From positions 64,001 through 114,497 of the IMG/VR virus record IMGVR_UViG_3300019124_000003: a DNA stretch of 50,497 nt; one strand, given 5' to 3'. The DNA is from a virus. The number at the start of each line of letters is the position of its first letter. The stretch's first letter is position 1. Of this stretch, positions 1 through 50,497 are shown in pieces. The notes beneath the pieces are model-generated. The model saw only the letters and a list, made by a program, of their open reading frames with translations, was not told the DNA's origin and did not search any database. The position numbers and the translations under genes were made by a program.

Positions 1-182
1 AGGATCAGCTTCTCGTCGGCGTTGTCCGGAATGTGCGGAATGTTGACCCGAGTGGGTTTTCCACTCGGGTCAGTGGTCACATAGGCCTGCATACCCTGCT
101 GGGTGACTTGCAAGCCCATGCCAGCGAGAAGCTGGGTGATCTTCACCACAGCCTCACGCAGAATGACGATCTCTCGGTTCAT
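1..182 (-). CDS. CobT-like (vWA-type) protein, N-terminal fragment
   Basis: The gene starts at ATG 182 and runs off the left edge, so only about 60 residues are visible (MNREIVILREAVVKITQLLA...). The motif AYVTTDPSGKPTRVNIPHIP followed by DNADEKLI resembles, from memory, the N-terminus of phage CobT-like proteins, which are named after the cobaltochelatase subunit and carry a von Willebrand A domain further downstream. That domain is outside the window, so the call is an inference. The start is supported by AGAGGACG about 10 nt upstream. A palindromic operator (198-215) lies directly upstream. Confidence 0.45.
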   Translation of the reverse strand, partial: MNREIVILREAVVKITQLLAGMGLQVTQQGMQAYVTTDPSGKPTRVNIPHIPDNADEKLI

Positions 183-197
183 GTTGTGTGCGTCCTC

Positions 198-215
198 TAA
201 GTCAGTTCTGACTGT
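198..215. promoter_or_regulatory. Operator-like palindrome, copy 1
   Basis: TAAGTCA-GTTC-TGACTGT, 16 nt upstream of the CobT-like gene. The right half extends into a tandem 11-bp repeat, TGACTGTAAAC (209-219) and TGACTGTAAAG (220-230), so extra half-sites are present here. Confidence 0.7.
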
Positions 216-230
216 AAACTGACTGTAAAG

Positions 231-440
231 TTAAAAGTCGCGGACAGCAAACGGGAGAAGAACGGGATTTCCGAGAGCGGGAATCACGATGTGGATCAGA
301 CCATGATCAGCATGACGCCCTGTATAGATCGTCGTAGCGGCGTCGGGATTGCTTACGGTCTTTTCGGTCAGTTCTTCAGCCATATCAATCGCATCCTCAT
401 GAGTCAGGCTGATGATCTTTACACTCACGGTTTCAGGCAT
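231..440 (-). CDS. Small hypothetical protein (69 aa)
   Basis: The product begins MPETVSVKIISLTHEDAIDM and has no family I recognise. A longer reading from a TTG at 470 is possible, but it would begin inside a palindromic operator. The ATG at 440 has AAAAGG about 9 nt upstream and is preferred. The first half contains a predicted amphipathic helix (EDAIDMAEELTEK). The gene lies between two operator copies (198-215 and 468-485) and is probably transcribed alone or with the CobT-like gene. Confidence 0.55.
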   Translation of the reverse strand: MPETVSVKIISLTHEDAIDMAEELTEKTVSNPDAATTIYTGRHADHGLIHIVIPALGNPVLLPFAVRDF

Positions 441-467
441 GGAGGGATACCTTTTCGTTGTTTGGAA

Positions 468-485
468 CAAGTCAGTAATGACTGA
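468..485. promoter_or_regulatory. Operator-like palindrome, copy 2
   Basis: CAAGTCA-GTAA-TGACTGA, upstream of the leftward 69-aa gene. It has one mismatch per half-site relative to TAAGTCA-N4-TGACTTA. Confidence 0.7.
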
Positions 486-588
486 CGTTTCATGACACTT
501 TTTGGGCGTCCAAACAAGAGGGGACGCTCCGAGTTCCTCCCCGCGTGGCCCGGCCCTGAAGCGGCACCGGGCTATCGCTTCGAGGAGC

Positions 589-1002
589 TCACGCCGCCTT
601 GAAGGCCGACGCGAGCTTCTGCTCCATATCTGGAGTCAGTTCCGGATCGCTGTTGTTGGTCAGCTCACGGATTTTTCCAACGATCTCCGCCTCGTTCTTG
701 GTGACGACCGTGCCGAACACCGCGGAGATGGCTTCGTGCTGGTCGGGCCAATACTGTTCCATAGCCAGGCGGAAGAGGTGAGCGGGGTCTACATCGATGG
801 CCTTCGCCAGCGCCGGCACCTTGTCGAGGGGCACCTTCATTTCGCCGCGCTTGAACATCGATATGACGTTGGGCTTGTCATAGCCGATCTCAGCCGCGAT
901 CTCACGCTGAGACTTCTTTCCGGATAAAGCGTCGATGCGCTTCGCCAGATATGTGGCAATCCGGTTATTTGCGTAAGGCATTCCCGGCTTAGTCGTGCTC
1001 AT
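589..1002 (-). CDS. XRE-family (Cro/C1-type) HTH regulator
   Basis: This 137-aa protein has a helix-turn-helix around residues 30-55: SQREIAAEIGYDKPNVISMF, followed by KRGEMKVPLDKVPALAKAIDVDP. That is the standard XRE pattern, with conserved Q32/E34 in helix 2 and a final helix ending in the typical A-x-x-I-x-V-x-P. The C-terminal 60 residues may mediate oligomerisation. GGGAGACG precedes ATG 1002. It is the only Cro/C1-type regulator in the window and sits next to the replication control region, so it is the leading visible candidate for the factor that reads the phage-wide palindromes. That link is inference. A perfect dyad (1070-1085) and a degenerate operator copy (1202-1219) lie upstream of it. 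Confidence 0.8.
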   Translation of the reverse strand: MSTTKPGMPYANNRIATYLAKRIDALSGKKSQREIAAEIGYDKPNVISMFKRGEMKVPLDKVPALAKAIDVDPAHLFRLAMEQYWPDQHEAISAVFGTVVTKNEAEIVGKIRELTNNSDPELTPDMEQKLASAFKAA

Positions 1003-1069
1003 TAGTCGTCTCCCACAGTAGTCCTGGGATTGTCCCCCAACGTAGTCCCGTCTCTATTTCTGTATCCTC

Positions 1070-1085
1070 GTAAGCTGTTGCTTAC
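1070..1085. promoter_or_regulatory. Perfect dyad upstream of the XRE regulator
   Basis: GTAAGC-TGTT-GCTTAC has the same arm-N4-arm architecture as the phage-wide operator but different arms. It may be an autoregulatory site of the XRE protein. Confidence 0.45.
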
Positions 1086-1201
1086 ACGTATCTTATAGCG
1101 TCCCGTGCTACCGGCGACGCGATACTGAGAACGGGACGTTGAGATCCCTTTAAAAACTGGCGCAAAATAGAGAGGGCTTCACATGCGATAGGCCGCCGTG
1201 T

Positions 1202-1219
1202 TAAGTCACTACGAACTTA
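1202..1219. promoter_or_regulatory. Degenerate operator-like palindrome, copy 3
   Basis: TAAGTCA-CTAC-GAACTTA has a perfect left half and two mismatches in the right half. It lies in the regulator/repC control region. Confidence 0.4.
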
Positions 1220-1504
1220 TCAACGACAATGACCACCGAGCGTTCCGGTTGTCAACAATGGGCAGTGCGGGAAAATGAGTTTTCAGCATCGAGTTCAGGG
1301 TTCGTTCAGGCCGAAGCTGAGCCGCAGGTTCCATAACTAAACTTATGCGAAAAACGCTATAACGTGGCGTGTCCTGCCCTGCTACATTGATTCAGATGTG
1401 GTTTAGCGATTTCGCGGCTTTCCAGAATCGGTTGACCACGCCAAGGTTTTCCATTGCGCGGGCGATTCCGCGTTCGGAGACGACTAAATGACGTAACGGC
1501 AAAG

Positions 1505-1570
1505 CAAAAGGCCCCGAGCTGGTAACTCGGAGCCTTTGGACCCTGGTAGGGCAAATCAATGACTGTCGCA
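1505..1570 (-). ncRNA. Countertranscribed RNA (ctRNA) controlling repC
   Basis: A short antisense RNA of about 65 nt is predicted opposite the repC leader. Its promoter is clear on the minus strand: TTGACA (1600-1605), a 17-bp spacer, and CTAAAT (1577-1582), placing the start near 1570. It ends in a GC-rich hairpin with arms at 1507-1518 and 1526-1537, followed on the minus strand by CTTTTGCTTT. An antisense RNA in exactly this position and orientation is the hallmark of repABC-type replicons. It represses RepC synthesis and determines incompatibility. The exact ends are inferred from the promoter and terminator. Confidence 0.75.
1507..1537 (-). terminator. ctRNA terminator hairpin
   Basis: Arms AAAGGCCCCGAG (1507-1518) and CTCGGAGCCTTT (1526-1537) pair with one mismatch around a 7-nt loop, and a T-rich tract follows on the minus strand. 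In the repC mRNA the same sequence can form the mirror hairpin. Confidence 0.7.
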
Positions 1571-1576
1571 GGTCCG

Positions 1577-1605
1577 ATTTAGCCCTCCCACAACGTGGAT
1601 GTCAA
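1577..1605 (-). promoter_or_regulatory. ctRNA promoter
   Basis: A perfect -35 TTGACA and a -10 CTAAAT with 17-bp spacing face away from repC. This is one of the best sigma70-type promoters in the window. Confidence 0.75.
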
Positions 1606-1656
1606 GCGACACCTTCGCGGTGAACGGTCCCGCTTTGCCTCGATGAGGAGGTGAAG

Positions 1657-2808
1657 ATGACGGCCCTGAATACGGGAGGGCGCCGGCTGATTCCGGCTGC
1701 CATCGAGGCCCGCTCCTATACGGTGGATGCGGAGCGCGAAGTCTCGCGCAAGGAGATGTCCGCGGCCGCGCGGGATGCAGAGAAGGCATTGCGACTGACG
1801 ACCGGGCCCAGGCTGATCCTGCGGGAGCTCGTCGGCTGCTGGGGCGAGGAGGCGATCCAGGGGCGCCTGATGGTGTGGCCCTCGAACCAGTATCTCATGG
1901 ACCGCACAGGCCTGTCCGAGCGGGCCGTGCGCTATGGGATCCGGCGCCTGGTGGACCTGCGCCTGATCGCCACGAAGGACTCCGCGAACGGCAAGCGCTA
2001 CATGATCAAGGATCTGGCCGGCACGCCGATCGACGCCTTCGGTTTCGACCTGTCGCCCCTCTACGCCAGGCGCGGCGAGTGGGTGCAGATGCTCGCCGCG
2101 ACCAAAGCCCAGAGAGACGCACAGAAGCACACCTTCGACGAGATCACCGTCTGTCGCCGGGCCGTTGAGGAAGCGCTTCTCGCGCTCTCCCAGAGCTTCC
2201 CTGAGATCGACCGCAGCGACATCGAGCAGCGCTATTCCCTCGCCCTGCAGAACACGCCGCGCCGCAGCTATACGGGCGATCTCTCGCAGATCCTTGGCGC
2301 CTGGAGAGAACTGAGGATGATCGCAGAGAAAACCTTCTATGAGGCGGGCTGTGGCGGCAATTCGTGCCGCCACTATGAATCCAACAACGGATCTTCTAGC
2401 GAAACTTGTAACAAGGGCTTTCCGGGGAAAGCTGAGCCGGTTTCGCATAACGAACAGCCGGAGGAGCACCTATCACTGAAATTGATCCTCGAGGCCTGCC
2501 CTACCCTCACCGACTTCGGGAAACCAATCCTCGACTGGGCGGATCTCGTCGCCGCGGCGCGCTACTTAAGGGCGAGTATGCAGGCCCATGAGAGCGCCTG
2601 GCGCGAGGCCGTGGATGAACTCGGCGCGCTCAAGGCGGCCGCGGTCGTGGCGATCTGCTTGCAGTTCTACGAGGACGACGTTGCCTCGGGCAAAAACCGC
2701 ATCCGGAATCCGGGCGGCTACTTCCGGGCCATCGTGCGCAAGGTCCGCGACGGCAAGTTCAACCTGGAGACGGAGTTCCTCGCTCTCAGGCGCCGGCACA
2801 TGACATAA
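1657..2808 (+). CDS. repC: Plasmid replication initiator RepC
   Basis: RepC initiates replication of repABC plasmids and binds an origin inside its own gene. The 383-aa product is slightly short for the family (about 400-440). The N-terminal DNA-binding region shows typical RepC motifs: WPSNQYLMDRTGLSERAVRY with IRRLVDLRLI, then KDSANGKRY, and AFGFDLSPLYAR. The C-terminal domain has the other signature, ACPTL...ILDWADLVAAA and NPGGYFRAIVRK. ATG 1657 is chosen over GTG 1651 because AGGAGGTG lies just before it. A Ser/Asn-rich, less GC-rich linker (residues about 225-270) separates the two domains. The gene is convergent with the leftward replication operon, and no repA or repB is seen. Its presence among phage genes implies a plasmid prophage state. 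Confidence 0.88.
   Translation: MTALNTGGRRLIPAAIEARSYTVDAEREVSRKEMSAAARDAEKALRLTTGPRLILRELVGCWGEEAIQGRLMVWPSNQYLMDRTGLSERAVRYGIRRLVDLRLIATKDSANGKRYMIKDLAGTPIDAFGFDLSPLYARRGEWVQMLAATKAQRDAQKHTFDEITVCRRAVEEALLALSQSFPEIDRSDIEQRYSLALQNTPRRSYTGDLSQILGAWRELRMIAEKTFYEAGCGGNSCRHYESNNGSSSETCNKGFPGKAEPVSHNEQPEEHLSLKLILEACPTLTDFGKPILDWADLVAAARYLRASMQAHESAWREAVDELGALKAAAVVAICLQFYEDDVASGKNRIRNPGGYFRAIVRKVRDGKFNLETEFLALRRRHMT
2340..2470. other. Candidate replication origin (oriV) inside repC
   Basis: Family knowledge places oriV in the central AT-richer part of repC. Here that segment encodes a low-complexity linker and contains a perfect dyad: GTGGCGGC (2351-2358), 7 nt, GCCGCCAC (2366-2373). The location is inferred. 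Confidence 0.4.
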
Positions 2809-2834
2809 AAAGGGGCGCCCGAAAGGACGCCCCA
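2806..2834 (-). terminator. Terminator of the leftward replication operon
   Basis: GGGGCG (2812-2817) pairs with CGCCCC (2828-2833), the stem continuing past one mismatch to a GAAA tetraloop. On the minus strand it is followed by TTTTTAT (2811-2805). It separates the long leftward operon from convergent repC. Confidence 0.75.
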
Positions 2835-2903
2835 CGCACACAACTAGAGAGGAAAACACGACTTTAACCCAAGTCGTCAGGGATTCTGAAACATTGCTTC
2901 GTA

Positions 2904-2921
2904 TAAGTCAATGCTGACTTT
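2904..2921. promoter_or_regulatory. Operator-like palindrome, copy 4
   Basis: TAAGTCA-ATGC-TGACTTT overlaps the stop codon of the last gene of the leftward operon, just before the terminator. No leftward gene follows, so this copy does not obviously serve a downstream gene. Confidence 0.7.
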
Positions 2922-3126
2922 GTGCCGCATTCTCCTTTTGTTCCTGCGCAAGGCCGATCCTGGCCTCGATCAGCTCCTCGACGCCGGCAAGGATGAGCGC
3001 CTTTGCGTCCTCGCGGCCGTAGGTGCGAGGCCCGTAGCGATCCATGTCGTCGAACCCCCGCTTGATCTTATAGCGCGCGTGACGCGCCTTGCGCTCAAAC
3101 GGATTCTCTTTTTGTTCCTCGCTCAT
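2908..3126 (-). CDS. Small charged hypothetical protein (72 aa)
   Basis: The product is MSEEQKENPFERKARHARYK..., highly charged and probably helical, and I recognise no family. The start at 3126 has CGGAGGATTC directly upstream and overlaps the stop of the preceding 41-aa gene (ATGA). Longer in-frame readings lack a ribosome site and would overlap that gene in another frame. It is the last gene of the leftward replication operon. Confidence 0.65.
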   Translation of the reverse strand: MSEEQKENPFERKARHARYKIKRGFDDMDRYGPRTYGREDAKALILAGVEELIEARIGLAQEQKENAAQSQH

Positions 3127-3248
3127 GAATCCTCCGGCTTGCGGTCCTTGAGCTTGATGTTCAGGCACTTCTTCTGGCGCTCCTCGTCGCAGGGCTCCAG
3201 GTAGTAGTGTCCGCAGAACGGGCACTGTTTCGGCTTCTGCTGCGTCAT
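3123..3248 (-). CDS. Mini zinc-ribbon protein (41 aa)
   Basis: The product begins MTQQKPKQCPFCGHYYLEPC and contains four cysteines, C-x2-C-x8-C-x7-C (CPFCG...PC...KKC), the pattern of a small zinc ribbon. GGAG lies 7 nt before ATG 3248. Its start overlaps the stop of the membrane-protein gene, and its stop overlaps the next start (ATGA), so translation is probably coupled. It could bind nucleic acid or act as an adaptor. No function is assigned. Confidence 0.65.
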   Translation of the reverse strand: MTQQKPKQCPFCGHYYLEPCDEERQKKCLNIKLKDRKPEDS

Positions 3249-3439
3249 GACTTCTCCTGCAAGGAACGGGTGATGAAGGCGGCAAGCGCCGGCACGCCGA
3301 AGAAGATCAGGAATCCGACGGCAAGCCCGAAGCCCGGGCCCACCTCTCTTTCAGCGGCGCTGCTGATGCCAATCGACATGAACAGCGACGGAATGTGCAT
3401 GGCGATCCAGACCAGCAGCGGAACGAACGGGTCCCTCAT
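3245..3439 (-). CDS. Small two-helix membrane protein (64 aa)
   Basis: Two hydrophobic segments are visible (about 5-25, VPLLVWIAMHIPSLFMSIGI, and about 36-56, FGLAVGFLIFFGVPALAAFI) around a short polar loop. The start overlaps the ligase stop (ATGA). Its function is unknown. Confidence 0.6.
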   Translation of the reverse strand: MRDPFVPLLVWIAMHIPSLFMSIGISSAAEREVGPGFGLAVGFLIFFGVPALAAFITRSLQEKS

Positions 3440-4932
3440 GCGGCCTCCTTCAGCGTGTCGTCCTTGTCGTCGCGGAACCGGATGAAGCGGGGATGCCGGA
3501 GCGAGCCGTCGGGCGTCTTCTCGTGGAACTCGACCTCGATCAGCCGGCCGAGCAGCTCGCAGCCGAGCGCGTGATATTCGGCCGGCGCCGCATCGTCGTG
3601 ACCCGCGAGCCGCGCGAGGTCCCTGCCATAAGCAAGCCAGAACTCGTCACGCTGCGCGTCCGAGAACCCGCCGCCGACCTTGACCTCGACGCCCTCGACA
3701 TCGATCACCAGCGCACCGAGCTTGCCCTTGTTCTTGCCCGTGCCCTCCTCGGCCCCGACGATCCGGAACTCGTCCGTCTCCTCGGCCTTGATCTTGAGCC
3801 AGTTGAAGGAGCGCTTCTTCTGGTAAGTGCCATCGAGCGGCTTGACGATGATGCCTTCCATCGTCTTCGGCTCGCCGGTCTTCTTGTCGAGCGTCTTCGG
3901 CAGGAGCTCCGCTTCCAGCTTCTCGTCGCCGCGCGCCAGGTAGTGCGCGATGGTCATGTTGTGGAAGGTGTCGAAGGCCTCCTGGATCTCCTTGTGCGAG
4001 CCGGCGTAGTAGCGCGGCACCAGGCGCATCTGGCTCTTCGGGTCGGCCGAGCGCACCACGAACTCGGTGAACGGCCGACGGATACGATAGGGAATCTTGA
4101 TCTCGGCCACGGAGCTGTCCATGAACAGCCCGTAGGGCAGCACATCGAAGATGTGGTATTCGGCATCGGTCGCATCCTCGCTCTTGCGCCGGACCGATCC
4201 GGAGACCTCATTGAAGATGCCGGAGAACACCTCGCCCTCGATCACGACGCACAGCTTGTCGGCCGAGCCGCCGAGGAGCTTCTGATAGAGGGCCCGCAGC
4301 TTCTCGTCCTTGACCTCGCTCGTCCTGGCGATCGCCTGGTGCAGCATCGTGAAAATCTGGGGCGCCATCCATTCGAGCGCCGGGAAGGGCTTGCCCGCGC
4401 GGGAGAAGAACTTCGCGGTGCCGTCCTTGACGATGCAGATCGTCCTGACGCCATCGAGCTTCGGCTCGTAGACGCACGGAAAGGCCTTGATGCGCTTCTC
4501 CTCATACTTGTGGGAGAGCATCACGTCGAAGCTCGGGATCGTGCCCGGCAGCACCTTGTTGATCGTCGCGTCCGAGATCCCGCAGCGCAGGTCCTTCGAC
4601 AGGATCCGCCACAGGAGCTCCGCGGAGTCGGGTGAGAGCCGCAGCAGGGTATCGAGGACGCACTGTTGCGCCTCGTTGCCGGTGATGATCCGGTCCTTCA
4701 GCCCGTGCAGCAGCGACCAGACCGAGCGCGTCTCCAGGTCGAAGAAGTCCCTGCCCTCGCTCTCGACTTCGGGCGGGGTGATGCCGAAGGTGATGAAGGG
4801 GTCGTAGGCCCACTTCAGGACCTCCTTGAAGAACGGATCCGAAATCGCGCCCTTCAGGATCTCCTCCTTCTCCGAGCGGGAGGACGTAGCGCCGATCTGC
4901 TTGAGGATTTGCAGGGCGTCGAACGAATTCAT
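3436..4932 (-). CDS. ATP-dependent DNA ligase
   Basis: The enzyme seals nicks using ATP through a lysine-AMP intermediate. The 498-aa sequence has the nucleotidyltransferase motifs in order: motif I EPKLDGVR with catalytic K158, motif III YHIFDVL, motif IV EGIIVK, motif V WLKIKA, and a C-terminal OB region ending HPRFIRFRDDK. Length and layout match T4-type phage ligases, with a helical N-terminal domain (residues 1-140). It sits in a translationally coupled operon (ATGA overlaps on both sides) with replication genes, consistent with Okazaki-fragment joining and repair. Confidence 0.93.
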   Translation of the reverse strand: MNSFDALQILKQIGATSSRSEKEEILKGAISDPFFKEVLKWAYDPFITFGITPPEVESEGRDFFDLETRSVWSLLHGLKDRIITGNEAQQCVLDTLLRLSPDSAELLWRILSKDLRCGISDATINKVLPGTIPSFDVMLSHKYEEKRIKAFPCVYEPKLDGVRTICIVKDGTAKFFSRAGKPFPALEWMAPQIFTMLHQAIARTSEVKDEKLRALYQKLLGGSADKLCVVIEGEVFSGIFNEVSGSVRRKSEDATDAEYHIFDVLPYGLFMDSSVAEIKIPYRIRRPFTEFVVRSADPKSQMRLVPRYYAGSHKEIQEAFDTFHNMTIAHYLARGDEKLEAELLPKTLDKKTGEPKTMEGIIVKPLDGTYQKKRSFNWLKIKAEETDEFRIVGAEEGTGKNKGKLGALVIDVEGVEVKVGGGFSDAQRDEFWLAYGRDLARLAGHDDAAPAEYHALGCELLGRLIEVEFHEKTPDGSLRHPRFIRFRDDKDDTLKEAA

Positions 4933-5618
4933 GCGGCTTCTCCTTTCGCGAGACGGGCACGCTCAAGCAGCGACAGGGGCTTTCCCGGTGCTGGCGCTGG
5001 CTTGGACGGGGTTTCGGACTTCGGCGGGGTCGCTGGCGCGGCCGGCGCAGGAGCCGGCTCTACGGGCTTCGCAGCGGCCCGGGTGATCGCAGCCGACAGG
5101 TCGCCCGACATCGCGGCCTCGACCGTCGCATCGACAGTTTCCTTCTTCTCGACCGGAGCGCTTGCCTTACGGCTCGAAACCTTGCGCTCGCTGCGCTCCA
5201 CGTCCTCGAGCTCCACCGAGCCCTTCGGCTTGCTCACCTTCATGGAATTCGAGGCGAGCAGCAGCGCCCGCTCCTTGTCGGAGACGCCGACGCGCTCGAT
5301 GGTGCGCTCCTGGACCTGGATCGGGGCAATGCGCTCCAGGATCTTGCGATCCAGGTGGCCGACATGCCTCTCTGCCGCGTGATGCGGATCGTATTCGTCA
5401 TCCCGGTCCATCTGCGCCAGGATCCAGTAAACCGGGCACTTGGAATCGTGCAGCGCGACCTGGCAGCCCTTGCGGACCTCTGGCTTCCGGCCGCGCCAGA
5501 CCTCGTCGCGCAGGGCGAAACACGAGGCGATCTTCGTCTCGACGTTGAAGATCGGGCAGGTGAAGCAAAACTGGTTCGTGGGTGCGAGCGTCTTCTTGCG
5601 CGCAAGTGTGGCAGCCAT
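4929..5618 (-). CDS. Cys-rich protein with Pro/Ala-rich tail (229 aa)
   Basis: No family recognised. The N-terminal half carries five cysteines, C18-x2-C21-x11-C33-x18-C52-x8-C61 (FCFTCPIF, ASCF, KGCQV, SKCPVYW), consistent with a metal or Fe-S site. Residues about 110-165 are charged and helical. Residues 185-220 are a Pro/Ala-rich flexible linker (PVEPAPAPAAPATPPKSE), followed by a short helix, PLSLLERARLAKGEA, which may be a docking peptide. It is coupled to the ligase by an ATGA overlap, so a role in replication or repair is inferred only from context. Confidence 0.6.
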   Translation of the reverse strand: MAATLARKKTLAPTNQFCFTCPIFNVETKIASCFALRDEVWRGRKPEVRKGCQVALHDSKCPVYWILAQMDRDDEYDPHHAAERHVGHLDRKILERIAPIQVQERTIERVGVSDKERALLLASNSMKVSKPKGSVELEDVERSERKVSSRKASAPVEKKETVDATVEAAMSGDLSAAITRAAAKPVEPAPAPAAPATPPKSETPSKPAPAPGKPLSLLERARLAKGEAA

Positions 5619-5830
5619 CAGAACATCCCCCAGGTATCGTCGGATTCAACCATGTGCTGCTCGATCGCCGCCTCGATCTCGGCGACTTCGGCGCTGTGGT
5701 TGATGAGCAGGTTGATCAGCTTGCGATGCGGCTCGGTGAGCGCCTGCCGGATCTCGAACCGGGCGAGGCCTTCGGCATGGCCGAGAAAAATATCGAGCAG
5801 ATCGCGGGTGGTTTCGGGCGCGGCTACCAT
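5618..5830 (-). CDS. Small hypothetical protein (70 aa)
   Basis: MVAAPETTRDLLDIFLGHAE... is acidic, helical and without a recognised family. ATG 5830 overlaps the stop of the WGR gene, and its own stop overlaps the start of the Cys-rich gene, so it is a coupled operon member. Longer readings would overlap the WGR gene in another frame. Confidence 0.6.
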   Translation of the reverse strand: MVAAPETTRDLLDIFLGHAEGLARFEIRQALTEPHRKLINLLINHSAEVAEIEAAIEQHMVESDDTWGMF

Positions 5831-6315
5831 GTGCCCCACTCCGGGTCGGCGGCCGCGAGCTCCTCGACGGTCGGCTCCTTCGGCTTCCTGTCCTTCGGCA
5901 CGTAGCGGTCGCCGACCTTCTCCCATTCGGCCGGCTCCGGCGGCTCGTCCTTGACGCCAGCCGTCGGTGCGCCCTCGCAGATGTGGTCGAGGTTCTTCTT
6001 GCCGATGTTCGACCAGTAGGAGGCGCCGAGAACGCTCTGAAGCTCCGCAACGTTGTCGGCGGTATCGACCCGGTTCAGCAGCTCGTTGTCGTAGCCCTTC
6101 GCCTCCTTCGCGCGCAGCTTGGATTCGAACTCGCGCTCTGCCGCTTCAGCGTTGTCGAAGGCCTCGACCTTCATCTGGCCCCACTGACCCGCCTTGCCCC
6201 AGCGGAAGATCAAAACCGCCTTCTTGTCGGCGTTCGTCAAAAGGACCCCGTGATAGTCCTTGTTGCCCATGCGATAGCGCAGGGACTTTCTGACAATCGT
6301 GATCGGGAACGACAT
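5824..6315 (-). CDS. WGR-domain protein
   Basis: WGR domains bind DNA ends and nicks in PARPs and occur alone or fused in bacterial and phage proteins. In this 163-aa product the domain spans about residues 8-75: LIFRWGKAGQWGQMKVEAF then DNAEAAEREFESKLRAKEAKGY, with the Trp-Gly signature at W39-G40 (K in place of the usual R) and the downstream AF...A...F...K...GY pattern. A Pro/Glu-rich C-terminal tail (about 115-163) ends EWGTW. The start at 6315 is chosen because AGGAG lies 6 nt upstream. Its position in the ligase operon suggests nick recognition, which is inference. Confidence 0.75.
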   Translation of the reverse strand: MSFPITIVRKSLRYRMGNKDYHGVLLTNADKKAVLIFRWGKAGQWGQMKVEAFDNAEAAEREFESKLRAKEAKGYDNELLNRVDTADNVAELQSVLGASYWSNIGKKNLDHICEGAPTAGVKDEPPEPAEWEKVGDRYVPKDRKPKEPTVEELAAADPEWGTW

Positions 6316-6361
6316 CGTTCTCCTCGTCATGTGCTTGTGTGCGTTGAGTAATTTATAGCTG

Positions 6362-7525
6362 TCAGTCAGCGGCTACGCAGTCAGAACTGACTGGAACTTT
6401 CGCGCGCTTGGAAGCCGCCTCGGCGGCCGCGTAGGGGTTCTGGATGCGCCAGGTCACGTCGAGGGTCGGCGTGTAGGCCTTCGCCTCCCAGAACGCCCGG
6501 CGCACGACATCAGGAGGAACCTCGTTCGGATCCTTGTCGTAGGGCAGAACCGCGATCCGGACCTTCAGCCCGATCCCGCGCAAGAGTTTTGCCGCGTCGA
6601 GGGCCGCAATCAGGGCTTTGGGCTCGCCGTCCCACATGATCGTGACCTCTTCCAGCCCGTCGGCCTTGAGCTGAAGGAAGCGTCCGAGCTGGTCGTCCCC
6701 GTCGAGCGAGCCGTATGACAAATGCTTGCCGAAGGATCCGACCGGCACCACGTCGCGAAGGGCAACCTCCTCGTCGAGGGCCTTCTTGATGGCGATCACG
6801 TCGAAGGCGCCCTCCCCCATCGCCACGCGCTTCGCGCGCACCGCGTTCTGCCCATTGAGCAGGTAGCGCCCGGTTCCCGGCAGGCCCTTCGGGAAGAGGT
6901 ATTTCTGCTCGGACTCGCCGGTGACATCGCGCCCCTGAAACGTTCTGAGGGATCCGTCGAGGTCGAAGACCGGGATGATCACGCGCCCGTCGAACTTCTG
7001 CCCGCCCGGCGAGCCGTCGTCCTTCGTGAAGCGCCACCATCCTTCGGCACAGAAGCGCAGATGGAAGTATTTGGCGAGCGCCGCATCGACGCCCCGCTTC
7101 TCCAGGTAGATGAGGTTCTGACCCTCGGGCGTCGGCAGCGGAAAGGACAGGGGCAGCTTGACCTCCCCGAACTCGACGGCCGCGGTCGTGGTGCGCTTGG
7201 GACGCCAGCCCTGATCGGACAGCGCCTCGCGCACATGCTTGAAGGTCTCGCGCCAGGCGGCCTTGGAGTTCTCACGCTTGTCGCCGTGAAGATAGGCGTG
7301 GATGAACCCGAGCTTCGAGAAGGTCTCGCCGCACTGGAAGCAGTTGCCCGCGCCGGTCTCGGCGTTGAGATAGACGCGCCATTTCGAGCCGCCGCACTGA
7401 GGGCAGTCCTTGGCGTTGATCTGCCAGCCGTTGACGCCGCGGGAGGTCTTGTAGGCCAGGCTCTCGCGCTCGAACCAGGATTCGAGGTCGAGCTCCTCGG
7501 AGAGCTCCTTCGCGGAAGCGCTCAT
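6362..7525 (-). CDS. DnaG-like DNA primase
   Basis: It synthesises RNA primers for DNA replication. The 387-aa product has an N-terminal zinc finger (C41, C44, C62, C65; CPQCGG and CFQCGE), a central catalytic region, and a TOPRIM domain with the conserved glutamate in MGEGAFDV (E238) and aspartate in TIMWDGEP (D299). It is shorter than bacterial DnaG because no helicase-binding domain is evident. ATG 7525 overlaps the preceding stop (ATGA). The last codons contain a perfect palindrome (6378-6393) of the phage-wide operator family. Confidence 0.88.
   Translation of the reverse strand: MSASAKELSEELDLESWFERESLAYKTSRGVNGWQINAKDCPQCGGSKWRVYLNAETGAGNCFQCGETFSKLGFIHAYLHGDKRENSKAAWRETFKHVREALSDQGWRPKRTTTAAVEFGEVKLPLSFPLPTPEGQNLIYLEKRGVDAALAKYFHLRFCAEGWWRFTKDDGSPGGQKFDGRVIIPVFDLDGSLRTFQGRDVTGESEQKYLFPKGLPGTGRYLLNGQNAVRAKRVAMGEGAFDVIAIKKALDEEVALRDVVPVGSFGKHLSYGSLDGDDQLGRFLQLKADGLEEVTIMWDGEPKALIAALDAAKLLRGIGLKVRIAVLPYDKDPNEVPPDVVRRAFWEAKAYTPTLDVTWRIQNPYAAAEAASKRAKVPVSSDCVAAD
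6377..6394. promoter_or_regulatory. Operator-like palindrome, copy 5 (inside primase gene)
   Basis: GCAGTCA-GAAC-TGACTGG with perfect inner arms CAGTCA/TGACTG. It lies within the 3' coding end of the primase gene, upstream of the WGR gene. Confidence 0.6.
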
Positions 7526-7716
7526 AGCAGGCTCCGCACGATCTCCGTGGAGACGCCATCGCGCGTCTCCCTCACGACGCGCTTGGCGTCGAGAATGCCG
7601 GCATCGACCCAACGCGGCTGATAGGTCACGTCGTCCGTGACCTCGACCTGAAGGATCTGCCGCCCGAAGAAGCTCTGACGAAAGCGGATCCGGCCGGTGC
7701 GAACGAGTTTAGACAT
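7522..7716 (-). CDS. Small hypothetical protein (64 aa)
   Basis: MSKLVRTGRIRFRQSFFGRQ... is basic at the N-terminus and predicted to be beta-rich, with no family recognised. AAGGAG lies 8-13 nt before ATG 7716, which sits inside the end of the preceding membrane-protein gene. Its stop overlaps the primase start. Confidence 0.6.
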   Translation of the reverse strand: MSKLVRTGRIRFRQSFFGRQILQVEVTDDVTYQPRWVDAGILDAKRVVRETRDGVSTEIVRSLL

Positions 7717-7912
7717 TCTTGATCTCCTTCGCCTCGGGACGCTCCCTGCCCTCGGCCAGGATGACCATGAGCAGGAGCACGATGATGCCGATGACATAGT
7801 TGGAGCTCAGGCCGTCGATGCCGAGAAACTTGAGAAAGAACAACTGAAGGCTGATCAATCCGCCGATCACGATGTAGGTCGCGCGGATGACGATGGCGTA
7901 AAGTAGCGACAT
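7709..7912 (-). CDS. Small two-helix membrane protein (67 aa)
   Basis: Hydrophobic segments at about residues 4-30 and 38-54 (YVIGIIVLLLMVILAEG) predict two membrane spans, followed by a short charged tail. It starts 2 nt downstream of the replicative helicase stop, so it is co-transcribed with replication genes. Function unknown. Confidence 0.6.
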   Translation of the reverse strand: MSLLYAIVIRATYIVIGGLISLQLFFLKFLGIDGLSSNYVIGIIVLLLMVILAEGRERPEAKEIKNV

Positions 7913-7914
7913 GG

Positions 7915-9291
7915 CTATACCTCCGAAATGATCTTGGTGAGGAACTTCATCTTCTCCCGGTCCTGCTTGATTAGGAGCGTGACTTCCTTCTGGTTACGCG
8001 ATGCCGCGAAGTAGAGACGCGCCTCGCCTGCGGCTTTTTCTGCCTCGGTCGCGTTGATGGAGATCACCAGGTCCGCGTGGCGAATCTTGTTGAAGTCCTC
8101 GGCCACGTCGGTCATGGTCGCGACCATCTTCTTGGCGCCTTCGCGGTTGGTCTGCGTCGCGGTGAGCAGGGCGCAGTTGTATTCGTGGGCGATGGCGCGC
8201 AGATCGAGATAGATCTGGTTCAGGTTGTGCCGCAGCTCGCCGAGATCGCGCTCCGGGCACATGATGTCGGCGTAGTCCACGATGACCATATCGAAGACGA
8301 TGCCGCGGGTGCGGTAGCGCTCTAAGAGACGCCGGAGCTGGCTGACCTTGAGGGTGCCGGACGCGAAGTCGTGGACGATGAACTTGCCGGCCTTGGCGCG
8401 CAGCTTCAACAGCTCGTCCTTGACCTTCATCGGCGTCGTCTTGAGCGCCTTCATGGCCGTGTCGGACACGTTGGCGTCGGTGCGGTCCACGATGATTTCG
8501 GTCGAGACCTCGCACGAGGCGTAGAGCACGTTATGACCGGCGAGCGACGCGTTCTTGCCGAACTCGCCGAGCGACATGGACTTGCCCGCCTTCGCGGGGC
8601 CCATGAGCACCACGAGCTCCCCGCGCGCCCAGCCGCCGTGATAGAGGTGCTTGTCGAGCTCCGCGTAGCCGGTCGTGATCGCCGTCGAGGACAGAAGACC
8701 GGACGAGATCAGCTTGCGCTTCTCGGTGCGGTCCTCAATCGCCTCCTCGTCCCAGTAGTCGTAGCCCTTGTAGTCGTCCTGGGCGCCGACCAGGTTGGCC
8801 TTCGAGGTCAGCTCCGCGATCTTGGCGAAGTCGCGCTTATGCAGCAGCGCGACCGAATCCATGATCGCCTTCGTCATGGCCTGGTGCCGCGCGAAGGTGG
8901 AGACCTCCTCGATCACGTAGTCGCGGTCGGAGATGTCGGCGCGCAGGATCGGCCCGAGCACCTTCTTGACCTCGCCGACCATATCCTTGCGGATCTTCTT
9001 GTCGTCGAGCGCCTTCTTGAGCAGCGTCGGCAGGAGCTTGGTGTCCGGCGCCTTGCGGAACTTGCGGTAGTAGTCGTTCGCAAGCCGCACGAGGGTCTGA
9101 TGCGCCTCGTTCTCGAAATAGTCCGGGTCCACCAGGCCGTCGCAGCGCTGCGCGAAGGCAGTGTCGCGAAGGGCGAGCGCGACGATCTTCTCCTGGAAGG
9201 CGTCGTCGAACTCGTAGCGGACGGCCTTCTCGGCTTCAGCGGCCGGAGCCGGCGTCTCTTCCGCTTCGACGACCTTGAGGGCTGCCGTCAT
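7915..9291 (-). CDS. DnaB-like replicative helicase
   Basis: This is a hexameric 5'-3' helicase of the RecA fold. In 458 aa, the N-terminal helical domain (about 25-165) resembles DnaB (HQTLVRLANDYYRK). The C-terminal motor starts at STAITTGYAELDKHL and has Walker A GPAKAGKS (231-238), Walker B MVIVDYAD (335-342), and later motifs LLTATQTNREG and RNQKEVTLLIKQDREKMKF. No separate helicase loader was recognised. It sits between the Sm-like gene and the primase, the usual phage helicase-primase grouping. Confidence 0.9.
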   Translation of the reverse strand: MTAALKVVEAEETPAPAAEAEKAVRYEFDDAFQEKIVALALRDTAFAQRCDGLVDPDYFENEAHQTLVRLANDYYRKFRKAPDTKLLPTLLKKALDDKKIRKDMVGEVKKVLGPILRADISDRDYVIEEVSTFARHQAMTKAIMDSVALLHKRDFAKIAELTSKANLVGAQDDYKGYDYWDEEAIEDRTEKRKLISSGLLSSTAITTGYAELDKHLYHGGWARGELVVLMGPAKAGKSMSLGEFGKNASLAGHNVLYASCEVSTEIIVDRTDANVSDTAMKALKTTPMKVKDELLKLRAKAGKFIVHDFASGTLKVSQLRRLLERYRTRGIVFDMVIVDYADIMCPERDLGELRHNLNQIYLDLRAIAHEYNCALLTATQTNREGAKKMVATMTDVAEDFNKIRHADLVISINATEAEKAAGEARLYFAASRNQKEVTLLIKQDREKMKFLTKIISEV

Positions 9292-9294
9292 GGC

Positions 9295-9582
9295 TTACTC
9301 CGCGATCTTGTATCCACGCATGTCCGACTTAAAATAAGTCATTGCTGACTGATCGGAACAGGCAAGCTTCAACGCATACTGGTCGGCGGCGACCAACTCC
9401 CCGGTTTCAACGTCGCCATTCCGAAACTGAATCCGGATCTTCTTACCTACGAGAGCGTCGAGGTCGTGCTGGTGCGACCACTTCTTCGGCCGAACCTTGA
9501 TCGGCCGACGCTCACCCTTGCGCTCGACGACCGGATAGGGCTTGCGATGAGGATCGTGCTTGGCAAAATTCGAAACAGGCAT
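9295..9582 (-). CDS. Sm/Hfq-like small protein (95 aa)
   Basis: The basic N-terminal 40 residues (KPYPVVERKGERRPIKVRPK) are probably disordered. Residues 42-95 fit the five-stranded Sm fold: LVGKKIRIQFRNGDVETGEL then VAADQYALKLA, and the closing AMTYFKSDMRGYKIA, analogous to the YKHAIS strand of Hfq. Sm proteins bind RNA as rings. Similarity is by pattern only, and an SH3-like barrel is an alternative. ATG 9582 is used (GAGAG upstream). An in-frame ATG at 9621 is possible. The 3' end contains operator copy 6. Confidence 0.5.
   Translation of the reverse strand: MPVSNFAKHDPHRKPYPVVERKGERRPIKVRPKKWSHQHDLDALVGKKIRIQFRNGDVETGELVAADQYALKLACSDQSAMTYFKSDMRGYKIAE
9335..9352. promoter_or_regulatory. 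Operator-like palindrome, copy 6 (inside Sm-like gene)
   Basis: TAAGTCA-TTGC-TGACTGA lies in the coding 3' end of the Sm-like gene, upstream of the helicase. On the minus strand its last bases form the -10-like TATTTT. Confidence 0.65.
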
Positions 9583-9644
9583 TGTTGCTCTCTCGTTGTT
9601 CGTGCGATTGATGAATGACATAGCGAGAAGCGAGCGGTTTGCGC

Positions 9645-10343
9645 TCACACGTAAGCTTCGACCGCCTGGCGCATTTCCGCGCCGTAGCGCGTCTCGACCT
9701 TCGCGATCGGAAGCCGCTGATCGCGCACGAAGCGGTTGAGCCATTTCACCCGGTCGGCGCGAATCTCGGCCTGCTTGAACAGGTATTCGTGACAGTCGTT
9801 CTGGGCCGGGGCGCCGACATAAGCCTGGTTGCGATAGCGCTCGTCCTCCGGGAGATAGAGACGTGCGGCCTGCGCCTCCTCCCACTTCTCGACCACGTAT
9901 TCGGTGATCTGGCCTGAATAGAGCTGCGTCGGCCGGGGCAGGTAGTCCCGTCGCCAGCTCGTCGCCTTCTTGATCGCGTGATGGCAGTAGAAGTCATACG
10001 GGCAGCCGATCGCGTCGGCGTGCTGCCTTGCCCGCATGATTCCGGCCAGGGTCGTCTTCGGCACCTTCGGATCGAAGAGGTCCTGACCGGGGAAGCCGCG
10101 CACGTATTCAGAGCGCCCCGTGTCCACGTTCGACGCGAACGCATGTTTATAAGCGTCGCGATAGGCGCTCGCGAAAAGCTGGCTTGCTTCGATGTGGTGC
10201 ATGAAGCGGTAGTCGAACCATTTCGAGCGATAGAGGCTGACCTCGAAGGGCTGCCAATCGCCGCGCAAATGAAGATAGGCGAGGTGTTCGTTCCTCGCCC
10301 ATCCTGCATCCGATTCTCCAAACTGTGCTACGTAATCGGTCAT
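9645..10343 (-). CDS. Hypothetical protein of the replication operon (232 aa)
   Basis: The product (MTDYVAQFGESDAGW...) is rich in aromatic residues and His (FMHHIEASQLF, CPYDFYCHHAIKKA) with no signal or membrane segment. I do not recognise the family. ATG 10343 overlaps the PhoH stop (ATGA), so it is translationally coupled to PhoH. A nucleic-acid role is plausible from neighbours only. Confidence 0.6.
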   Translation of the reverse strand: MTDYVAQFGESDAGWARNEHLAYLHLRGDWQPFEVSLYRSKWFDYRFMHHIEASQLFASAYRDAYKHAFASNVDTGRSEYVRGFPGQDLFDPKVPKTTLAGIMRARQHADAIGCPYDFYCHHAIKKATSWRRDYLPRPTQLYSGQITEYVVEKWEEAQAARLYLPEDERYRNQAYVGAPAQNDCHEYLFKQAEIRADRVKWLNRFVRDQRLPIAKVETRYGAEMRQAVEAYV

Positions 10344-11170
10344 ACTCTCAGGGTCTTCCGCAATCCTGCTGTGTCGTCGTTGTTTTCGACATAGCGAGGC
10401 GCGAGCGGCTCTGCGTTCGGCTTCGAGTAGGCGCGGACGATCTCCTGGCACATGCCCGACCGCACAATGTCTTCTTCAGAGAAGAAGACATTCCCCACAG
10501 ACTTGATGTGCTTGAGGCGATTGACCGCATCCATCAGACCGGACGTGGCCGGGTTCGGCAGGTCGATCTGGGTCGGGTCGCCGTTGATGACGAACTTGGC
10601 GTTCTCGCCGATCCGGGTCAGCAGGAGCTTGAACTGACCGACGGTGGCGTTCTGCATCTCGTCGGCGATGAGCCAGGCGTCCTTGATGGTCGAGCCGCGG
10701 ATGAAGCCCAGCGGCACCGGTTCGATCTTGCCCGACTTGATCAGGTATTCGAGGTGGGTGGAGCCGAAAAACTCCTCCAGGGCGTCGCGGACGGGCCGGA
10801 TATAGGGCTCATACTTCTCCATCAGGTCGCCCGGGAGAAAGCCGAGATCCTCCCCTTCGGCCGCGATGACGGGCCGGGTGACGATGATCCGCTTGATCAG
10901 CCTGGCCTGAAGGGCTTCAGCGGCTCGTATTGCCGGCAACCACGTCTTGCCGGTTCCCGCCGGCCCGATGCCGAAGGTGATCGTGTTGACCCGGATGGAG
11001 TTATCGAGGCGCCGCTGCGCCTCGTTGCGCGGCGTGACCTCGGTTTCCATCGGCGGAGTCGGGGTCTTTCGAACTTCCTCTTCGCGCTGCACCAGACGCA
11101 AAAGCGGCTCGTGGTTCTTGGGCTTGCTAGCCTTGCGGGACTGACGATTGGCGGCGCGGTCCTTAGCCAT
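10340..11170 (-). CDS. PhoH-like P-loop ATPase
   Basis: PhoH proteins are RecA-fold ATPases related to superfamily 1 helicase cores, widespread in phages and with proposed RNA-related roles. The 276-aa product has Walker A GPAGTGKT (69-76), the family motif RPVIAAEGEDLGFLPGDLMEK (99-119), Walker B WLIADEMQN (166-174), and the sensor-like INGDPTQIDLP. The N-terminal 45 residues are basic and probably disordered. A strong operator copy (11218-11235) lies upstream of the start, suggesting its own promoter. Confidence 0.9.
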   Translation of the reverse strand: MAKDRAANRQSRKASKPKNHEPLLRLVQREEEVRKTPTPPMETEVTPRNEAQRRLDNSIRVNTITFGIGPAGTGKTWLPAIRAAEALQARLIKRIIVTRPVIAAEGEDLGFLPGDLMEKYEPYIRPVRDALEEFFGSTHLEYLIKSGKIEPVPLGFIRGSTIKDAWLIADEMQNATVGQFKLLLTRIGENAKFVINGDPTQIDLPNPATSGLMDAVNRLKHIKSVGNVFFSEEDIVRSGMCQEIVRAYSKPNAEPLAPRYVENNDDTAGLRKTLRV

Positions 11171-11217
11171 TGGGGTGCTCCAAAAAGCAGGGTTATGTTA
11201 TTGCCGCCTAGTCTAAA

Positions 11218-11235
11218 TAAGTCAAAAATGACTTA
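11218..11235. promoter_or_regulatory. Operator palindrome, copy 7 (perfect arms)
   Basis: TAAGTCA-AAAA-TGACTTA upstream of the PhoH gene. Both 7-bp arms are perfect. It is one of six fully matching copies. Confidence 0.85.
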
Positions 11236-11255
11236 CCATTCTTGACATTGAAAAA

Positions 11256-12377
11256 TCAGACCAGTCCCCTCTCCTTCCGCAGCAAGTCCAGATACTTAAC
11301 GCCCTGGTGCATGTCCTCGAAGAACATGGTCGTGCCCGCGTCCGGATCGTGCAGCGTCATCGGCACCAGGAAGGGCTGCGAGGGCCGGAAATGCTCGCGC
11401 TTGGCGTAGCCGTCGATGATCTTGTAGGCGCCGAGCTGAATGCCGTGGACGACCTTAGATTCCCCGAGCCAGCGCTTCTCGACCGAGGCATGGCCGGCCT
11501 GGTGGATGTGTCCGCCCCAGATCACGTCCTCCCCTTCCCAGCGCTCGAGGATGTGGACCATGATCGCGTGCATCGGGTTGAAGCGGGAGGAACCCTTATA
11601 CTTGTGGCGTGCCAGGTGCGTGAACTGGGCGCCGTTGGGGCTGGTCAGACGCACGCGCACCTGGTCCGGATCGTAGATGGCCCCTAGCCCGTGATCCTCG
11701 AACAGCTTCTTCATCAGATCGACGCCGCCGGCCTCGGTGGACCAGTCCATGTGATTGCCTGAAATGCCGGCGATCAGCTTCGGCGCCAGGATGGTGACGT
11801 AATACTCGAGGAGGCGCCAGGCATCGGAGTGGCTCATGATGTCCTTGCGGCGCTCGCGCTCGAGGCGGCCCACGATGAAGTTGTCGAGCCAATCGCCGAT
11901 GCCGACGGCGAAGAGTGCCGGGTGATTGGCGATGAACTCTGCATCCTCCAGGGCCCGCGCCAGGTTCGTGCCCAGATTGTTGAGGTGATGATCGGGCAGG
12001 CCGACGACGCCGTAGGGCCCGGGGAACTGCACCTTGAGGTCGATCAGGCTCTTGGCCTGGTGGTATTCGGCGTAGCGGGAGTTGATCTCGGTCGCCCGCT
12101 TGATGAGGTCCTCGATCGGCTCCTCGTAGTCCGGCAGCACGGTCTCGATGGTGCGGTGCTCCTCGCCTGCCGCCTTCACGCCCGGGGACTTGGCCCGACG
12201 GATCAGTTCGATGGTGGAGTCGCCGCGCTCGAAGCGCCGGCGCATCATCGTGGCCGTGTTTCGGGCTGTCTGGTAGCTGATGCCGAGCTCCTTGGCGACA
12301 TCAGCCATGTGCGGGAACCGGGTCGTGTCGTTGTAAACCTCGGCGAAGCGCTCCGGAGTAAACCTTGCTGCTGCCAT
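11256..12377 (-). CDS. HTH-containing metallophosphoesterase
   Basis: The C-terminal 250 residues carry calcineurin-like phosphoesterase motifs in order: GLPDHHLNN (D129/H131, motif I), GIGDWLDN (D162), SGNHMDW (N208/H209), HLARHKYKG and WGGHIHQAGH (final metal histidines). The N-terminal 50 residues contain a helix-turn-helix (HMADVAKELGISYQTARNTA), so a DNA-binding domain is joined to a two-metal phosphatase or nuclease. Substrate is unknown. A DNA nuclease or phosphatase role fits the neighbourhood. Operator copy 8 and a peculiar G-free tract lie upstream. Confidence 0.82.
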   Translation of the reverse strand: MAAARFTPERFAEVYNDTTRFPHMADVAKELGISYQTARNTATMMRRRFERGDSTIELIRRAKSPGVKAAGEEHRTIETVLPDYEEPIEDLIKRATEINSRYAEYHQAKSLIDLKVQFPGPYGVVGLPDHHLNNLGTNLARALEDAEFIANHPALFAVGIGDWLDNFIVGRLERERRKDIMSHSDAWRLLEYYVTILAPKLIAGISGNHMDWSTEAGGVDLMKKLFEDHGLGAIYDPDQVRVRLTSPNGAQFTHLARHKYKGSSRFNPMHAIMVHILERWEGEDVIWGGHIHQAGHASVEKRWLGESKVVHGIQLGAYKIIDGYAKREHFRPSQPFLVPMTLHDPDAGTTMFFEDMHQGVKYLDLLRKERGLV

Positions 12378-12391
12378 CGTGTGCCTTCTGT

Positions 12392-12409
12392 TAAGTCATT
12401 TCTGACTTG
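12392..12409. promoter_or_regulatory. Operator palindrome, copy 8
   Basis: TAAGTCA-TTTC-TGACTTG, 15 nt upstream of the phosphoesterase start. Confidence 0.75.
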
Positions 12410-12422
12410 TTGCGGGTCGCAA

Positions 12423-12500
12423 GCGACGACCGGGACATGCCCAAAGCCGTCGCTCGATTACTATCTACTACTTACTACTATTCTACTTCTCTTCTTTATC
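12423..12500. other. Hairpin plus G-free TACTA-rich tract between holin and phosphoesterase
   Basis: Arms GCGACG (12423-12428) and CGTCGC (12448-12453) flank an inner GGGAC/GCCC pairing. Then 12457-12500 contains no G on the plus strand and four TACTA words. The word CCAAAGCCGTC (12441-12451) recurs beside operator copy 23 near the small terminase (44137-44147), followed there too by an AT-rich TACTA/TAGTA tract. Function unknown. It could be a terminator, upstream promoter element or processing site. Confidence 0.5.
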
Positions 12501-13029
12501 GGGTGAGGCTCCGGACGTTGGACTTCAGTCCGTCGAGGATCTTGTCGATCGATCCAGCCTTCTCGGCCGATCCGCGCGAGGATCCGAAGAAGTAGTTCAG
12601 CACCATGCCGAACGCCGTCGAGAGCGTTCCGAACAGCATCGTCGCCGTGGCTGTCTCGGGCACCGCCTTGAACACCATCAGGCCGGTCAGACCCATGAAG
12701 CCGATCACGACCATGTAGGCGAGAATGACCGGCGCCCAGGCGAGCGCGGAGCCGGCCTGCGCCAGCGTGACCTGGGTCCGGCGCGCGTCCTGCACGTCGG
12801 CGAGCTGGAGCCGGAGCCGCTCGGTCTCGGCCTCGAGGCGGGCCTTGAACTGCTCGGCAAGTGCCGGATCCGTGGACAGCCGGCTCTCGACCTCCTTCGG
12901 GTCGGTGGTGCCCAGGACCTCCGTTGCGATCTGAGCGCCGATGGTCGCGACTTCGACGACCTTGCCGGCGCCGATCAGGTCGGCGATGCCGGGGACGAAT
13001 TTTAAAAGCGCAGGGATCAAGTCGAACAT
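12496..13029 (-). CDS. Holin (3-TM, gene-transfer-agent holin type)
   Basis: Holins form the inner-membrane lesion that releases endolysin. The 177-aa product has an N-terminal hydrophobic stretch (3-30), a charged helix (45-90, DPKEVESRLSTDP...KARLEAETERLRLQ), and two further hydrophobic spans (about 93-122, WAPVILAYMVVIGFMGLTGL, and 126-148). It ends with the motif LNYFFGSSRGSAEK-x2-SI, typical of the 3-TM holin family found in alphaproteobacterial gene transfer agents. It overlaps the endolysin gene by 13 nt. Confidence 0.8.
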   Translation of the reverse strand: MFDLIPALLKFVPGIADLIGAGKVVEVATIGAQIATEVLGTTDPKEVESRLSTDPALAEQFKARLEAETERLRLQLADVQDARRTQVTLAQAGSALAWAPVILAYMVVIGFMGLTGLMVFKAVPETATATMLFGTLSTAFGMVLNYFFGSSRGSAEKAGSIDKILDGLKSNVRSLTR

Positions 13030-13784
13030 GCTGTCGCTCTCTCGTTCGCGAAAGGGAGCGAAGCGCTCCCAGCGTCTTCGGGACGCGATTTAAAAGCGTT
13101 CCGGGCAGCGATCAGGGCAGCGAGATAGAGCATCGCAAGGTTTGCGATCTCTTTTGCCTTGTCGGTGCCGTTGATGATCTTGCGGCCGACGATGAAATCG
13201 GCGAGTTCGTCGCCGTCCACCACGTCGTCGATGGCGCGGTCGAGCGTGTAGCCGGTGAACCAGCCCTCCTCCATGCCGAGAAAGAGGATGACGGGCGCGA
13301 TGTCGGGCCGGTTGGCGTCGTCGGGGTTCTTGACGAGATCGACATCGAAGCCGAGCTCCTGGAGCTTCTTCGTGGCGCGCTCGTAGTTGTCCTTGCCGGT
13401 GAGCTGAACCAGGGTGCGGCCGCGATAGAGCCAGCCGTCGTCCGGGCCGGTATTGCCCATGCGTCCGCCATAGACCTTGTTGGCGAGCGCCCGCGGGTTC
13501 CTGACATAGGGCTTGGCGGAAGCGATCGTCGGGAAGCGGCTCGGCCAGACCGCACGGATGCGCTCGGCCGTGGTGTAGGTGAGGTTCTCCGTGACCGGCT
13601 GCATCGCAGCGCCGGTCTCCCAGTGCGCCGTGGCGAAGCAGTAGGCGAGCTGCGGCAGAGAGGTCCTGTCCGCGACCCTGGCGTGCCCGTCGAGGATCGC
13701 GTTGATGCCGTCAACCTGGCTCTGGGTGAAGCGACCGAACGGGGCCTTGCGCAGGTGGGCAAACAGGGTGTCTCTGTCAAACAT
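13017..13784 (-). CDS. Endolysin, GH19 (chitinase/lysozyme-like) family
   Basis: This enzyme cleaves peptidoglycan glycan strands at lysis. The 255-aa sequence has the GH19 pattern: AHWETGAAMQPVTE with candidate catalytic glutamates E56 and E66, then YGGRMGNTGPDDGWLYRGRT followed by LVQLTGKDNYERA. No signal peptide is evident, so export through the holin is expected. The start codon abuts operator copy 9, whose spacer provides the Shine-Dalgarno AAGGA. Confidence 0.88.
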   Translation of the reverse strand: MFDRDTLFAHLRKAPFGRFTQSQVDGINAILDGHARVADRTSLPQLAYCFATAHWETGAAMQPVTENLTYTTAERIRAVWPSRFPTIASAKPYVRNPRALANKVYGGRMGNTGPDDGWLYRGRTLVQLTGKDNYERATKKLQELGFDVDLVKNPDDANRPDIAPVILFLGMEEGWFTGYTLDRAIDDVVDGDELADFIVGRKIINGTDKAKEIANLAMLYLAALIAARNAFKSRPEDAGSASLPFANERATACST

Positions 13785-13801
13785 AAGTCAGTCCTTACTT
13801 A
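13784..13801. promoter_or_regulatory. Operator-like palindrome, copy 9 (doubles as ribosome site)
   Basis: TAAGTCA-GTCC-TTACTTA. On the minus strand it reads TAAGTAA-GGAC-TGACTTA, and its last A begins the endolysin ATG. The departure from consensus creates AAGGA 7 nt before that ATG. Confidence 0.75.
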
Positions 13802-13804
13802 ACA

Positions 13805-14110
13805 TCACGACCAAAGCTTTGCAACCTTGTCCCAAAGACCGACGACATAGGTGAGCATGGCGCCGAGACCCGCGACCACGAGCCAGCCGCCCTGCGCCTT
13901 GGTAATCAGGGTGTCGAACTTGGTCTGGCTCGACTTGACCGCGGCGACCTCGGTGCGCAGGTCGGAGATGTCCTGCTTGACCTCGGCGCGAAGGCCGTTG
14001 ATGTCCTCCTTCACCTCGGCGCGAAGGCCGGCGAAGTCCTTGGACATGCGATCGAAGCGGTCGAGCAGGACGGCGAGAACGGGATCTTCCACATTGGGAA
14101 CCTGAGACAT
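13805..14110 (-). CDS. Coiled-coil, single-TM lysis-cassette protein
   Basis: The 101-aa product has a heptad-like coiled coil (residues 15-65) with a near-exact tandem repeat GLRAEVKEDI / GLRAEVKQDI / DLRTEVAAV, followed by one membrane span (about 76-94, GWLVVAGLGAMLTYVVGLW). This is the XhlA-like or phage accessory lysis/holin-partner layout. ATG 14110 is chosen because GGAG lies 8 nt upstream. Position before the endolysin supports a lysis role. A spanin or anti-holin is possible. Confidence 0.65.
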   Translation of the reverse strand: MSQVPNVEDPVLAVLLDRFDRMSKDFAGLRAEVKEDINGLRAEVKQDISDLRTEVAAVKSSQTKFDTLITKAQGGWLVVAGLGAMLTYVVGLWDKVAKLWS

Positions 14111-14162
14111 CGGACACTCCATCGGTCAGAGGGGGTATCCTGCTTCTCGAATTCCCTTACGA

Positions 14163-14180
14163 GCAGTCAGGATTGACTTA
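14163..14180. promoter_or_regulatory. Operator-like palindrome, copy 10
   Basis: GCAGTCA-GGAT-TGACTTA upstream of the lysis cassette, directly downstream of the -10-like TAAAAT of a predicted leftward promoter. Confidence 0.75.
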
Positions 14181-14208
14181 TTTTACAAGACCGCGAAAGC
14201 AGCGTCCA
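14180..14208 (-). promoter_or_regulatory. Predicted lysis-cassette promoter
   Basis: On the minus strand TGGACG (14203-14208), 17 bp, TAAAAT (14180-14185). It lies in the 3' end of the upstream gene, with operator copy 10 at the expected start. Confidence 0.45.
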
Positions 14209-14896
14209 CATCCTGCGTCGTTATAGCCTCACCTGCGTCGATGCGCGCCTTCAGCTCGGCATAGATCCGGAAGCATTCCGACACGTGAGCGCCGATCGCG
14301 TCCGAGATCGCGATGATCTCGGCAGCCGTGAGCGGCACCGTCGAGCCGTCGGCCGCGGCCCAGTTCTCGATCACGTTCGGGTCCGCCTCGGCGCGCAGCC
14401 GTGCGCCTGCGACCATGAGCTTCGAACGGTCGTCGGTATCGATCGGCACCCCGTTCACGACGATGCCGCCCGTCTCGACCTCCCAGCGCTTGTTCCTGGC
14501 GTATTCGAGAATATCCACGGGACGCGGCTCGACGAGGTTCAGGATCTCGTCCGCGTTCTCGCCCGGTTCCTCGGGCCACGGCCGCATGTGCTGGATCCAG
14601 GCGTCGAGCTCCGCGCCGGTGACGTAGCGTCCGTTCTTCTTCGGCAGGTGGAAGCGGTTCGACAGGCCGTCGGCGTAATCGACCTCGACGACGCCCGAAC
14701 TGGCGTCGAAGGCGCGGATCACATAGGCGACCGGCTCGCGCAGATCCATCTGGGCCGGGTCCGGCTCAGGCAGCGGATTGGGCGAGGGCGGAAGGGTCGC
14801 GTCCTCGTTGCCCGGCGTCAGACCCTCTTCCGGCGGACGCCAGGTCGGGTCGTTCTCGTCAACCTTGCCGATGGTCACTTCAGTCTCTTCTGCCAT
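14183..14896 (-). CDS. DUF4376-type tail fibre assembly protein
   Basis: The C-terminal region (about 135-220) matches the DUF4376 pattern seen in phage tail fibre assembly proteins: RNKRWEVETGGIVVNGVPID then TDDRSKLMVAGARLRAEADP and DGSTVPLTAAEIIAISDAIG. The N-terminal half is Pro/Glu-rich. At 237 aa it starts at 14896, with GGGGAG 5 nt upstream. The gene is directly coupled to the glycine-rich adhesin (TAATG overlap), so it probably helps assemble or present that protein. Confidence 0.75.
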   Translation of the reverse strand: MAEETEVTIGKVDENDPTWRPPEEGLTPGNEDATLPPSPNPLPEPDPAQMDLREPVAYVIRAFDASSGVVEVDYADGLSNRFHLPKKNGRYVTGAELDAWIQHMRPWPEEPGENADEILNLVEPRPVDILEYARNKRWEVETGGIVVNGVPIDTDDRSKLMVAGARLRAEADPNVIENWAAADGSTVPLTAAEIIAISDAIGAHVSECFRIYAELKARIDAGEAITTQDVDAAFAVL

Positions 14897-15621
14897 TAAA
14901 CTCCCCATTCGATCAGGATGCGGCCACGGGCGCCCGCGCCGGACGTGTAGACCCCGGCCACGGCCCGGGCACCGCCCGAGCCGACGGTGACGGAGAAGGT
15001 GCCGCCCCAGCCCCAGGAGTAGTCAGAGCGCGAATAGCCGCCGCCTCCGCCTCCGCCGTTGGCCTGGCCGGCGCCGCCCCCGCCGCCGCCCGGGAAGCCG
15101 CCGTTGCCGGCCGTTGTGTAACTGGCGCCACCCGCACCACCCGCGCCGCCGCCGCCGCGGCAATCGGCGCCGCTGGCGCCACCCGTGGCGCCGTCGGTGT
15201 TGGTGTGATTGCCGCCCGAAGCGTTGCCGCCCGGTCCTGGATTGTTGGCGCCGCCGTAACGGGCGCCCGTGACCGAGTTGTAGCCCGAAATGCGACTGGT
15301 GCCGCCGGATCCGCCAGCGGTCAGGTAAGCGCAGCCTCCTCCGCCCGAGCCCCAGATGCGGAAGCGCAGCCAGTTGTAGGCGGGAACGCCGACGCTGTGA
15401 TCGCCCGCGCCGCCGTCCCAGGACCCGCCCGAGGTCTTGTAGGAGCCGTGGAACTGATTGAAGGCGATGTAGCCGCCGGTCGAGATCGAGCCGGTGGCCG
15501 GGGTGTTCGGCACGAGTCCGCCGCCCCGGTAGTAGTGGCTCAGATAGTTGGGCGGACCCCAGTTGCCGTATTCGTCGCGGATCTGGCTCATCCAGATCGT
15601 GCCGGAGGAGGGAAGTGCCAT
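14896..15621 (-). CDS. Glycine-rich tail adhesin
   Basis: The 241-aa product has an N-terminal attachment part (1-65, SSGTIWMSQIRDEYGNWGPP) and a beta region, then many Gly runs between residues about 93 and 200 (SGGGGC, GAGGAGGA, GGFPGGGGGGAG, ANGGGGGGGYS). Glycine-run segments separated by variable loops recall the polyglycine-II sandwich adhesins at fibre tips of T-even phages (gp38 type). Sequence homology to them is not claimed. Its position next to the fibre and an assembly protein supports receptor binding. Confidence 0.7.
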   Translation of the reverse strand: MALPSSGTIWMSQIRDEYGNWGPPNYLSHYYRGGGLVPNTPATGSISTGGYIAFNQFHGSYKTSGGSWDGGAGDHSVGVPAYNWLRFRIWGSGGGGCAYLTAGGSGGTSRISGYNSVTGARYGGANNPGPGGNASGGNHTNTDGATGGASGADCRGGGGAGGAGGASYTTAGNGGFPGGGGGGAGQANGGGGGGGYSRSDYSWGWGGTFSVTVGSGGARAVAGVYTSGAGARGRILIEWGV

Positions 15622-15624
15622 GCC

Positions 15625-18600
15625 TTAGATCCCCGCAGCCGCCAGACGGGCCATGACGAAGGCCATCTGGGTTTTCAGGCTCTCGTGCTCGGCCTTCAAA
15701 TTGTCGTTCTCGGCTCTGAGCGCGGCGATCTCGCCCGCCTGAGCGATCACCTTGTCGTCGAGCTCCTTGACGGCCTCGATGATGACCGGCGAGAGCTTGT
15801 CGTAATCGACGACCTTCCAGCGCTCGTTGTCGTTCTCGGCGTCCTCGATCGACAGCCGGACGATCTCGGGCAGCACGGCCTCGACCTGATCGGCCAGGAT
15901 GCCGATGTCTCGCTCGCCCGGGCGCCCAATGAGCTTCGTGCGGTTGTTCCAGGTGAAGCGCACGCCGTTGAGCGACCGGACGATTCCGAGGGCGCCGCTG
16001 ATGCGCTCCACGTCGTCCTTCAGACGCGGGTCCGAATAGGCCGCGATATTGCCCGAGGCGACCATCGTGCCGTCGGGCGTCGAATACCAGCGCCAGGCGC
16101 CCGACGACCAGCCGCCGAGGCCGAAATAGCCGTCCGCGCGCAGGCCGAGCTGGATGCCGTAGTAGTTCACGGCATGGAAGCTGATGCAGGCCATGTCCCA
16201 GTCGCCGGTGCCGCCGGTGCTGCGGATCTCGAGCGAGGCGTTGTTGTAGCCGTTGACCATCTGGCCCGACATTGCACCGGCATAGACCCTGCCGGAGAAC
16301 GAGGGGCTGTTGAGGTTCGCCTTTTCGGCCATCCAGGTCGAGAGATGGCCCTGGCGGTGCTGGATCCACATGTCGCCGTTGTCGGGGAAGTAGGCCGCCC
16401 AGCCCCCGCCCGAGCCCAGGAAGCCGATCACGTTGCCGTCGTGATGAACGTAGCGCGTGACGCCGCCGTTCGTGCCGCCGCGCATGGAGATGATCGAGCT
16501 GCCCTGACCGACGCCGACGGTAAGACCGCCGCGGGTCGCGATGCCGTTGGTGTGCTGAACGTCGAGGCCGGCGTTCTGGATGGTGATGCCGCCGGCCGTC
16601 ACGGTCAGGCCGTGGCCCATCGAGACGACGCCTGTTGAGTTGTTGAACGAGAGCGGACGCAGGCTGTTGTAGGCGCCGTCGGCGTCGCCGTCGTTCGTCA
16701 CCAGGAACCAGGTGCTATTGCTGTCGTTGCGCAGGATGAGGCCGCGGCCGGTCGCACCTGCACTCGTCTTGATGCGCAAGCCATTCGGTGTCTCGGAGGT
16801 GATCGTGCCCTTTGCGCTCAGGTTGCCGCCGGCATCGATCTTCATCAGTAGCGAGCCGCCGCCGGCGTCGAACTGACTGGTCGCGTGCGAGCCGCCGTTG
16901 TAGAGCGCGAAGGCGCCACCGGTGCGCAGGTAGAGCGTGCTGCTCTGGACGCCGATGCCGTAATTGGTGTTCCAGAGGTTGAGCATCTGCCGGGTGACGG
17001 CGCCGAAAGAGAGCGAGCCGCTGAGCGTCTGGTTCGCGCCGGACAGATCGCCCGTATAGGACGAGAGGCTCAGGTTGCCGCTATGATAGACGGTATTGCC
17101 GTTGAGGGTCATACCGCTTGTATCAATCGTGGCGATCGCGGCCGTGCCGACCTCGTTGAGGACGTGGAAGCTGTTGTTGTTGGCGTAGAGAACCGTGCGG
17201 CCGGAGCCGTTGAGGCCGGAGGAGTTCTGGTCCGCCAGCTTGCCGCCGTGCGAGAGCACCACGCCCTCAAGCTCATCGCGGAAGTTGAGGTTGCTGGTCA
17301 GCGTGACGGCCTTGGAGAAGATCTCAAGGGTATCCAGATCGGTCCCAAGATAACCGGACAGGGCCATCTTGCCGCCGCTGTCATCGCCAGTAGGGTCGCC
17401 CGCCTGAATGTAGATCCTGCCGTCGGTGGTTCCAGCGACGCGGAACCGCGCGCCGCCCGACCCGAAGGTGCCGCTCAGCTCGTTGCCCGTGAAGGCTGGG
17501 TTGTTCTTGTCGGCCTTGTTGCTGAGCTGGTTTCCGACAGCCGTCGCCCAGTCAGTGATGTCGGCCGAGGTCAGGGTCACGTCGCCGGTGCGGCCGGCAA
17601 CGCTCGTCACCGCGGCCGTGGCGAAGGTGTTCGTGAAGGTGCCGGTCGCCGGATCATAGGAAAGACCCGCGCCCGCCTTCACGGCAGCTCGCGCCGCAGC
17701 GGTCGCTCGCGCGTCGGTGTAATACTTGTTGGTCGAGCCCTCGGGCAGGTTGTCGGTCGAAGCGAGAGCGCCCTGCGTCCAGACCTCGCTGCCGAAGACC
17801 CTGACGCTCTGCGCTTCCGCGTCGATCACCAGGCCGTCGCGAATGCCGCCGTCCGATCCTCGATGAAAACGGAAGTAGAGCCGGTTCTCGTTGCTGGTCG
17901 AGCCCGGCTTGATGATGCTGACTCGGCTCCAGAAGGTGTTGGCGATCGTCTCGTTGGTGAGCGAGATCGTCAGGTCGTTCTTGGCGCCCGTCCGCCGGAA
18001 GGTGGTAGCGCCATCGAGCGTCACCGATCCGCTGAACGTATTCGCACCCGTGAAGGTATTCGCCGTGCCCTTCTGCGCGAAATTGGCGCCCGAGATCACG
18101 CCGGTCGCGGCATCATAGGAGATGCCGTTCGAGCCCGAGAGTGCGGCCCGGGCCCGGGCGTCGGTGTAATACAGATTCGTGCCCTCGGACACGTTGCTGG
18201 TCGAGATCGTGATCGACGACAGCGGCACGGTGCCGGTGAGCTTCGTGGCGTCGAGCGAGGTCACGTTCAGGCTGATATTGCCCGAGCCGTCGAAAGCCAC
18301 GCCCGAGGCGGTGGCTGCGCCCGAGAGTGCGATCGTGCGGGCCGTGGCAAGCTTGGTCGCGGTGTCGGCATTGCCCTTGAGCGCGCCGTGGAAATTCGCC
18401 GCCTCGACATCGCCCTTGGTGCCGGCGGACGACAGGTCGTTACCCGAGGTGAGCGCGGTCCAGCGGTCGGTGGCCTCGTCGAACACCCAGAAGGCGTCGG
18501 TGCCGCCGCGCTCCATCTTGATGCCGCCGTAGGGCGCCGAACCGGTGTTGGCCTTGGCGACCTCGAGGATGGTGTCCTCGATCCGCACCGAGCCGACATC

Positions 18601-20085
18601 GAGGAAGATCGTGTCGCCCTGCACGGTCAGGTCGCCCGTGACGGTCAGGTTGCCGGTGATGGTGCCGCCCTTGTTGTCGAGCGGGGTGTAGCCGAGCGCG
18701 GTCGTCACATCGGCCGAGGACAGGGCCCGGGCCGAGGTGACGCGGCCCTTGGCATCCACGGTGAGGTTCGAATAGGTGCCGGCAGTCACGCCCGAATTGG
18801 CGAGCGTCAGGGTAAGCGCGACGTTGCCCGAGCCGTCGAAGTTGACGGCCGGCGCGGTCGCATCGCCCGTGGCCGAGAAGGCGCGAGTGGTCTGGAGCTT
18901 GGTCGCGGTCGAGGCGTTGCCCGAGAGGGCAGCCGTGATCGTGCCGGCGACGAAATTGCCATTGGCATCGCGCCGGACGACGGTGTTGGCGGTGTTGGCC
19001 GAGGTGGAATCGGCGAAGTTGAACGGGGTGTAGCCCAGCGCCGCCGAGATGTGGCCCGCAGCGAGCGCTTCGATCGCCGTGACCTGGCCCTTGGTGTTGA
19101 CGGTGACGTGCCCATACTTGCCGGCCGTCAGCCCGGAGAGCGCCGGCAGGGTCGTGGCGATGGTGATGTTGCCGGTGCCGTCGAAGCCGACGCCCACAGC
19201 CGTCACGTCGCCCGAAAGCGCGATGGTCCGGGCGGTCTGGAGCTTCGAGGCGCTGGTGGCGTTGCCCTCGACCGGGCCGTAGAAGGTCGAGGCCTCGATC
19301 GGCGCCTTGGCCTTGGTGGCGAGATCGTTGGATGAGGTATAGGCGGTGAGCCGGTCGGTGCTCTCGTCCCAGACGAAGAACGCGTCCGAGCCGCCTCGCT
19401 CCAGCTTCAGGCCGAGGAAGGGCGCGACGCCCGTGTTGGCCTTGCCGACGGTGATGATGGTGTCCTCGACATCGATGGTCGAGGTGTTGAGGACGACGGT
19501 ATCGCCCTCAACGACAAGGTTGCCGGCGACATTGAGGTTGCCGCCGACGGAAAGATGGCTCGCGACCGACGCCTCGTGCGAGATTTCCCAGCGCTTGGTC
19601 GGCAGGTCGTCGCGAAACAGGATCGAGGCGTCGGTCTCAACGCCGCGCTCGATGATCAGGCCGGCCATCTTCGAGGGCGCGCCGGCGAAATGCTTGCTCA
19701 GGGTCCAGGTCGGCGAGGCGACGCCATCCAGCAGTCCGCCGCCCGCGCCCAGCGTGTAGAGGGAGGCGTCCAGCGTGCCGAAGGCCTGCGCGAGAAGACC
19801 AGCGGTGTTCTCGTCGCCGTAGGAAAGGGTCGGGATCTTCAGGACCGGCGTGAAGGTCTGGTGAATCGCGTAAGGCTGATCGACCTTGGTCGCGCCGGTA
19901 TAGAGCGAGTTCAGGGTGACGGTCGAATTTTCCGGATCGACCGCGATGATCTCATACCAGACGTTCTCGCCCGTGAACGAGAACAGGTGTCCGGGCTGCA
20001 CATTGCCTTCGAGTTCCGCACCCTTGAATGTAACAACCTGAGCGCCCGTCTCAATCGATGCCGAGCCGAACCTGTATTGAGCCAT
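15625..20085 (-). CDS. Long tail fibre with S74 intramolecular chaperone
   Basis: This 1486-aa trimeric fibre is predicted from repeated beta modules: residues 188-255 recur at 480-550 (GDT...DVEDTI..V.KANTG.AP), and 274-313, 389-428 and 571-610 are three copies of a GNA-x-TA-x-KL-x-T-R module. The C-terminus, from about 1351, is a peptidase S74 chaperone (SDPRLKDDVERI, DIGILADQVEAVLPEIV, VDYDKLSPVIIEAVKEL) ending in a coiled coil. S74 domains trimerise the fibre and self-cleave before or at the Ser of the SDxRxK motif (S1351). A strong promoter with an embedded operator lies upstream. Confidence 0.88.
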   Translation of the reverse strand: MAQYRFGSASIETGAQVVTFKGAELEGNVQPGHLFSFTGENVWYEIIAVDPENSTVTLNSLYTGATKVDQPYAIHQTFTPVLKIPTLSYGDENTAGLLAQAFGTLDASLYTLGAGGGLLDGVASPTWTLSKHFAGAPSKMAGLIIERGVETDASILFRDDLPTKRWEISHEASVASHLSVGGNLNVAGNLVVEGDTVVLNTSTIDVEDTIITVGKANTGVAPFLGLKLERGGSDAFFVWDESTDRLTAYTSSNDLATKAKAPIEASTFYGPVEGNATSASKLQTARTIALSGDVTAVGVGFDGTGNITIATTLPALSGLTAGKYGHVTVNTKGQVTAIEALAAGHISAALGYTPFNFADSTSANTANTVVRRDANGNFVAGTITAALSGNASTATKLQTTRAFSATGDATAPAVNFDGSGNVALTLTLANSGVTAGTYSNLTVDAKGRVTSARALSSADVTTALGYTPLDNKGGTITGNLTVTGDLTVQGDTIFLDVGSVRIEDTILEVAKANTGSAPYGGIKMERGGTDAFWVFDEATDRWTALTSGNDLSSAGTKGDVEAANFHGALKGNADTATKLATARTIALSGAATASGVAFDGSGNISLNVTSLDATKLTGTVPLSSITISTSNVSEGTNLYYTDARARAALSGSNGISYDAATGVISGANFAQKGTANTFTGANTFSGSVTLDGATTFRRTGAKNDLTISLTNETIANTFWSRVSIIKPGSTSNENRLYFRFHRGSDGGIRDGLVIDAEAQSVRVFGSEVWTQGALASTDNLPEGSTNKYYTDARATAAARAAVKAGAGLSYDPATGTFTNTFATAAVTSVAGRTGDVTLTSADITDWATAVGNQLSNKADKNNPAFTGNELSGTFGSGGARFRVAGTTDGRIYIQAGDPTGDDSGGKMALSGYLGTDLDTLEIFSKAVTLTSNLNFRDELEGVVLSHGGKLADQNSSGLNGSGRTVLYANNNSFHVLNEVGTAAIATIDTSGMTLNGNTVYHSGNLSLSSYTGDLSGANQTLSGSLSFGAVTRQMLNLWNTNYGIGVQSSTLYLRTGGAFALYNGGSHATSQFDAGGGSLLMKIDAGGNLSAKGTITSETPNGLRIKTSAGATGRGLILRNDSNSTWFLVTNDGDADGAYNSLRPLSFNNSTGVVSMGHGLTVTAGGITIQNAGLDVQHTNGIATRGGLTVGVGQGSSIISMRGGTNGGVTRYVHHDGNVIGFLGSGGGWAAYFPDNGDMWIQHRQGHLSTWMAEKANLNSPSFSGRVYAGAMSGQMVNGYNNASLEIRSTGGTGDWDMACISFHAVNYYGIQLGLRADGYFGLGGWSSGAWRWYSTPDGTMVASGNIAAYSDPRLKDDVERISGALGIVRSLNGVRFTWNNRTKLIGRPGERDIGILADQVEAVLPEIVRLSIEDAENDNERWKVVDYDKLSPVIIEAVKELDDKVIAQAGEIAALRAENDNLKAEHESLKTQMAFVMARLAAAGI
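18256..19266 (-). repeat. Repeat modules within the tail fibre gene
   Basis: Three copies of a roughly 40-residue module (fibre residues 274-313, 389-428, 571-610) share GNA..A.KL.T.R....G...A..V.FDG.GN. They probably extend the fibre shaft and could recombine. Confidence 0.6.
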
Positions 20086-20110
20086 GAGAGATCCTTCTGC
20101 TGGTGCCGTT

Positions 20111-20139
20111 ATAATAAGTCATTACTGACTTACGTTCAA
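20111..20139 (-). promoter_or_regulatory. Tail fibre promoter with embedded operator
   Basis: On the minus strand TTGAAC (20134-20139), 17 bp, TATTAT (20111-20116). Operator copy 11 lies between the two hexamers, so a bound repressor would exclude RNA polymerase. Confidence 0.75.
20115..20132. promoter_or_regulatory. Operator palindrome, copy 11 (perfect arms)
   Basis: TAAGTCA-TTAC-TGACTTA fills the spacer of the tail fibre promoter. Confidence 0.88.
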
Positions 20140-20143
20140 TGCA

Positions 20144-20491
20144 CTAGGAAGGCAGCTCCGGCATGTTTGCCTCGGCGATCTTGATCGCGCGGTTGTAAAG
20201 CTCGGCGGTGTCGAGGTCGCCCGGATTGGGATAGGGCATGTCGAAATGCGGCGTGAAATCCGCCGAGATCAGGTAGGACATCCCGGAATAGATCTGTTCC
20301 GGCAGGCCCGGCACCGGACGTGCCAGGCGCAGGCGTGTGTCGTCGATCACCTGGGCGATCTGCACGGCAATCAGGAAGGCGTCGAGGATGAACACGTCGC
20401 CGGCCTTCACGTTGTCGCGCCAGTGGGTCCCCTGCCCTGTCACCAGGGTCTTGCCGCCCTCGAGGCTCACGGTCCCTTCGGAGTATTTCAC
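20144..20491 (-). CDS. Tail tip/fibre-associated protein (115 aa)
   Basis: Beta-rich small protein MKYSEGTVSLEGGKTLVTGQ followed by GTHWRDNVKAGDVFIL. Its opening pattern (sequence-G-T-V-S...V-T-G-x-G-T-x-W) is similar to the start of the long fibre (residues 1-60, GAQVVTFKGAELEGNVQPGH), suggesting a shared carbohydrate-binding or collar-like fold. It is coupled by ATGA overlap to the next upstream gene. Function inferred from context only. Confidence 0.55.
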   Translation of the reverse strand: MKYSEGTVSLEGGKTLVTGQGTHWRDNVKAGDVFILDAFLIAVQIAQVIDDTRLRLARPVPGLPEQIYSGMSYLISADFTPHFDMPYPNPGDLDTAELYNRAIKIAEANMPELPS

Positions 20492-20700
20492 AGAGGCATC
20501 TCCGTCTGGTTGGCCTTGTCCTTCTTCGGAAGCCTCGCCTCGACGAAGGCGCGCAGGCGCGGCGTCAGCTTGCCCGGATCCTTGGCGTGATCCGCCACGA
20601 AGGCCTCGATGAAAGCCTCGAGATCGGACTTCGCCTGCTTTGCGGGAGCGGCCGCGCGCTCGGCGCGGGCCGGATCCTTGGACTTGTGCTCAATTCTCAT
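20488..20700 (-). CDS. Small basic hypothetical protein (70 aa)
   Basis: MRIEHKSKDPARAERAAAPA... is Lys/Ala-rich and helical with no recognised family. It overlaps both neighbours within the tail-tip operon. Confidence 0.55.
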   Translation of the reverse strand: MRIEHKSKDPARAERAAAPAKQAKSDLEAFIEAFVADHAKDPGKLTPRLRAFVEARLPKKDKANQTEMPL

Positions 20701-21106
20701 GGTTCACCGTGAAGGTCTGGGCTAGAAACGGAACGGAATGGACGGTGACGGCGTATTCGCCGGGCTCATCGAAGGAGAGCGCGGCGTGGCCGTCATCGAC
20801 CCGGTAGATCTCGCCCTCGATCTCGATCCAGCACGGCACCGGCAGGCCGGTCAGCTCCAGGCCGGCGAGCTGGGCCTGGCCGGGCTGCTTCGCGCGGATC
20901 TCGCGCGCCGCGACATCGACGTAGTGGGTGTTCGGGTGCCCTTCGCCGACGAGGTAGGGCTGCCTCTCGTCGTGGATCAACTGGTCGAGCGAAATGCGCG
21001 CCATGTTGCCCCAGGACACGATCATGCCCGTTTCAGGGTCGTAGTTGACGAAAGGATAGCGGCCGAGCGGGTCGAGCCACTCGGCGTAATCCTCGAGCTT
21101 CCTCAT
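20690..21106 (-). CDS. Tail-tip accessory protein (138 aa)
   Basis: The product begins MRKLEDYAEWLDPLGRYPFV and is beta-rich toward the C-terminus (PCWIEIEGEIYRVDDG, EPGEYAVTVHSVPF). The family is not recognised with certainty. The start overlaps the stop of the central tail-tip gene (ATGA), so it is likely part of the baseplate or tip, or a small fibre connector. Confidence 0.5.
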   Translation of the reverse strand: MRKLEDYAEWLDPLGRYPFVNYDPETGMIVSWGNMARISLDQLIHDERQPYLVGEGHPNTHYVDVAAREIRAKQPGQAQLAGLELTGLPVPCWIEIEGEIYRVDDGHAALSFDEPGEYAVTVHSVPFLAQTFTVNHEN

Positions 21107-24100
21107 CGCGCGAACTCCAAGACTGTCAGGACGATCTGCCCGCCCTGCATCATGCCGGACGGACGGAGCTGGAAGTTGTGGTTGCCCTCGTAGGTCGCCG
21201 TGCGCTCGACCATCGTCATCGTGCCCTGCTGCGAGTAGAAGTTGGTGACGACTCCCTCGCGGGCGTTGTATTCCGTGCGGGCCACGTAGGCGCGGCCGTA
21301 GAACGTGCCGACGGCCGCGCTGTTGTGCCGGATTTCGAAGCTGGCATCGGTGCGATCGAAGGACGTGGACGTGGAGCCGGAATAGGACGCCAGGATCACC
21401 AGTCGCGCGCTCTGACGGCAGTAGACGTTGAAGTTGATCAGCGGGTTCGGGTTGCCGGCCGCCCACTGTGCGGACGCGGTGTTGCCGGCCGTGACCGAGC
21501 CGTTGGCAAGCCGCAGCGTATCGATCTCGGCAAAGCCGATCTTGGCGCGCTTGATCACCGCATCGCCGATCTGGGCCGAGTCGGTGATCAGGGTCGTGGC
21601 CGAAAGCTCGCGCGCCGTGATCGTGTAGGCCTGGATCTTGGTCGCGTGCAGCGAGTTGGCGTGGATCTTGTCGCCGTGCAGGTCCGCGATGTAGGCGTTC
21701 GAGATTGCCGCACCGGCAATGTAGGTGCCGATGTTGTGGGCGGAAATGTAGTCGATCGCCGACATGGCGCCGAAGCCGGTCGCCTGCGAGCGGTCCACGG
21801 TGTTCTGGCGCGCGAGCTGACCCAGGTTGACGACCTTGTTGCCGTCGATGTTGCCGGAGATCTTGGACGCGGAGAGCGCCTGGATCGCGCTGTCCGGAAT
21901 CACCGACGAGCCGAAGCCGCCCGAGCCGAAGATCAGGTTGCCGTTGGCGTCGAAGAGCTGCAAGCCGTAATCGGTCGAGCCGCTGCCGAGCCGGCCGATC
22001 TTGACCCGCAGGCGCCCGGCCGACAGCTCGCCCGGAAGCACGCCGATCGCCTGGGCGTCGTAGATGCGGAGCGTCTGGTCGGGCGCGTTCAGGATGAAGC
22101 GGTCGCCGCCGATGCGCACCTTGTCCGCGGCCGAGAGCGTTCCACCCGCGAGCTTGTCGAAGGTGATCTGGCCCGCAAGATGGGTGTTTTCGATGATGCC
22201 GCCGCGGATCTGCGCCTTGTCGGTGATGAACTCGCCGGCTGCAACCAGGTCCGCGGTGAGCGAACGGGTCCGGATCTGCGAGCCGTCGATCATCGTGCGG
22301 CCGTAGGTGACGTTCAGATCGATGCCGCCGCGATAGGTCGCGAGGATGATGCTGTCCGGGCCGGTCGGCGCCGTCGTCGGGGTCGAGAGCGCGGTCGAGC
22401 CGCGGGTCCAGACGAAGTAGAGCGTCGTGCCGGCAGACCACGCCTTCGACGAGCCGGAGATCGCGTCCCGCTTCATCTTCCCGTCGTCGCCGATGTATTC
22501 GATCGTGCCGGAAGTCCACGTCACCAGGTTGGTGTCGCGGTTGTAGGAGAACTGGATCCCCGAGACGGTGATGCCGCGCAGGCCGACCGCGAGCTGATTG
22601 GCCGTGATCGAGTTGGTCGAGATCGCGCCGCCGCGGATCTTGGTCGCGTCGGTGCCGTCGCGCCAGCTCGCCAGGGTGGTGTCGCCGGCGATGAGGATCT
22701 GGCCCGGGTCGATCTTCGTGGTGCGCTGATTGATCACCGCGGCCGGGTCGTCGGCCCGCTCGTGGATCGTGCCGATCGAGACGCCCGTGGTGCCGACGGT
22801 GATCGTCGGCGGCAGCGCGGTGTGAATGTCGATATGGTCGCCCGTGATCGAACGCGCGCGGATATGCTCGGCGATCACCGCATTGGCCGCGATGTCGCCC
22901 TCCTGCACCTGACCCGGAACGACCACGGTGCCGGCCACCGCGTTGAAATCGCTGTAGAGGCCAGACGTATTGCGAGCGCGCACCCAGTAGAAGCGCGCTT
23001 CCCCGGTCGCGACCCCAGAGTGCGTAAAAGCGATTCCCTTCGACGTTCCGATCAGCTTATGAGCGTCGTCGGGGTTGCTCGGGTTCGGGCGAATGTCGGC
23101 GACGTGCGACCAGATCTCGATCACGTCGAGGTCCGGATCGGCCGGGTTGTTCCACTTCAGGAACACGCTCTTGAGGGACGCCTGTGCAGTCAGTCCTGAC
23201 GGCCGATTGGGTGCCCGCGTATTCACCGGGGTCGTGATCGAGACGACATCCGTGTAGCCCGAGGAGACCGAGTTGCGCGACACCGACTTGACGCGCACCG
23301 AATAGGTCTCGTTGAGCACCAGGCCCGTCCACTCGTAGGAGACGGTCTTGGCGTCGGCCGACTTCGGCCCGCCCGTGGCGAAGCCGATCCAGTCGCCGCC
23401 GGCGCGCATGATCTCGACCTCGAAGCGGCCGAAGTTCTCCGACGGGCTCTTGTCCCAGGTCGCGATGATCCGGGCGCTCAGGCCGCCGTCGGGCTGGCGA
23501 TCGAGCCTGGTCTCCAGCTTCAGCCCGGTCGGGATCGCCGGCGGGGTGGAGTCCACGACGATGCCCGAGGTGGTGATGGTGATCTCGGGGCTGATGTTGA
23601 GGCCGGTCTTGTCGAAGGCGTCGTAGGCCCCGAAGCGCACGTAATAGGTCGTGAACTCCTTGAGCGGCACCGACACGAAGTTGTTCGGGCCGTCATAGAC
23701 CGGCACGGTGCCGTAGGGATCGTAGCCGGACTTCTCCTGCGCCCAGACCATCGCGCCCGCGAAGTCGAGGTCGTCCGGGAAGTCGTAGTCGATGTAGAGG
23801 GCGCCGGAATTGTTGGTCCACAGGCGCGGGATGATCAGGTCCGGAACCGGGTTCTCGGGCACGATCTTGGCCGGCTTGGACTCGCGCCCGAGGTTGTCAC
23901 GCACCGTGACCTCGAAGCGGAACTTGCGCTGCGGGCCCTTGCCGATCGCGGCGAAGTCCGAGACATTGTTCTCGTAGGTGTAGGTGTAATCGGGAACGAA
24001 CACCGTCTCCACGCGCACGAGCTGGCCCGTCTCCACGTCGAAGACGCGGATCACGTTGTCGCGGAAGAACGGGTTGACGGCGCCCTGCCCGGCCGAGCCG

Positions 24101-26421
24101 GTGCCGGTCTCCTGCGAGACGCCGGGGAAGTTGTTGCGCCAGACCAGGCGCACGTTGCGGCCCGAGAACTCGGTGGACGAGCCGCGGCCGTAGATCTCCA
24201 GATGCGACACGAAGGGCGCGTCGGTGCCCTCCCAGCCCTTCGCGGTGAACTTCAGGGTCGCCGGCTGCGAGGTCGCGCCCGAGAGCGCCACCGCGGAGAC
24301 GTAGAAGATGTATTCGCCGGCCGTGGTGTCGTCGATGTCGATGGACGTGCCCGACACGCGCCCCAGGTTGACGAAGCCTTCGTTCGGCGCGTCCATCGAC
24401 ACCAGGTAGCCCGCGGCCATGAAGTCGTGCGAGGGCGTCCAGGAGAGCGAGATGCGGCTCCGGGCGACCCCGTTGCGGAAGAACAGGCTCTCGACGGCGG
24501 TGAGATGGGTCGGCGGCTCGATCTGGTTGCGCGGACGCGAATAGGTCGGCGGATCGAGATGGATACCCTCCTCGACCCGGGCATACTTGGTCGGGTCGTG
24601 GAACAGCGCCGTGATCTTGAACAGGTGCTTGTCGGTCTCCTCGATGGCGAGCACGCGATAAAGCCGCGGCGCCACGTCGGAGCCGGTGATCACCCACATG
24701 GCGTTGGGCTTCGGGGCCTGCGAGTAGCCCGGGAAGACGCGCACGGTCCTGTTGCCGTTCTCGAACGCGGTGATCGCGCGGCTTTCCACCGTGCCGTCGG
24801 GCAGCTCCACCATCAGATTGTAGGTCTGGCCCGGGCGCGGGTCGAAGGGCGCGTCGAGGGTGATGACGGTGCCGGCGACGGCCGCGAGGCGGCCGCCCGA
24901 TCGGACCTGCGCCTTCCTCGGGTCGGCGATCGCGATGAGGTCGCCCGGACGGATGTCGGCATGGTCCCAGGAGGCCTCGTATTCGACCGTTTCCGTTTCG
25001 TTCTGTTCGCTGTCGAGGATCCACTTGCCGTAGCGATGCGCCAGGCCGCGCGAGGTGCAGCCGATGAGCTGGACCTCGGTCTCGCGCCAGCCGAACTTCT
25101 GGAGCATCTCCTCGTTGACGACGACCTCGACGGCCGGGCGGTAGAAGTCCTTCGGGTCGTTCCACGACACCAGGGCCACGGAATGCCGGGCCTTCATGGC
25201 GGTGCCGTTGTAGTTGAAGCGGCCCTCGATCACGTCGGCCGGCGAGACGAGCTTCTTCGGATCGCCCGGCATGTCGGCGACCGCGAAGACCTGCCCCAGC
25301 GACCAGTAGGCCATGCCGCGGAACGCGGTCGTGATCATCTGGAGGACCTTGAAGGCCTCGTCGCGCGAGTTGATGACGCCGTTGAAGGTGTAGCGCGGCT
25401 CCTCGCCGCCATAACCGTTCGGCACCTTCTGGTCGCAATACTGGGCGATCTGATAGAGCGACCACTTATCGACCTTGGTGGCGTCGATGAACTCGCCCAG
25501 GCCGTAGCGGTTGTTGGTCAGAAGGTCGTAGAGGACCCAGGCCGGGTTGTCGGTCCAGGCGACCTTGAAGGTGCCGTCCCAGATGCCCGTGTAGCTGCGC
25601 TTCTCCGGATCGTAGTTCGACGGAACCTTGATCCGCAGGCCCTTGACGTGGAAGTAGCGCGAGGGGATCGAGTTCTGCCCGAACTGCTCCGCGTCCACTT
25701 CCAGGTAGACGAGCGCGGAGTTGGGATAGGTGAACTTGCCCTCGACGATGACCGTGTAGGACGCCCACCAGGTCTCGTTCTGAAGCTCGATGACCTCGGA
25801 ATCCGGCGTGATGCGGCGCACGCGGATGTCCCACGGATAGCCGCCGGCCGGCAGCGGGACACGGTGCGCCTTCTCGTAGGGAGAGGTGCATTTCTGGTTG
25901 GTGATGTCCTGCCGGATGACCTCCTGCCAGGTGCCGTTGCTGTTGCGCCGGTCGATGGCGTAGGAGACGCTCGTCGGCTTGATGTCGCCGGTCTTCTTGT
26001 CCTGATGCGCGAGCGCCGGGATGCGGATGACCACGCGCACCGCGTCCGCGTTCTGCTCCATGATCGTGCGGACGGGCGGCGCCTCCTTCTCCTTGACGCG
26101 CACCTCGACCGAGTAAGGCGTCTCGGCCATCGGAGCGGCGTGCAGGTGCTCCTGGTCCGGCAGGCCGCGGCGCTGCTGATAGGTGACGCCCTTGAAGTTG
26201 AGCGAACCGTTGGCGTTCTCGACGACGGTCTGATCGAAGTAGATCGAGCGCCGGCCGTTCACGAGCCCGACGATGGGACCCTCGCCGAGCAGCTCGATCA
26301 GGCGAGCCTTCGCCTTCGAGCGCAGCGAGTTCGGGGCTTCGACGCCGTGTCCGCCGCCGCCCTTGCCCATGCCGCCGGAACCGACGATGGGCATCGTCCT
26401 GGGGTCGAAATGAACAGTCAT
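21103..26421 (-). CDS. J: Central tail tip / host specificity protein J
   Basis: This is the lambda gpJ homologue: the central hub of the tail tip that contacts the host receptor and closes the tube. The 1772-aa protein starts with the conserved GGGGHGVEAPNSLRSKAKAR then LIELLGEGPIVGLVNGRRSIYFDQT, followed by hub domains (about 100-680), fibronectin-III-like modules (about 690-1220, e.g. RTRAPNRPSGLTAQASLKSV), and a C-terminal fibre part with repeated I-T-x-x-x-I/L motifs (IRARSITGDHIDIHTALPP, SLTADLVAAGEFITDKAQI, TITARELSATTLITDSAQI). Gene order J-I-K-L-M-H matches lambda. Confidence 0.92.
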   Translation of the reverse strand: MTVHFDPRTMPIVGSGGMGKGGGGHGVEAPNSLRSKAKARLIELLGEGPIVGLVNGRRSIYFDQTVVENANGSLNFKGVTYQQRRGLPDQEHLHAAPMAETPYSVEVRVKEKEAPPVRTIMEQNADAVRVVIRIPALAHQDKKTGDIKPTSVSYAIDRRNSNGTWQEVIRQDITNQKCTSPYEKAHRVPLPAGGYPWDIRVRRITPDSEVIELQNETWWASYTVIVEGKFTYPNSALVYLEVDAEQFGQNSIPSRYFHVKGLRIKVPSNYDPEKRSYTGIWDGTFKVAWTDNPAWVLYDLLTNNRYGLGEFIDATKVDKWSLYQIAQYCDQKVPNGYGGEEPRYTFNGVINSRDEAFKVLQMITTAFRGMAYWSLGQVFAVADMPGDPKKLVSPADVIEGRFNYNGTAMKARHSVALVSWNDPKDFYRPAVEVVVNEEMLQKFGWRETEVQLIGCTSRGLAHRYGKWILDSEQNETETVEYEASWDHADIRPGDLIAIADPRKAQVRSGGRLAAVAGTVITLDAPFDPRPGQTYNLMVELPDGTVESRAITAFENGNRTVRVFPGYSQAPKPNAMWVITGSDVAPRLYRVLAIEETDKHLFKITALFHDPTKYARVEEGIHLDPPTYSRPRNQIEPPTHLTAVESLFFRNGVARSRISLSWTPSHDFMAAGYLVSMDAPNEGFVNLGRVSGTSIDIDDTTAGEYIFYVSAVALSGATSQPATLKFTAKGWEGTDAPFVSHLEIYGRGSSTEFSGRNVRLVWRNNFPGVSQETGTGSAGQGAVNPFFRDNVIRVFDVETGQLVRVETVFVPDYTYTYENNVSDFAAIGKGPQRKFRFEVTVRDNLGRESKPAKIVPENPVPDLIIPRLWTNNSGALYIDYDFPDDLDFAGAMVWAQEKSGYDPYGTVPVYDGPNNFVSVPLKEFTTYYVRFGAYDAFDKTGLNISPEITITTSGIVVDSTPPAIPTGLKLETRLDRQPDGGLSARIIATWDKSPSENFGRFEVEIMRAGGDWIGFATGGPKSADAKTVSYEWTGLVLNETYSVRVKSVSRNSVSSGYTDVVSITTPVNTRAPNRPSGLTAQASLKSVFLKWNNPADPDLDVIEIWSHVADIRPNPSNPDDAHKLIGTSKGIAFTHSGVATGEARFYWVRARNTSGLYSDFNAVAGTVVVPGQVQEGDIAANAVIAEHIRARSITGDHIDIHTALPPTITVGTTGVSIGTIHERADDPAAVINQRTTKIDPGQILIAGDTTLASWRDGTDATKIRGGAISTNSITANQLAVGLRGITVSGIQFSYNRDTNLVTWTSGTIEYIGDDGKMKRDAISGSSKAWSAGTTLYFVWTRGSTALSTPTTAPTGPDSIILATYRGGIDLNVTYGRTMIDGSQIRTRSLTADLVAAGEFITDKAQIRGGIIENTHLAGQITFDKLAGGTLSAADKVRIGGDRFILNAPDQTLRIYDAQAIGVLPGELSAGRLRVKIGRLGSGSTDYGLQLFDANGNLIFGSGGFGSSVIPDSAIQALSASKISGNIDGNKVVNLGQLARQNTVDRSQATGFGAMSAIDYISAHNIGTYIAGAAISNAYIADLHGDKIHANSLHATKIQAYTITARELSATTLITDSAQIGDAVIKRAKIGFAEIDTLRLANGSVTAGNTASAQWAAGNPNPLINFNVYCRQSARLVILASYSGSTSTSFDRTDASFEIRHNSAAVGTFYGRAYVARTEYNAREGVVTNFYSQQGTMTMVERTATYEGNHNFQLRPSGMMQGGQIVLTVLEFAR

Positions 26422-27051
26422 TTAGGCTCCAACCGGAATGTCTTCGATGTCGAGGCCGCCCGAGATCAGCACGCTGCCGGTGATGACCTCGCCGTAGATC
26501 AGCGGAACGGGGTTGCCCTGGCTGTAGGCGTTGCCCGGGCCGGAGAAGGAGAAGGAGTCGTCCTTCTTGGTCTCGTCGGACGGGTCCTCGGCCGGCGAGA
26601 GGATCTGGCTCACGCCCGCAAGGGTGAGCGCCACGCCGAGCATCGCCATGTGGCCGTAGGTCATGCCGCCGAGCATTCCGCCGCCGCCCATGATCGGGGT
26701 CGCGAGCGCACCGCCCGAGAAGAAGATCGCCGCGCCGATCAGCGCGACGCCCAAGATCGCCTTGAGAATGCCGCCGCCCTTGCCCTGACTGCGCGAGCCC
26801 TCGACCACGGGGACGATGTGCAGGTCCGCGCTGCCGAGATTGAAGGTGTTCACATCCTCCAGATCGAGCCGGTCGCCGTCCTTCTTGTCGCCGCGGATGA
26901 CTTCGTAGGAGCCCTCCTTGAGCGCATCCATGAACTTGCCCGGGAAGTTGACGTTGAGCGCGCGGATCGCCTCGCCCGCGGTTGCGACTTCCAGATCGAA
27001 GGGACCGCCGAACAGCTTCTTGAGGCGGCCGTGGAGATGAACCTTACGCAT
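26422..27051 (-). CDS. I: Tail assembly protein I
   Basis: The 209-aa lambda gpI-like protein has an N-terminal ubiquitin-like beta-grasp domain (1-85, VHLHGRLKKLFGGPFDLEVA), then a Gly/Ala-rich hydrophobic segment (about 93-150, GGGILKAILGVALIGAAIFF), and a C-terminal segment NPVPLIYGEVITGSVLISGG typical of the family. It acts in tail-tip assembly with K, L and J. Its start overlaps the K gene. Confidence 0.85.
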   Translation of the reverse strand: MRKVHLHGRLKKLFGGPFDLEVATAGEAIRALNVNFPGKFMDALKEGSYEVIRGDKKDGDRLDLEDVNTFNLGSADLHIVPVVEGSRSQGKGGGILKAILGVALIGAAIFFSGGALATPIMGGGGMLGGMTYGHMAMLGVALTLAGVSQILSPAEDPSDETKKDDSFSFSGPGNAYSQGNPVPLIYGEVITGSVLISGGLDIEDIPVGA

Positions 27052-27808
27052 CGCGTCCGGGACCCTCGTAGCGCACCCACAGGTCGGCTCCGCGCGCCCA
27101 CAAGCCGGCAGGCTCGCGGCGCGACAGGCGCGTGGGCAGGTGGTGGAGAATGAGGTCGTTGCCGACGACGACGCCGGCGTGATTGAGCTTGTCGGAGCGG
27201 ACCTTCATCAGGAACCCGTCGCCCGGGCGCACCTGATCGACCGAGATCGGCTTGAAGCCCAGCGGCGCGAGCGCGTCCTCGTAGAGGTTCTGACCGAGGT
27301 TCCACCAATCGTCGTCGCGCGGGAATTCCGGCAGCTCGATCGGCGGATAGGGCCAGTCGGGCATGTCCTGCGCGGCCATGCCGTCGCGCCCGAGCCGGAA
27401 GCAGTCGCGGACCAGGGTGTAGCAATCGGCGACGCCGTGCATGAACTGACGCCCGATGAGCGGAGCCATCGGCACCTGGTCGCCCCAGATGATCGGCGGA
27501 CCCACGCGCTCGTCGTCGAGCGGGATGATGATCCACGGCAGAGCGGTGTCGATCTGGCTCTGCATGTCGGTGCGGGTCGGGTGTAGCGGGCCGTTGGGGT
27601 GCGAATGCACGACCGCCCTCACCTCGCCCTTCTCGGACGCCCGCACGAAGATCTCGGGAGCGATCTTGAAGTCGTTGAGGGGATCGACCGCGTAGTTGAA
27701 GCAGCGCACGTATTCGTCGCCGACGATCAGCCCGCAGCTCTCCTTCGGGAACTCGTCGCGCGCATGAGCCTGTGCGGCCGCGATGATTTCAGGCGCGAAC
27801 ATCGTCAT
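27044..27808 (-). CDS. K: Tail tip protein K, JAMM plus NlpC/P60 peptidase
   Basis: This 254-aa two-domain peptidase has an N-terminal JAMM/MPN+ metalloprotease motif, E23 (KESCGLIVG) and H68-S-H70-x10-D81 (HSHPNGPLHPTRTD). The C-terminal NlpC/P60 cysteine peptidase has a candidate nucleophile C129 (GVADCYTLVRDCF) and the histidine in KLNHAGVVVGND. Lambda gpK has the same architecture and is needed for tail-tip assembly and possibly murein cleavage during DNA entry. The start overlaps the L stop (ATGA). Confidence 0.9.
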   Translation of the reverse strand: MTMFAPEIIAAAQAHARDEFPKESCGLIVGDEYVRCFNYAVDPLNDFKIAPEIFVRASEKGEVRAVVHSHPNGPLHPTRTDMQSQIDTALPWIIIPLDDERVGPPIIWGDQVPMAPLIGRQFMHGVADCYTLVRDCFRLGRDGMAAQDMPDWPYPPIELPEFPRDDDWWNLGQNLYEDALAPLGFKPISVDQVRPGDGFLMKVRSDKLNHAGVVVGNDLILHHLPTRLSRREPAGLWARGADLWVRYEGPGRDA

Positions 27809-28521
27809 AGCCTGACCCTCGCAACGCCCGGGAAGCCGCCGAAGGGCAGCGGGTTGCCGCGCCCGAAGCGCTTCTCGCAATCGGAGATGCGCCGGCCGCA
27901 GGAATCCTTGTCGGGGGTCGTCGCCCTGCCGGCGCGGTCGAAGCAGGCGCTTCCCGTGTAGGGGCAGGTCACGTTCTTGTAGTCGAAGGTGCGGGTCGCC
28001 TCGTTCCAGGTCCGGTAGCGCCACATGCAGGTGTCGCGCACGACGACGCGGCCCGGCAGGCGCTTGCCTTCCTGGTCGATGGAGGCGGACAGCTCCCACT
28101 CGATGAAGACCGCGTTCTCGTTCACCTTCCGTTCCACGCGGAACGTATCGGGACCGTAGTAGGCGGTCGGGTCGGCCTGCGGCTGGCCGTCGAGAAACTT
28201 GCGGAAGGTGCGAACGCGCTGGACGACGCAGCCGAGCATGTCCCCGTAGGTGTTGACCATGCCCTGAAACACCTCGTTGGTGTTCGCGACCTTCATCTTC
28301 GGGGTCGGCAGCGAGCCGGTGCCCGAGATGTCGAAGTCGGTGAACTCGACATCGACCGGGGTGTAGTAGACGCCGCCGAAGGTGACGCCCTTGGTCTCAT
28401 AGGCCGCCTGGCAGAAGTAATAGACGCCTCCGCCGATCGACGTGGCGTCGAGCCGGAAGAGAGCTACGATCTCGCCCGGGTTCGGGCTTTGAGCATTGGC
28501 TGCAAGACTGGGATGAGACAT
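27805..28521 (-). CDS. L: Minor tail protein L (Fe-S type)
   Basis: The 238-aa lambda gpL-like protein has an N-terminal beta domain (PGEIVALFRLDATSIGGGVY) and a C-terminal Cys-rich region with C-x-n-C spacing (VTCPYTGSACFD, SCGRRISDCEKRFG). In lambda gpL the equivalent cysteines bind a 4Fe-4S cluster. Here they are conserved, so a cluster is expected. It connects the tail tip to J and I. Confidence 0.88.
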   Translation of the reverse strand: MSHPSLAANAQSPNPGEIVALFRLDATSIGGGVYYFCQAAYETKGVTFGGVYYTPVDVEFTDFDISGTGSLPTPKMKVANTNEVFQGMVNTYGDMLGCVVQRVRTFRKFLDGQPQADPTAYYGPDTFRVERKVNENAVFIEWELSASIDQEGKRLPGRVVVRDTCMWRYRTWNEATRTFDYKNVTCPYTGSACFDRAGRATTPDKDSCGRRISDCEKRFGRGNPLPFGGFPGVARVRL

Positions 28522-28545
28522 TGAACCCTATATCATTCGGACATC

Positions 28546-28574
28546 ATTATAAGTCAATACTGACTTATGATTCC
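28546..28574 (-). promoter_or_regulatory. Predicted promoter of the L-K-I-J genes
   Basis: On the minus strand a perfect -10 TATAAT (28546-28551), with operator copy 12 filling the 17-bp spacer. The -35 (GGAATC, 28569-28574) is poor, so an activator may be required. Confidence 0.5.
28550..28567. promoter_or_regulatory. Operator palindrome, copy 12 (perfect arms)
   Basis: TAAGTCA-ATAC-TGACTTA lies between genes M and L. Its minus-strand TAA is the stop codon of gene M, and its other end runs into a perfect -10 TATAAT (28546-28551). Confidence 0.88.
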
Positions 28575-28921
28575 AGAGAAAAGCTCTGCTCGAAGGTGCA
28601 GGTGACGGTGCGCAGGCCGCCCTGCCCGCGGGTGTCCTCCCACTCCTCGCAGGTCCACTTGATCGGCACGGTCTCGTTCGACGGCGTGTAGTAGAAGGGA
28701 ATGTCGCCGCCGTGTCGCTCCAGGAAGTCGGTGATCTGCTTCGCCTGGGCCGGCGTGAGGGTCTCCCACTCCAGCTCCAGGGTCTTGCGGATGTGGTTGA
28801 TGCCGTCGCGGGTGGTCTGGGTGTAGCCGTCACCGAACTCCGCCTTGAGCAGGCGCACCTTGGGACGGGCGCGCGTGCCGGGAGACGGTGGGATCGGTGG
28901 AACGAAGGTTTCGAGTGCCAT
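28565..28921 (-). CDS. M: Minor tail protein M
   Basis: The 118-aa lambda gpM-like protein has the family pattern KVRLLKAEFGDGYTQTTRDG near residue 25 and FYYTPSNETVPIKWTCEEWE near 80, ending in a beta strand TVTCTFEQSFS. It forms a ring between the tail tube and tip. Translation probably starts from AAGGA inside operator copy 13. Confidence 0.87.
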   Translation of the reverse strand: MALETFVPPIPPSPGTRARPKVRLLKAEFGDGYTQTTRDGINHIRKTLELEWETLTPAQAKQITDFLERHGGDIPFYYTPSNETVPIKWTCEEWEDTRGQGGLRTVTCTFEQSFSLES

Positions 28922-28939
28922 TCAGTCAGTCCTTACTGA
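28922..28939. promoter_or_regulatory. Operator-like palindrome, copy 13 (doubles as ribosome site)
   Basis: TCAGTCA-GTCC-TTACTGA directly before the gene M start. On the minus strand it contains AAGGA 8 nt from the ATG, the same variant seen at copy 9. Confidence 0.65.
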
Positions 28940-28943
28940 TAAA

Positions 28944-31900
28944 TCAGCGCGCGAGCATTCCGCCCTGGCGCCGCTGAACCAGGAGTTCCTGGGCGACGAT
29001 CTGTCGGATCGTGCCCTCGACGGCCTTCGCGGTCTGAGCCGCGAGATCGGCGTTCTGCTCCTTGGTGCCGCCGGTGGCATTGACCTGCACGGTCGGCGAA
29101 ATGGTGATCACCTGAGAGCCGCCCATCTGGCCCATCGCGGCCATCTGCTCGGGCGTGAAGACGCCCTCGCCCTTCTTGGCGATGATCGGCACCTCGCCCG
29201 GCTTCAGGCCCATGCCCTTGATGATGCCGCCGGTGTGGAAGCGCGGGGCATTGGCGAAAACCATCGGGTTGACCCGGCCGGACATGCGCGAGATCTGCCC
29301 GACGATGCCGCCGGTGTGGAAGAACGGGAACGACTTGCCGCCGGACGCAGCCTTGGCGCCGGCCGCCTTCGCGGCATTGCCCTTGCCCTGACCGCCGAAC
29401 AGGTTCGAGAAGGTGGCCTTGAGCGCGATGCGGGTGATGTCGGCGATGATCGCGTTCGCCAGCGACTTGAAGTCGGCCTTGCCGGTGGTGATGAAGTTGG
29501 CGAGCGCGTCCGCGGCGGAGTCGAGCCAGCCGGTCATGGCCTGTTCCATGTTGCCGCCGAAGTCGCTCCACTCCTTCATCTGCCGCGCGAGCGGGCCGTC
29601 CATCGCGGTCTTCTGACGCGCGAGCGCGATCAACTCCTGGGCCTTGGCTTCGAGCGCCGCGCGCTCCTCGGCCGAGCCGCGGAAGGCTTCCAGCTCCTTC
29701 TGGATCTGCTGGATATACCGCTCCGTCTCGGCCTGGCGCGCCTGGCTCTCGGTCATCATGCCCTGGCGCAGGGCGTCGATCTTCTGCTGCCAGCCGGCCG
29801 CGGTCTGCAACACCTCGGAGTTGATGTGCTGCTGGAGCAGCAACTCCTTCTGCTCAAGGTGCTGACGATACTGAGCCGAGTCCTGACCGTAGAACTGCTT
29901 GATCAGGTCGCCCTCGCGCCGGAGCTGGCGTTCCAGCGCCAGGTAGGATTCCGAGCGGCCGTGATCGAGCGGGTTCTTGAACGAATCCCGCGCGGCGGCT
30001 TCCTTCTCGGCGAGGTCCTCGGCGCGCTGCGCCCGGCGCTGGATGGCGCTGTCGGCCTTCTCGCGCGCCTGACGCCGCTTCTGGTTGTCCTCCTCGGCCT
30101 GGTCGAGCGCCTTCGCGGCCGCGATGATCTCCTTGTAATACTCGGCGTCCGGATTGGTGCGGTCGCGGCCATACTTGCCCGCCTCGATCTCGGCGCGCAC
30201 CTGGGCCTCGGCATCGCCCATGCCGACGATTTCCTTCTTGGCCTCCTCGGCGCGCTTCCTGATCTCGCGCAGGTCCACGGCAAGCGCGGTCTCGCCGGCC
30301 TGCTTCGTCAGCTCCTTGCGCTGCTCGGTCAGCTTCTCAAGCTCCCGGGTGACGCCGGTATCGATGTAATCCATGCGCTGCGGGCCGCGCCGGTCCAGGC
30401 TCTCGCGCGAGCCGGTCCAGCTCGTGCCGTCGCCCATCTTGCGCCCGGCCCAGGCGAGGAGATCCGCCACGGTCTTGCCGGCCATGACCTCGCGGTTGTC
30501 GTTGATGACCTTCGCCGGGAAGAGCGCTTCCAGCTTGGTCATCATGTTCGAGGTCAGCGCCTTCACGGCGCCCTCGGGGCCGAGGAAGTGCGACAGATAG
30601 AGGTTGCGGTCGGTCGGCTCCAGGTTGCGTTCCTGGAGATAGCGCGCGTTCTTGTCCGCATACCAGGCGACCGCCTGGCGCGAGAGGTTCGGGTCGTTGC
30701 GAAGCGTCAGCGCGTAGGCGACACCCTTGTTGAGGATCTGGGGCATCGTCTCGCGGATGAACTGGAGCCAGGTGCCCTCGATGAACTGACCCAGGCCCGT
30801 CGCGGTCGAGCGCGGGTTCTTCGCGGTCGCAATGCCGCCCGACTCCACCCCGATCACCTTGTCGAGATAGGAACCCGAGACGTTGCCGGAATAGCCGCCG
30901 GTGCCCGGCGACTGCATGGCGCGGGACGGGTCGGTGTTGTTGACGCCGTTGCGGAAGTCGTCCCAGGCCGAGCCCAGCCCGCGGATGATGTCGAGGAACG
31001 AGCGGGCGCGCGTGAGCATGTTGTCGCCGAAGACGCCGTTCTTGAGCGACTCCTCGGCGGCCTTCGAGGCCTGCTCCATGCCGCCGATGCCGCGGCGAAT
31101 GTTCTCGATCGCCGAACGGACGTTGCCGTTGGCGTCGAGGGTCAGGCCCTTGTAGTAGTCCTGACGCAGGCGGATCTTGATCTTCTCGACCTCATCCAGC
31201 TCGCGCCCTTCCGCCTTGGCCTGGAGCTCCAGGAGCTCCTCCTCCATCTTGATCCGGGCGTTCAGGATGTCGCGTTCGAGTTTGGAGCGGCCCTCGAGCA
31301 GCTCGTCGAGCTTCTCCTTCTCCTTCTGGGCCTGGATCAGGGACTCGATGAGGCGCTGCACCTCCTGACGGTCGGCCGGGCCATACTTGCCCTGGCGCAG
31401 CAGCTCGGAGAGCTCCACGACCTCGGCCGAGGCGCCCTGAAGCGCCGCCTGAAGGCCCGTGACCTCGGCGCGGATGTTCTTGAGCGCCTGCTGGCCGCGC
31501 TGGAACTGCTCCTCGTCGCGGACCGGCTTGGCGCCCTTCGGCACGCCCATCGTCATCTGCTCGGCCGCCTCGCGCATCTGCACGATCTGGGCCTGCGACC
31601 GGGCGATCTTGTTGAGCGCCTCGTTGGCGATCGCGGCGACCTGCTCGTTGCCGCTCGCGGCGAGCGCCTTCTGCTGGGCGTAGTGCTCGTCGAGGACCTT
31701 GAGCTGGTCGTCGTAGAACTTCACCGCCTCGCGGGCGCGCTGCTCGCGATAGGCCTGGTCGATGTCGCCGACATACTTGCCCTGGTTGATCAGCCGGGTG
31801 CGCTCCTCGCGGTGCGCGTCGGCCTGGCGCCGGCCCTCCTCGTCATACTTGCGCTGCACCGCGTCCAGCTCGCGCTGGATCTGGCTCATAACGTGGTTGG

Positions 31901-33488
31901 CCTGACGGTCGGCCTCGGTGCGGGCGGCCTCGTTGGCGGCCTCGCCGAAGGTCTTCTCACGCTCGGCGATCTCGCGGCGCTTCTCGGCGATGCGCTGCTC
32001 CAGCATGAGCTGGCGCTCGGCGCGCGACATGCCGTCGAAGAACACGCCGCCGACGCGGTTGCGATGGGCGTCCGACTCGAGGTCGGCGAGCTCCGAACGG
32101 AGCTCCTGAAGGTCCTTGAAGGCCGTCTTCATCGACTCCTTCGAGGCCGCGCCCTTGTAGCGCTCCAATTCCTGCCAGGCCTCGCGGGTCTTCTCGCCGA
32201 GGAAGCCGAAGCGGTCGGCGAGCAGATACAGGCCGGCGCCGAGCAGCGGCAGCCAGGGCGCGAGGGTGGAGAAGGCAGCACCCAGAGCCGGCATCGCCGC
32301 GGTCAGCACCCGCAGGCGGGTGGCCGCGGCCGCGAAGCCCGAGGTCACGGTGCCGAGGTTCGTGGCCGCAGCCTGGGCGTTGGTCGCCGCCAACTGGGCC
32401 CGGAACAGCACGAGCTCCTGCCGGACACGGGTGATCGCGGCGGCGAACGAGGCGAAGAAGCGAACGGCAGTCGTGGCGACGAACGCATAGGCCATCGCCT
32501 GTCCGATGCCGACGATCTCCTCGCGGAAGCGGATCACGATGTTCACGCCGGAGCGGATCACGTTGACGACGCTGGTGAGCGCCTGACCGATGGAGTCGGC
32601 CCAGCGCTGCGCCTCGGGACCGGCGAGCGCGGCGTTGAAGTCGCGGAGCTGACGCTTGACCGTCTCGAAATACTGGCTCTCACCGACCTTGAGGGCGAGG
32701 TTCTGCATCAGGGTCGAGGTCTGGGCCATCATGCCCGAGAAGGTCGCCATCTGACGCTGGGCGGCGCCGCCGAATACGCGGTCGAGCTCCATCTGGAGCG
32801 CCTGGAGCGCGGGCTTGGCCTGCACCGTGCCGGTGGAGATTTCCTGGATGAGGGTGTCCATCGACACGCCCATCGCGCGGGCCATCAGCTCCGTGGCGCG
32901 CGGGATCGCCTCGCCGAGCTGCTGCCTCAGCTCTTCCATCTGGATCACGCCCTTACCGGACATCTGCGAGATGGCGAGCGAGGCGCGCTTGAGGGTTTCC
33001 TCGTTGCCGCCGAAGCTTGCGACCGCATCGACCAGGGCCTTCATCGAGCCCGTGGTCGGGTCGATGCCGGTGGACTTCAGCTTCACGAACACGTCGGTCA
33101 GGCCGCGCAGGGAATACGGAGCCTGGAGCGCGAAGTCGCGCAGCATCTTCATCTGGTCGGCCGCGTCCCGGATCGGGTCGGCCGCGGTGCTCATGGACTG
33201 CATGAGCACGCGCAGGCGCTCCATCTCGGCATTGACCTGGACGATCTGTCCGGCCCAGCCGGTGGTGATGGCGCGCAGGTTGTTGAGGGCCGCGCCGGCG
33301 CCCGCGAAGATGACGGTCAGATCGCGGAAGGAGGCGAGGAAGCCGCGGCCGGCCTCCTCGACGCGCCGCAGGGAGGTGTAGGTCTGGCCGACATTGCGCT
33401 CGAACTGCCGCAGCGTTTCACCCGCATGGATCATGCGGGTGGTAAAGGAGCCGTCGGCAAGTTCCAGTTCGACGCGAATTGCGGCCAT
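28944..33488 (-). CDS. H: Tape measure protein with lytic transglycosylase domain
   Basis: This 1514-aa protein sets tail length and is ejected with the DNA. It has a tape-measure N-terminal domain (1-290, including TDVFVKLKSTGIDPTTGSMK and SGKGVIQMEELRQQLGEAIP), hydrophobic segments around 330-425, long charged coiled coils (430-770), a soluble lytic transglycosylase domain (about 872-970, VIGVESGG with catalytic E882, then TGLGQFIEGTW), another helical stretch, and a Gly-rich C-terminus with HTGGI motifs. A TGATATAAT extended -10 and operator copy 14 precede it. Confidence 0.92.
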   Translation of the reverse strand: MAAIRVELELADGSFTTRMIHAGETLRQFERNVGQTYTSLRRVEEAGRGFLASFRDLTVIFAGAGAALNNLRAITTGWAGQIVQVNAEMERLRVLMQSMSTAADPIRDAADQMKMLRDFALQAPYSLRGLTDVFVKLKSTGIDPTTGSMKALVDAVASFGGNEETLKRASLAISQMSGKGVIQMEELRQQLGEAIPRATELMARAMGVSMDTLIQEISTGTVQAKPALQALQMELDRVFGGAAQRQMATFSGMMAQTSTLMQNLALKVGESQYFETVKRQLRDFNAALAGPEAQRWADSIGQALTSVVNVIRSGVNIVIRFREEIVGIGQAMAYAFVATTAVRFFASFAAAITRVRQELVLFRAQLAATNAQAAATNLGTVTSGFAAAATRLRVLTAAMPALGAAFSTLAPWLPLLGAGLYLLADRFGFLGEKTREAWQELERYKGAASKESMKTAFKDLQELRSELADLESDAHRNRVGGVFFDGMSRAERQLMLEQRIAEKRREIAEREKTFGEAANEAARTEADRQANHVMSQIQRELDAVQRKYDEEGRRQADAHREERTRLINQGKYVGDIDQAYREQRAREAVKFYDDQLKVLDEHYAQQKALAASGNEQVAAIANEALNKIARSQAQIVQMREAAEQMTMGVPKGAKPVRDEEQFQRGQQALKNIRAEVTGLQAALQGASAEVVELSELLRQGKYGPADRQEVQRLIESLIQAQKEKEKLDELLEGRSKLERDILNARIKMEEELLELQAKAEGRELDEVEKIKIRLRQDYYKGLTLDANGNVRSAIENIRRGIGGMEQASKAAEESLKNGVFGDNMLTRARSFLDIIRGLGSAWDDFRNGVNNTDPSRAMQSPGTGGYSGNVSGSYLDKVIGVESGGIATAKNPRSTATGLGQFIEGTWLQFIRETMPQILNKGVAYALTLRNDPNLSRQAVAWYADKNARYLQERNLEPTDRNLYLSHFLGPEGAVKALTSNMMTKLEALFPAKVINDNREVMAGKTVADLLAWAGRKMGDGTSWTGSRESLDRRGPQRMDYIDTGVTRELEKLTEQRKELTKQAGETALAVDLREIRKRAEEAKKEIVGMGDAEAQVRAEIEAGKYGRDRTNPDAEYYKEIIAAAKALDQAEEDNQKRRQAREKADSAIQRRAQRAEDLAEKEAAARDSFKNPLDHGRSESYLALERQLRREGDLIKQFYGQDSAQYRQHLEQKELLLQQHINSEVLQTAAGWQQKIDALRQGMMTESQARQAETERYIQQIQKELEAFRGSAEERAALEAKAQELIALARQKTAMDGPLARQMKEWSDFGGNMEQAMTGWLDSAADALANFITTGKADFKSLANAIIADITRIALKATFSNLFGGQGKGNAAKAAGAKAASGGKSFPFFHTGGIVGQISRMSGRVNPMVFANAPRFHTGGIIKGMGLKPGEVPIIAKKGEGVFTPEQMAAMGQMGGSQVITISPTVQVNATGGTKEQNADLAAQTAKAVEGTIRQIVAQELLVQRRQGGMLAR

Positions 33489-33503
33489 CTCGATCCCTGA
33501 ATG

Positions 33504-33521
33504 TAAGTCAGTAGTGACTTA
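33504..33521. promoter_or_regulatory. Operator palindrome, copy 14 (perfect arms)
   Basis: TAAGTCA-GTAG-TGACTTA upstream of the tape measure gene, immediately downstream of its predicted -10. Confidence 0.88.
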
Positions 33522-33529
33522 TTATATCA
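33521..33529 (-). promoter_or_regulatory. Extended -10 promoter of the tape measure gene
   Basis: TGATATAAT on the minus strand is a perfect extended -10. No good -35 is seen. Operator copy 14 covers the expected start. Confidence 0.55.
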
Positions 33530-33534
33530 GATCA

Positions 33535-33873
33535 TCACCACTTGCCCATGCCTTTCAGCGCAAGCAGGCCGGCGCGGTCATATTCAGGTTCGATCTCGAG
33601 GACCTTCGGCGCCTCCTCGAACTCGACGATGGTGCCGAGCTGCCGGCGCAGGTCCTTGATGAGCTTCTCGGCGTATTCCTTCGACTGGACGGAACCCATG
33701 AGGGTCGCCAGGCGAAGATCCTGCTCGGCCCAGATGCGATCGACGTTCTTGGACAGCATCCAGAACGTCTTTAAGGGCAGCTTGCGTGTCTCGACGACGG
33801 ACAGGCCGTAGTGATGGCACACGCGGGAGAACAGGTAGCCGAAATCGACTACCCTTAAGCTCCCGCCGTCGGA
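33535..33873 (-). CDS. T: Tail assembly chaperone T part, made by -1 frameshift from G
   Basis: This frame lacks a plausible start or ribosome site. It is reached by a -1 shift at the slippery heptamer A-AAC-CCT (33879-33873) near the end of gene G. A 6-nt spacer (CCGACG) separates the heptamer from a predicted structure whose outer stem GCGGGAG/CTCCCGC pairs 33860-33866 with 33823-33829 and encloses a smaller GTAG/CTAC stem. The shift adds about 112 residues and gives a GT fusion of about 229 aa, as in lambda gpGT, which chaperones the tape measure during tail assembly. Confidence 0.8.
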   Translation of the reverse strand, partial: SDGGSLRVVDFGYLFSRVCHHYGLSVVETRKLPLKTFWMLSKNVDRIWAEQDLRLATLMGSVQSKEYAEKLIKDLRRQLGTIVEFEEAPKVLEIEPEYDRAGLLALKGMGKW

Positions 33874-34223
33874 GGGTTTTCAACCTCCTTGGCTTCCTCC
33901 GCCATGCTCTCCTCGACCTGCTTGGAGCCGTTGTGCTTCTGGGCGAAGTCGAGAATGGCGTTGAGCTTGACCAAGGGCAGCTTGCGCAGCTCCTCCTCCG
34001 TCATGGTCGGGAAGGCCCGGATGAGCATCTTGATGATGGTCATCGTCTCCTTCTCGAAATCGGGGTTCGTTCCGAGATCCTGGACGAGCTTGGTGTTGTA
34101 GATGAAGTCGTCCACCGTGATCGGCTGAAGCGCGTGCTCCTTGCCGTTGAGCTTGACGACGATTTCGACCTCATTCTCGATGGCATCGAGGTCGAGATAA
34201 ACGGGTCCGTTTGCGTTCGCCAT
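33855..34223 (-). CDS. G: Tail assembly chaperone G
   Basis: The 122-aa product (MANANGPVYLDLDAIENEVE..., DDFIYNTKLVQDLG, RAFPTMTEEELRKLPLVKLN) fits the phage tail assembly chaperone family. Most ribosomes should terminate at 33855, and a minority shift at 33873-33879 to make GT. It lies between the tail tube and the tape measure gene, the standard position. GAAAGGAC lies upstream of ATG 34223. Confidence 0.82.
   Translation of the reverse strand: MANANGPVYLDLDAIENEVEIVVKLNGKEHALQPITVDDFIYNTKLVQDLGTNPDFEKETMTIIKMLIRAFPTMTEEELRKLPLVKLNAILDFAQKHNGSKQVEESMAEEAKEVENPPTAGA
33873..33879 (-). promoter_or_regulatory. Programmed -1 frameshift site
   Basis: The minus-strand heptamer A-AAC-CCT is in the X-XXY-YYZ register of gene G, with a stem-loop starting 6 nt downstream. 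Confidence 0.75.
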
Positions 34224-34251
34224 GTGTCCTTTCCAGAAACAAAGAGACTGC

Positions 34252-34270
34252 CAGCGAGGGCTGCTCGCTG
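34252..34270 (-). terminator. Hairpin after the tail tube gene
   Basis: CAGCGAG (34252-34258) pairs with CTCGCTG (34264-34270). On the minus strand it is followed by a T-rich TCTCTTTGTTT. It abuts operator copy 15 and would attenuate read-through from tail tube into the chaperone gene. Confidence 0.55.
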
Positions 34271-34288
34271 ACAGTCAGTAATGACTTA
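34271..34288. promoter_or_regulatory. Operator-like palindrome, copy 15
   Basis: ACAGTCA-GTAA-TGACTTA between the tail tube stop and the chaperone gene, directly adjacent to a terminator-like hairpin. Confidence 0.75.
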
Positions 34289-34317
34289 TCACTCCCGATA
34301 AATCAAGCTTTATACCG

Positions 34318-34845
34318 TTACGCCGCAGCGTCTTCGTGACCCACGAAGAACAGGCGCTCCGTCACCGGGTCCGGATAGCCCGTGAAGGTGCAGTTGAAGA
34401 TCCGCTCGTCCTCGGTCTGGTAGGCGAACTGGATCGCACCCGGGGTCATGGCGCGCGGGATCACGAAGTCCTCGGACTCGTCGGCGTCCGGCAGGCTCTT
34501 CGGATGCAGGCGCAGCTCCTTCGCCACTTCGAGCAGCGAGAGACCGACGCCGGTCTTCACGTCCACGCGCTTCTTCGTCGGATCGGTGCCGTCGGTCACG
34601 AGGGTCGAGCCCGGCATGATCTTGACGAGGTTCTCCAGGGTCGTCTCGGCAAGCGGCACCGTGACGGAGACGTTGCGCGACACGATGATCTCGTTGATGG
34701 CAGTCCGACCGAACTGGTCCACCTCGACGCGCTTCGTCTCGGTGGTCACTTCGACTTCAACACCGCCCTTGGTGAAGCCAAGGTCCTGGCTGTCGAAGAA
34801 GATCTTGCAGACGCCAAGCTTCACGTTCTTGGTATCAGAGGCCAT
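34318..34845 (-). CDS. V: Major tail tube protein
   Basis: The 175-aa lambda gpV-like tube subunit starts MASDTKNVKLGVCKIFFDSQ and contains the family motif LGFTKGGVEVEVTTETKRVE, with further strands ending NCTFTGYPDPVTERLFFVG. It polymerises around the tape measure. AAAGGAA precedes ATG 34845. It has one of the best promoters in the window, flanked by two operators, as expected for a highly expressed late protein. Confidence 0.87.
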   Translation of the reverse strand: MASDTKNVKLGVCKIFFDSQDLGFTKGGVEVEVTTETKRVEVDQFGRTAINEIIVSRNVSVTVPLAETTLENLVKIMPGSTLVTDGTDPTKKRVDVKTGVGLSLLEVAKELRLHPKSLPDADESEDFVIPRAMTPGAIQFAYQTEDERIFNCTFTGYPDPVTERLFFVGHEDAAA

Positions 34846-34870
34846 TGGTCTATTCCTTTGCAAAGGGCTG

Positions 34871-34888
34871 TCAGTCAGTTCTGACTTA
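34871..34888. promoter_or_regulatory. Operator palindrome, copy 16 (tail tube, downstream)
   Basis: TCAGTCA-GTTC-TGACTTA begins at the predicted transcription start of the tail tube promoter. Confidence 0.82.
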
Positions 34889-34894
34889 TATGAT

Positions 34895-34923
34895 ATTGTA
34901 TCCGCAACGAGATAACCAGTCAA
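34895..34923 (-). promoter_or_regulatory. Tail tube promoter
   Basis: On the minus strand TTGACT (34918-34923), 17 bp, TACAAT (34895-34900). The -35 lies within operator copy 17, and copy 16 overlaps the start site. Confidence 0.8.
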
Positions 34924-34933
34924 AACTGACTTA
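34916..34933. promoter_or_regulatory. Operator palindrome, copy 17 (tail tube, upstream)
   Basis: CCAGTCA-AAAC-TGACTTA. It contains the tail tube -35, and its minus-strand TAA is the stop codon of the upstream tail terminator gene. Confidence 0.82.
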
Positions 34934-35329
34934 TGAGCGCGCCAGTGCCGTCTTGAAGTTGATCGACCACTCGATGCCGTTGCCGTCGGAGCGCGGGTAG
35001 CGGATCGGCAGCGTCTCCGGGAGCATCTGCTTGACCTCGATCTCCTCGCCCGTCTCGGGGTCGGTGACGATGCGATGATAGGAGGTCAGCGCGGCCATCA
35101 CCCGGTCGGCCTTCGCATGGCCGACGGACTGCTTCTGCGAGCGCACGATGACCTGGATCTCGGTCGTGTGGTAGCCCGGGATCTCGTGATGGACCTTGAC
35201 GCCGGTGAGCGGCAGGCGGATCAGGATGCCCTCCGGCACGTCGGCCGGCAGCTCGAACAGGAAGATGTCCTTGCCGGCCGTGCCGAGACCGGCGTCTTCC
35301 AGGATCTTGACGAAGCCTCCCAGGTTCAC
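34931..35329 (-). CDS. U: Tail terminator protein (U-like)
   Basis: The 132-aa product (MNLGGFVKILEDAGLGTAGK, IFLFELPADVPEGILIRLPL, IPGYHTTEIQVIVRSQKQS) matches phage tail terminator/minor tail proteins that cap the tail tube and join it to the head. It starts with GTG at 35329, overlapping the upstream stop (GTGA). Confidence 0.72.
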   Translation of the reverse strand: MNLGGFVKILEDAGLGTAGKDIFLFELPADVPEGILIRLPLTGVKVHHEIPGYHTTEIQVIVRSQKQSVGHAKADRVMAALTSYHRIVTDPETGEEIEVKQMLPETLPIRYPRSDGNGIEWSINFKTALARS

Positions 35330-35769
35330 AGCTTGAACTCCTTCTCAACCGCGGAAATCATCGCCCGCTGCAAGATCGGCGCCCGCTCCTCCATCGCGCG
35401 GGTCAGGAACTTGCGGCCGATATGGACGCCGGGATTGGCGTCGCGCTTGGCCTGCGTGCCCGGACCCGGCCTGGCATCGTCGTAGTTCTCATGCACCTCG
35501 ACCGCGTAGGTATCGACGTTGACGCCGTTGACGATGCCGCCCATCACGATGTCGATCTGCAAGCGGCCGCGATGACCGTAATGCACGTCCTTGCGGATCG
35601 ATTCCTCGAGGTTGTGCTTGTCCACGGGCGCATAGAGCCGGGCCTGCTCCACGATCCTGTCGGCCTCGCGGTGCATGGTCTTGCGGGCGGAATCCGACAC
35701 CTTCTCGGCCGTGTGCCGGAGCTGGGCGATCAACTGGTCGATGCCCTTGACCTTCATGTTGATCTTCAT
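35326..35769 (-). CDS. HK97 gp10-like / Z-like tail completion protein
   Basis: The 147-aa basic, helical N-terminal protein (MKVKGIDQLIAQLRHTAEKV) shows the gp10-family pattern ARLYAPVDKHNLEESI and a C-terminal GRKFLTRAMEERAPILQRAM. This family completes the tail end for head joining. Its position between terminator and connector agrees. It overlaps both neighbours by 4 nt. Confidence 0.75.
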   Translation of the reverse strand: MKINMKVKGIDQLIAQLRHTAEKVSDSARKTMHREADRIVEQARLYAPVDKHNLEESIRKDVHYGHRGRLQIDIVMGGIVNGVNVDTYAVEVHENYDDARPGPGTQAKRDANPGVHIGRKFLTRAMEERAPILQRAMISAVEKEFKL

Positions 35770-36113
35770 TCCGTCCACACCTCGAATTCGACCTCGTTGT
35801 GATCGTGCTGGCCGGTGACGGCGATGCGCGGCTGGATCGAGGTCACGCGCAAGGTGAGCCCGGCGATCTCGAAGCGGTCGCCGAGTCCGATCTCGATATG
35901 CGGCTGGAACAGGATCTTGGCGGCCGCGACCACCTCTTCGGCGTTGCCGCGGGAGGCGGAACTGTCGGTTCTGACGGAGGTCTTCTGCGCGGCGCCTCTC
36001 AGATGCACGACGCCGCATTCGACGGTCTTCGGCTCGGAGAAGACCGCCTCGTTGTAGACGTTGTTGCCGACCTTTCGCGAGAGCCGGCCGCGTGTATTGG
36101 GGATGAAGCTCAT
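35766..36113 (-). CDS. Head-tail connector / head closure protein
   Basis: The 115-aa beta-rich protein contains VYNEAVFSEPKTVECGVVHL and the terminal IGLGDRFEIAGLTLRVTSIQ then HDHNEVEFEVWTE, reminiscent of head closure (gpFII/gp16-like) proteins. Assignment rests mainly on size, fold and position. Confidence 0.55.
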   Translation of the reverse strand: MSFIPNTRGRLSRKVGNNVYNEAVFSEPKTVECGVVHLRGAAQKTSVRTDSSASRGNAEEVVAAAKILFQPHIEIGLGDRFEIAGLTLRVTSIQPRIAVTGQHDHNEVEFEVWTE

Positions 36114-36874
36114 TCGTCCGCCTTCCTCAAGATCGCGTCGGAGTTGGGATGGAAGACCTCGTTGCGGATCTCGGCGTAGATCGGCAGCGACGAGCCGGCC
36201 GACATGGCGATGACCTGGCCGTGATACTGCGAGGTCGGGTTGAGGTGAGAGACCTGCGCCTTCTCCAGCCCGTGATCGGCAAGCGTCATCAGCACGACCT
36301 CGTTGTAGACGGCGAGCAGATGATGGCGCCACACGGCCCGGACGAACTTGCGGGACGGCCACTTCTGGTTCCCGCGGTCGTGGAAGAAGAAATGCAGCTC
36401 CGCGGCGTTGCCGATGCGGTATTCCATGAGCGCCGCCCGGTGCGGAACGCCCTTGGACCGGGCCGCGAGATTGACCTGAAGAATCGTGCGCCGGAGCGAG
36501 TGCTTCAGGAAAGCGATGTCGCGCTCGATCTGCACAGACAGTTCGTGACGGAGATAGCTTTCCGCTGCGTTTAAATGCTCGCTGACAGCTTCGGGAATCT
36601 CGTCGCTCGTCTCGACGCTCAACTCTTCTAGCGTCGTTCTGTAAGCGCGATACGCGATGTTGGTCGTGGCTTCCGTGATGGCCCGCGCCTCCTGCTCCAG
36701 GAAGGTTCGGGCGATCGCGTAGGCCTCCTCCTCGACGCGCCGGAGCTGGCGCGGCGTGCCGAAATCGGCCGCGTCCAGCGCCCGGGCATAGAGAGCGCGC
36801 CAGCCTTCGACCAGGGTGGCGTAGCGGAGCGCTGCGAGCTCCGCCTCTTCCGTCATCAAGAGCTGGATCTTCAT
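36110..36874 (-). CDS. Minor head protein, possibly MuF-like
   Basis: The 254-aa helical protein has an aromatic/His-rich C-terminal half (AELHFFFHDRGNQKWPSRKF, VSHLNPTSQYHGQVIAMSAG) ending FHPNSDAILRK. The H-P-N element near the end recalls MuF-type head morphogenesis proteins (F/SPP1 gp7), but the match is weak. It lies in the connector cluster, so a virion or connector role is likely. Confidence 0.5.
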   Translation of the reverse strand: MKIQLLMTEEAELAALRYATLVEGWRALYARALDAADFGTPRQLRRVEEEAYAIARTFLEQEARAITEATTNIAYRAYRTTLEELSVETSDEIPEAVSEHLNAAESYLRHELSVQIERDIAFLKHSLRRTILQVNLAARSKGVPHRAALMEYRIGNAAELHFFFHDRGNQKWPSRKFVRAVWRHHLLAVYNEVVLMTLADHGLEKAQVSHLNPTSQYHGQVIAMSAGSSLPIYAEIRNEVFHPNSDAILRKADE

Positions 36875-37686
36875 GCGCGCGTCAGGGTCATCCGCATTTC
36901 GACATAGCCGGCAAGCTCGTTCAGCGCCGCGGTCGAGACGCCGAGATCGAGCGGGCGCACGCCGGACCGGAACATCATCGAGGACTCGCCGATGCTCTCG
37001 GACAGAAGGCCGGCCCGGCGCTTCTCGCCGATCGGGTCGTGCCGGAGAATCTCGTTGGCCTCGACCACCTGGGCGCGGCGAAGCGCCTGGCGGAACGGCT
37101 CGGGCAACTGGGTGAGGTAGTGATCCAGCGTCAACGCATCCCAGCGCCGCGGCGTGATCGTCTGGTAGTAGGAGCCCAGCTCATACATGACGTTCTGGGG
37201 ATCCACGTCCTCCGGACGGCGCACCCGGTAGCCGAGCTTGGTCAGCCGGCGATAGGCTTCCATCAGGGCCCGGGTCTGCTCGACCTTCGAGGCGCCGGCA
37301 AAGCCTTCGAGGCCGGGAATGCGCGAGGCCTCCAGCACCGCCTGCTCGTAGGTCTGGAACGAGTTGTCCATGATCACGAGCCGCACCGGCGCGAGCAGGA
37401 GATAGGTCTCCTCGCTGGTGAAGGTGCCGGCGTCGGTTTCGATCCGGATCGTGACGGTGCGAGCGCCGTCCACGGCGCCGTCGGGCAGCGCGTTGGCGGA
37501 CGCCGGCACCGTGAACTCGACATCGGTGGCGCCTTCCGAAACGGCGACTTCCGCCTCGGGGACGCGCTCGACGCCGTGCTCGTCGGTGACGCGGGCGAAC
37601 AACCCGGTCGGCGTCACCGGGTCGCCGTTGAGATCGATCAGGGGGATCCGCAAGGTAACAGCGGTGCCGACCGGGTAGTTCTTCAT
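36871..37686 (-). CDS. Head-tail joining protein with N-terminal Ig-like domain
   Basis: The 271-aa product has a beta-sandwich-like N-terminus (1-105, VGTAVTLRIPLIDLNGDPVT) and a helical C-terminal domain with the pattern LLSESIGESSMMFRSGVRPL then LGVSTAALNELAGYVEMR, found in phage adaptor proteins near the capsid gene. Function is inferred as adaptor/connector. It overlaps the next gene by 4 nt. Confidence 0.55.
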   Translation of the reverse strand: MKNYPVGTAVTLRIPLIDLNGDPVTPTGLFARVTDEHGVERVPEAEVAVSEGATDVEFTVPASANALPDGAVDGARTVTIRIETDAGTFTSEETYLLLAPVRLVIMDNSFQTYEQAVLEASRIPGLEGFAGASKVEQTRALMEAYRRLTKLGYRVRRPEDVDPQNVMYELGSYYQTITPRRWDALTLDHYLTQLPEPFRQALRRAQVVEANEILRHDPIGEKRRAGLLSESIGESSMMFRSGVRPLDLGVSTAALNELAGYVEMRMTLTRA

Positions 37687-37697
37687 GCGCTACCCTC

Positions 37698-38387
37698 TTA
37701 CTTCGTGAGCGCCACGGTCGCGGCCACGTCGCCGGCCTTCACGGTCACGGCCTTGGCGCCGCTTTCGAGGGTCGCGACCGAAACCTCCGTCGCCGGAATC
37801 TCGCCGCCGACCTCGACCGCATCGACATCGGACGCCGGAGCATCGGCCGGGGACTCGGACCGGGCAGCCTCCTCGGCAGCCTTCGCCTGAAGCGCCCTCT
37901 CCTCCGCGGCCACCGCGTCGATGCGGCTCTGCCACTGGGCCTGAGCCTTCATGATCTCCTTGATCAGGCCGGGGATCGAGCGGTCGCGCACGCCCCACTT
38001 GTCGGCAACGACGCGCACGGCCCGGATGCCGCCCTCGGCGCCGATCTTTTCCAGATCCGCGACGGTGAGCAGCGGGTGCGGAGGCTTCTCGGCCTGCACG
38101 GCGAGCTTCTTCTGTTCCGCCGCGACGGCAGCCTCGGTGGCGCGGGCGAGCGGCTTCTCGACGGCAGCCGCAACGGTCGTCACGCCGCCGGCGATGGCAG
38201 CCGCGACGCCGGCCTGGCCGAGCTCCTTGCCGTCGGCATCCACGAGAACGCAGCGCACGAGGCCGGAGAGATGGTTGAGATGATAGGGATCGACTGGGCT
38301 GACGGACACGCCGTCCTTGAATTCCACCTGTCCGAAGAAGCCGGTGTAGCCTTCCCAGCCCTTCTCGGTGATCTTGAGCTTCTGCAT
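37698..38387 (-). CDS. Hypothetical head protein (229 aa)
   Basis: The N-terminus ITEKGWEGYTGFFGQVEFKD resembles a small family encoded just after capsid genes. The middle (about 60-125) is Ala/Val-rich, followed by a region DKWGVRDRSIPGLIKEIMKA and an acidic, Ala-rich C-terminus. ATG 38387 is preferred over GTG 38405 because AGGAC is 7 nt upstream. Possible head decoration or chaperone. Unproven. Confidence 0.5.
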   Translation of the reverse strand: MQKLKITEKGWEGYTGFFGQVEFKDGVSVSPVDPYHLNHLSGLVRCVLVDADGKELGQAGVAAAIAGGVTTVAAAVEKPLARATEAAVAAEQKKLAVQAEKPPHPLLTVADLEKIGAEGGIRAVRVVADKWGVRDRSIPGLIKEIMKAQAQWQSRIDAVAAEERALQAKAAEEAARSESPADAPASDVDAVEVGGEIPATEVSVATLESGAKAVTVKAGDVAATVALTK

Positions 38388-38413
38388 GAGTGTCCTGCGG
38401 TTCACAAACGAAA

Positions 38414-38433
38414 GGGCGGGATTGCTCCCGCCC
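38414..38433 (-). terminator. Terminator-like hairpin after the capsid gene
   Basis: GGGCGGGA (38414-38421) and TCCCGCCC (38426-38433) form a perfect 8-bp stem with a 4-nt loop, followed on the minus strand by TTTCGTTT. A transcript starting at the predicted promoter 38438-38466 would begin inside this stem and so escape it. Confidence 0.65.
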
Positions 38434-38437
38434 CTTC

Positions 38438-38466
38438 ATGATAAGTAAGAATTGACTTATCGTCCA
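38438..38466 (-). promoter_or_regulatory. Predicted promoter downstream of the capsid gene
   Basis: On the minus strand TGGACG (38461-38466), 17 bp, TATCAT (38438-38443), with operator copy 18 in the spacer. Confidence 0.5.
38442..38459. promoter_or_regulatory. Operator-like palindrome, copy 18
   Basis: TAAGTAA-GAAT-TGACTTA between the capsid stop and the hairpin. Symmetry extends by one base pair on each side beyond the core. Confidence 0.72.
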
Positions 38467-38468
38467 GA

Positions 38469-39371
38469 TCAAACGTTGGTCACGCCCTTGAGGCGGGCAA
38501 CGGAGTGAGTGGCCTTGAGGGCGGTGCCCACATACCACTTCACACGATACCGGACGGCGTCCTTGTTCTGGATCGTGCCGATCTCCTCGACCGCGATGCC
38601 GGCCATGCCGCCACCGATGATGCCGTGGAACCCGTCCGTCTCGTTCAGACGCAGAGCGTAGATCGAGGTCGTCTGGGTGGCCGTGCCCTGAACCTCATCC
38701 GCCGGGATGAAGTCGTTGATGATGACCGGGGTGCCGTCGATCGCCGGAACCGGACGACCGAAGTTCTCGATCATCATGTCCGTGGCGGCGTTGCCGCCGA
38801 AGCCGCGGAGCACGTTCTTGAGCGCACGCCAGGTGCCCTGACGCATCATGAGGCAGTCGGCGCCGTTCTTCACGGCATCCTTCAGCTCGTCGATCATCGT
38901 CAGCGTGACGGCAGCGCCGTTCTCGCCGGCGACGAGGGTCTGGGCGGCCGGGACCAGCTTGCGGATACCGTCGAACTCCTTCGGGTTCACCGTGGAGTCG
39001 CCCTGGACCAGCGTGCGGCGGAACTTGCGGCCGAGAGCCTTCGCCTTGGCGGCAAGCTGGATCGCAAGCTGGCTGTTGGTGTCCGACTGGGTGGCCAGCA
39101 GGAACTTATCGAGGTCCACGTCACCAGCGAGGATGCGCAGCTTGGTCATGACCTCCTCGAAGGTCGCGGCGCCTTCCGGCACGACCTCGTAGGGATCAAG
39201 GAACTCGCCCTCGGAGATGGTCTTCTCTCGGTTATAGATGTAGGCCTTGCCATTCACAGGCATGAACGGAACAAGCGCGAAGAGTTCATCGCGATCGATG
39301 ATCTCCTCGATGACGCCGCGTTCCATCTGCTCCTGCGAGAGCTTTGCGGCCTCTTCGACAAGCAAAGGCAT
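38469..39371 (-). CDS. Major capsid protein (HK97 fold)
   Basis: The 300-aa product has features of HK97-fold capsid proteins: an N-terminal arm, an E-loop-like segment (AYIYNREKTISEGEFLDPYE), spine helix (SQLAIQLAAKAKALGRKFRR), P-domain and A-domain (GIRKLVPAAQTLVA, PVPAIDGTPVIINDFIPADE), and a C-terminal strand (DAVRYRVKWYVGTALKATHS). No delta domain or protease is seen, and a separate scaffold gene lies upstream. A strong promoter flanked by two operators drives it. Confidence 0.88.
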   Translation of the reverse strand: MPLLVEEAAKLSQEQMERGVIEEIIDRDELFALVPFMPVNGKAYIYNREKTISEGEFLDPYEVVPEGAATFEEVMTKLRILAGDVDLDKFLLATQSDTNSQLAIQLAAKAKALGRKFRRTLVQGDSTVNPKEFDGIRKLVPAAQTLVAGENGAAVTLTMIDELKDAVKNGADCLMMRQGTWRALKNVLRGFGGNAATDMMIENFGRPVPAIDGTPVIINDFIPADEVQGTATQTTSIYALRLNETDGFHGIIGGGMAGIAVEEIGTIQNKDAVRYRVKWYVGTALKATHSVARLKGVTNV

Positions 39372-39416
39372 TGGTTCTCTCCTTCGACGGCTCTCGCCGG
39401 GATCTCATTCGGTTAG

Positions 39417-39434
39417 TCAGTCAGTTCTGACTTA
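39417..39434. promoter_or_regulatory. Operator palindrome, copy 19 (capsid, downstream)
   Basis: TCAGTCA-GTTC-TGACTTA at the expected start of the capsid transcript. Confidence 0.82.
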
Positions 39435-39439
39435 CCAAT

Positions 39440-39468
39440 ATGATATAACGGCAAGAGCCTCATTCCAA
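39440..39468 (-). promoter_or_regulatory. Capsid gene promoter
   Basis: On the minus strand TTGGAA (39463-39468), 17 bp, TATCAT (39440-39445), with operator copies 19 and 20 on either side. Confidence 0.7.
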
Positions 39469-39478
39469 GAGGAAAAGT

Positions 39479-39496
39479 TAAGTCAGTGTTGACTTA
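39479..39496. promoter_or_regulatory. Operator palindrome, copy 20 (capsid, upstream; perfect arms)
   Basis: TAAGTCA-GTGT-TGACTTA just upstream of the capsid -35, centred 62 bp from copy 19. Confidence 0.85.
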
Positions 39497-39511
39497 CTGT
39501 TCCAGGCACGG

Positions 39512-40426
39512 TTACTTGGAGGGTTTCGTCTTCGAGAGAGCGGCCGCGATGCGGTGGACACCATAGACCTCGGGGGTCTTGGGATCGACCTTATCGTTGG
39601 TCGTCTTCGAGCCGGCACCTTCCTTCAGCTTCGAACGGACAAGACGTTCACGGTCCGGATCCGCATCGACGAGCTTCTTGAGCGCAGCCTCGAACGGCAG
39701 CGGATTTCCCGCGCCATCGACCAGCGGCGTGCGGTCCTTCGCACCCGCCGGCTTGTCGTAACCCACGACGCGGCCATCCACGAGTTCGAAATGGCTGCCG
39801 TAGATCTGACGCGCCTTGGAGGGCGTGAGAACCAGCTCGTCGTTGATGAAAGCGGAATTGGAGAACTGGGCGCCGATGGTGAGATCGACGATCTGAGCCT
39901 GCGCGGCGGAAAGCGCGTTCTTGGTCGTGTCCAGCTCGCCCTTGAGCGTGCCGACGACCTTCTCGTGCTCCTCGGCCATCATCTGCTTCAGACGTTCCCA
40001 ATCGCCCTTGGCCTCGAGCGCCTTGCGCTCCGCCTCCTCCTTCTCCTTGCGCGCCTCTTCGCGCTCGGCGAGGAGCTGACGCAGCTCGTTGGGATCGACG
40101 CCGTCGAACGCCTTCAGCCGCTCATTGGCCGCGGCCAGGGCATCCTGGGCCTCCTTCAGCTTCCGCTTCTTGTCCATGTTCTCCTTGAGAAGCTCAGCTT
40201 CCCGGTCGGAGAGCTTGGACTTGCCCTCACCGCCTTCGCCGCCCGGATTCCCTTCCGGGTTGGGGTTCGGATCGGTATTGGCATTCGGATCGGGGTTGCC
40301 TCCGTCGTTGCCGTTGTCGTTCGGCGCGTCGAGGTAGATCCGCGGGCCGACCGGGCTCGCGAAAATGTTGAAGCGCGGAACGCCTCCGGTGAACTTCACG
40401 TCGGCGGTTTCAGTCTTGACGTTCAT
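39512..40426 (-). CDS. Capsid scaffolding protein
   Basis: The 304-aa product has an N-terminal Asn/Asp/Pro/Gly-rich disordered stretch (35-68, NDNGNDGGNPDPNANTDPNP), a long charged coiled coil (70-180) and a Lys-rich C-terminus (VRSKLKEGAGSK...SKTKPSK) suited to binding capsid. This is the layout of phage scaffold proteins, and the position between portal and capsid is standard. Confidence 0.82.
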   Translation of the reverse strand: MNVKTETADVKFTGGVPRFNIFASPVGPRIYLDAPNDNGNDGGNPDPNANTDPNPNPEGNPGGEGGEGKSKLSDREAELLKENMDKKRKLKEAQDALAAANERLKAFDGVDPNELRQLLAEREEARKEKEEAERKALEAKGDWERLKQMMAEEHEKVVGTLKGELDTTKNALSAAQAQIVDLTIGAQFSNSAFINDELVLTPSKARQIYGSHFELVDGRVVGYDKPAGAKDRTPLVDGAGNPLPFEAALKKLVDADPDRERLVRSKLKEGAGSKTTNDKVDPKTPEVYGVHRIAAALSKTKPSK

Positions 40427-40483
40427 GTGACCACTCTCTCGGTCTGTAGGGGTTGAAGGGATCGGTCTCTTGATCCCGGTGAT

Positions 40484-40501
40484 GCAGTCAGGAATGACTT
40501 A
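40484..40501. promoter_or_regulatory. Operator-like palindrome, copy 21
   Basis: GCAGTCA-GGAA-TGACTTA upstream of the scaffold gene. Its minus-strand TAA is the portal stop codon. Confidence 0.78.
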
Positions 40502-42097
40502 GACTCCCGGCTGCTTATTCGGGCTCTTGGCCGTCACCTGGCCCTGACGGTTCTGCGTCTGGGGGTTCTTGGCGGCTGGCTTCGAGCCATCGAAATTCGT
40601 CGGAGGACGGGTGGCTTCCGCGAGTGCGGCCGCGCGCTCCACGGGATCGACGGGCCACTTCTGGAGCTCCGACAGCATCTTCTCGCGCAGCGCCTTGGCG
40701 ATCTGCGGGAAGAGCTTGTCGATGACCTGCTTCATCTGCTCCTGGCGCACGCCGGCCGGCGCGTCGATGAGCGCCAGCTTCTCGGCGATGGTGAACTCGT
40801 CGAAGAGGGAGCGGACATCGAAGGTGTCCGGATACTTCACCAGCTCGTCCTCGGGCTCGTCCTTCGAGTGATAGGCGAGCACCAGGCGCACGAGCTTGTT
40901 CTCGGCGTTCTCGAGGCTGTCCGCCTTCGCGGTCAGCAGCGAGTTCATCCTTTCGAAGTCATACGCCTTCGCGACACCAGAAGAATTATCAATGCCAACA
41001 GCATTGTCTTCCTTCGTGCGTTCACCGGCCATGCCGATGGTGTGGTAGATCTCGTTGATGATCTTGTTGATCACCGTGATGATGATCTGCGCCTGCTTCG
41101 GGTCGGGCGAGATGTATTCGGGCTTGGCACCGCCCTCGCCGTCGAAGACGAACATGCGCTTGGTGCCGAGCTCCAGCAGCTTGTCCCACTTGTCCTCGCC
41201 CGGCAGGATGCCCTGCGCCGGCATGGCGAGCTGCGAGAAGGTCTGGTCCTGGATGATCGCGTCGAGGTTCGACAGATAGTTGGCAACGGCGCGGTCGAGA
41301 TAGGCGATGTCGTTGATCAGGCCCGGCGCCACGTAGCGGTTCTCGCCGATGACGTGATCGACCGCGAAGCACGGCACCTCGCCCAAAGCGTTCGTGCCCT
41401 CGTCCTCGATGTAAACGACGACCTTCTTGCGGCCCCTGCCCTCCTCCTGGATCGAGAACAGCGTCCAGGATTCGCGCGTCCACAGCCGGAAGCGCTCCTC
41501 GACGGCACCCGAGGAGAAGATCGGATCCTTGTCGTCGCGCACGGTCTCGCGCACGAGGATCCAGTTGATCGCGCCGTGGTCGTCGAAGCCGACATCGAGA
41601 ATGTTCTGCGGCTTGACGAGATACGAGTAGACGCGCGCCTTGGCCTTCTTCTCGTCGGCCTTGGACACCACATCCTTCTTCTTGGTGGAATCGACGAAGA
41701 CCCAGACCCGGCCGAAGATCGAGGCGGCCGTGGAGACGAGCTTCATATACTGGTCGATGTCGAGCCCGGAGAGGGTCGCGTTCTCCCAGAACGCCGTGAC
41801 CTCGACGCCGGCATCCTTCCAGTTGCGCTGGATCGGCGACTTGAAAATATACTTCTGGACGAGATCGACGGACTCGCGCGTGTGATTGAAGCGGTAGGCC
41901 CGCGCCAGGCGGTCGTTGAACTCCTTGTCGCCTTCCTTGATGTAGCGGAAGATGTTGCCTTCCGTGAACCACTCGCGGCCGCCGTGATAGGTCGCCTCGA
42001 GAAAATCCCAATGGGCGACGGAACGCTCGTATTCAGGATGACGGCGCTTCAGGAATTCCTGAAGCTCCTTCTGGTTCTCTGCAATTCGACGCGCCAT
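40499..42097 (-). CDS. Portal protein
   Basis: The 532-aa dodecameric portal is the DNA channel at the capsid vertex. Sequence features fit: an N-terminal clip/wing region (FLEATYHGGREWFTEGNIFR), LARAYRFNHTRESVDLVQKY then FKSPIQRN, AVANYLSNLDAIIQDQTFSQ, and the stem-helix region with NKIINEIYHTIGM and GVAKAYDFERMNSLLTAKAD. The C-terminus is Pro/Lys/Gln-rich. It follows the large terminase in the usual order, with its own operator-bearing promoter. Confidence 0.88.
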   Translation of the reverse strand: MARRIAENQKELQEFLKRRHPEYERSVAHWDFLEATYHGGREWFTEGNIFRYIKEGDKEFNDRLARAYRFNHTRESVDLVQKYIFKSPIQRNWKDAGVEVTAFWENATLSGLDIDQYMKLVSTAASIFGRVWVFVDSTKKKDVVSKADEKKAKARVYSYLVKPQNILDVGFDDHGAINWILVRETVRDDKDPIFSSGAVEERFRLWTRESWTLFSIQEEGRGRKKVVVYIEDEGTNALGEVPCFAVDHVIGENRYVAPGLINDIAYLDRAVANYLSNLDAIIQDQTFSQLAMPAQGILPGEDKWDKLLELGTKRMFVFDGEGGAKPEYISPDPKQAQIIITVINKIINEIYHTIGMAGERTKEDNAVGIDNSSGVAKAYDFERMNSLLTAKADSLENAENKLVRLVLAYHSKDEPEDELVKYPDTFDVRSLFDEFTIAEKLALIDAPAGVRQEQMKQVIDKLFPQIAKALREKMLSELQKWPVDPVERAAALAEATRPPTNFDGSKPAAKNPQTQNRQGQVTAKSPNKQPGV

Positions 42098-42125
42098 GAC
42101 GATCCTAGAATGCCTGTGTTCCGAT

Positions 42126-42154
42126 ATAATAAGTCATTACTGACTTATGCACAA
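42126..42154 (-). promoter_or_regulatory. Portal promoter with embedded operator
   Basis: On the minus strand TTGTGC (42149-42154), 17 bp, TATTAT (42126-42131). The arrangement is identical to the tail fibre promoter. Confidence 0.7.
42130..42147. promoter_or_regulatory. Operator palindrome, copy 22 (perfect arms)
   Basis: TAAGTCA-TTAC-TGACTTA occupies the spacer of the portal promoter. Confidence 0.88.
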
Positions 42155-42156
42155 GG

Positions 42157-43437
42157 CTACAGGGAACGGCCCAGGATCGTGATCTCGCGCACCGGAAACT
42201 GGAGATCGACGCAGTAGCCCAGCGCGTCGGCCGGGTGTTCGAGGCCCTGGCTCTTGTCCACCTCGCGGGTGCCGGGCTTGTAGATGGTCTGTTCCAGCGC
42301 CGCGATGGTGTGCTTACAGGTGGAATTCACCCGCATCCGGATCTGCCCGTCGCCGGTCTTGAACATGCGATTCACGGCGTTGACGCGATCGGCCACCTTC
42401 GGGTGCTTGCGCCGATACTTGATGCGGGTGAAGCCGGCCTCGCGCAGGATGTCGAGGTCGGACTCGCCGCGGCCCTTGGTCGAGCGGTTGGCGCCGGCCG
42501 GGTCCGGGAAGAAGGTGATCTGGCCCATGTGCTTGAAGTAGCGCCGGCCCAGCTCGTCCGCGGTCTCCTGGGTGTTGGAGCCGTAGAGGATGCACTCGTC
42601 CACGATCCAGACCTCGCCGTTGGGCTGCGGCTGCATGATCACGGACGACATCGGATCGATGTTGAAGTCCTGACCGATCCAGATCGGGAGCTTCGGGTTG
42701 AACGGATAGTCGCCCACATGCACGTTGCGGTCGAAGGCGTAGTAGACGCGGCCCGACATGGTCTCGAAGCTCGCCTCGAACTCCTGCCGGAACGACTTCT
42801 CGTCCATATCGCCGCGGGCGGCCGCGATCTCCTCCTCCGGGATGAACGGCGAGGTGATGGTCGGGAACTGCCAGCTCTTCCACGGATTGAGGCGCCGACG
42901 GCCCTTCTTGTCGATGTAGGTCTCGCCGCGCTGACCCAGCATGTAGAGGTCGTAGAGCCAGTTGAAGGACTTGGGCGTGCCGATGATCAGCGCGTCGCCC
43001 AGCGTCGAAGCCAGCGTCGGGCGCAGAACCTTGGTCCAGGTCTCTTCCTTGATGTCCTGGGCCTCGTCGATGATCAGATGATGCAGGCCGACGCCGCGCA
43101 GCGTATCGGGCTTGTCGGCACCCTTAAGCTCGATCCTGGTGCCGTTGTGCAGCCGGATCGTCATGCGGGTTTCGTTGATCGAGGCGATCCAGCCGCGCGG
43201 GATCGCATCCTTCAGCTCGTCCCAAAGGATCGACCGGGCCATCCCGTAGGTGGGCGCCACATACCAGATCAACTGCTTCGGCTTGCCGGCCTTGCGGATG
43301 ATGGAGATCTTGGAGAGCTGCGTCTTGCCCCAGCGACGCCCGGCGACCACGACCTTGAAGCGGTGCCGATCGGTGAAGACCTCCTTCTGGCCGGCGTGCA
43401 TCTTGAGGACGTGCGCCGGGGTCGGAGAGAAGCTCAT
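42157..43437 (-). CDS. terL: Terminase large subunit
   Basis: The 426-aa packaging motor and nuclease has Walker A-like VAGRRWGKTQ (31-40), an adenine-binding APTYGMARSILWDELK, Walker B LIIDEAQD (121-128), coupling motif GTPKS, and nuclease-domain acidic residues in IGQDFNIDPMS, WIVDECIL and HPADALGY. It overlaps the small subunit gene by 4 nt. Confidence 0.92.
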   Translation of the reverse strand: MSFSPTPAHVLKMHAGQKEVFTDRHRFKVVVAGRRWGKTQLSKISIIRKAGKPKQLIWYVAPTYGMARSILWDELKDAIPRGWIASINETRMTIRLHNGTRIELKGADKPDTLRGVGLHHLIIDEAQDIKEETWTKVLRPTLASTLGDALIIGTPKSFNWLYDLYMLGQRGETYIDKKGRRRLNPWKSWQFPTITSPFIPEEEIAAARGDMDEKSFRQEFEASFETMSGRVYYAFDRNVHVGDYPFNPKLPIWIGQDFNIDPMSSVIMQPQPNGEVWIVDECILYGSNTQETADELGRRYFKHMGQITFFPDPAGANRSTKGRGESDLDILREAGFTRIKYRRKHPKVADRVNAVNRMFKTGDGQIRMRVNSTCKHTIAALEQTIYKPGTREVDKSQGLEHPADALGYCVDLQFPVREITILGRSL

Positions 43438-44096
43438 TCGTCCTCCCCTTCCACCACGATGTCGTCGTCGGCGACATCGCCCGGCAGCTCCTCGAGCTCC
43501 ACGGCGAAGTCGTCGTCCTCCGTGCGGTTGCGGATCTCGACGACCTCGTTATCGGTGAGTTCGCGGATGACGAGCTCCGGCAGCTCCTTCTGGTCGATCT
43601 CGCCCTCGGCATCGAGCACGACGTAGCGCTCATGCCGGCCGATCGCGAGCGCGGCCTTCATCTGCCGGTAGGTCTTCACGTCCTCGAGATAGGTCGAGAC
43701 CGGCACGCCCTCCTTGGCGGCCTTGATCGCCAGGTTGAAGATCATCTTGTCCAGGGTGGACTGCATCTTGTAGTGCTCGGTCTTCGTCTCCTCGATGCGC
43801 TTCCTGCGCTCGGTGACGAATTCCGACGCACCCTCGGCCGAAGCCTCGGTGACGGAGGCGGCCACCTTCTTGGCGACCTCGTGGGCGCGGCTGCCGGCCT
43901 TGATCCCGTGCCGCTTGAAATACTGCGAGAGCGCCTGGACGGAGACATCGAAGCGCGCGGCCAGCTCCGAGGCAGTCGCCTGCCCCAGCTCGTAGAGCTC
44001 CTTGATCTCGGCCCACTGCGCCTTGGTCAGGCGCCGGGTCTTCTTCTTTTCCGCGGCCTCTTCCGTTTCCGGGGCCGTCACTGTCTCTTCGCTCAT
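43434..44096 (-). CDS. terS: Terminase small subunit
   Basis: The 220-aa product has an N-terminal helix-turn-helix (about 24-60, LTKAQWAEIKELYELGQATA then SELAARFDVSVQALSQYFKR), a central helical oligomerisation region (90-150) and a strongly acidic C-terminus (EDDDFAVELEELPGDVADDD) that may contact TerL. It recognises the packaging site, which often lies next to this gene. Confidence 0.87.
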   Translation of the reverse strand: MSEETVTAPETEEAAEKKKTRRLTKAQWAEIKELYELGQATASELAARFDVSVQALSQYFKRHGIKAGSRAHEVAKKVAASVTEASAEGASEFVTERRKRIEETKTEHYKMQSTLDKMIFNLAIKAAKEGVPVSTYLEDVKTYRQMKAALAIGRHERYVVLDAEGEIDQKELPELVIRELTDNEVVEIRNRTEDDDFAVELEELPGDVADDDIVVEGEDE

Positions 44097-44104
44097 CGTC
44101 TCTA

Positions 44105-44122
44105 TAAGTCAGTTCTTACTTA
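44105..44122. promoter_or_regulatory. Operator-like palindrome, copy 23
   Basis: TAAGTCA-GTTC-TTACTTA upstream of the terminase genes. On the minus strand it leads into TATAGA, a possible -10. Confidence 0.75.
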
Positions 44123-44139
44123 CAAGTCCGGACACTCCA

Positions 44140-44201
44140 AAGCCGTCTCCTGATATATAATATATATCTTAGTAGTATATATTACTATACAGAGACGGCT
44201 T
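44140..44201. other. Long inverted repeat with AT-only core near terS
   Basis: Perfect 10-bp arms AAGCCGTCTC (44140-44149) and GAGACGGCTT (44192-44201) enclose 42 nt of nearly pure A/T. The core contains the perfect inner palindrome GATATATA-A-TATATATC (44152-44168) and a TAGTA/TACTA pair. It could extrude as a cruciform, terminate the upstream operon or mark the packaging (cos/pac) site. Function is unproven. Confidence 0.6.
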
Positions 44202-44496
44202 CGGGCGTGCCCAAAAGCTCTTTCGGGATCTCCAGACCTCTCCGGTATTTCTGATAGGCCTTGAGCGTCGGCTTATACGTCATCTGCCGGCCCCTCCTCT
44301 GCTTCTCGATGAAGCCGTGCTCCTGAAGATACTTCAAAGAACACAGGAGAGCCTGCTTGGTGATGTTCTCGCCGTAGCTCAACTTGCCCTTCAATTCGTG
44401 AAGCTCGATGAACTTCCCGGTATCCGCGGCGCGCAGGACGTGATGGACGATCTCGCGCTGCTTGGGCGTATTGAGGAAGGGCTTAGGCCGCGGCAT
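44185..44496 (-). CDS. Winged-helix DNA-binding protein (103 aa)
   Basis: The product has a winged-helix-like layout: TPKQREIVHHVLRAADTGKF, then SYGENITKQALLCSLKYLQE with HGFIEKQRRGRQMTYKPTLK, where the last segment is a basic wing. GGGAGG precedes ATG 44496, which overlaps the GNAT gene's 3' end by 14 nt. It may regulate the accessory block or packaging genes. Confidence 0.65.
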   Translation of the reverse strand: MPRPKPFLNTPKQREIVHHVLRAADTGKFIELHELKGKLSYGENITKQALLCSLKYLQEHGFIEKQRRGRQMTYKPTLKAYQKYRRGLEIPKELLGTPEAVSV

Positions 44497-45409
44497 CGAG
44501 ATCCTCCCGGTTCCGGAACGGCTCGTTCGGGCCCTGCCAGTCGAAGGCGGTGAGCGGCAAGCGCTGCGGGATCGCCCGGCCCTTGTCCGGGTTCCTCCAC
44601 ACGCCATACATCGGGCTCGCCAGCACCACCTGCTGAAGGCTCTTGATGATCGTCCGGGCGTCCATCGCATCGACGCGGGCCTGGCCGTTGTCGCGGTTGT
44701 TGCCGGTCTTCTCGAGCGCCGAATGGCGATAGTAGAAGTCCTTGCAGGCCTGAAGCAGCTTTTCGCGCTCGGCCGGTGGCTTGGCCTCGAGCTCCTGGAC
44801 GATCGCCTCGAAGTCCTGCGGGGAAGCCTCGAAGTGGGCCCGGAAGAACTTCAGGCCGACATCGAACTTGTTGGCGTTCCTGGGCTTGGCGAACTTGAAG
44901 CCGGCCTTCTGCCCGAACAGGTTGAACTTCGACATCGACGACTGGATCTCCATGAAGGTGTTGCCTTCCATGCGGGAGACCAGGTTCATCATGCGATAGC
45001 CCGCGCCGATGCCCCGATACATGGTGTCGATCACGAAGCGCGAGATCACCCGCATGTTGGCGTTGATCCACTTGTAGCGCTGCGTGTTGGTGATCTTGGT
45101 GTCCTTGCCGTCGGGCTTGAGGTTCGGGAAGACCTCGTGGCGCTCCCGGAGCAGGCCCTTCGGGTTCGAGGTCACGAGCACGCCGATGGTCTCGCCGAAC
45201 AGGGTCAGCTTCCAGAACCGCGGCCCGATCGGCAGGTTCTCCGCCTTGTAGTGCAGATCGTGCAAGAGATCCCAGTCAGACTTGTCACCCCGCTCGACAA
45301 TCATGTGCTCTAGCAGCGAGAAACGCGCTCTGGGAGCGTTTTCGCGCTCGATGTGCGTCTCGATAGCGGGGAGATCGAAATCGCGCTCAGTGAGCGTTTT
45401 CAGCGACAT
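44483..45409 (-). CDS. GNAT-fold acyltransferase-like protein (Mom/COG2401-like)
   Basis: The 308-aa product has a GNAT core at about residues 45-175. An early HY pair (H53-Y54, DLHYKAENLPIGPRF) is reminiscent of Mom-like GNATs. The CoA-loop-like segment is VIDTMYRGIGAGYRMMNLV (RGIGAG at 132-137), followed by EIQSSMSKFNLFGQKAGFKF. Domains like this are fused to an ABC ATPase in COG2401. Here the ABC ATPase is a separate neighbour (46314-47075). Phage Mu Mom modifies adenine in DNA, so DNA or protein modification is possible. The homology is pattern-based. GGGG lies 8 nt before ATG 45409. Confidence 0.62.
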   Translation of the reverse strand: MSLKTLTERDFDLPAIETHIERENAPRARFSLLEHMIVERGDKSDWDLLHDLHYKAENLPIGPRFWKLTLFGETIGVLVTSNPKGLLRERHEVFPNLKPDGKDTKITNTQRYKWINANMRVISRFVIDTMYRGIGAGYRMMNLVSRMEGNTFMEIQSSMSKFNLFGQKAGFKFAKPRNANKFDVGLKFFRAHFEASPQDFEAIVQELEAKPPAEREKLLQACKDFYYRHSALEKTGNNRDNGQARVDAMDARTIIKSLQQVVLASPMYGVWRNPDKGRAIPQRLPLTAFDWQGPNEPFRNREDLDAAA

Positions 45410-45680
45410 CGCTGTTCCCCTTCTCCGCAAGCTCGGGCTCCTCGATCGTCAGGCCGACCCAGACGAGATCCATCGGTTGCGGGCGCGAGCGGATGATGAA
45501 GTTCAGGGACTCCTCGTATTCGGCATTCCACAGCACGGTGAGATCCTCGATCGCCTGCACGACGGTCTCCTCGTCGTTGAACAGGGCCGCCTGGTCGAAA
45601 GGCACGCGCGCGAGCGGCTCCGGACCCATCCAGAGCCCGGACACCAGGTCCTTGATGACGTAGATCGTGCGGGAGGCCAT
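45387..45680 (-). CDS. Hypothetical protein (97 aa)
   Basis: MASRTIYVIKDLVSGLWMGP... is a compact alpha/beta protein of unknown family, ending in an acidic tail. ATG 45680 overlaps the HAD gene stop, and its 3' end overlaps the GNAT gene by 23 nt, so expression is coupled to both. Confidence 0.6.
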   Translation of the reverse strand: MASRTIYVIKDLVSGLWMGPEPLARVPFDQAALFNDEETVVQAIEDLTVLWNAEYEESLNFIIRSRPQPMDLVWVGLTIEEPELAEKGNSDVAENAH

Positions 45681-46150
45681 CAGTATTCGCCTTCGCACAC
45701 CTGCAAGCAGCGCAGCCCGGCCTCACGCCACATCTGCGTGACCGACTTGCGGTCCTCGACGGCGAACAGCGGCTCGAAGCCCATGCCCCTGATCGCGGTC
45801 AGGATCTCGCGCTTGACCTCGTAATCCTTCCGGTAGTCGCCGTCGGGGCGCATGATCAGGTAGTGGTAGTGAATGTCGTGCTTCTTCAACCAGGCCTCGG
45901 TCTGGGCCCGCTGCGACTCCCGGCGCCCCGTGACCATGAAGACCGCGTAGCGTTCGGCCATCTGGTTGTTGAGAGCCCGGATCTCCTCATGGACGCTGTC
46001 GCCGTCGGCCGCGGCGAAGAACGTCTCCCAGCTCGCGTCGGGCGCCCGGCCGGTCTCATGCGTGCCCTTCGGCAGCAGATGCAGCCGGTGCGCGGCGTTC
46101 GCCAGCGTCCCGTCGATGTCCATGATGATGCAGGGATTCTTGGGCTTCAT
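45680..46150 (-). CDS. HAD-family phosphatase (polynucleotide 3'-phosphatase-like)
   Basis: HAD motifs: IIMDIDGTLAN (nucleophile D-x-D-G-T at residues 11-15), VFMVTGRRESQR (motif II with T), and a C-terminal FAVEDRKSVTQMWREAGLRC (motif IV-like). The insertion HRLHLLPKGTHE and VTGR are typical of the phosphatase domain of T4-type polynucleotide kinase. No kinase domain is present. ATG 46150 is used because GGAGGCGCT precedes it. An upstream ATG (46168) lies inside operator copy 24. Confidence 0.8.
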   Translation of the reverse strand: MKPKNPCIIMDIDGTLANAAHRLHLLPKGTHETGRAPDASWETFFAAADGDSVHEEIRALNNQMAERYAVFMVTGRRESQRAQTEAWLKKHDIHYHYLIMRPDGDYRKDYEVKREILTAIRGMGFEPLFAVEDRKSVTQMWREAGLRCLQVCEGEY

Positions 46151-46160
46151 AGCGCCTCCG

Positions 46161-46178
46161 TAAGTCATAACTGACTGA
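46161..46178. promoter_or_regulatory. Operator-like palindrome, copy 24
   Basis: TAAGTCA-TAAC-TGACTGA directly upstream of the HAD gene's ribosome site. Confidence 0.75.
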
Positions 46179-46182
46179 TAAA

Positions 46183-46317
46183 TCAGGATAAAAACGTGCG
46201 AACGATCAGGCCGACCAGGCCGACAAAGGCCATGACCGTGGTGGCTCCTCCGATGACGATGAGCCAGAACATCACGCGCAAGAACGTCTCGACGCCCTTG
46301 GTCTTGTGTCGTGTCAT
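46183..46317 (-). CDS. Tiny membrane protein (44 aa)
   Basis: The product MTRHKTKGVETFLRVMFWLI continues with about 20 more hydrophobic residues (VIGGATTVMAFVGLVGLIV) and ends RTFLS. It has one long or two short membrane spans with a basic N-terminus. ATG 46317 overlaps the ABC ATPase stop (ATGA), so it is translationally coupled to the ATPase. It could tether that soluble ATPase to the membrane, which is inference. Confidence 0.6.
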   Translation of the reverse strand: MTRHKTKGVETFLRVMFWLIVIGGATTVMAFVGLVGLIVRTFLS

Positions 46318-47075
46318 CCGATCAGCTCCATATCCAGGGCCCGCTTCCACTCCTCCATCTTCTCGTCGGAGACGAAATCGTTGTTGTGGAGCGCGGCAAA
46401 CATCTCCTCGGCGATTGCCTTATAGTCGCCGACGGGGCGGCCGTGCGGTCCTTCCACATCGACGCGCTCCCGGAAGCGCTTGGTGACGGTCAGATCCGGA
46501 CCCAGCTCGTCCTTGAGATCCGTGTGGGTGGTCGCGACCATCAGGGTCTTGCCCTGGGCCCGTGCGACCTTCTGCATGTTGAAGGCGATCACCTTCGCGG
46601 TCACGCGGTCGAGCACGGCGCCGAACTCGTCGGCGATCCAGACATCGGCACCGCTTTCCATCACCTTCGCGAGCTTGAGACGGTAGCGCTGCCCGTCGGA
46701 GAGCTCCGAAGGCTTGCGGATATAGATCCAGGCGTCCGAGATCCCGGCCTTGGCGAGCAGATCCGCGGCTTCCGTCGTGGTCTTGCCGACCAGCTCGATC
46801 ACCGGCTTTTCCTCAAGCTGGATCTCGTTGAGGTCGGCGACGGCGAGCCCTGCAGAACGCATCTGCGCCGCGAGGTCCTTCAGGAGCAGCGACTTTCCGG
46901 AGCCGGACTGACCCGTGATGTAGACCACGTCGCCCTGGCGCACCTCGATTTCGAGGTTGTCGTAGATGACGAACTCCTTGTTGGAGAGGCCCAGGCCGAA
47001 GCCCTCGGCGATCTCCAGCACCCGCGGCGTGCGCTCGACGGAGGACGTGAACTTGCGGTCGATGGTGTAGATCAT
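46314..47075 (-). CDS. ABC-type ATPase (COG2401-like, soluble)
   Basis: The 253-aa product is a complete ABC nucleotide-binding domain: Walker A GQSGSGKS (55-62), signature LSDGQRYRLKLA (125-136), Walker B VWIADE (145-150), and switch histidine H184 (VATTHTD). No permease gene or membrane domain accompanies it except a 44-aa membrane peptide. With the nearby GNAT gene it reconstitutes a split version of the GNAT-ABC fusions of COG2401. An N-terminal 35-residue extension precedes the ABC core. Confidence 0.8.
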   Translation of the reverse strand: MIYTIDRKFTSSVERTPRVLEIAEGFGLGLSNKEFVIYDNLEIEVRQGDVVYITGQSGSGKSLLLKDLAAQMRSAGLAVADLNEIQLEEKPVIELVGKTTTEAADLLAKAGISDAWIYIRKPSELSDGQRYRLKLAKVMESGADVWIADEFGAVLDRVTAKVIAFNMQKVARAQGKTLMVATTHTDLKDELGPDLTVTKRFRERVDVEGPHGRPVGDYKAIAEEMFAALHNNDFVSDEKMEEWKRALDMELIG

Positions 47076-47296
47076 GACGAAACCTGATCGAGGCTGGGGA
47101 CGCGCCGGATCTCGCCGATCCGCAGCGCGTTGCGAAGGTATCCGTGGGCGCTGGCGCCCTTGGTGTAGAATTCCCAGGCCGATCCGTTCCGATCGACCCA
47201 GTAGAAGTGCAGGCGGCCGCGCCGGTTTCGCATCACCCTGATGCGCAAGCCGCCGCAGACGAGCGCCACGATGAGACAGTTGCCGGGGAATCTCAC
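47072..47296 (-). CDS. Small basic hypothetical protein (74 aa)
   Basis: Starts at GTG 47296, overlapping the preceding stop (GTGA). The N-terminus is hydrophobic (FPGNCLIVALVCGGLRIRVM), and the rest is basic and beta-rich (RGRLHFYWVDRNGSAWEFYT). Its stop overlaps the ABC ATPase start. No family recognised. Confidence 0.55.
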   Translation of the reverse strand: MRFPGNCLIVALVCGGLRIRVMRNRRGRLHFYWVDRNGSAWEFYTKGASAHGYLRNALRIGEIRRVPSLDQVSS

Positions 47297-47622
47297 TCCT
47301 CGATCTCCTCGTCTCCGGGCAGACCGAACTCGGCGACGTGAAGGAGCTGCTGCTCGATCACTCTCAGGGCGCCGATGTATTTCAGGGCTTCCGTCTCCGG
47401 CGTGCCCTCGGGCGGCAGCATGATCTCGAAGTCGAAGCCGGCCCGGTTGCGGTTCCAGGCGATGAAGCCGACGCCGGCCACCTCGCCCGTGACCACCTTC
47501 CCGAGGACCTGCTCCAGCATCTCCGCGGAATCGTGGTCGATCGGAGCGCCGTTCTCGCCCGGCTCGTAGGGCTCCCGGGTGCGGATATGGATGACGTTCA
47601 CCTTCCCCTGTCCGTCGCTCAT
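47293..47622 (-). CDS. Acidic hypothetical protein (109 aa)
   Basis: MSDGQGKVNVIHIRTREPYE...; the middle (VVTGEVAGVGFIAWNRNRAG) is beta-rich and both ends are acidic. Family unknown. First gene of a coupled set leading to the ABC ATPase, with operator copy 25 at its start. Confidence 0.6.
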   Translation of the reverse strand: MSDGQGKVNVIHIRTREPYEPGENGAPIDHDSAEMLEQVLGKVVTGEVAGVGFIAWNRNRAGFDFEIMLPPEGTPETEALKYIGALRVIEQQLLHVAEFGLPGDEEIEE

Positions 47623-47639
47623 AAGTCAATCCTGACTGT
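47622..47639. promoter_or_regulatory. Operator-like palindrome, copy 25
   Basis: TAAGTCA-ATCC-TGACTGT between the ParB-like gene and the 109-aa gene. Its first base on the plus strand abuts the 109-aa start codon. Confidence 0.75.
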
Positions 47640-48301
47640 TAAGCGTAGCCAAGCGAGTTGATGTGGGCGATCAGGGCGGCCGGCCCGGTCTTCCCGGTCT
47701 CGGCCTCGACCTTCATCATGAAGGCCCGGATGATCCGGCTCTGCTCGACCGTGACCTTCTTGAAGCCCAGTGCGTCGCCGATCGGCGAGGCGCTCTCGTC
47801 CACCTCAGCCTTCTTCTTCTCGTTCTCGGCCTTCTGCTCCTCGACGGCCTGCACGATGTCGGCCGTGAACGCGCTCTCGTCGAAGGCGCCGAGATCCGCG
47901 GTGAGGAATTCGAGCTCCTTGTCGTCGAAGCCCATCACGTCCATGTCGAAGCCGAGGTCGTTGAGCTTGACCAGCTCCGCCTGCAAGAGGTCGGTGTCGT
48001 AGGCCGTCGAGGCGACCCGGTTATCGGCCAAGCGCAGGGCGTCGCATTCCTCCGGGGTCAGGTCGCGCCGGCAGATCACCGGCACCTTCGTCAGGCCCAG
48101 CTTGATCGCGGCCAGGCGCCGGCCGTGACCGGCGATGATCACGCCGTCCTTGTCCACGATGATCGGGTTGAAGCCGAACTTCTGGATCGACTTCGCCAGC
48201 TTCTCCACCTGGTCGTCCGGGTGCAGCTTGGCGTTCTTCTCGTAGGGCTTGAGGTCCTCGATCGGCCACAGCTCGACCGAGAGGCTAGTCTCCGCTGTCA
48301 T
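47639..48301 (-). CDS. ParB-like nuclease/CTPase-fold protein 1
   Basis: The 220-aa product has a ParB/sulfiredoxin-fold core in residues 10-120: LKPYEKNAKLHPDDQVEKLA, IIVDKDGVIIAGHGRRLAA (GHGRR 58-62), then PEECDALRLADNRVA. This family includes DNA-binding, nuclease and modification-associated proteins in phages. A charged helical C-terminus follows. ATG 48301 is preferred (GGAG upstream). Confidence 0.8.
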   Translation of the reverse strand: MTAETSLSVELWPIEDLKPYEKNAKLHPDDQVEKLAKSIQKFGFNPIIVDKDGVIIAGHGRRLAAIKLGLTKVPVICRRDLTPEECDALRLADNRVASTAYDTDLLQAELVKLNDLGFDMDVMGFDDKELEFLTADLGAFDESAFTADIVQAVEEQKAENEKKKAEVDESASPIGDALGFKKVTVEQSRIIRAFMMKVEAETGKTGPAALIAHINSLGYA

Positions 48302-48476
48302 TGTCCATCTCCGCATACATTCGCATCAGCTCGTCGGCGTCGGGCTCCCCGTCGGGCTCCTTCTCCTCGAAGAACTCGCCGGCGCCGCAGCGCAGGCAGT
48401 TCGCGGAAGGACGCGAGGGCCGGTAGAACTTGCACTCCCGGCACTCCGGAAACCGGGGCTCGAACGGCTTGTGCAT
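48285..48476 (-). CDS. Small zinc-ribbon protein (63 aa)
   Basis: Four cysteines in C12-x2-C15-x11-C27-x2-C30 (PECRECKFYRPSRPS, NCLRCGAGEFFEE) give a classic zinc ribbon, followed by an acidic tail. It overlaps both ParB-like genes and may bridge them. Confidence 0.65.
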   Translation of the reverse strand: MHKPFEPRFPECRECKFYRPSRPSANCLRCGAGEFFEEKEPDGEPDADELMRMYAEMDNDSGD

Positions 48477-49171
48477 CAGGCGTCGGCCTCCTCCCCGTCC
48501 TCGTCGGGCTGGGCGCCCGAGAGCAGCAGGTGAACCAGGGCGTCGCCGGCGTTCGTCATTTCGTCGGAGGCCGTGTAGCCGAACTTCTTCTGGGTCTTGG
48601 CGATCAGGGCCGTCAGGCGCTCCGCGTCGGCGAGCGGCACCTTGAACTTCATGATCGTGTGGGTTTTCGGGGCCTTGAGCGTCGGCGGCTCAGGGTCTTT
48701 TTCAGGTGTTTCGAAGTTTTCGTCTAAATCCAGATCGTCAAGCGCTATATTCACGCTTGAGAAAATCGACTGAATATCTGTCTCTGTATAGGGAAGGAAC
48801 TGTTGCAGGTCGTCCGCATTGCCCATTTCTTCGAGCAACCGGGCCAATTCGATCGTATCATCGACGCCGTAGCGGGCATTGTCCGCCAGGCCGATCTCCT
48901 TGGCGCGCTGGTCGTCCACGACGCCCAGGTTGAAGATCGGCACCTCCTCCAGGCCCAGGGTCTTGGCCGCCTGCCAGCGATGCTCGCCGCCCAGGATCTC
49001 GTAGACCGTCGCACCGAACCCGTCGTCGATCTCGCGCACGATGATGGGCTTGAAGAAGCCGAAACGGCGGATCGCCTCGATCAGCTTCTCCTCGTTCTCC
49101 GGCCCGACGGAATTGGTGTTCCACGGATTCGGGCGGAGATGGTCGGGATGAACAGAAAGAGCTTTCGGCAC
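48476..49171 (-). CDS. ParB-like protein 2
   Basis: The 231-aa product starts at GTG 49171 (AGGAA upstream). The ParB-like core is at residues 5-110: VHPDHLRPNPWNTNSVGPEN, KPIIVREIDDGFGATVYEIL then GGEHRWQAAKTLG (GGEHRW 61-66), and IGLADNARYGVDD. The C-terminal half is acidic with a predicted helical domain. A second ParB homologue so close to the first, each differing in the GxxRR/H motif, suggests distinct roles. Confidence 0.8.
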   Translation of the reverse strand: MPKALSVHPDHLRPNPWNTNSVGPENEEKLIEAIRRFGFFKPIIVREIDDGFGATVYEILGGEHRWQAAKTLGLEEVPIFNLGVVDDQRAKEIGLADNARYGVDDTIELARLLEEMGNADDLQQFLPYTETDIQSIFSSVNIALDDLDLDENFETPEKDPEPPTLKAPKTHTIMKFKVPLADAERLTALIAKTQKKFGYTASDEMTNAGDALVHLLLSGAQPDEDGEEADA

Positions 49172-49186
49172 CAGGGATTCCTATGA

Positions 49187-49204
49187 TAAGTAATAACTGA
49201 CTTA
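49187..49204. promoter_or_regulatory. Operator palindrome, copy 26 (divergent promoter region)
   Basis: TAAGTAA-TAAC-TGACTTA. Symmetry extends outward to 10-bp arms TATGATAAGT (49183-49192) and ACTTATCATA (49201-49210). TATCAT is present on both strands as a -10 candidate, so the site can serve both the leftward ParB-like gene and the rightward helicase. Confidence 0.82.
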
Positions 49205-49229
49205 TCATATATCCGCAGGAAGGCAAGTG

Positions 49230-49247
49230 GCAATCAGTAATGACTGA
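49230..49247. promoter_or_regulatory. Operator-like palindrome, copy 27 (overlaps a start codon)
   Basis: GCAATCA-GTAA-TGACTGA. Its centre contains the ATG (49240) of the rightward helicase gene. It is centred 43 bp from copy 26. Confidence 0.65.
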
Positions 49248-50497
49248 TCTGATCAAGTTGGCGCATAACGCGACGGTCGCGAAGCTGATCGACGCGCCCC
49301 GGGAGGCGAAGGTCTTCGTCTCGGAGCTCCTCTCCTACATGGTCGAGGGCGCCGAGCACATGCACGCCTTCCGCTCCGGCGGCTGGAACGGCCGCTCGTC
49401 CTTCTTCTCGATGGTTCATAGCACCTTCCCGGCCGGCTTCGTCCATCTGGTTCACTCGGAGCTGACCAGGAAGGGCTACCGGGTCCAGCTCGTGCGCCGG
49501 CCGCTGCCGAAGCCCCTCGGCCCCGAGAATCCGATCGTGGACGAGTTCGGCAACGACGATCCGCGCTACGACTATCAGATGAAGGTCGTGGACCGGCTCC
49601 TGAAGCACGGCCGCGGCATCGCCCAGATCGCCACCGGTGGCGGAAAGTCGAAGGTCGCAAAGCTCGCGGTCGCCCGGATCCGCCGGATGACCCTGTTCCT
49701 GACCACCCGCGGCGTGCTGATGCACCAGATGGCCGACTCCTTCCGCGAGGCCGGCTACAACGTCGGCATCTTAGGGGACGGCGAGTGGCGCCCGACGAAG
49801 GGCATCAACTGCGCGATGGTGCAGACCCTTGTCTCCTATCTCAAGCAGCCGGACCTGAACGCCGAGATCCGGGAGATCGTCAAGCAGACCTCGACGAGGG
49901 ACCTCTCGCTCACGCGCGAGGACATCGTGAAGGTCGCCAAGCATAAGTATGACCTGAAGGTGCAGCGCCGGAACCGGACGATCAAGCTCCTGGAGCTGGT
50001 CGAGTTCGTCATCGGCGAGGAGGCGCACGAGGCCGGCGGCAACAGCTATTACGAGATCCTCCAGCACTGCAAGAACGCCAACTACCGCCTGGCGCTGACC
50101 GCGACCCCGTTCATGAAGGCGAACGGCGAGGACAACATGCGCCTCATGGCCGCCTTCGGGCCGATCCTGATCAAGGTGTCGGAGAAGATGCTGATCGAGC
50201 GCGGCATCCTGGCGAAGCCCTACTTCAAGTTCTGCAAGGTCGAGCCGCACCCGAAGCTCCGGCGCACCTCGCCCTGGCAGCGGGCCCGCTCCCTCGGCAT
50301 CGTCGATGGTCCGCACCGCAACGCCAAGATCGTCGAGTATGCCAGGAAGGCGGCGTCCTACGGCCTGCCGACGATCGTGCTCGTCGGCATCACCCGGCAC
50401 GGGGACCTGCTCAAGAAGAAGATGCAGGAGGCCGGGCTCAAGGTCGCCTTCATCCAGGGCGAGGACAACCAGGCCGAGCGCAAGGCCCAGCTCACGG
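49240..50497 (+). CDS. UvsW-like superfamily 2 DNA helicase (3' end outside window)
   Basis: T4 UvsW-type helicases act in branch migration and recombination-dependent replication. The visible 419 residues have an N-terminal domain (1-105), Walker A IATGGGKSK (130-138), motif Ia (TLFLTTRGVLMHQ), DEAH-box variant EEAH (260-263) and motif III TATP (287-290), followed by the start of the second RecA domain (IVEYARKAASYGLPTIVLVG). The frame is open to the end. ATG 49240 lies inside operator copy 27, and AGGAAGG is about 17 nt upstream, which is rather far. It is divergent from ParB-like protein 2. Confidence 0.85.
   Translation, partial: MTDLIKLAHNATVAKLIDAPREAKVFVSELLSYMVEGAEHMHAFRSGGWNGRSSFFSMVHSTFPAGFVHLVHSELTRKGYRVQLVRRPLPKPLGPENPIVDEFGNDDPRYDYQMKVVDRLLKHGRGIAQIATGGGKSKVAKLAVARIRRMTLFLTTRGVLMHQMADSFREAGYNVGILGDGEWRPTKGINCAMVQTLVSYLKQPDLNAEIREIVKQTSTRDLSLTREDIVKVAKHKYDLKVQRRNRTIKLLELVEFVIGEEAHEAGGNSYYEILQHCKNANYRLALTATPFMKANGEDNMRLMAAFGPILIKVSEKMLIERGILAKPYFKFCKVEPHPKLRRTSPWQRARSLGIVDGPHRNAKIVEYARKAASYGLPTIVLVGITRHGDLLKKKMQEAGLKVAFIQGEDNQAERKAQLT

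Follow-up and report, generated by a model that had tools for sequence, protein, structure and literature searches.

Dispersed 18-bp palindromes as proposed operators of an XRE-type lysogeny repressor in an SSU5-supergroup phage-plasmid

The C1 master repressor of the phage-plasmid P1 acts at 22 operators dispersed over the genome, with the 17-bp asymmetric consensus ATTGCTCTAATAAATTT (PMC8546580). In the cluster A mycobacteriophages a two-domain monomeric repressor acts at stoperators, 13-bp asymmetric sites whose function is orientation-dependent (PMC9283540), and in phage SPbeta, whose host is Bacillus, the MrpR protein, which has a tyrosine-recombinase fold, acts at SPBRE, a 15-bp motif with about ten bound promoters that had been found computationally well before its protein was identified (PMC10516654). 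The genome described here resembles P1 as a phage-plasmid with many dispersed operators and, as we propose, a repressor acting on its own gene; it resembles SPbeta in the repeated element found in promoter regions and attributed to the master repressor of a large prophage, and cluster A phages such as L5 and TipsytheTRex in having more than 20 proposed repressor sites genome-wide, at promoters and in short intergenic gaps. It differs from P1 in that the site is an 18-bp palindrome, occurring in 27–56 copies per genome among the members and also on late structural operons, and from cluster A in that symmetric sites lie over promoter cores. To our knowledge, the C1 protein of P1 does not belong to the small XRE proteins. 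Lambdoid phages have only a few operators, which cluster at the immunity region, whereas here they are spread over lytic operons, although a palindromic operator paired with a dimeric helix-turn-helix protein recalls CI of lambda, 434 and P22. In its many near-identical sites spread over phage promoters the system agrees with those that have dispersed operators, yet it has neither the asymmetric 17-bp operator of the P1 C1 family nor an asymmetric 13-bp stoperator oriented with transcription.

The window, by which we mean the whole 50,497-nt stretch analysed, contains 27–28 copies of the symmetric element TAAGTCA-N4-TGACTTA (TAAGTCAGTACTGACTTA as a duplex), where about 0.3 would be expected. 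Six copies are perfect, starting at 11218, 20115, 28550, 33504, 39479 and 42130, as correctly given in the original prediction, which counted 27 copies in all. At most three mismatches being allowed, 26 matches were found (0.26 ± 0.48 expected); a symmetric weight matrix derived from the genome added the copies at 6377 and 49230 and a weak one at 23186, which brings the window's count to 28, and the same scan of the whole 114,497-bp record, which the prediction had suggested as a check, returned 49 sites against one in Markov-shuffled sequence. The middle four nucleotides had been thought free, but they favour GTAC, the values being about 0.65 for G at position 8 and about 0.60 for T at position 9. 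The half-site first given as TGACT(T/G)A thus keeps this core and extends to ACTGACT(T/G)A; the preferred middles differ in other relatives. Position 974 gave a match that is only a weak decoy. CtrA, which controls alphaproteobacterial phage promoters, was discarded as a host binder, its TTAA-N7-TTAA site being different from the palindrome, which is also present in Acinetobacter and Cupriavidus elements.

On sequence evidence, the phage is a member of the SSU5/pHCM2-AB-RHEph10 phage-plasmid supergroup, with homologous terminase, capsid, portal and replication genes and a genome in the 100–120-kb class. The terminase large subunit (42157–43437, minus strand), used for this placement, is about 60–72% identical to those of SSU5-, AB- and RHEph10-type phage-plasmids. 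Plasmid replication and partition genes are represented by the RepC initiator (1657–2808, plus strand; RP-C E 6e-42, RP-C_C E 5e-23), the closest operator being 437 bp upstream, and by a putative ParA-like ORF (record positions 2433–3071), inferred from a Walker-type sequence and homology to the RHEph10/Y2_11 region.

The sites are concentrated near gene starts, 88% of the approximately 49 falling within 21% of the genome. They had been said to occupy nearly every transcription-unit boundary. When gene starts preceded by a gap of 50 bp or more are counted, this is true of the window, where 18 of 19 have a site, but fails for the genome as a whole (32 of 59, 54%); the small-gene regions at about 3–13 kb and 20–27 kb of the record have almost none. 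At the left of the window, sites lie upstream of the CobT-like gene with its start codon at 182 (198–215, TAAGTCAGTTCTGACTGT), upstream of a small ORF (468–485, CAAGTCAGTAATGACTGA) and, as a weak copy, 200 bp ahead of the XRE gene (1202–1219, TAAGTCACTACGAACTTA); others are at 2904–2921 (TAAGTCAATGCTGACTTT) and, from the weight matrix, at 6377–6394 (GCAGTCAGAACTGACTGG), the end of one gene and 62 bp before the next start. These are followed by 9335–9352 (upstream of gene 7915–9291), the perfect 11218–11235 (PhoH-like gene 10340–11170), 12392–12409 (15 bp upstream of gene 11256–12377), 13784–13801 (overlapping the start of gene 13017–13784), 14163–14180 (gene 13805–14110) and the perfect 20115–20132 (30 bp upstream of gene 15625–20085). 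The claim that long tail genes contain no copies has one exception, the weak matrix match at 23186–23203 inside gene 21103–26394, which is probably due to chance. Perfect sites precede the tail gene 27805–28521 (28550–28567) and, by 16 bp, the large gene 28944–33488 (33504–33521), with another copy at the start of gene 28565–28921 (28922–28939). The large gene occupies the tape-measure position in the RHEph10 map. Further sites precede genes 33855–34223 (34271–34288), 34318–34845 (34871–34888, with a second at 34916–34933 in the same promoter region) and 37698–38387 (38442–38459), the major-capsid-like gene 38469–39371 (39417–39434, and a perfect second copy at 39479–39496), gene 39512–40426 (40484–40501), the portal gene 40499–42097 (42130–42147, perfect), gene 43434–44096 together with the terminase (44105–44122), and genes 45680–46150 (46161–46178) and 48476–49171 (49187–49204). 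One copy is at the start of gene 47293–47622 (47622–47639), and the last, found with the weight matrix (49230–49247), lies where two divergent genes meet, at the start of the one for the UvsW-like helicase (49240–50497).

The proposed lysogeny repressor is a 137-aa XRE (HTH_3) protein encoded on the minus strand at 589–1002. The HTH_3 domain that marks XRE-type phage repressors is present, slightly below the Pfam cut-off (E 2e-4; 21.6 bits against 23), and the protein matches PHROG transcriptional regulators. Its AlphaFold model (pLDDT 87) predicts an all-helical HTH_3-type fold, not a tyrosine-recombinase fold of the MrpR type, with a CI-type helix-turn-helix matching structures 1lmb and 3jxb. 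Only HTH_3 was found, and no S24 autoproteolysis domain could be detected in the 137 residues, so that the C-terminal peptidase of LexA-cleavable CI proteins is lacking. Between the XRE and CobT genes lies a small ORF of no assigned function (231–470, minus strand), which weakly resembles RHEph10_gp042 and the small ORFs at the same place in relatives. Searches for related loci with the single XRE protein or a wide alignment gave none, and a narrower XRE alignment gave 20.

Presence of the XRE gene and presence of the sites go together. All 22 XRE-bearing members examined carry 27–56 dispersed copies of the same operator or a close variant, and they span the alpha-, beta- and gammaproteobacteria; every XRE gene examined, in this phage and its relatives, has an operator upstream. 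Variants of the site include TCAATCA in RHEph10 and TTACTTA in Shinella. Six relatives lack XRE (nickie, ANB28, SSU5, hairong, Nican01 and BUCTxx99), and no sites were found in five of these, SSU5 excepted, even though the site-less relatives still have homologous structural operons. An apparent motif obtained for ANB28 by iterative search was an artefact, of low information and away from gene starts. In SSU5 the XRE/integrase segment has been lost and 29 sites are kept, a situation resembling that of the cluster A phage D29, in which the repressor was lost and the sites kept. SSU5 has been described as virulent (PMC5427195). An equal density of the motif in the host chromosome would have counted against the original prediction, but of the matches in the Faunimonas pinastri genome almost all are on its 109-kb phage-plasmid contig, and the five site-less relatives are equally favourable to it.

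From the presence/absence pattern of XRE, the overlap with promoter cores and the uncompensated arms, we conclude that the palindromes are very probably operators of the XRE protein, through which early and late promoters are silenced directly, although for this phage neither binding data nor expression data exist. That XRE binds the sites and that these confer immunity is inferred from co-occurrence only, and repression by such binding is likewise an inference. Our working model is that an XRE dimer would bind the two ACTGACT(T/G)A half-sites of each palindrome, which lie over or next to the core promoters in roughly half of the phage transcription units, and would physically exclude RNA polymerase. 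In the plasmid lysogen, the early (replication) and late (capsid, tail and packaging) operons would thereby be silenced directly, whereas repC, parA and the gene for the repressor itself, the last autoregulated through its own operator, would remain active; falling repressor activity would then open all operons together. The XRE ortholog of phage Cyrano, CYRAN_45, is an annotated repressor that is transcribed in the lysogen. When published Cyrano lysogen data were compared with operator positions, 12 of 14 lysogen-expressed genes had no operator, a trend in the expected direction but not significant in an underpowered comparison (P between 0.08 and 0.22). Covariation between recognition helix and half-site gave P=0.07 in a simpler test made before control proteins were included; against control phage proteins, it was no higher at the C/A position, and it exceeded the controls for the G/A position at residues 47 and 54 alone.

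The arrangement of sites on promoters bears on how they might act. Across 771 oriented sites, -10-like hexamers accumulate at three registers, in which the site covers the -35 region, the spacer or the start, although letters common to the operator inflate part of the peak beside the right arm. Such overlap of promoter cores in several registers, with no fixed relation to the -10, is the pattern expected for steric repression. Bound repressor might instead, or in addition, stop elongating polymerase in short intergenic gaps, a logic established in cluster A (PMC9283540), and some sites do lack a recognizable adjacent -10 while a few overlap start codons. We consider this unlikely, as the -10 signal is for the most part concentrated on the sites, and these are symmetric, unlike the asymmetric and orientation-dependent stoperators (PMC9283540). 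The original prediction had likened the logic to stoperators while calling the site itself symmetric and unrelated; the symmetry is confirmed, but overlap with promoter cores makes P1 C1 the closer parallel. That XRE or another phage factor mainly activates, for instance, late or middle transcription, the lytic genes needing the sites, could be argued from the sites that precede almost every structural operon of the window and from those that overlap a -35 position; it is very unlikely given at least three registers, homologous structural operons without sites in XRE-less relatives, and the virulence of SSU5 without XRE.

XRE had been named beforehand as a candidate reader, and by co-occurrence, in the absence of binding data, it is the best one: among the protein families of this phage, it alone occurs in all 22 site-bearing temperate relatives and is missing from SSU5, nickie and ANB28. 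A ParB-like protein, a phage sigma factor, an RHH-like protein beside repC or the small ORF beside XRE would also be phage-encoded readers, the last two adjoining XRE in several relatives. We regard these as highly improbable, since ParB-like genes also occur in site-less phages, this genome yielded no RHH-like ORF, a sigma factor would read an asymmetric site at fixed distance from the -10, and only XRE has the right distribution. Perfect inverted repeats at transcription-unit boundaries could also work as RNA, as terminators or hairpins, but this can be rejected almost outright because the arms do not covary (in 13 TGACT-class genomes, 796 arm positions are altered on one side only, and 44 two-sided changes remain complementary against 40.0 predicted by independent variation) and the sites match no tRNA or known RNA feature, including any in Rfam. 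The original preference for a dimeric DNA-binding protein is thereby supported.

Phage-plasmids of the SSU5 and AB types, which can bear resistance genes, are common in Klebsiella, Escherichia, Salmonella, Enterobacter and Acinetobacter (PMC9600943). In the literature searched, we found no published operator for these elements and no explanation of silencing, mutual exclusion or the virulence of some relatives in the SSU5 and AB types. It is possible, and we suggest it only tentatively, that all major lytic operons, early as well as late, are held directly and at once by one repressor, without a cascade, across a supergroup spanning the alpha-, beta- and gammaproteobacteria, through an operator embedded in the promoter core. 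If the single-repressor reading is true, a conserved operator in the promoter core would make immunity groups readable from sequence alone. A defined operator and a defined, though proposed, repressor make silencing, exclusion and the virulence of some relatives testable, lifestyle becomes predictable (temperate, repressor-less or site-less), SSU5 is a natural example of operators that have no repressor, and the system as a whole is a large natural set for studying co-change of operator and reader. The operator is conserved while capsid identity drops to 44% and GC content shifts from 41 to 66%. Two observations count against the operator model, the variable spacing of the enterobacterial version and the degenerate consensus in RHEph10 and Y2_11.

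The palindrome TAAGTCA-N4-TGACTTA, noticed in the sequence at gene junctions, belongs to an operator network that is real, conserved and apparently undescribed; that the XRE protein binds the site is inferred. The window contains 26 matches with three or fewer mismatches, whereas shuffled sequence would give 0.26. Six of them are perfect and lie at the positions already reported (11218, 20115, 28550, 33504, 39479 and 42130). The window represents the final 50.5 kb of a 114,497-bp IMG/VR virus record, in which a symmetric weight matrix derived from the complete sequence detected 49 sites, compared with one after Markov shuffling. Based on gene starts from a custom gene-calling script, 88% of these sites fall between −150 bp and +20 bp relative to a predicted start; this zone covers 21% of the genome. 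Nearly all sites have a start codon 0–80 bp downstream. The original prediction held that the central four bases were free, yet they favour GTAC, so that the half-site becomes ACTGACT(T/G)A. Its placement of the motif at nearly every transcription-unit boundary applies within the window, where 18 of the 19 starts preceded by a gap of 50 bp or longer carry a site, but not genome-wide (54%), and the proposed absence from long genes is broken by one weak copy (23186).

On sequence grounds, the element belongs to the SSU5/pHCM2-AB-RHEph10 supergroup of phage-plasmids, as it encodes a RepC replication protein (window 1657–2808; RP-C, E 6e-42), its terminase is 67–70% identical to those of RHEph10-type Rhizobium phages, 60% to those of SSU5, Cyrano and Klebsiella phage-plasmids, 64% to those of ~110-kb Acinetobacter baumannii phage-plasmids and 72% to those of Methylobacterium phage-plasmids, and the closest cellular relative found is a 109-kb contig in Faunimonas pinastri (84%). 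Another relative, pLM21S1, has been reported as an RHEph10-related plasmid-like prophage (PMC4447125, PMC5537653). In 24 further complete or near-complete genomes (GC 41 to 66%), gapped palindromes were counted in upstream regions with no preset motif and then refined to a weight matrix for each genome. The 22 genomes that encode XRE, including the present phage, each carry 27–56 sites against a null expectation of 0–4, with 72–95% of sites in the upstream zone. Read outward, the half-site consensus is TGACTTA in most alphaproteobacterial members, TGACTGA in Acinetobacter and Cupriavidus, TTACTTA in Shinella, genome G010 and the enterobacterial elements (where half-site spacing is variable too), and TGATTTA or TGA(T/C)TGA in genome G015 and RHEph10/Y2_11. 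Sites are also present on additional contigs retrieved by XRE similarity. No sites were found in Pseudomonas phages nickie, hairong and Nican01 or Stenotrophomonas phages ANB28 and BUCTxx99; for one Nickievirus isolate, no temperate behaviour was seen (PMC8537276). An equal density of the motif in host DNA would have refuted the prediction, but of the 36 matches to the loose pattern ARTMANNNNTKAYT in the 4.2-Mb Faunimonas genome, 33 (counted locally) lie on the 109-kb phage-plasmid contig, leaving about three for the remainder.

About 15 protein families of the present phage occur in all 22 site-bearing genomes, and among these only XRE (137 aa, window 589–1002, minus strand) is missing from nickie, ANB28 and SSU5; a profile search also found no XRE in hairong, Nican01 or BUCTxx99. 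In 22 of 22 genomes the XRE gene is preceded by a site, as expected under autoregulation (by weight matrix, except in Cyrano, where GGTAAGCACTTACC was recognized by inspection). The AlphaFold model of XRE (pLDDT 87) has an all-helical CI-type fold, its nearest solved structures including C.BclI, the lambda CI N-domain and P22 c2; no S24 domain was found in the protein. Covariation between recognition-helix residues and half-site bases does not establish XRE as the reader. By eye, residue 43 (K or N) tracks the C/A base of the half-site, but control columns of other phage proteins do likewise and phylogeny alone could account for the pattern. For the G/A base, the association with residues 47 and 54 exceeds that of nearly all control columns: 0.4% and 0.05% of these, respectively, reach the same values (uncorrected for ~22 tests). 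XRE relatives with 42–47% identity are encoded on ordinary Ruegeria and Cereibacter plasmids without sites (L218, L222), and the protein family thus extends beyond this phage group.

An RNA hairpin is excluded because the arms vary independently, in keeping with the protein reader originally favoured. When 771 sites were oriented by their downstream gene and −10-like hexamers counted in 5-bp bins, counts were near background (~5 per bin) everywhere except around the operator, with peaks of 114 in the ten bases preceding it, 155 at positions 15–24 and 37 at positions 35–39. The peak at 15–19 is inflated, as the operator's final TA is common to the hexamer, and the bin directly before the operator shares a T; the other bins are free of this effect. 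The three registers place the operator over the start point, the spacer and the −35 element. Such variable positioning within the promoter core is inconsistent with an activator and consistent with steric repression, a matter of fit in the absence of binding data for XRE.

SSU5, reported to be virulent (PMC5427195), lacks the segment of Cyrano that carries integrase and repressor (L316, SSU5 37500–46500) and keeps 29 sites in similar kinds of places; from its sequence it appears to derive from a phage-plasmid by natural deletion of the repressor, with operators retained. In Cyrano, which ciprofloxacin induces 39-fold, the XRE orthologue CYRAN_45 is annotated as a putative repressor and expressed in the lysogen 10-fold over prophage background; the hypothetical gene CYRAN_43 near it (L213:4732–5286) reaches 723-fold (PMC9928086). 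Only two of 14 lysogen-expressed Cyrano genes have an operator, the repressor and CYRAN_117, which is the predicted direction but not significant, and the CYRAN_117 site may instead belong to the divergent ParB promoter.

The network resembles in its logic P1 C1, P1 being a phage-plasmid with 22 dispersed operators (PMC8546580), the cluster A stoperators (PMC9283540) and SPBRE/MrpR (PMC10516654), but is a member of none of these systems because it differs from them in the symmetry of the site, in repressor family and in how sites relate to promoters. A literature search, with subscription papers and preprints outside its scope, found no network of operators described for SSU5-, AB- or RHEph10-type phage-plasmids.

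Between XRE and CobT lies a small ORF (window 231–470). ORFs of weak similarity occupy the corresponding place in RHEph10 (gp042) and possibly in Cyrano (CYRAN_46) and Klebsiella pJN2-26; from position only, it is a possible antirepressor or Cro-like partner. In several alphaproteobacterial members an ORF of 66–68 aa resembling ribbon-helix-helix proteins adjoins repC (L136:34587–34793, RHEph10_gp040; L219:2476–2676; L220:1618–1821); in the present phage, no such ORF of at least 60 aa lies between XRE and repC on the strand that encodes repC. Enterobacterial members also have a different dispersed palindrome, AAACAA-N-TTGTTT, in 9–11 copies (L223–L228, Cyrano; L229–L234, SSU5; L235–L240, pJN2-26), most of which lie 12–70 bp ahead of a gene, with a recurring A/T-rich stretch in front. 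Since this palindrome is retained in SSU5 despite the absence of the repressor, it probably has a different reader or is a component of a phage promoter.
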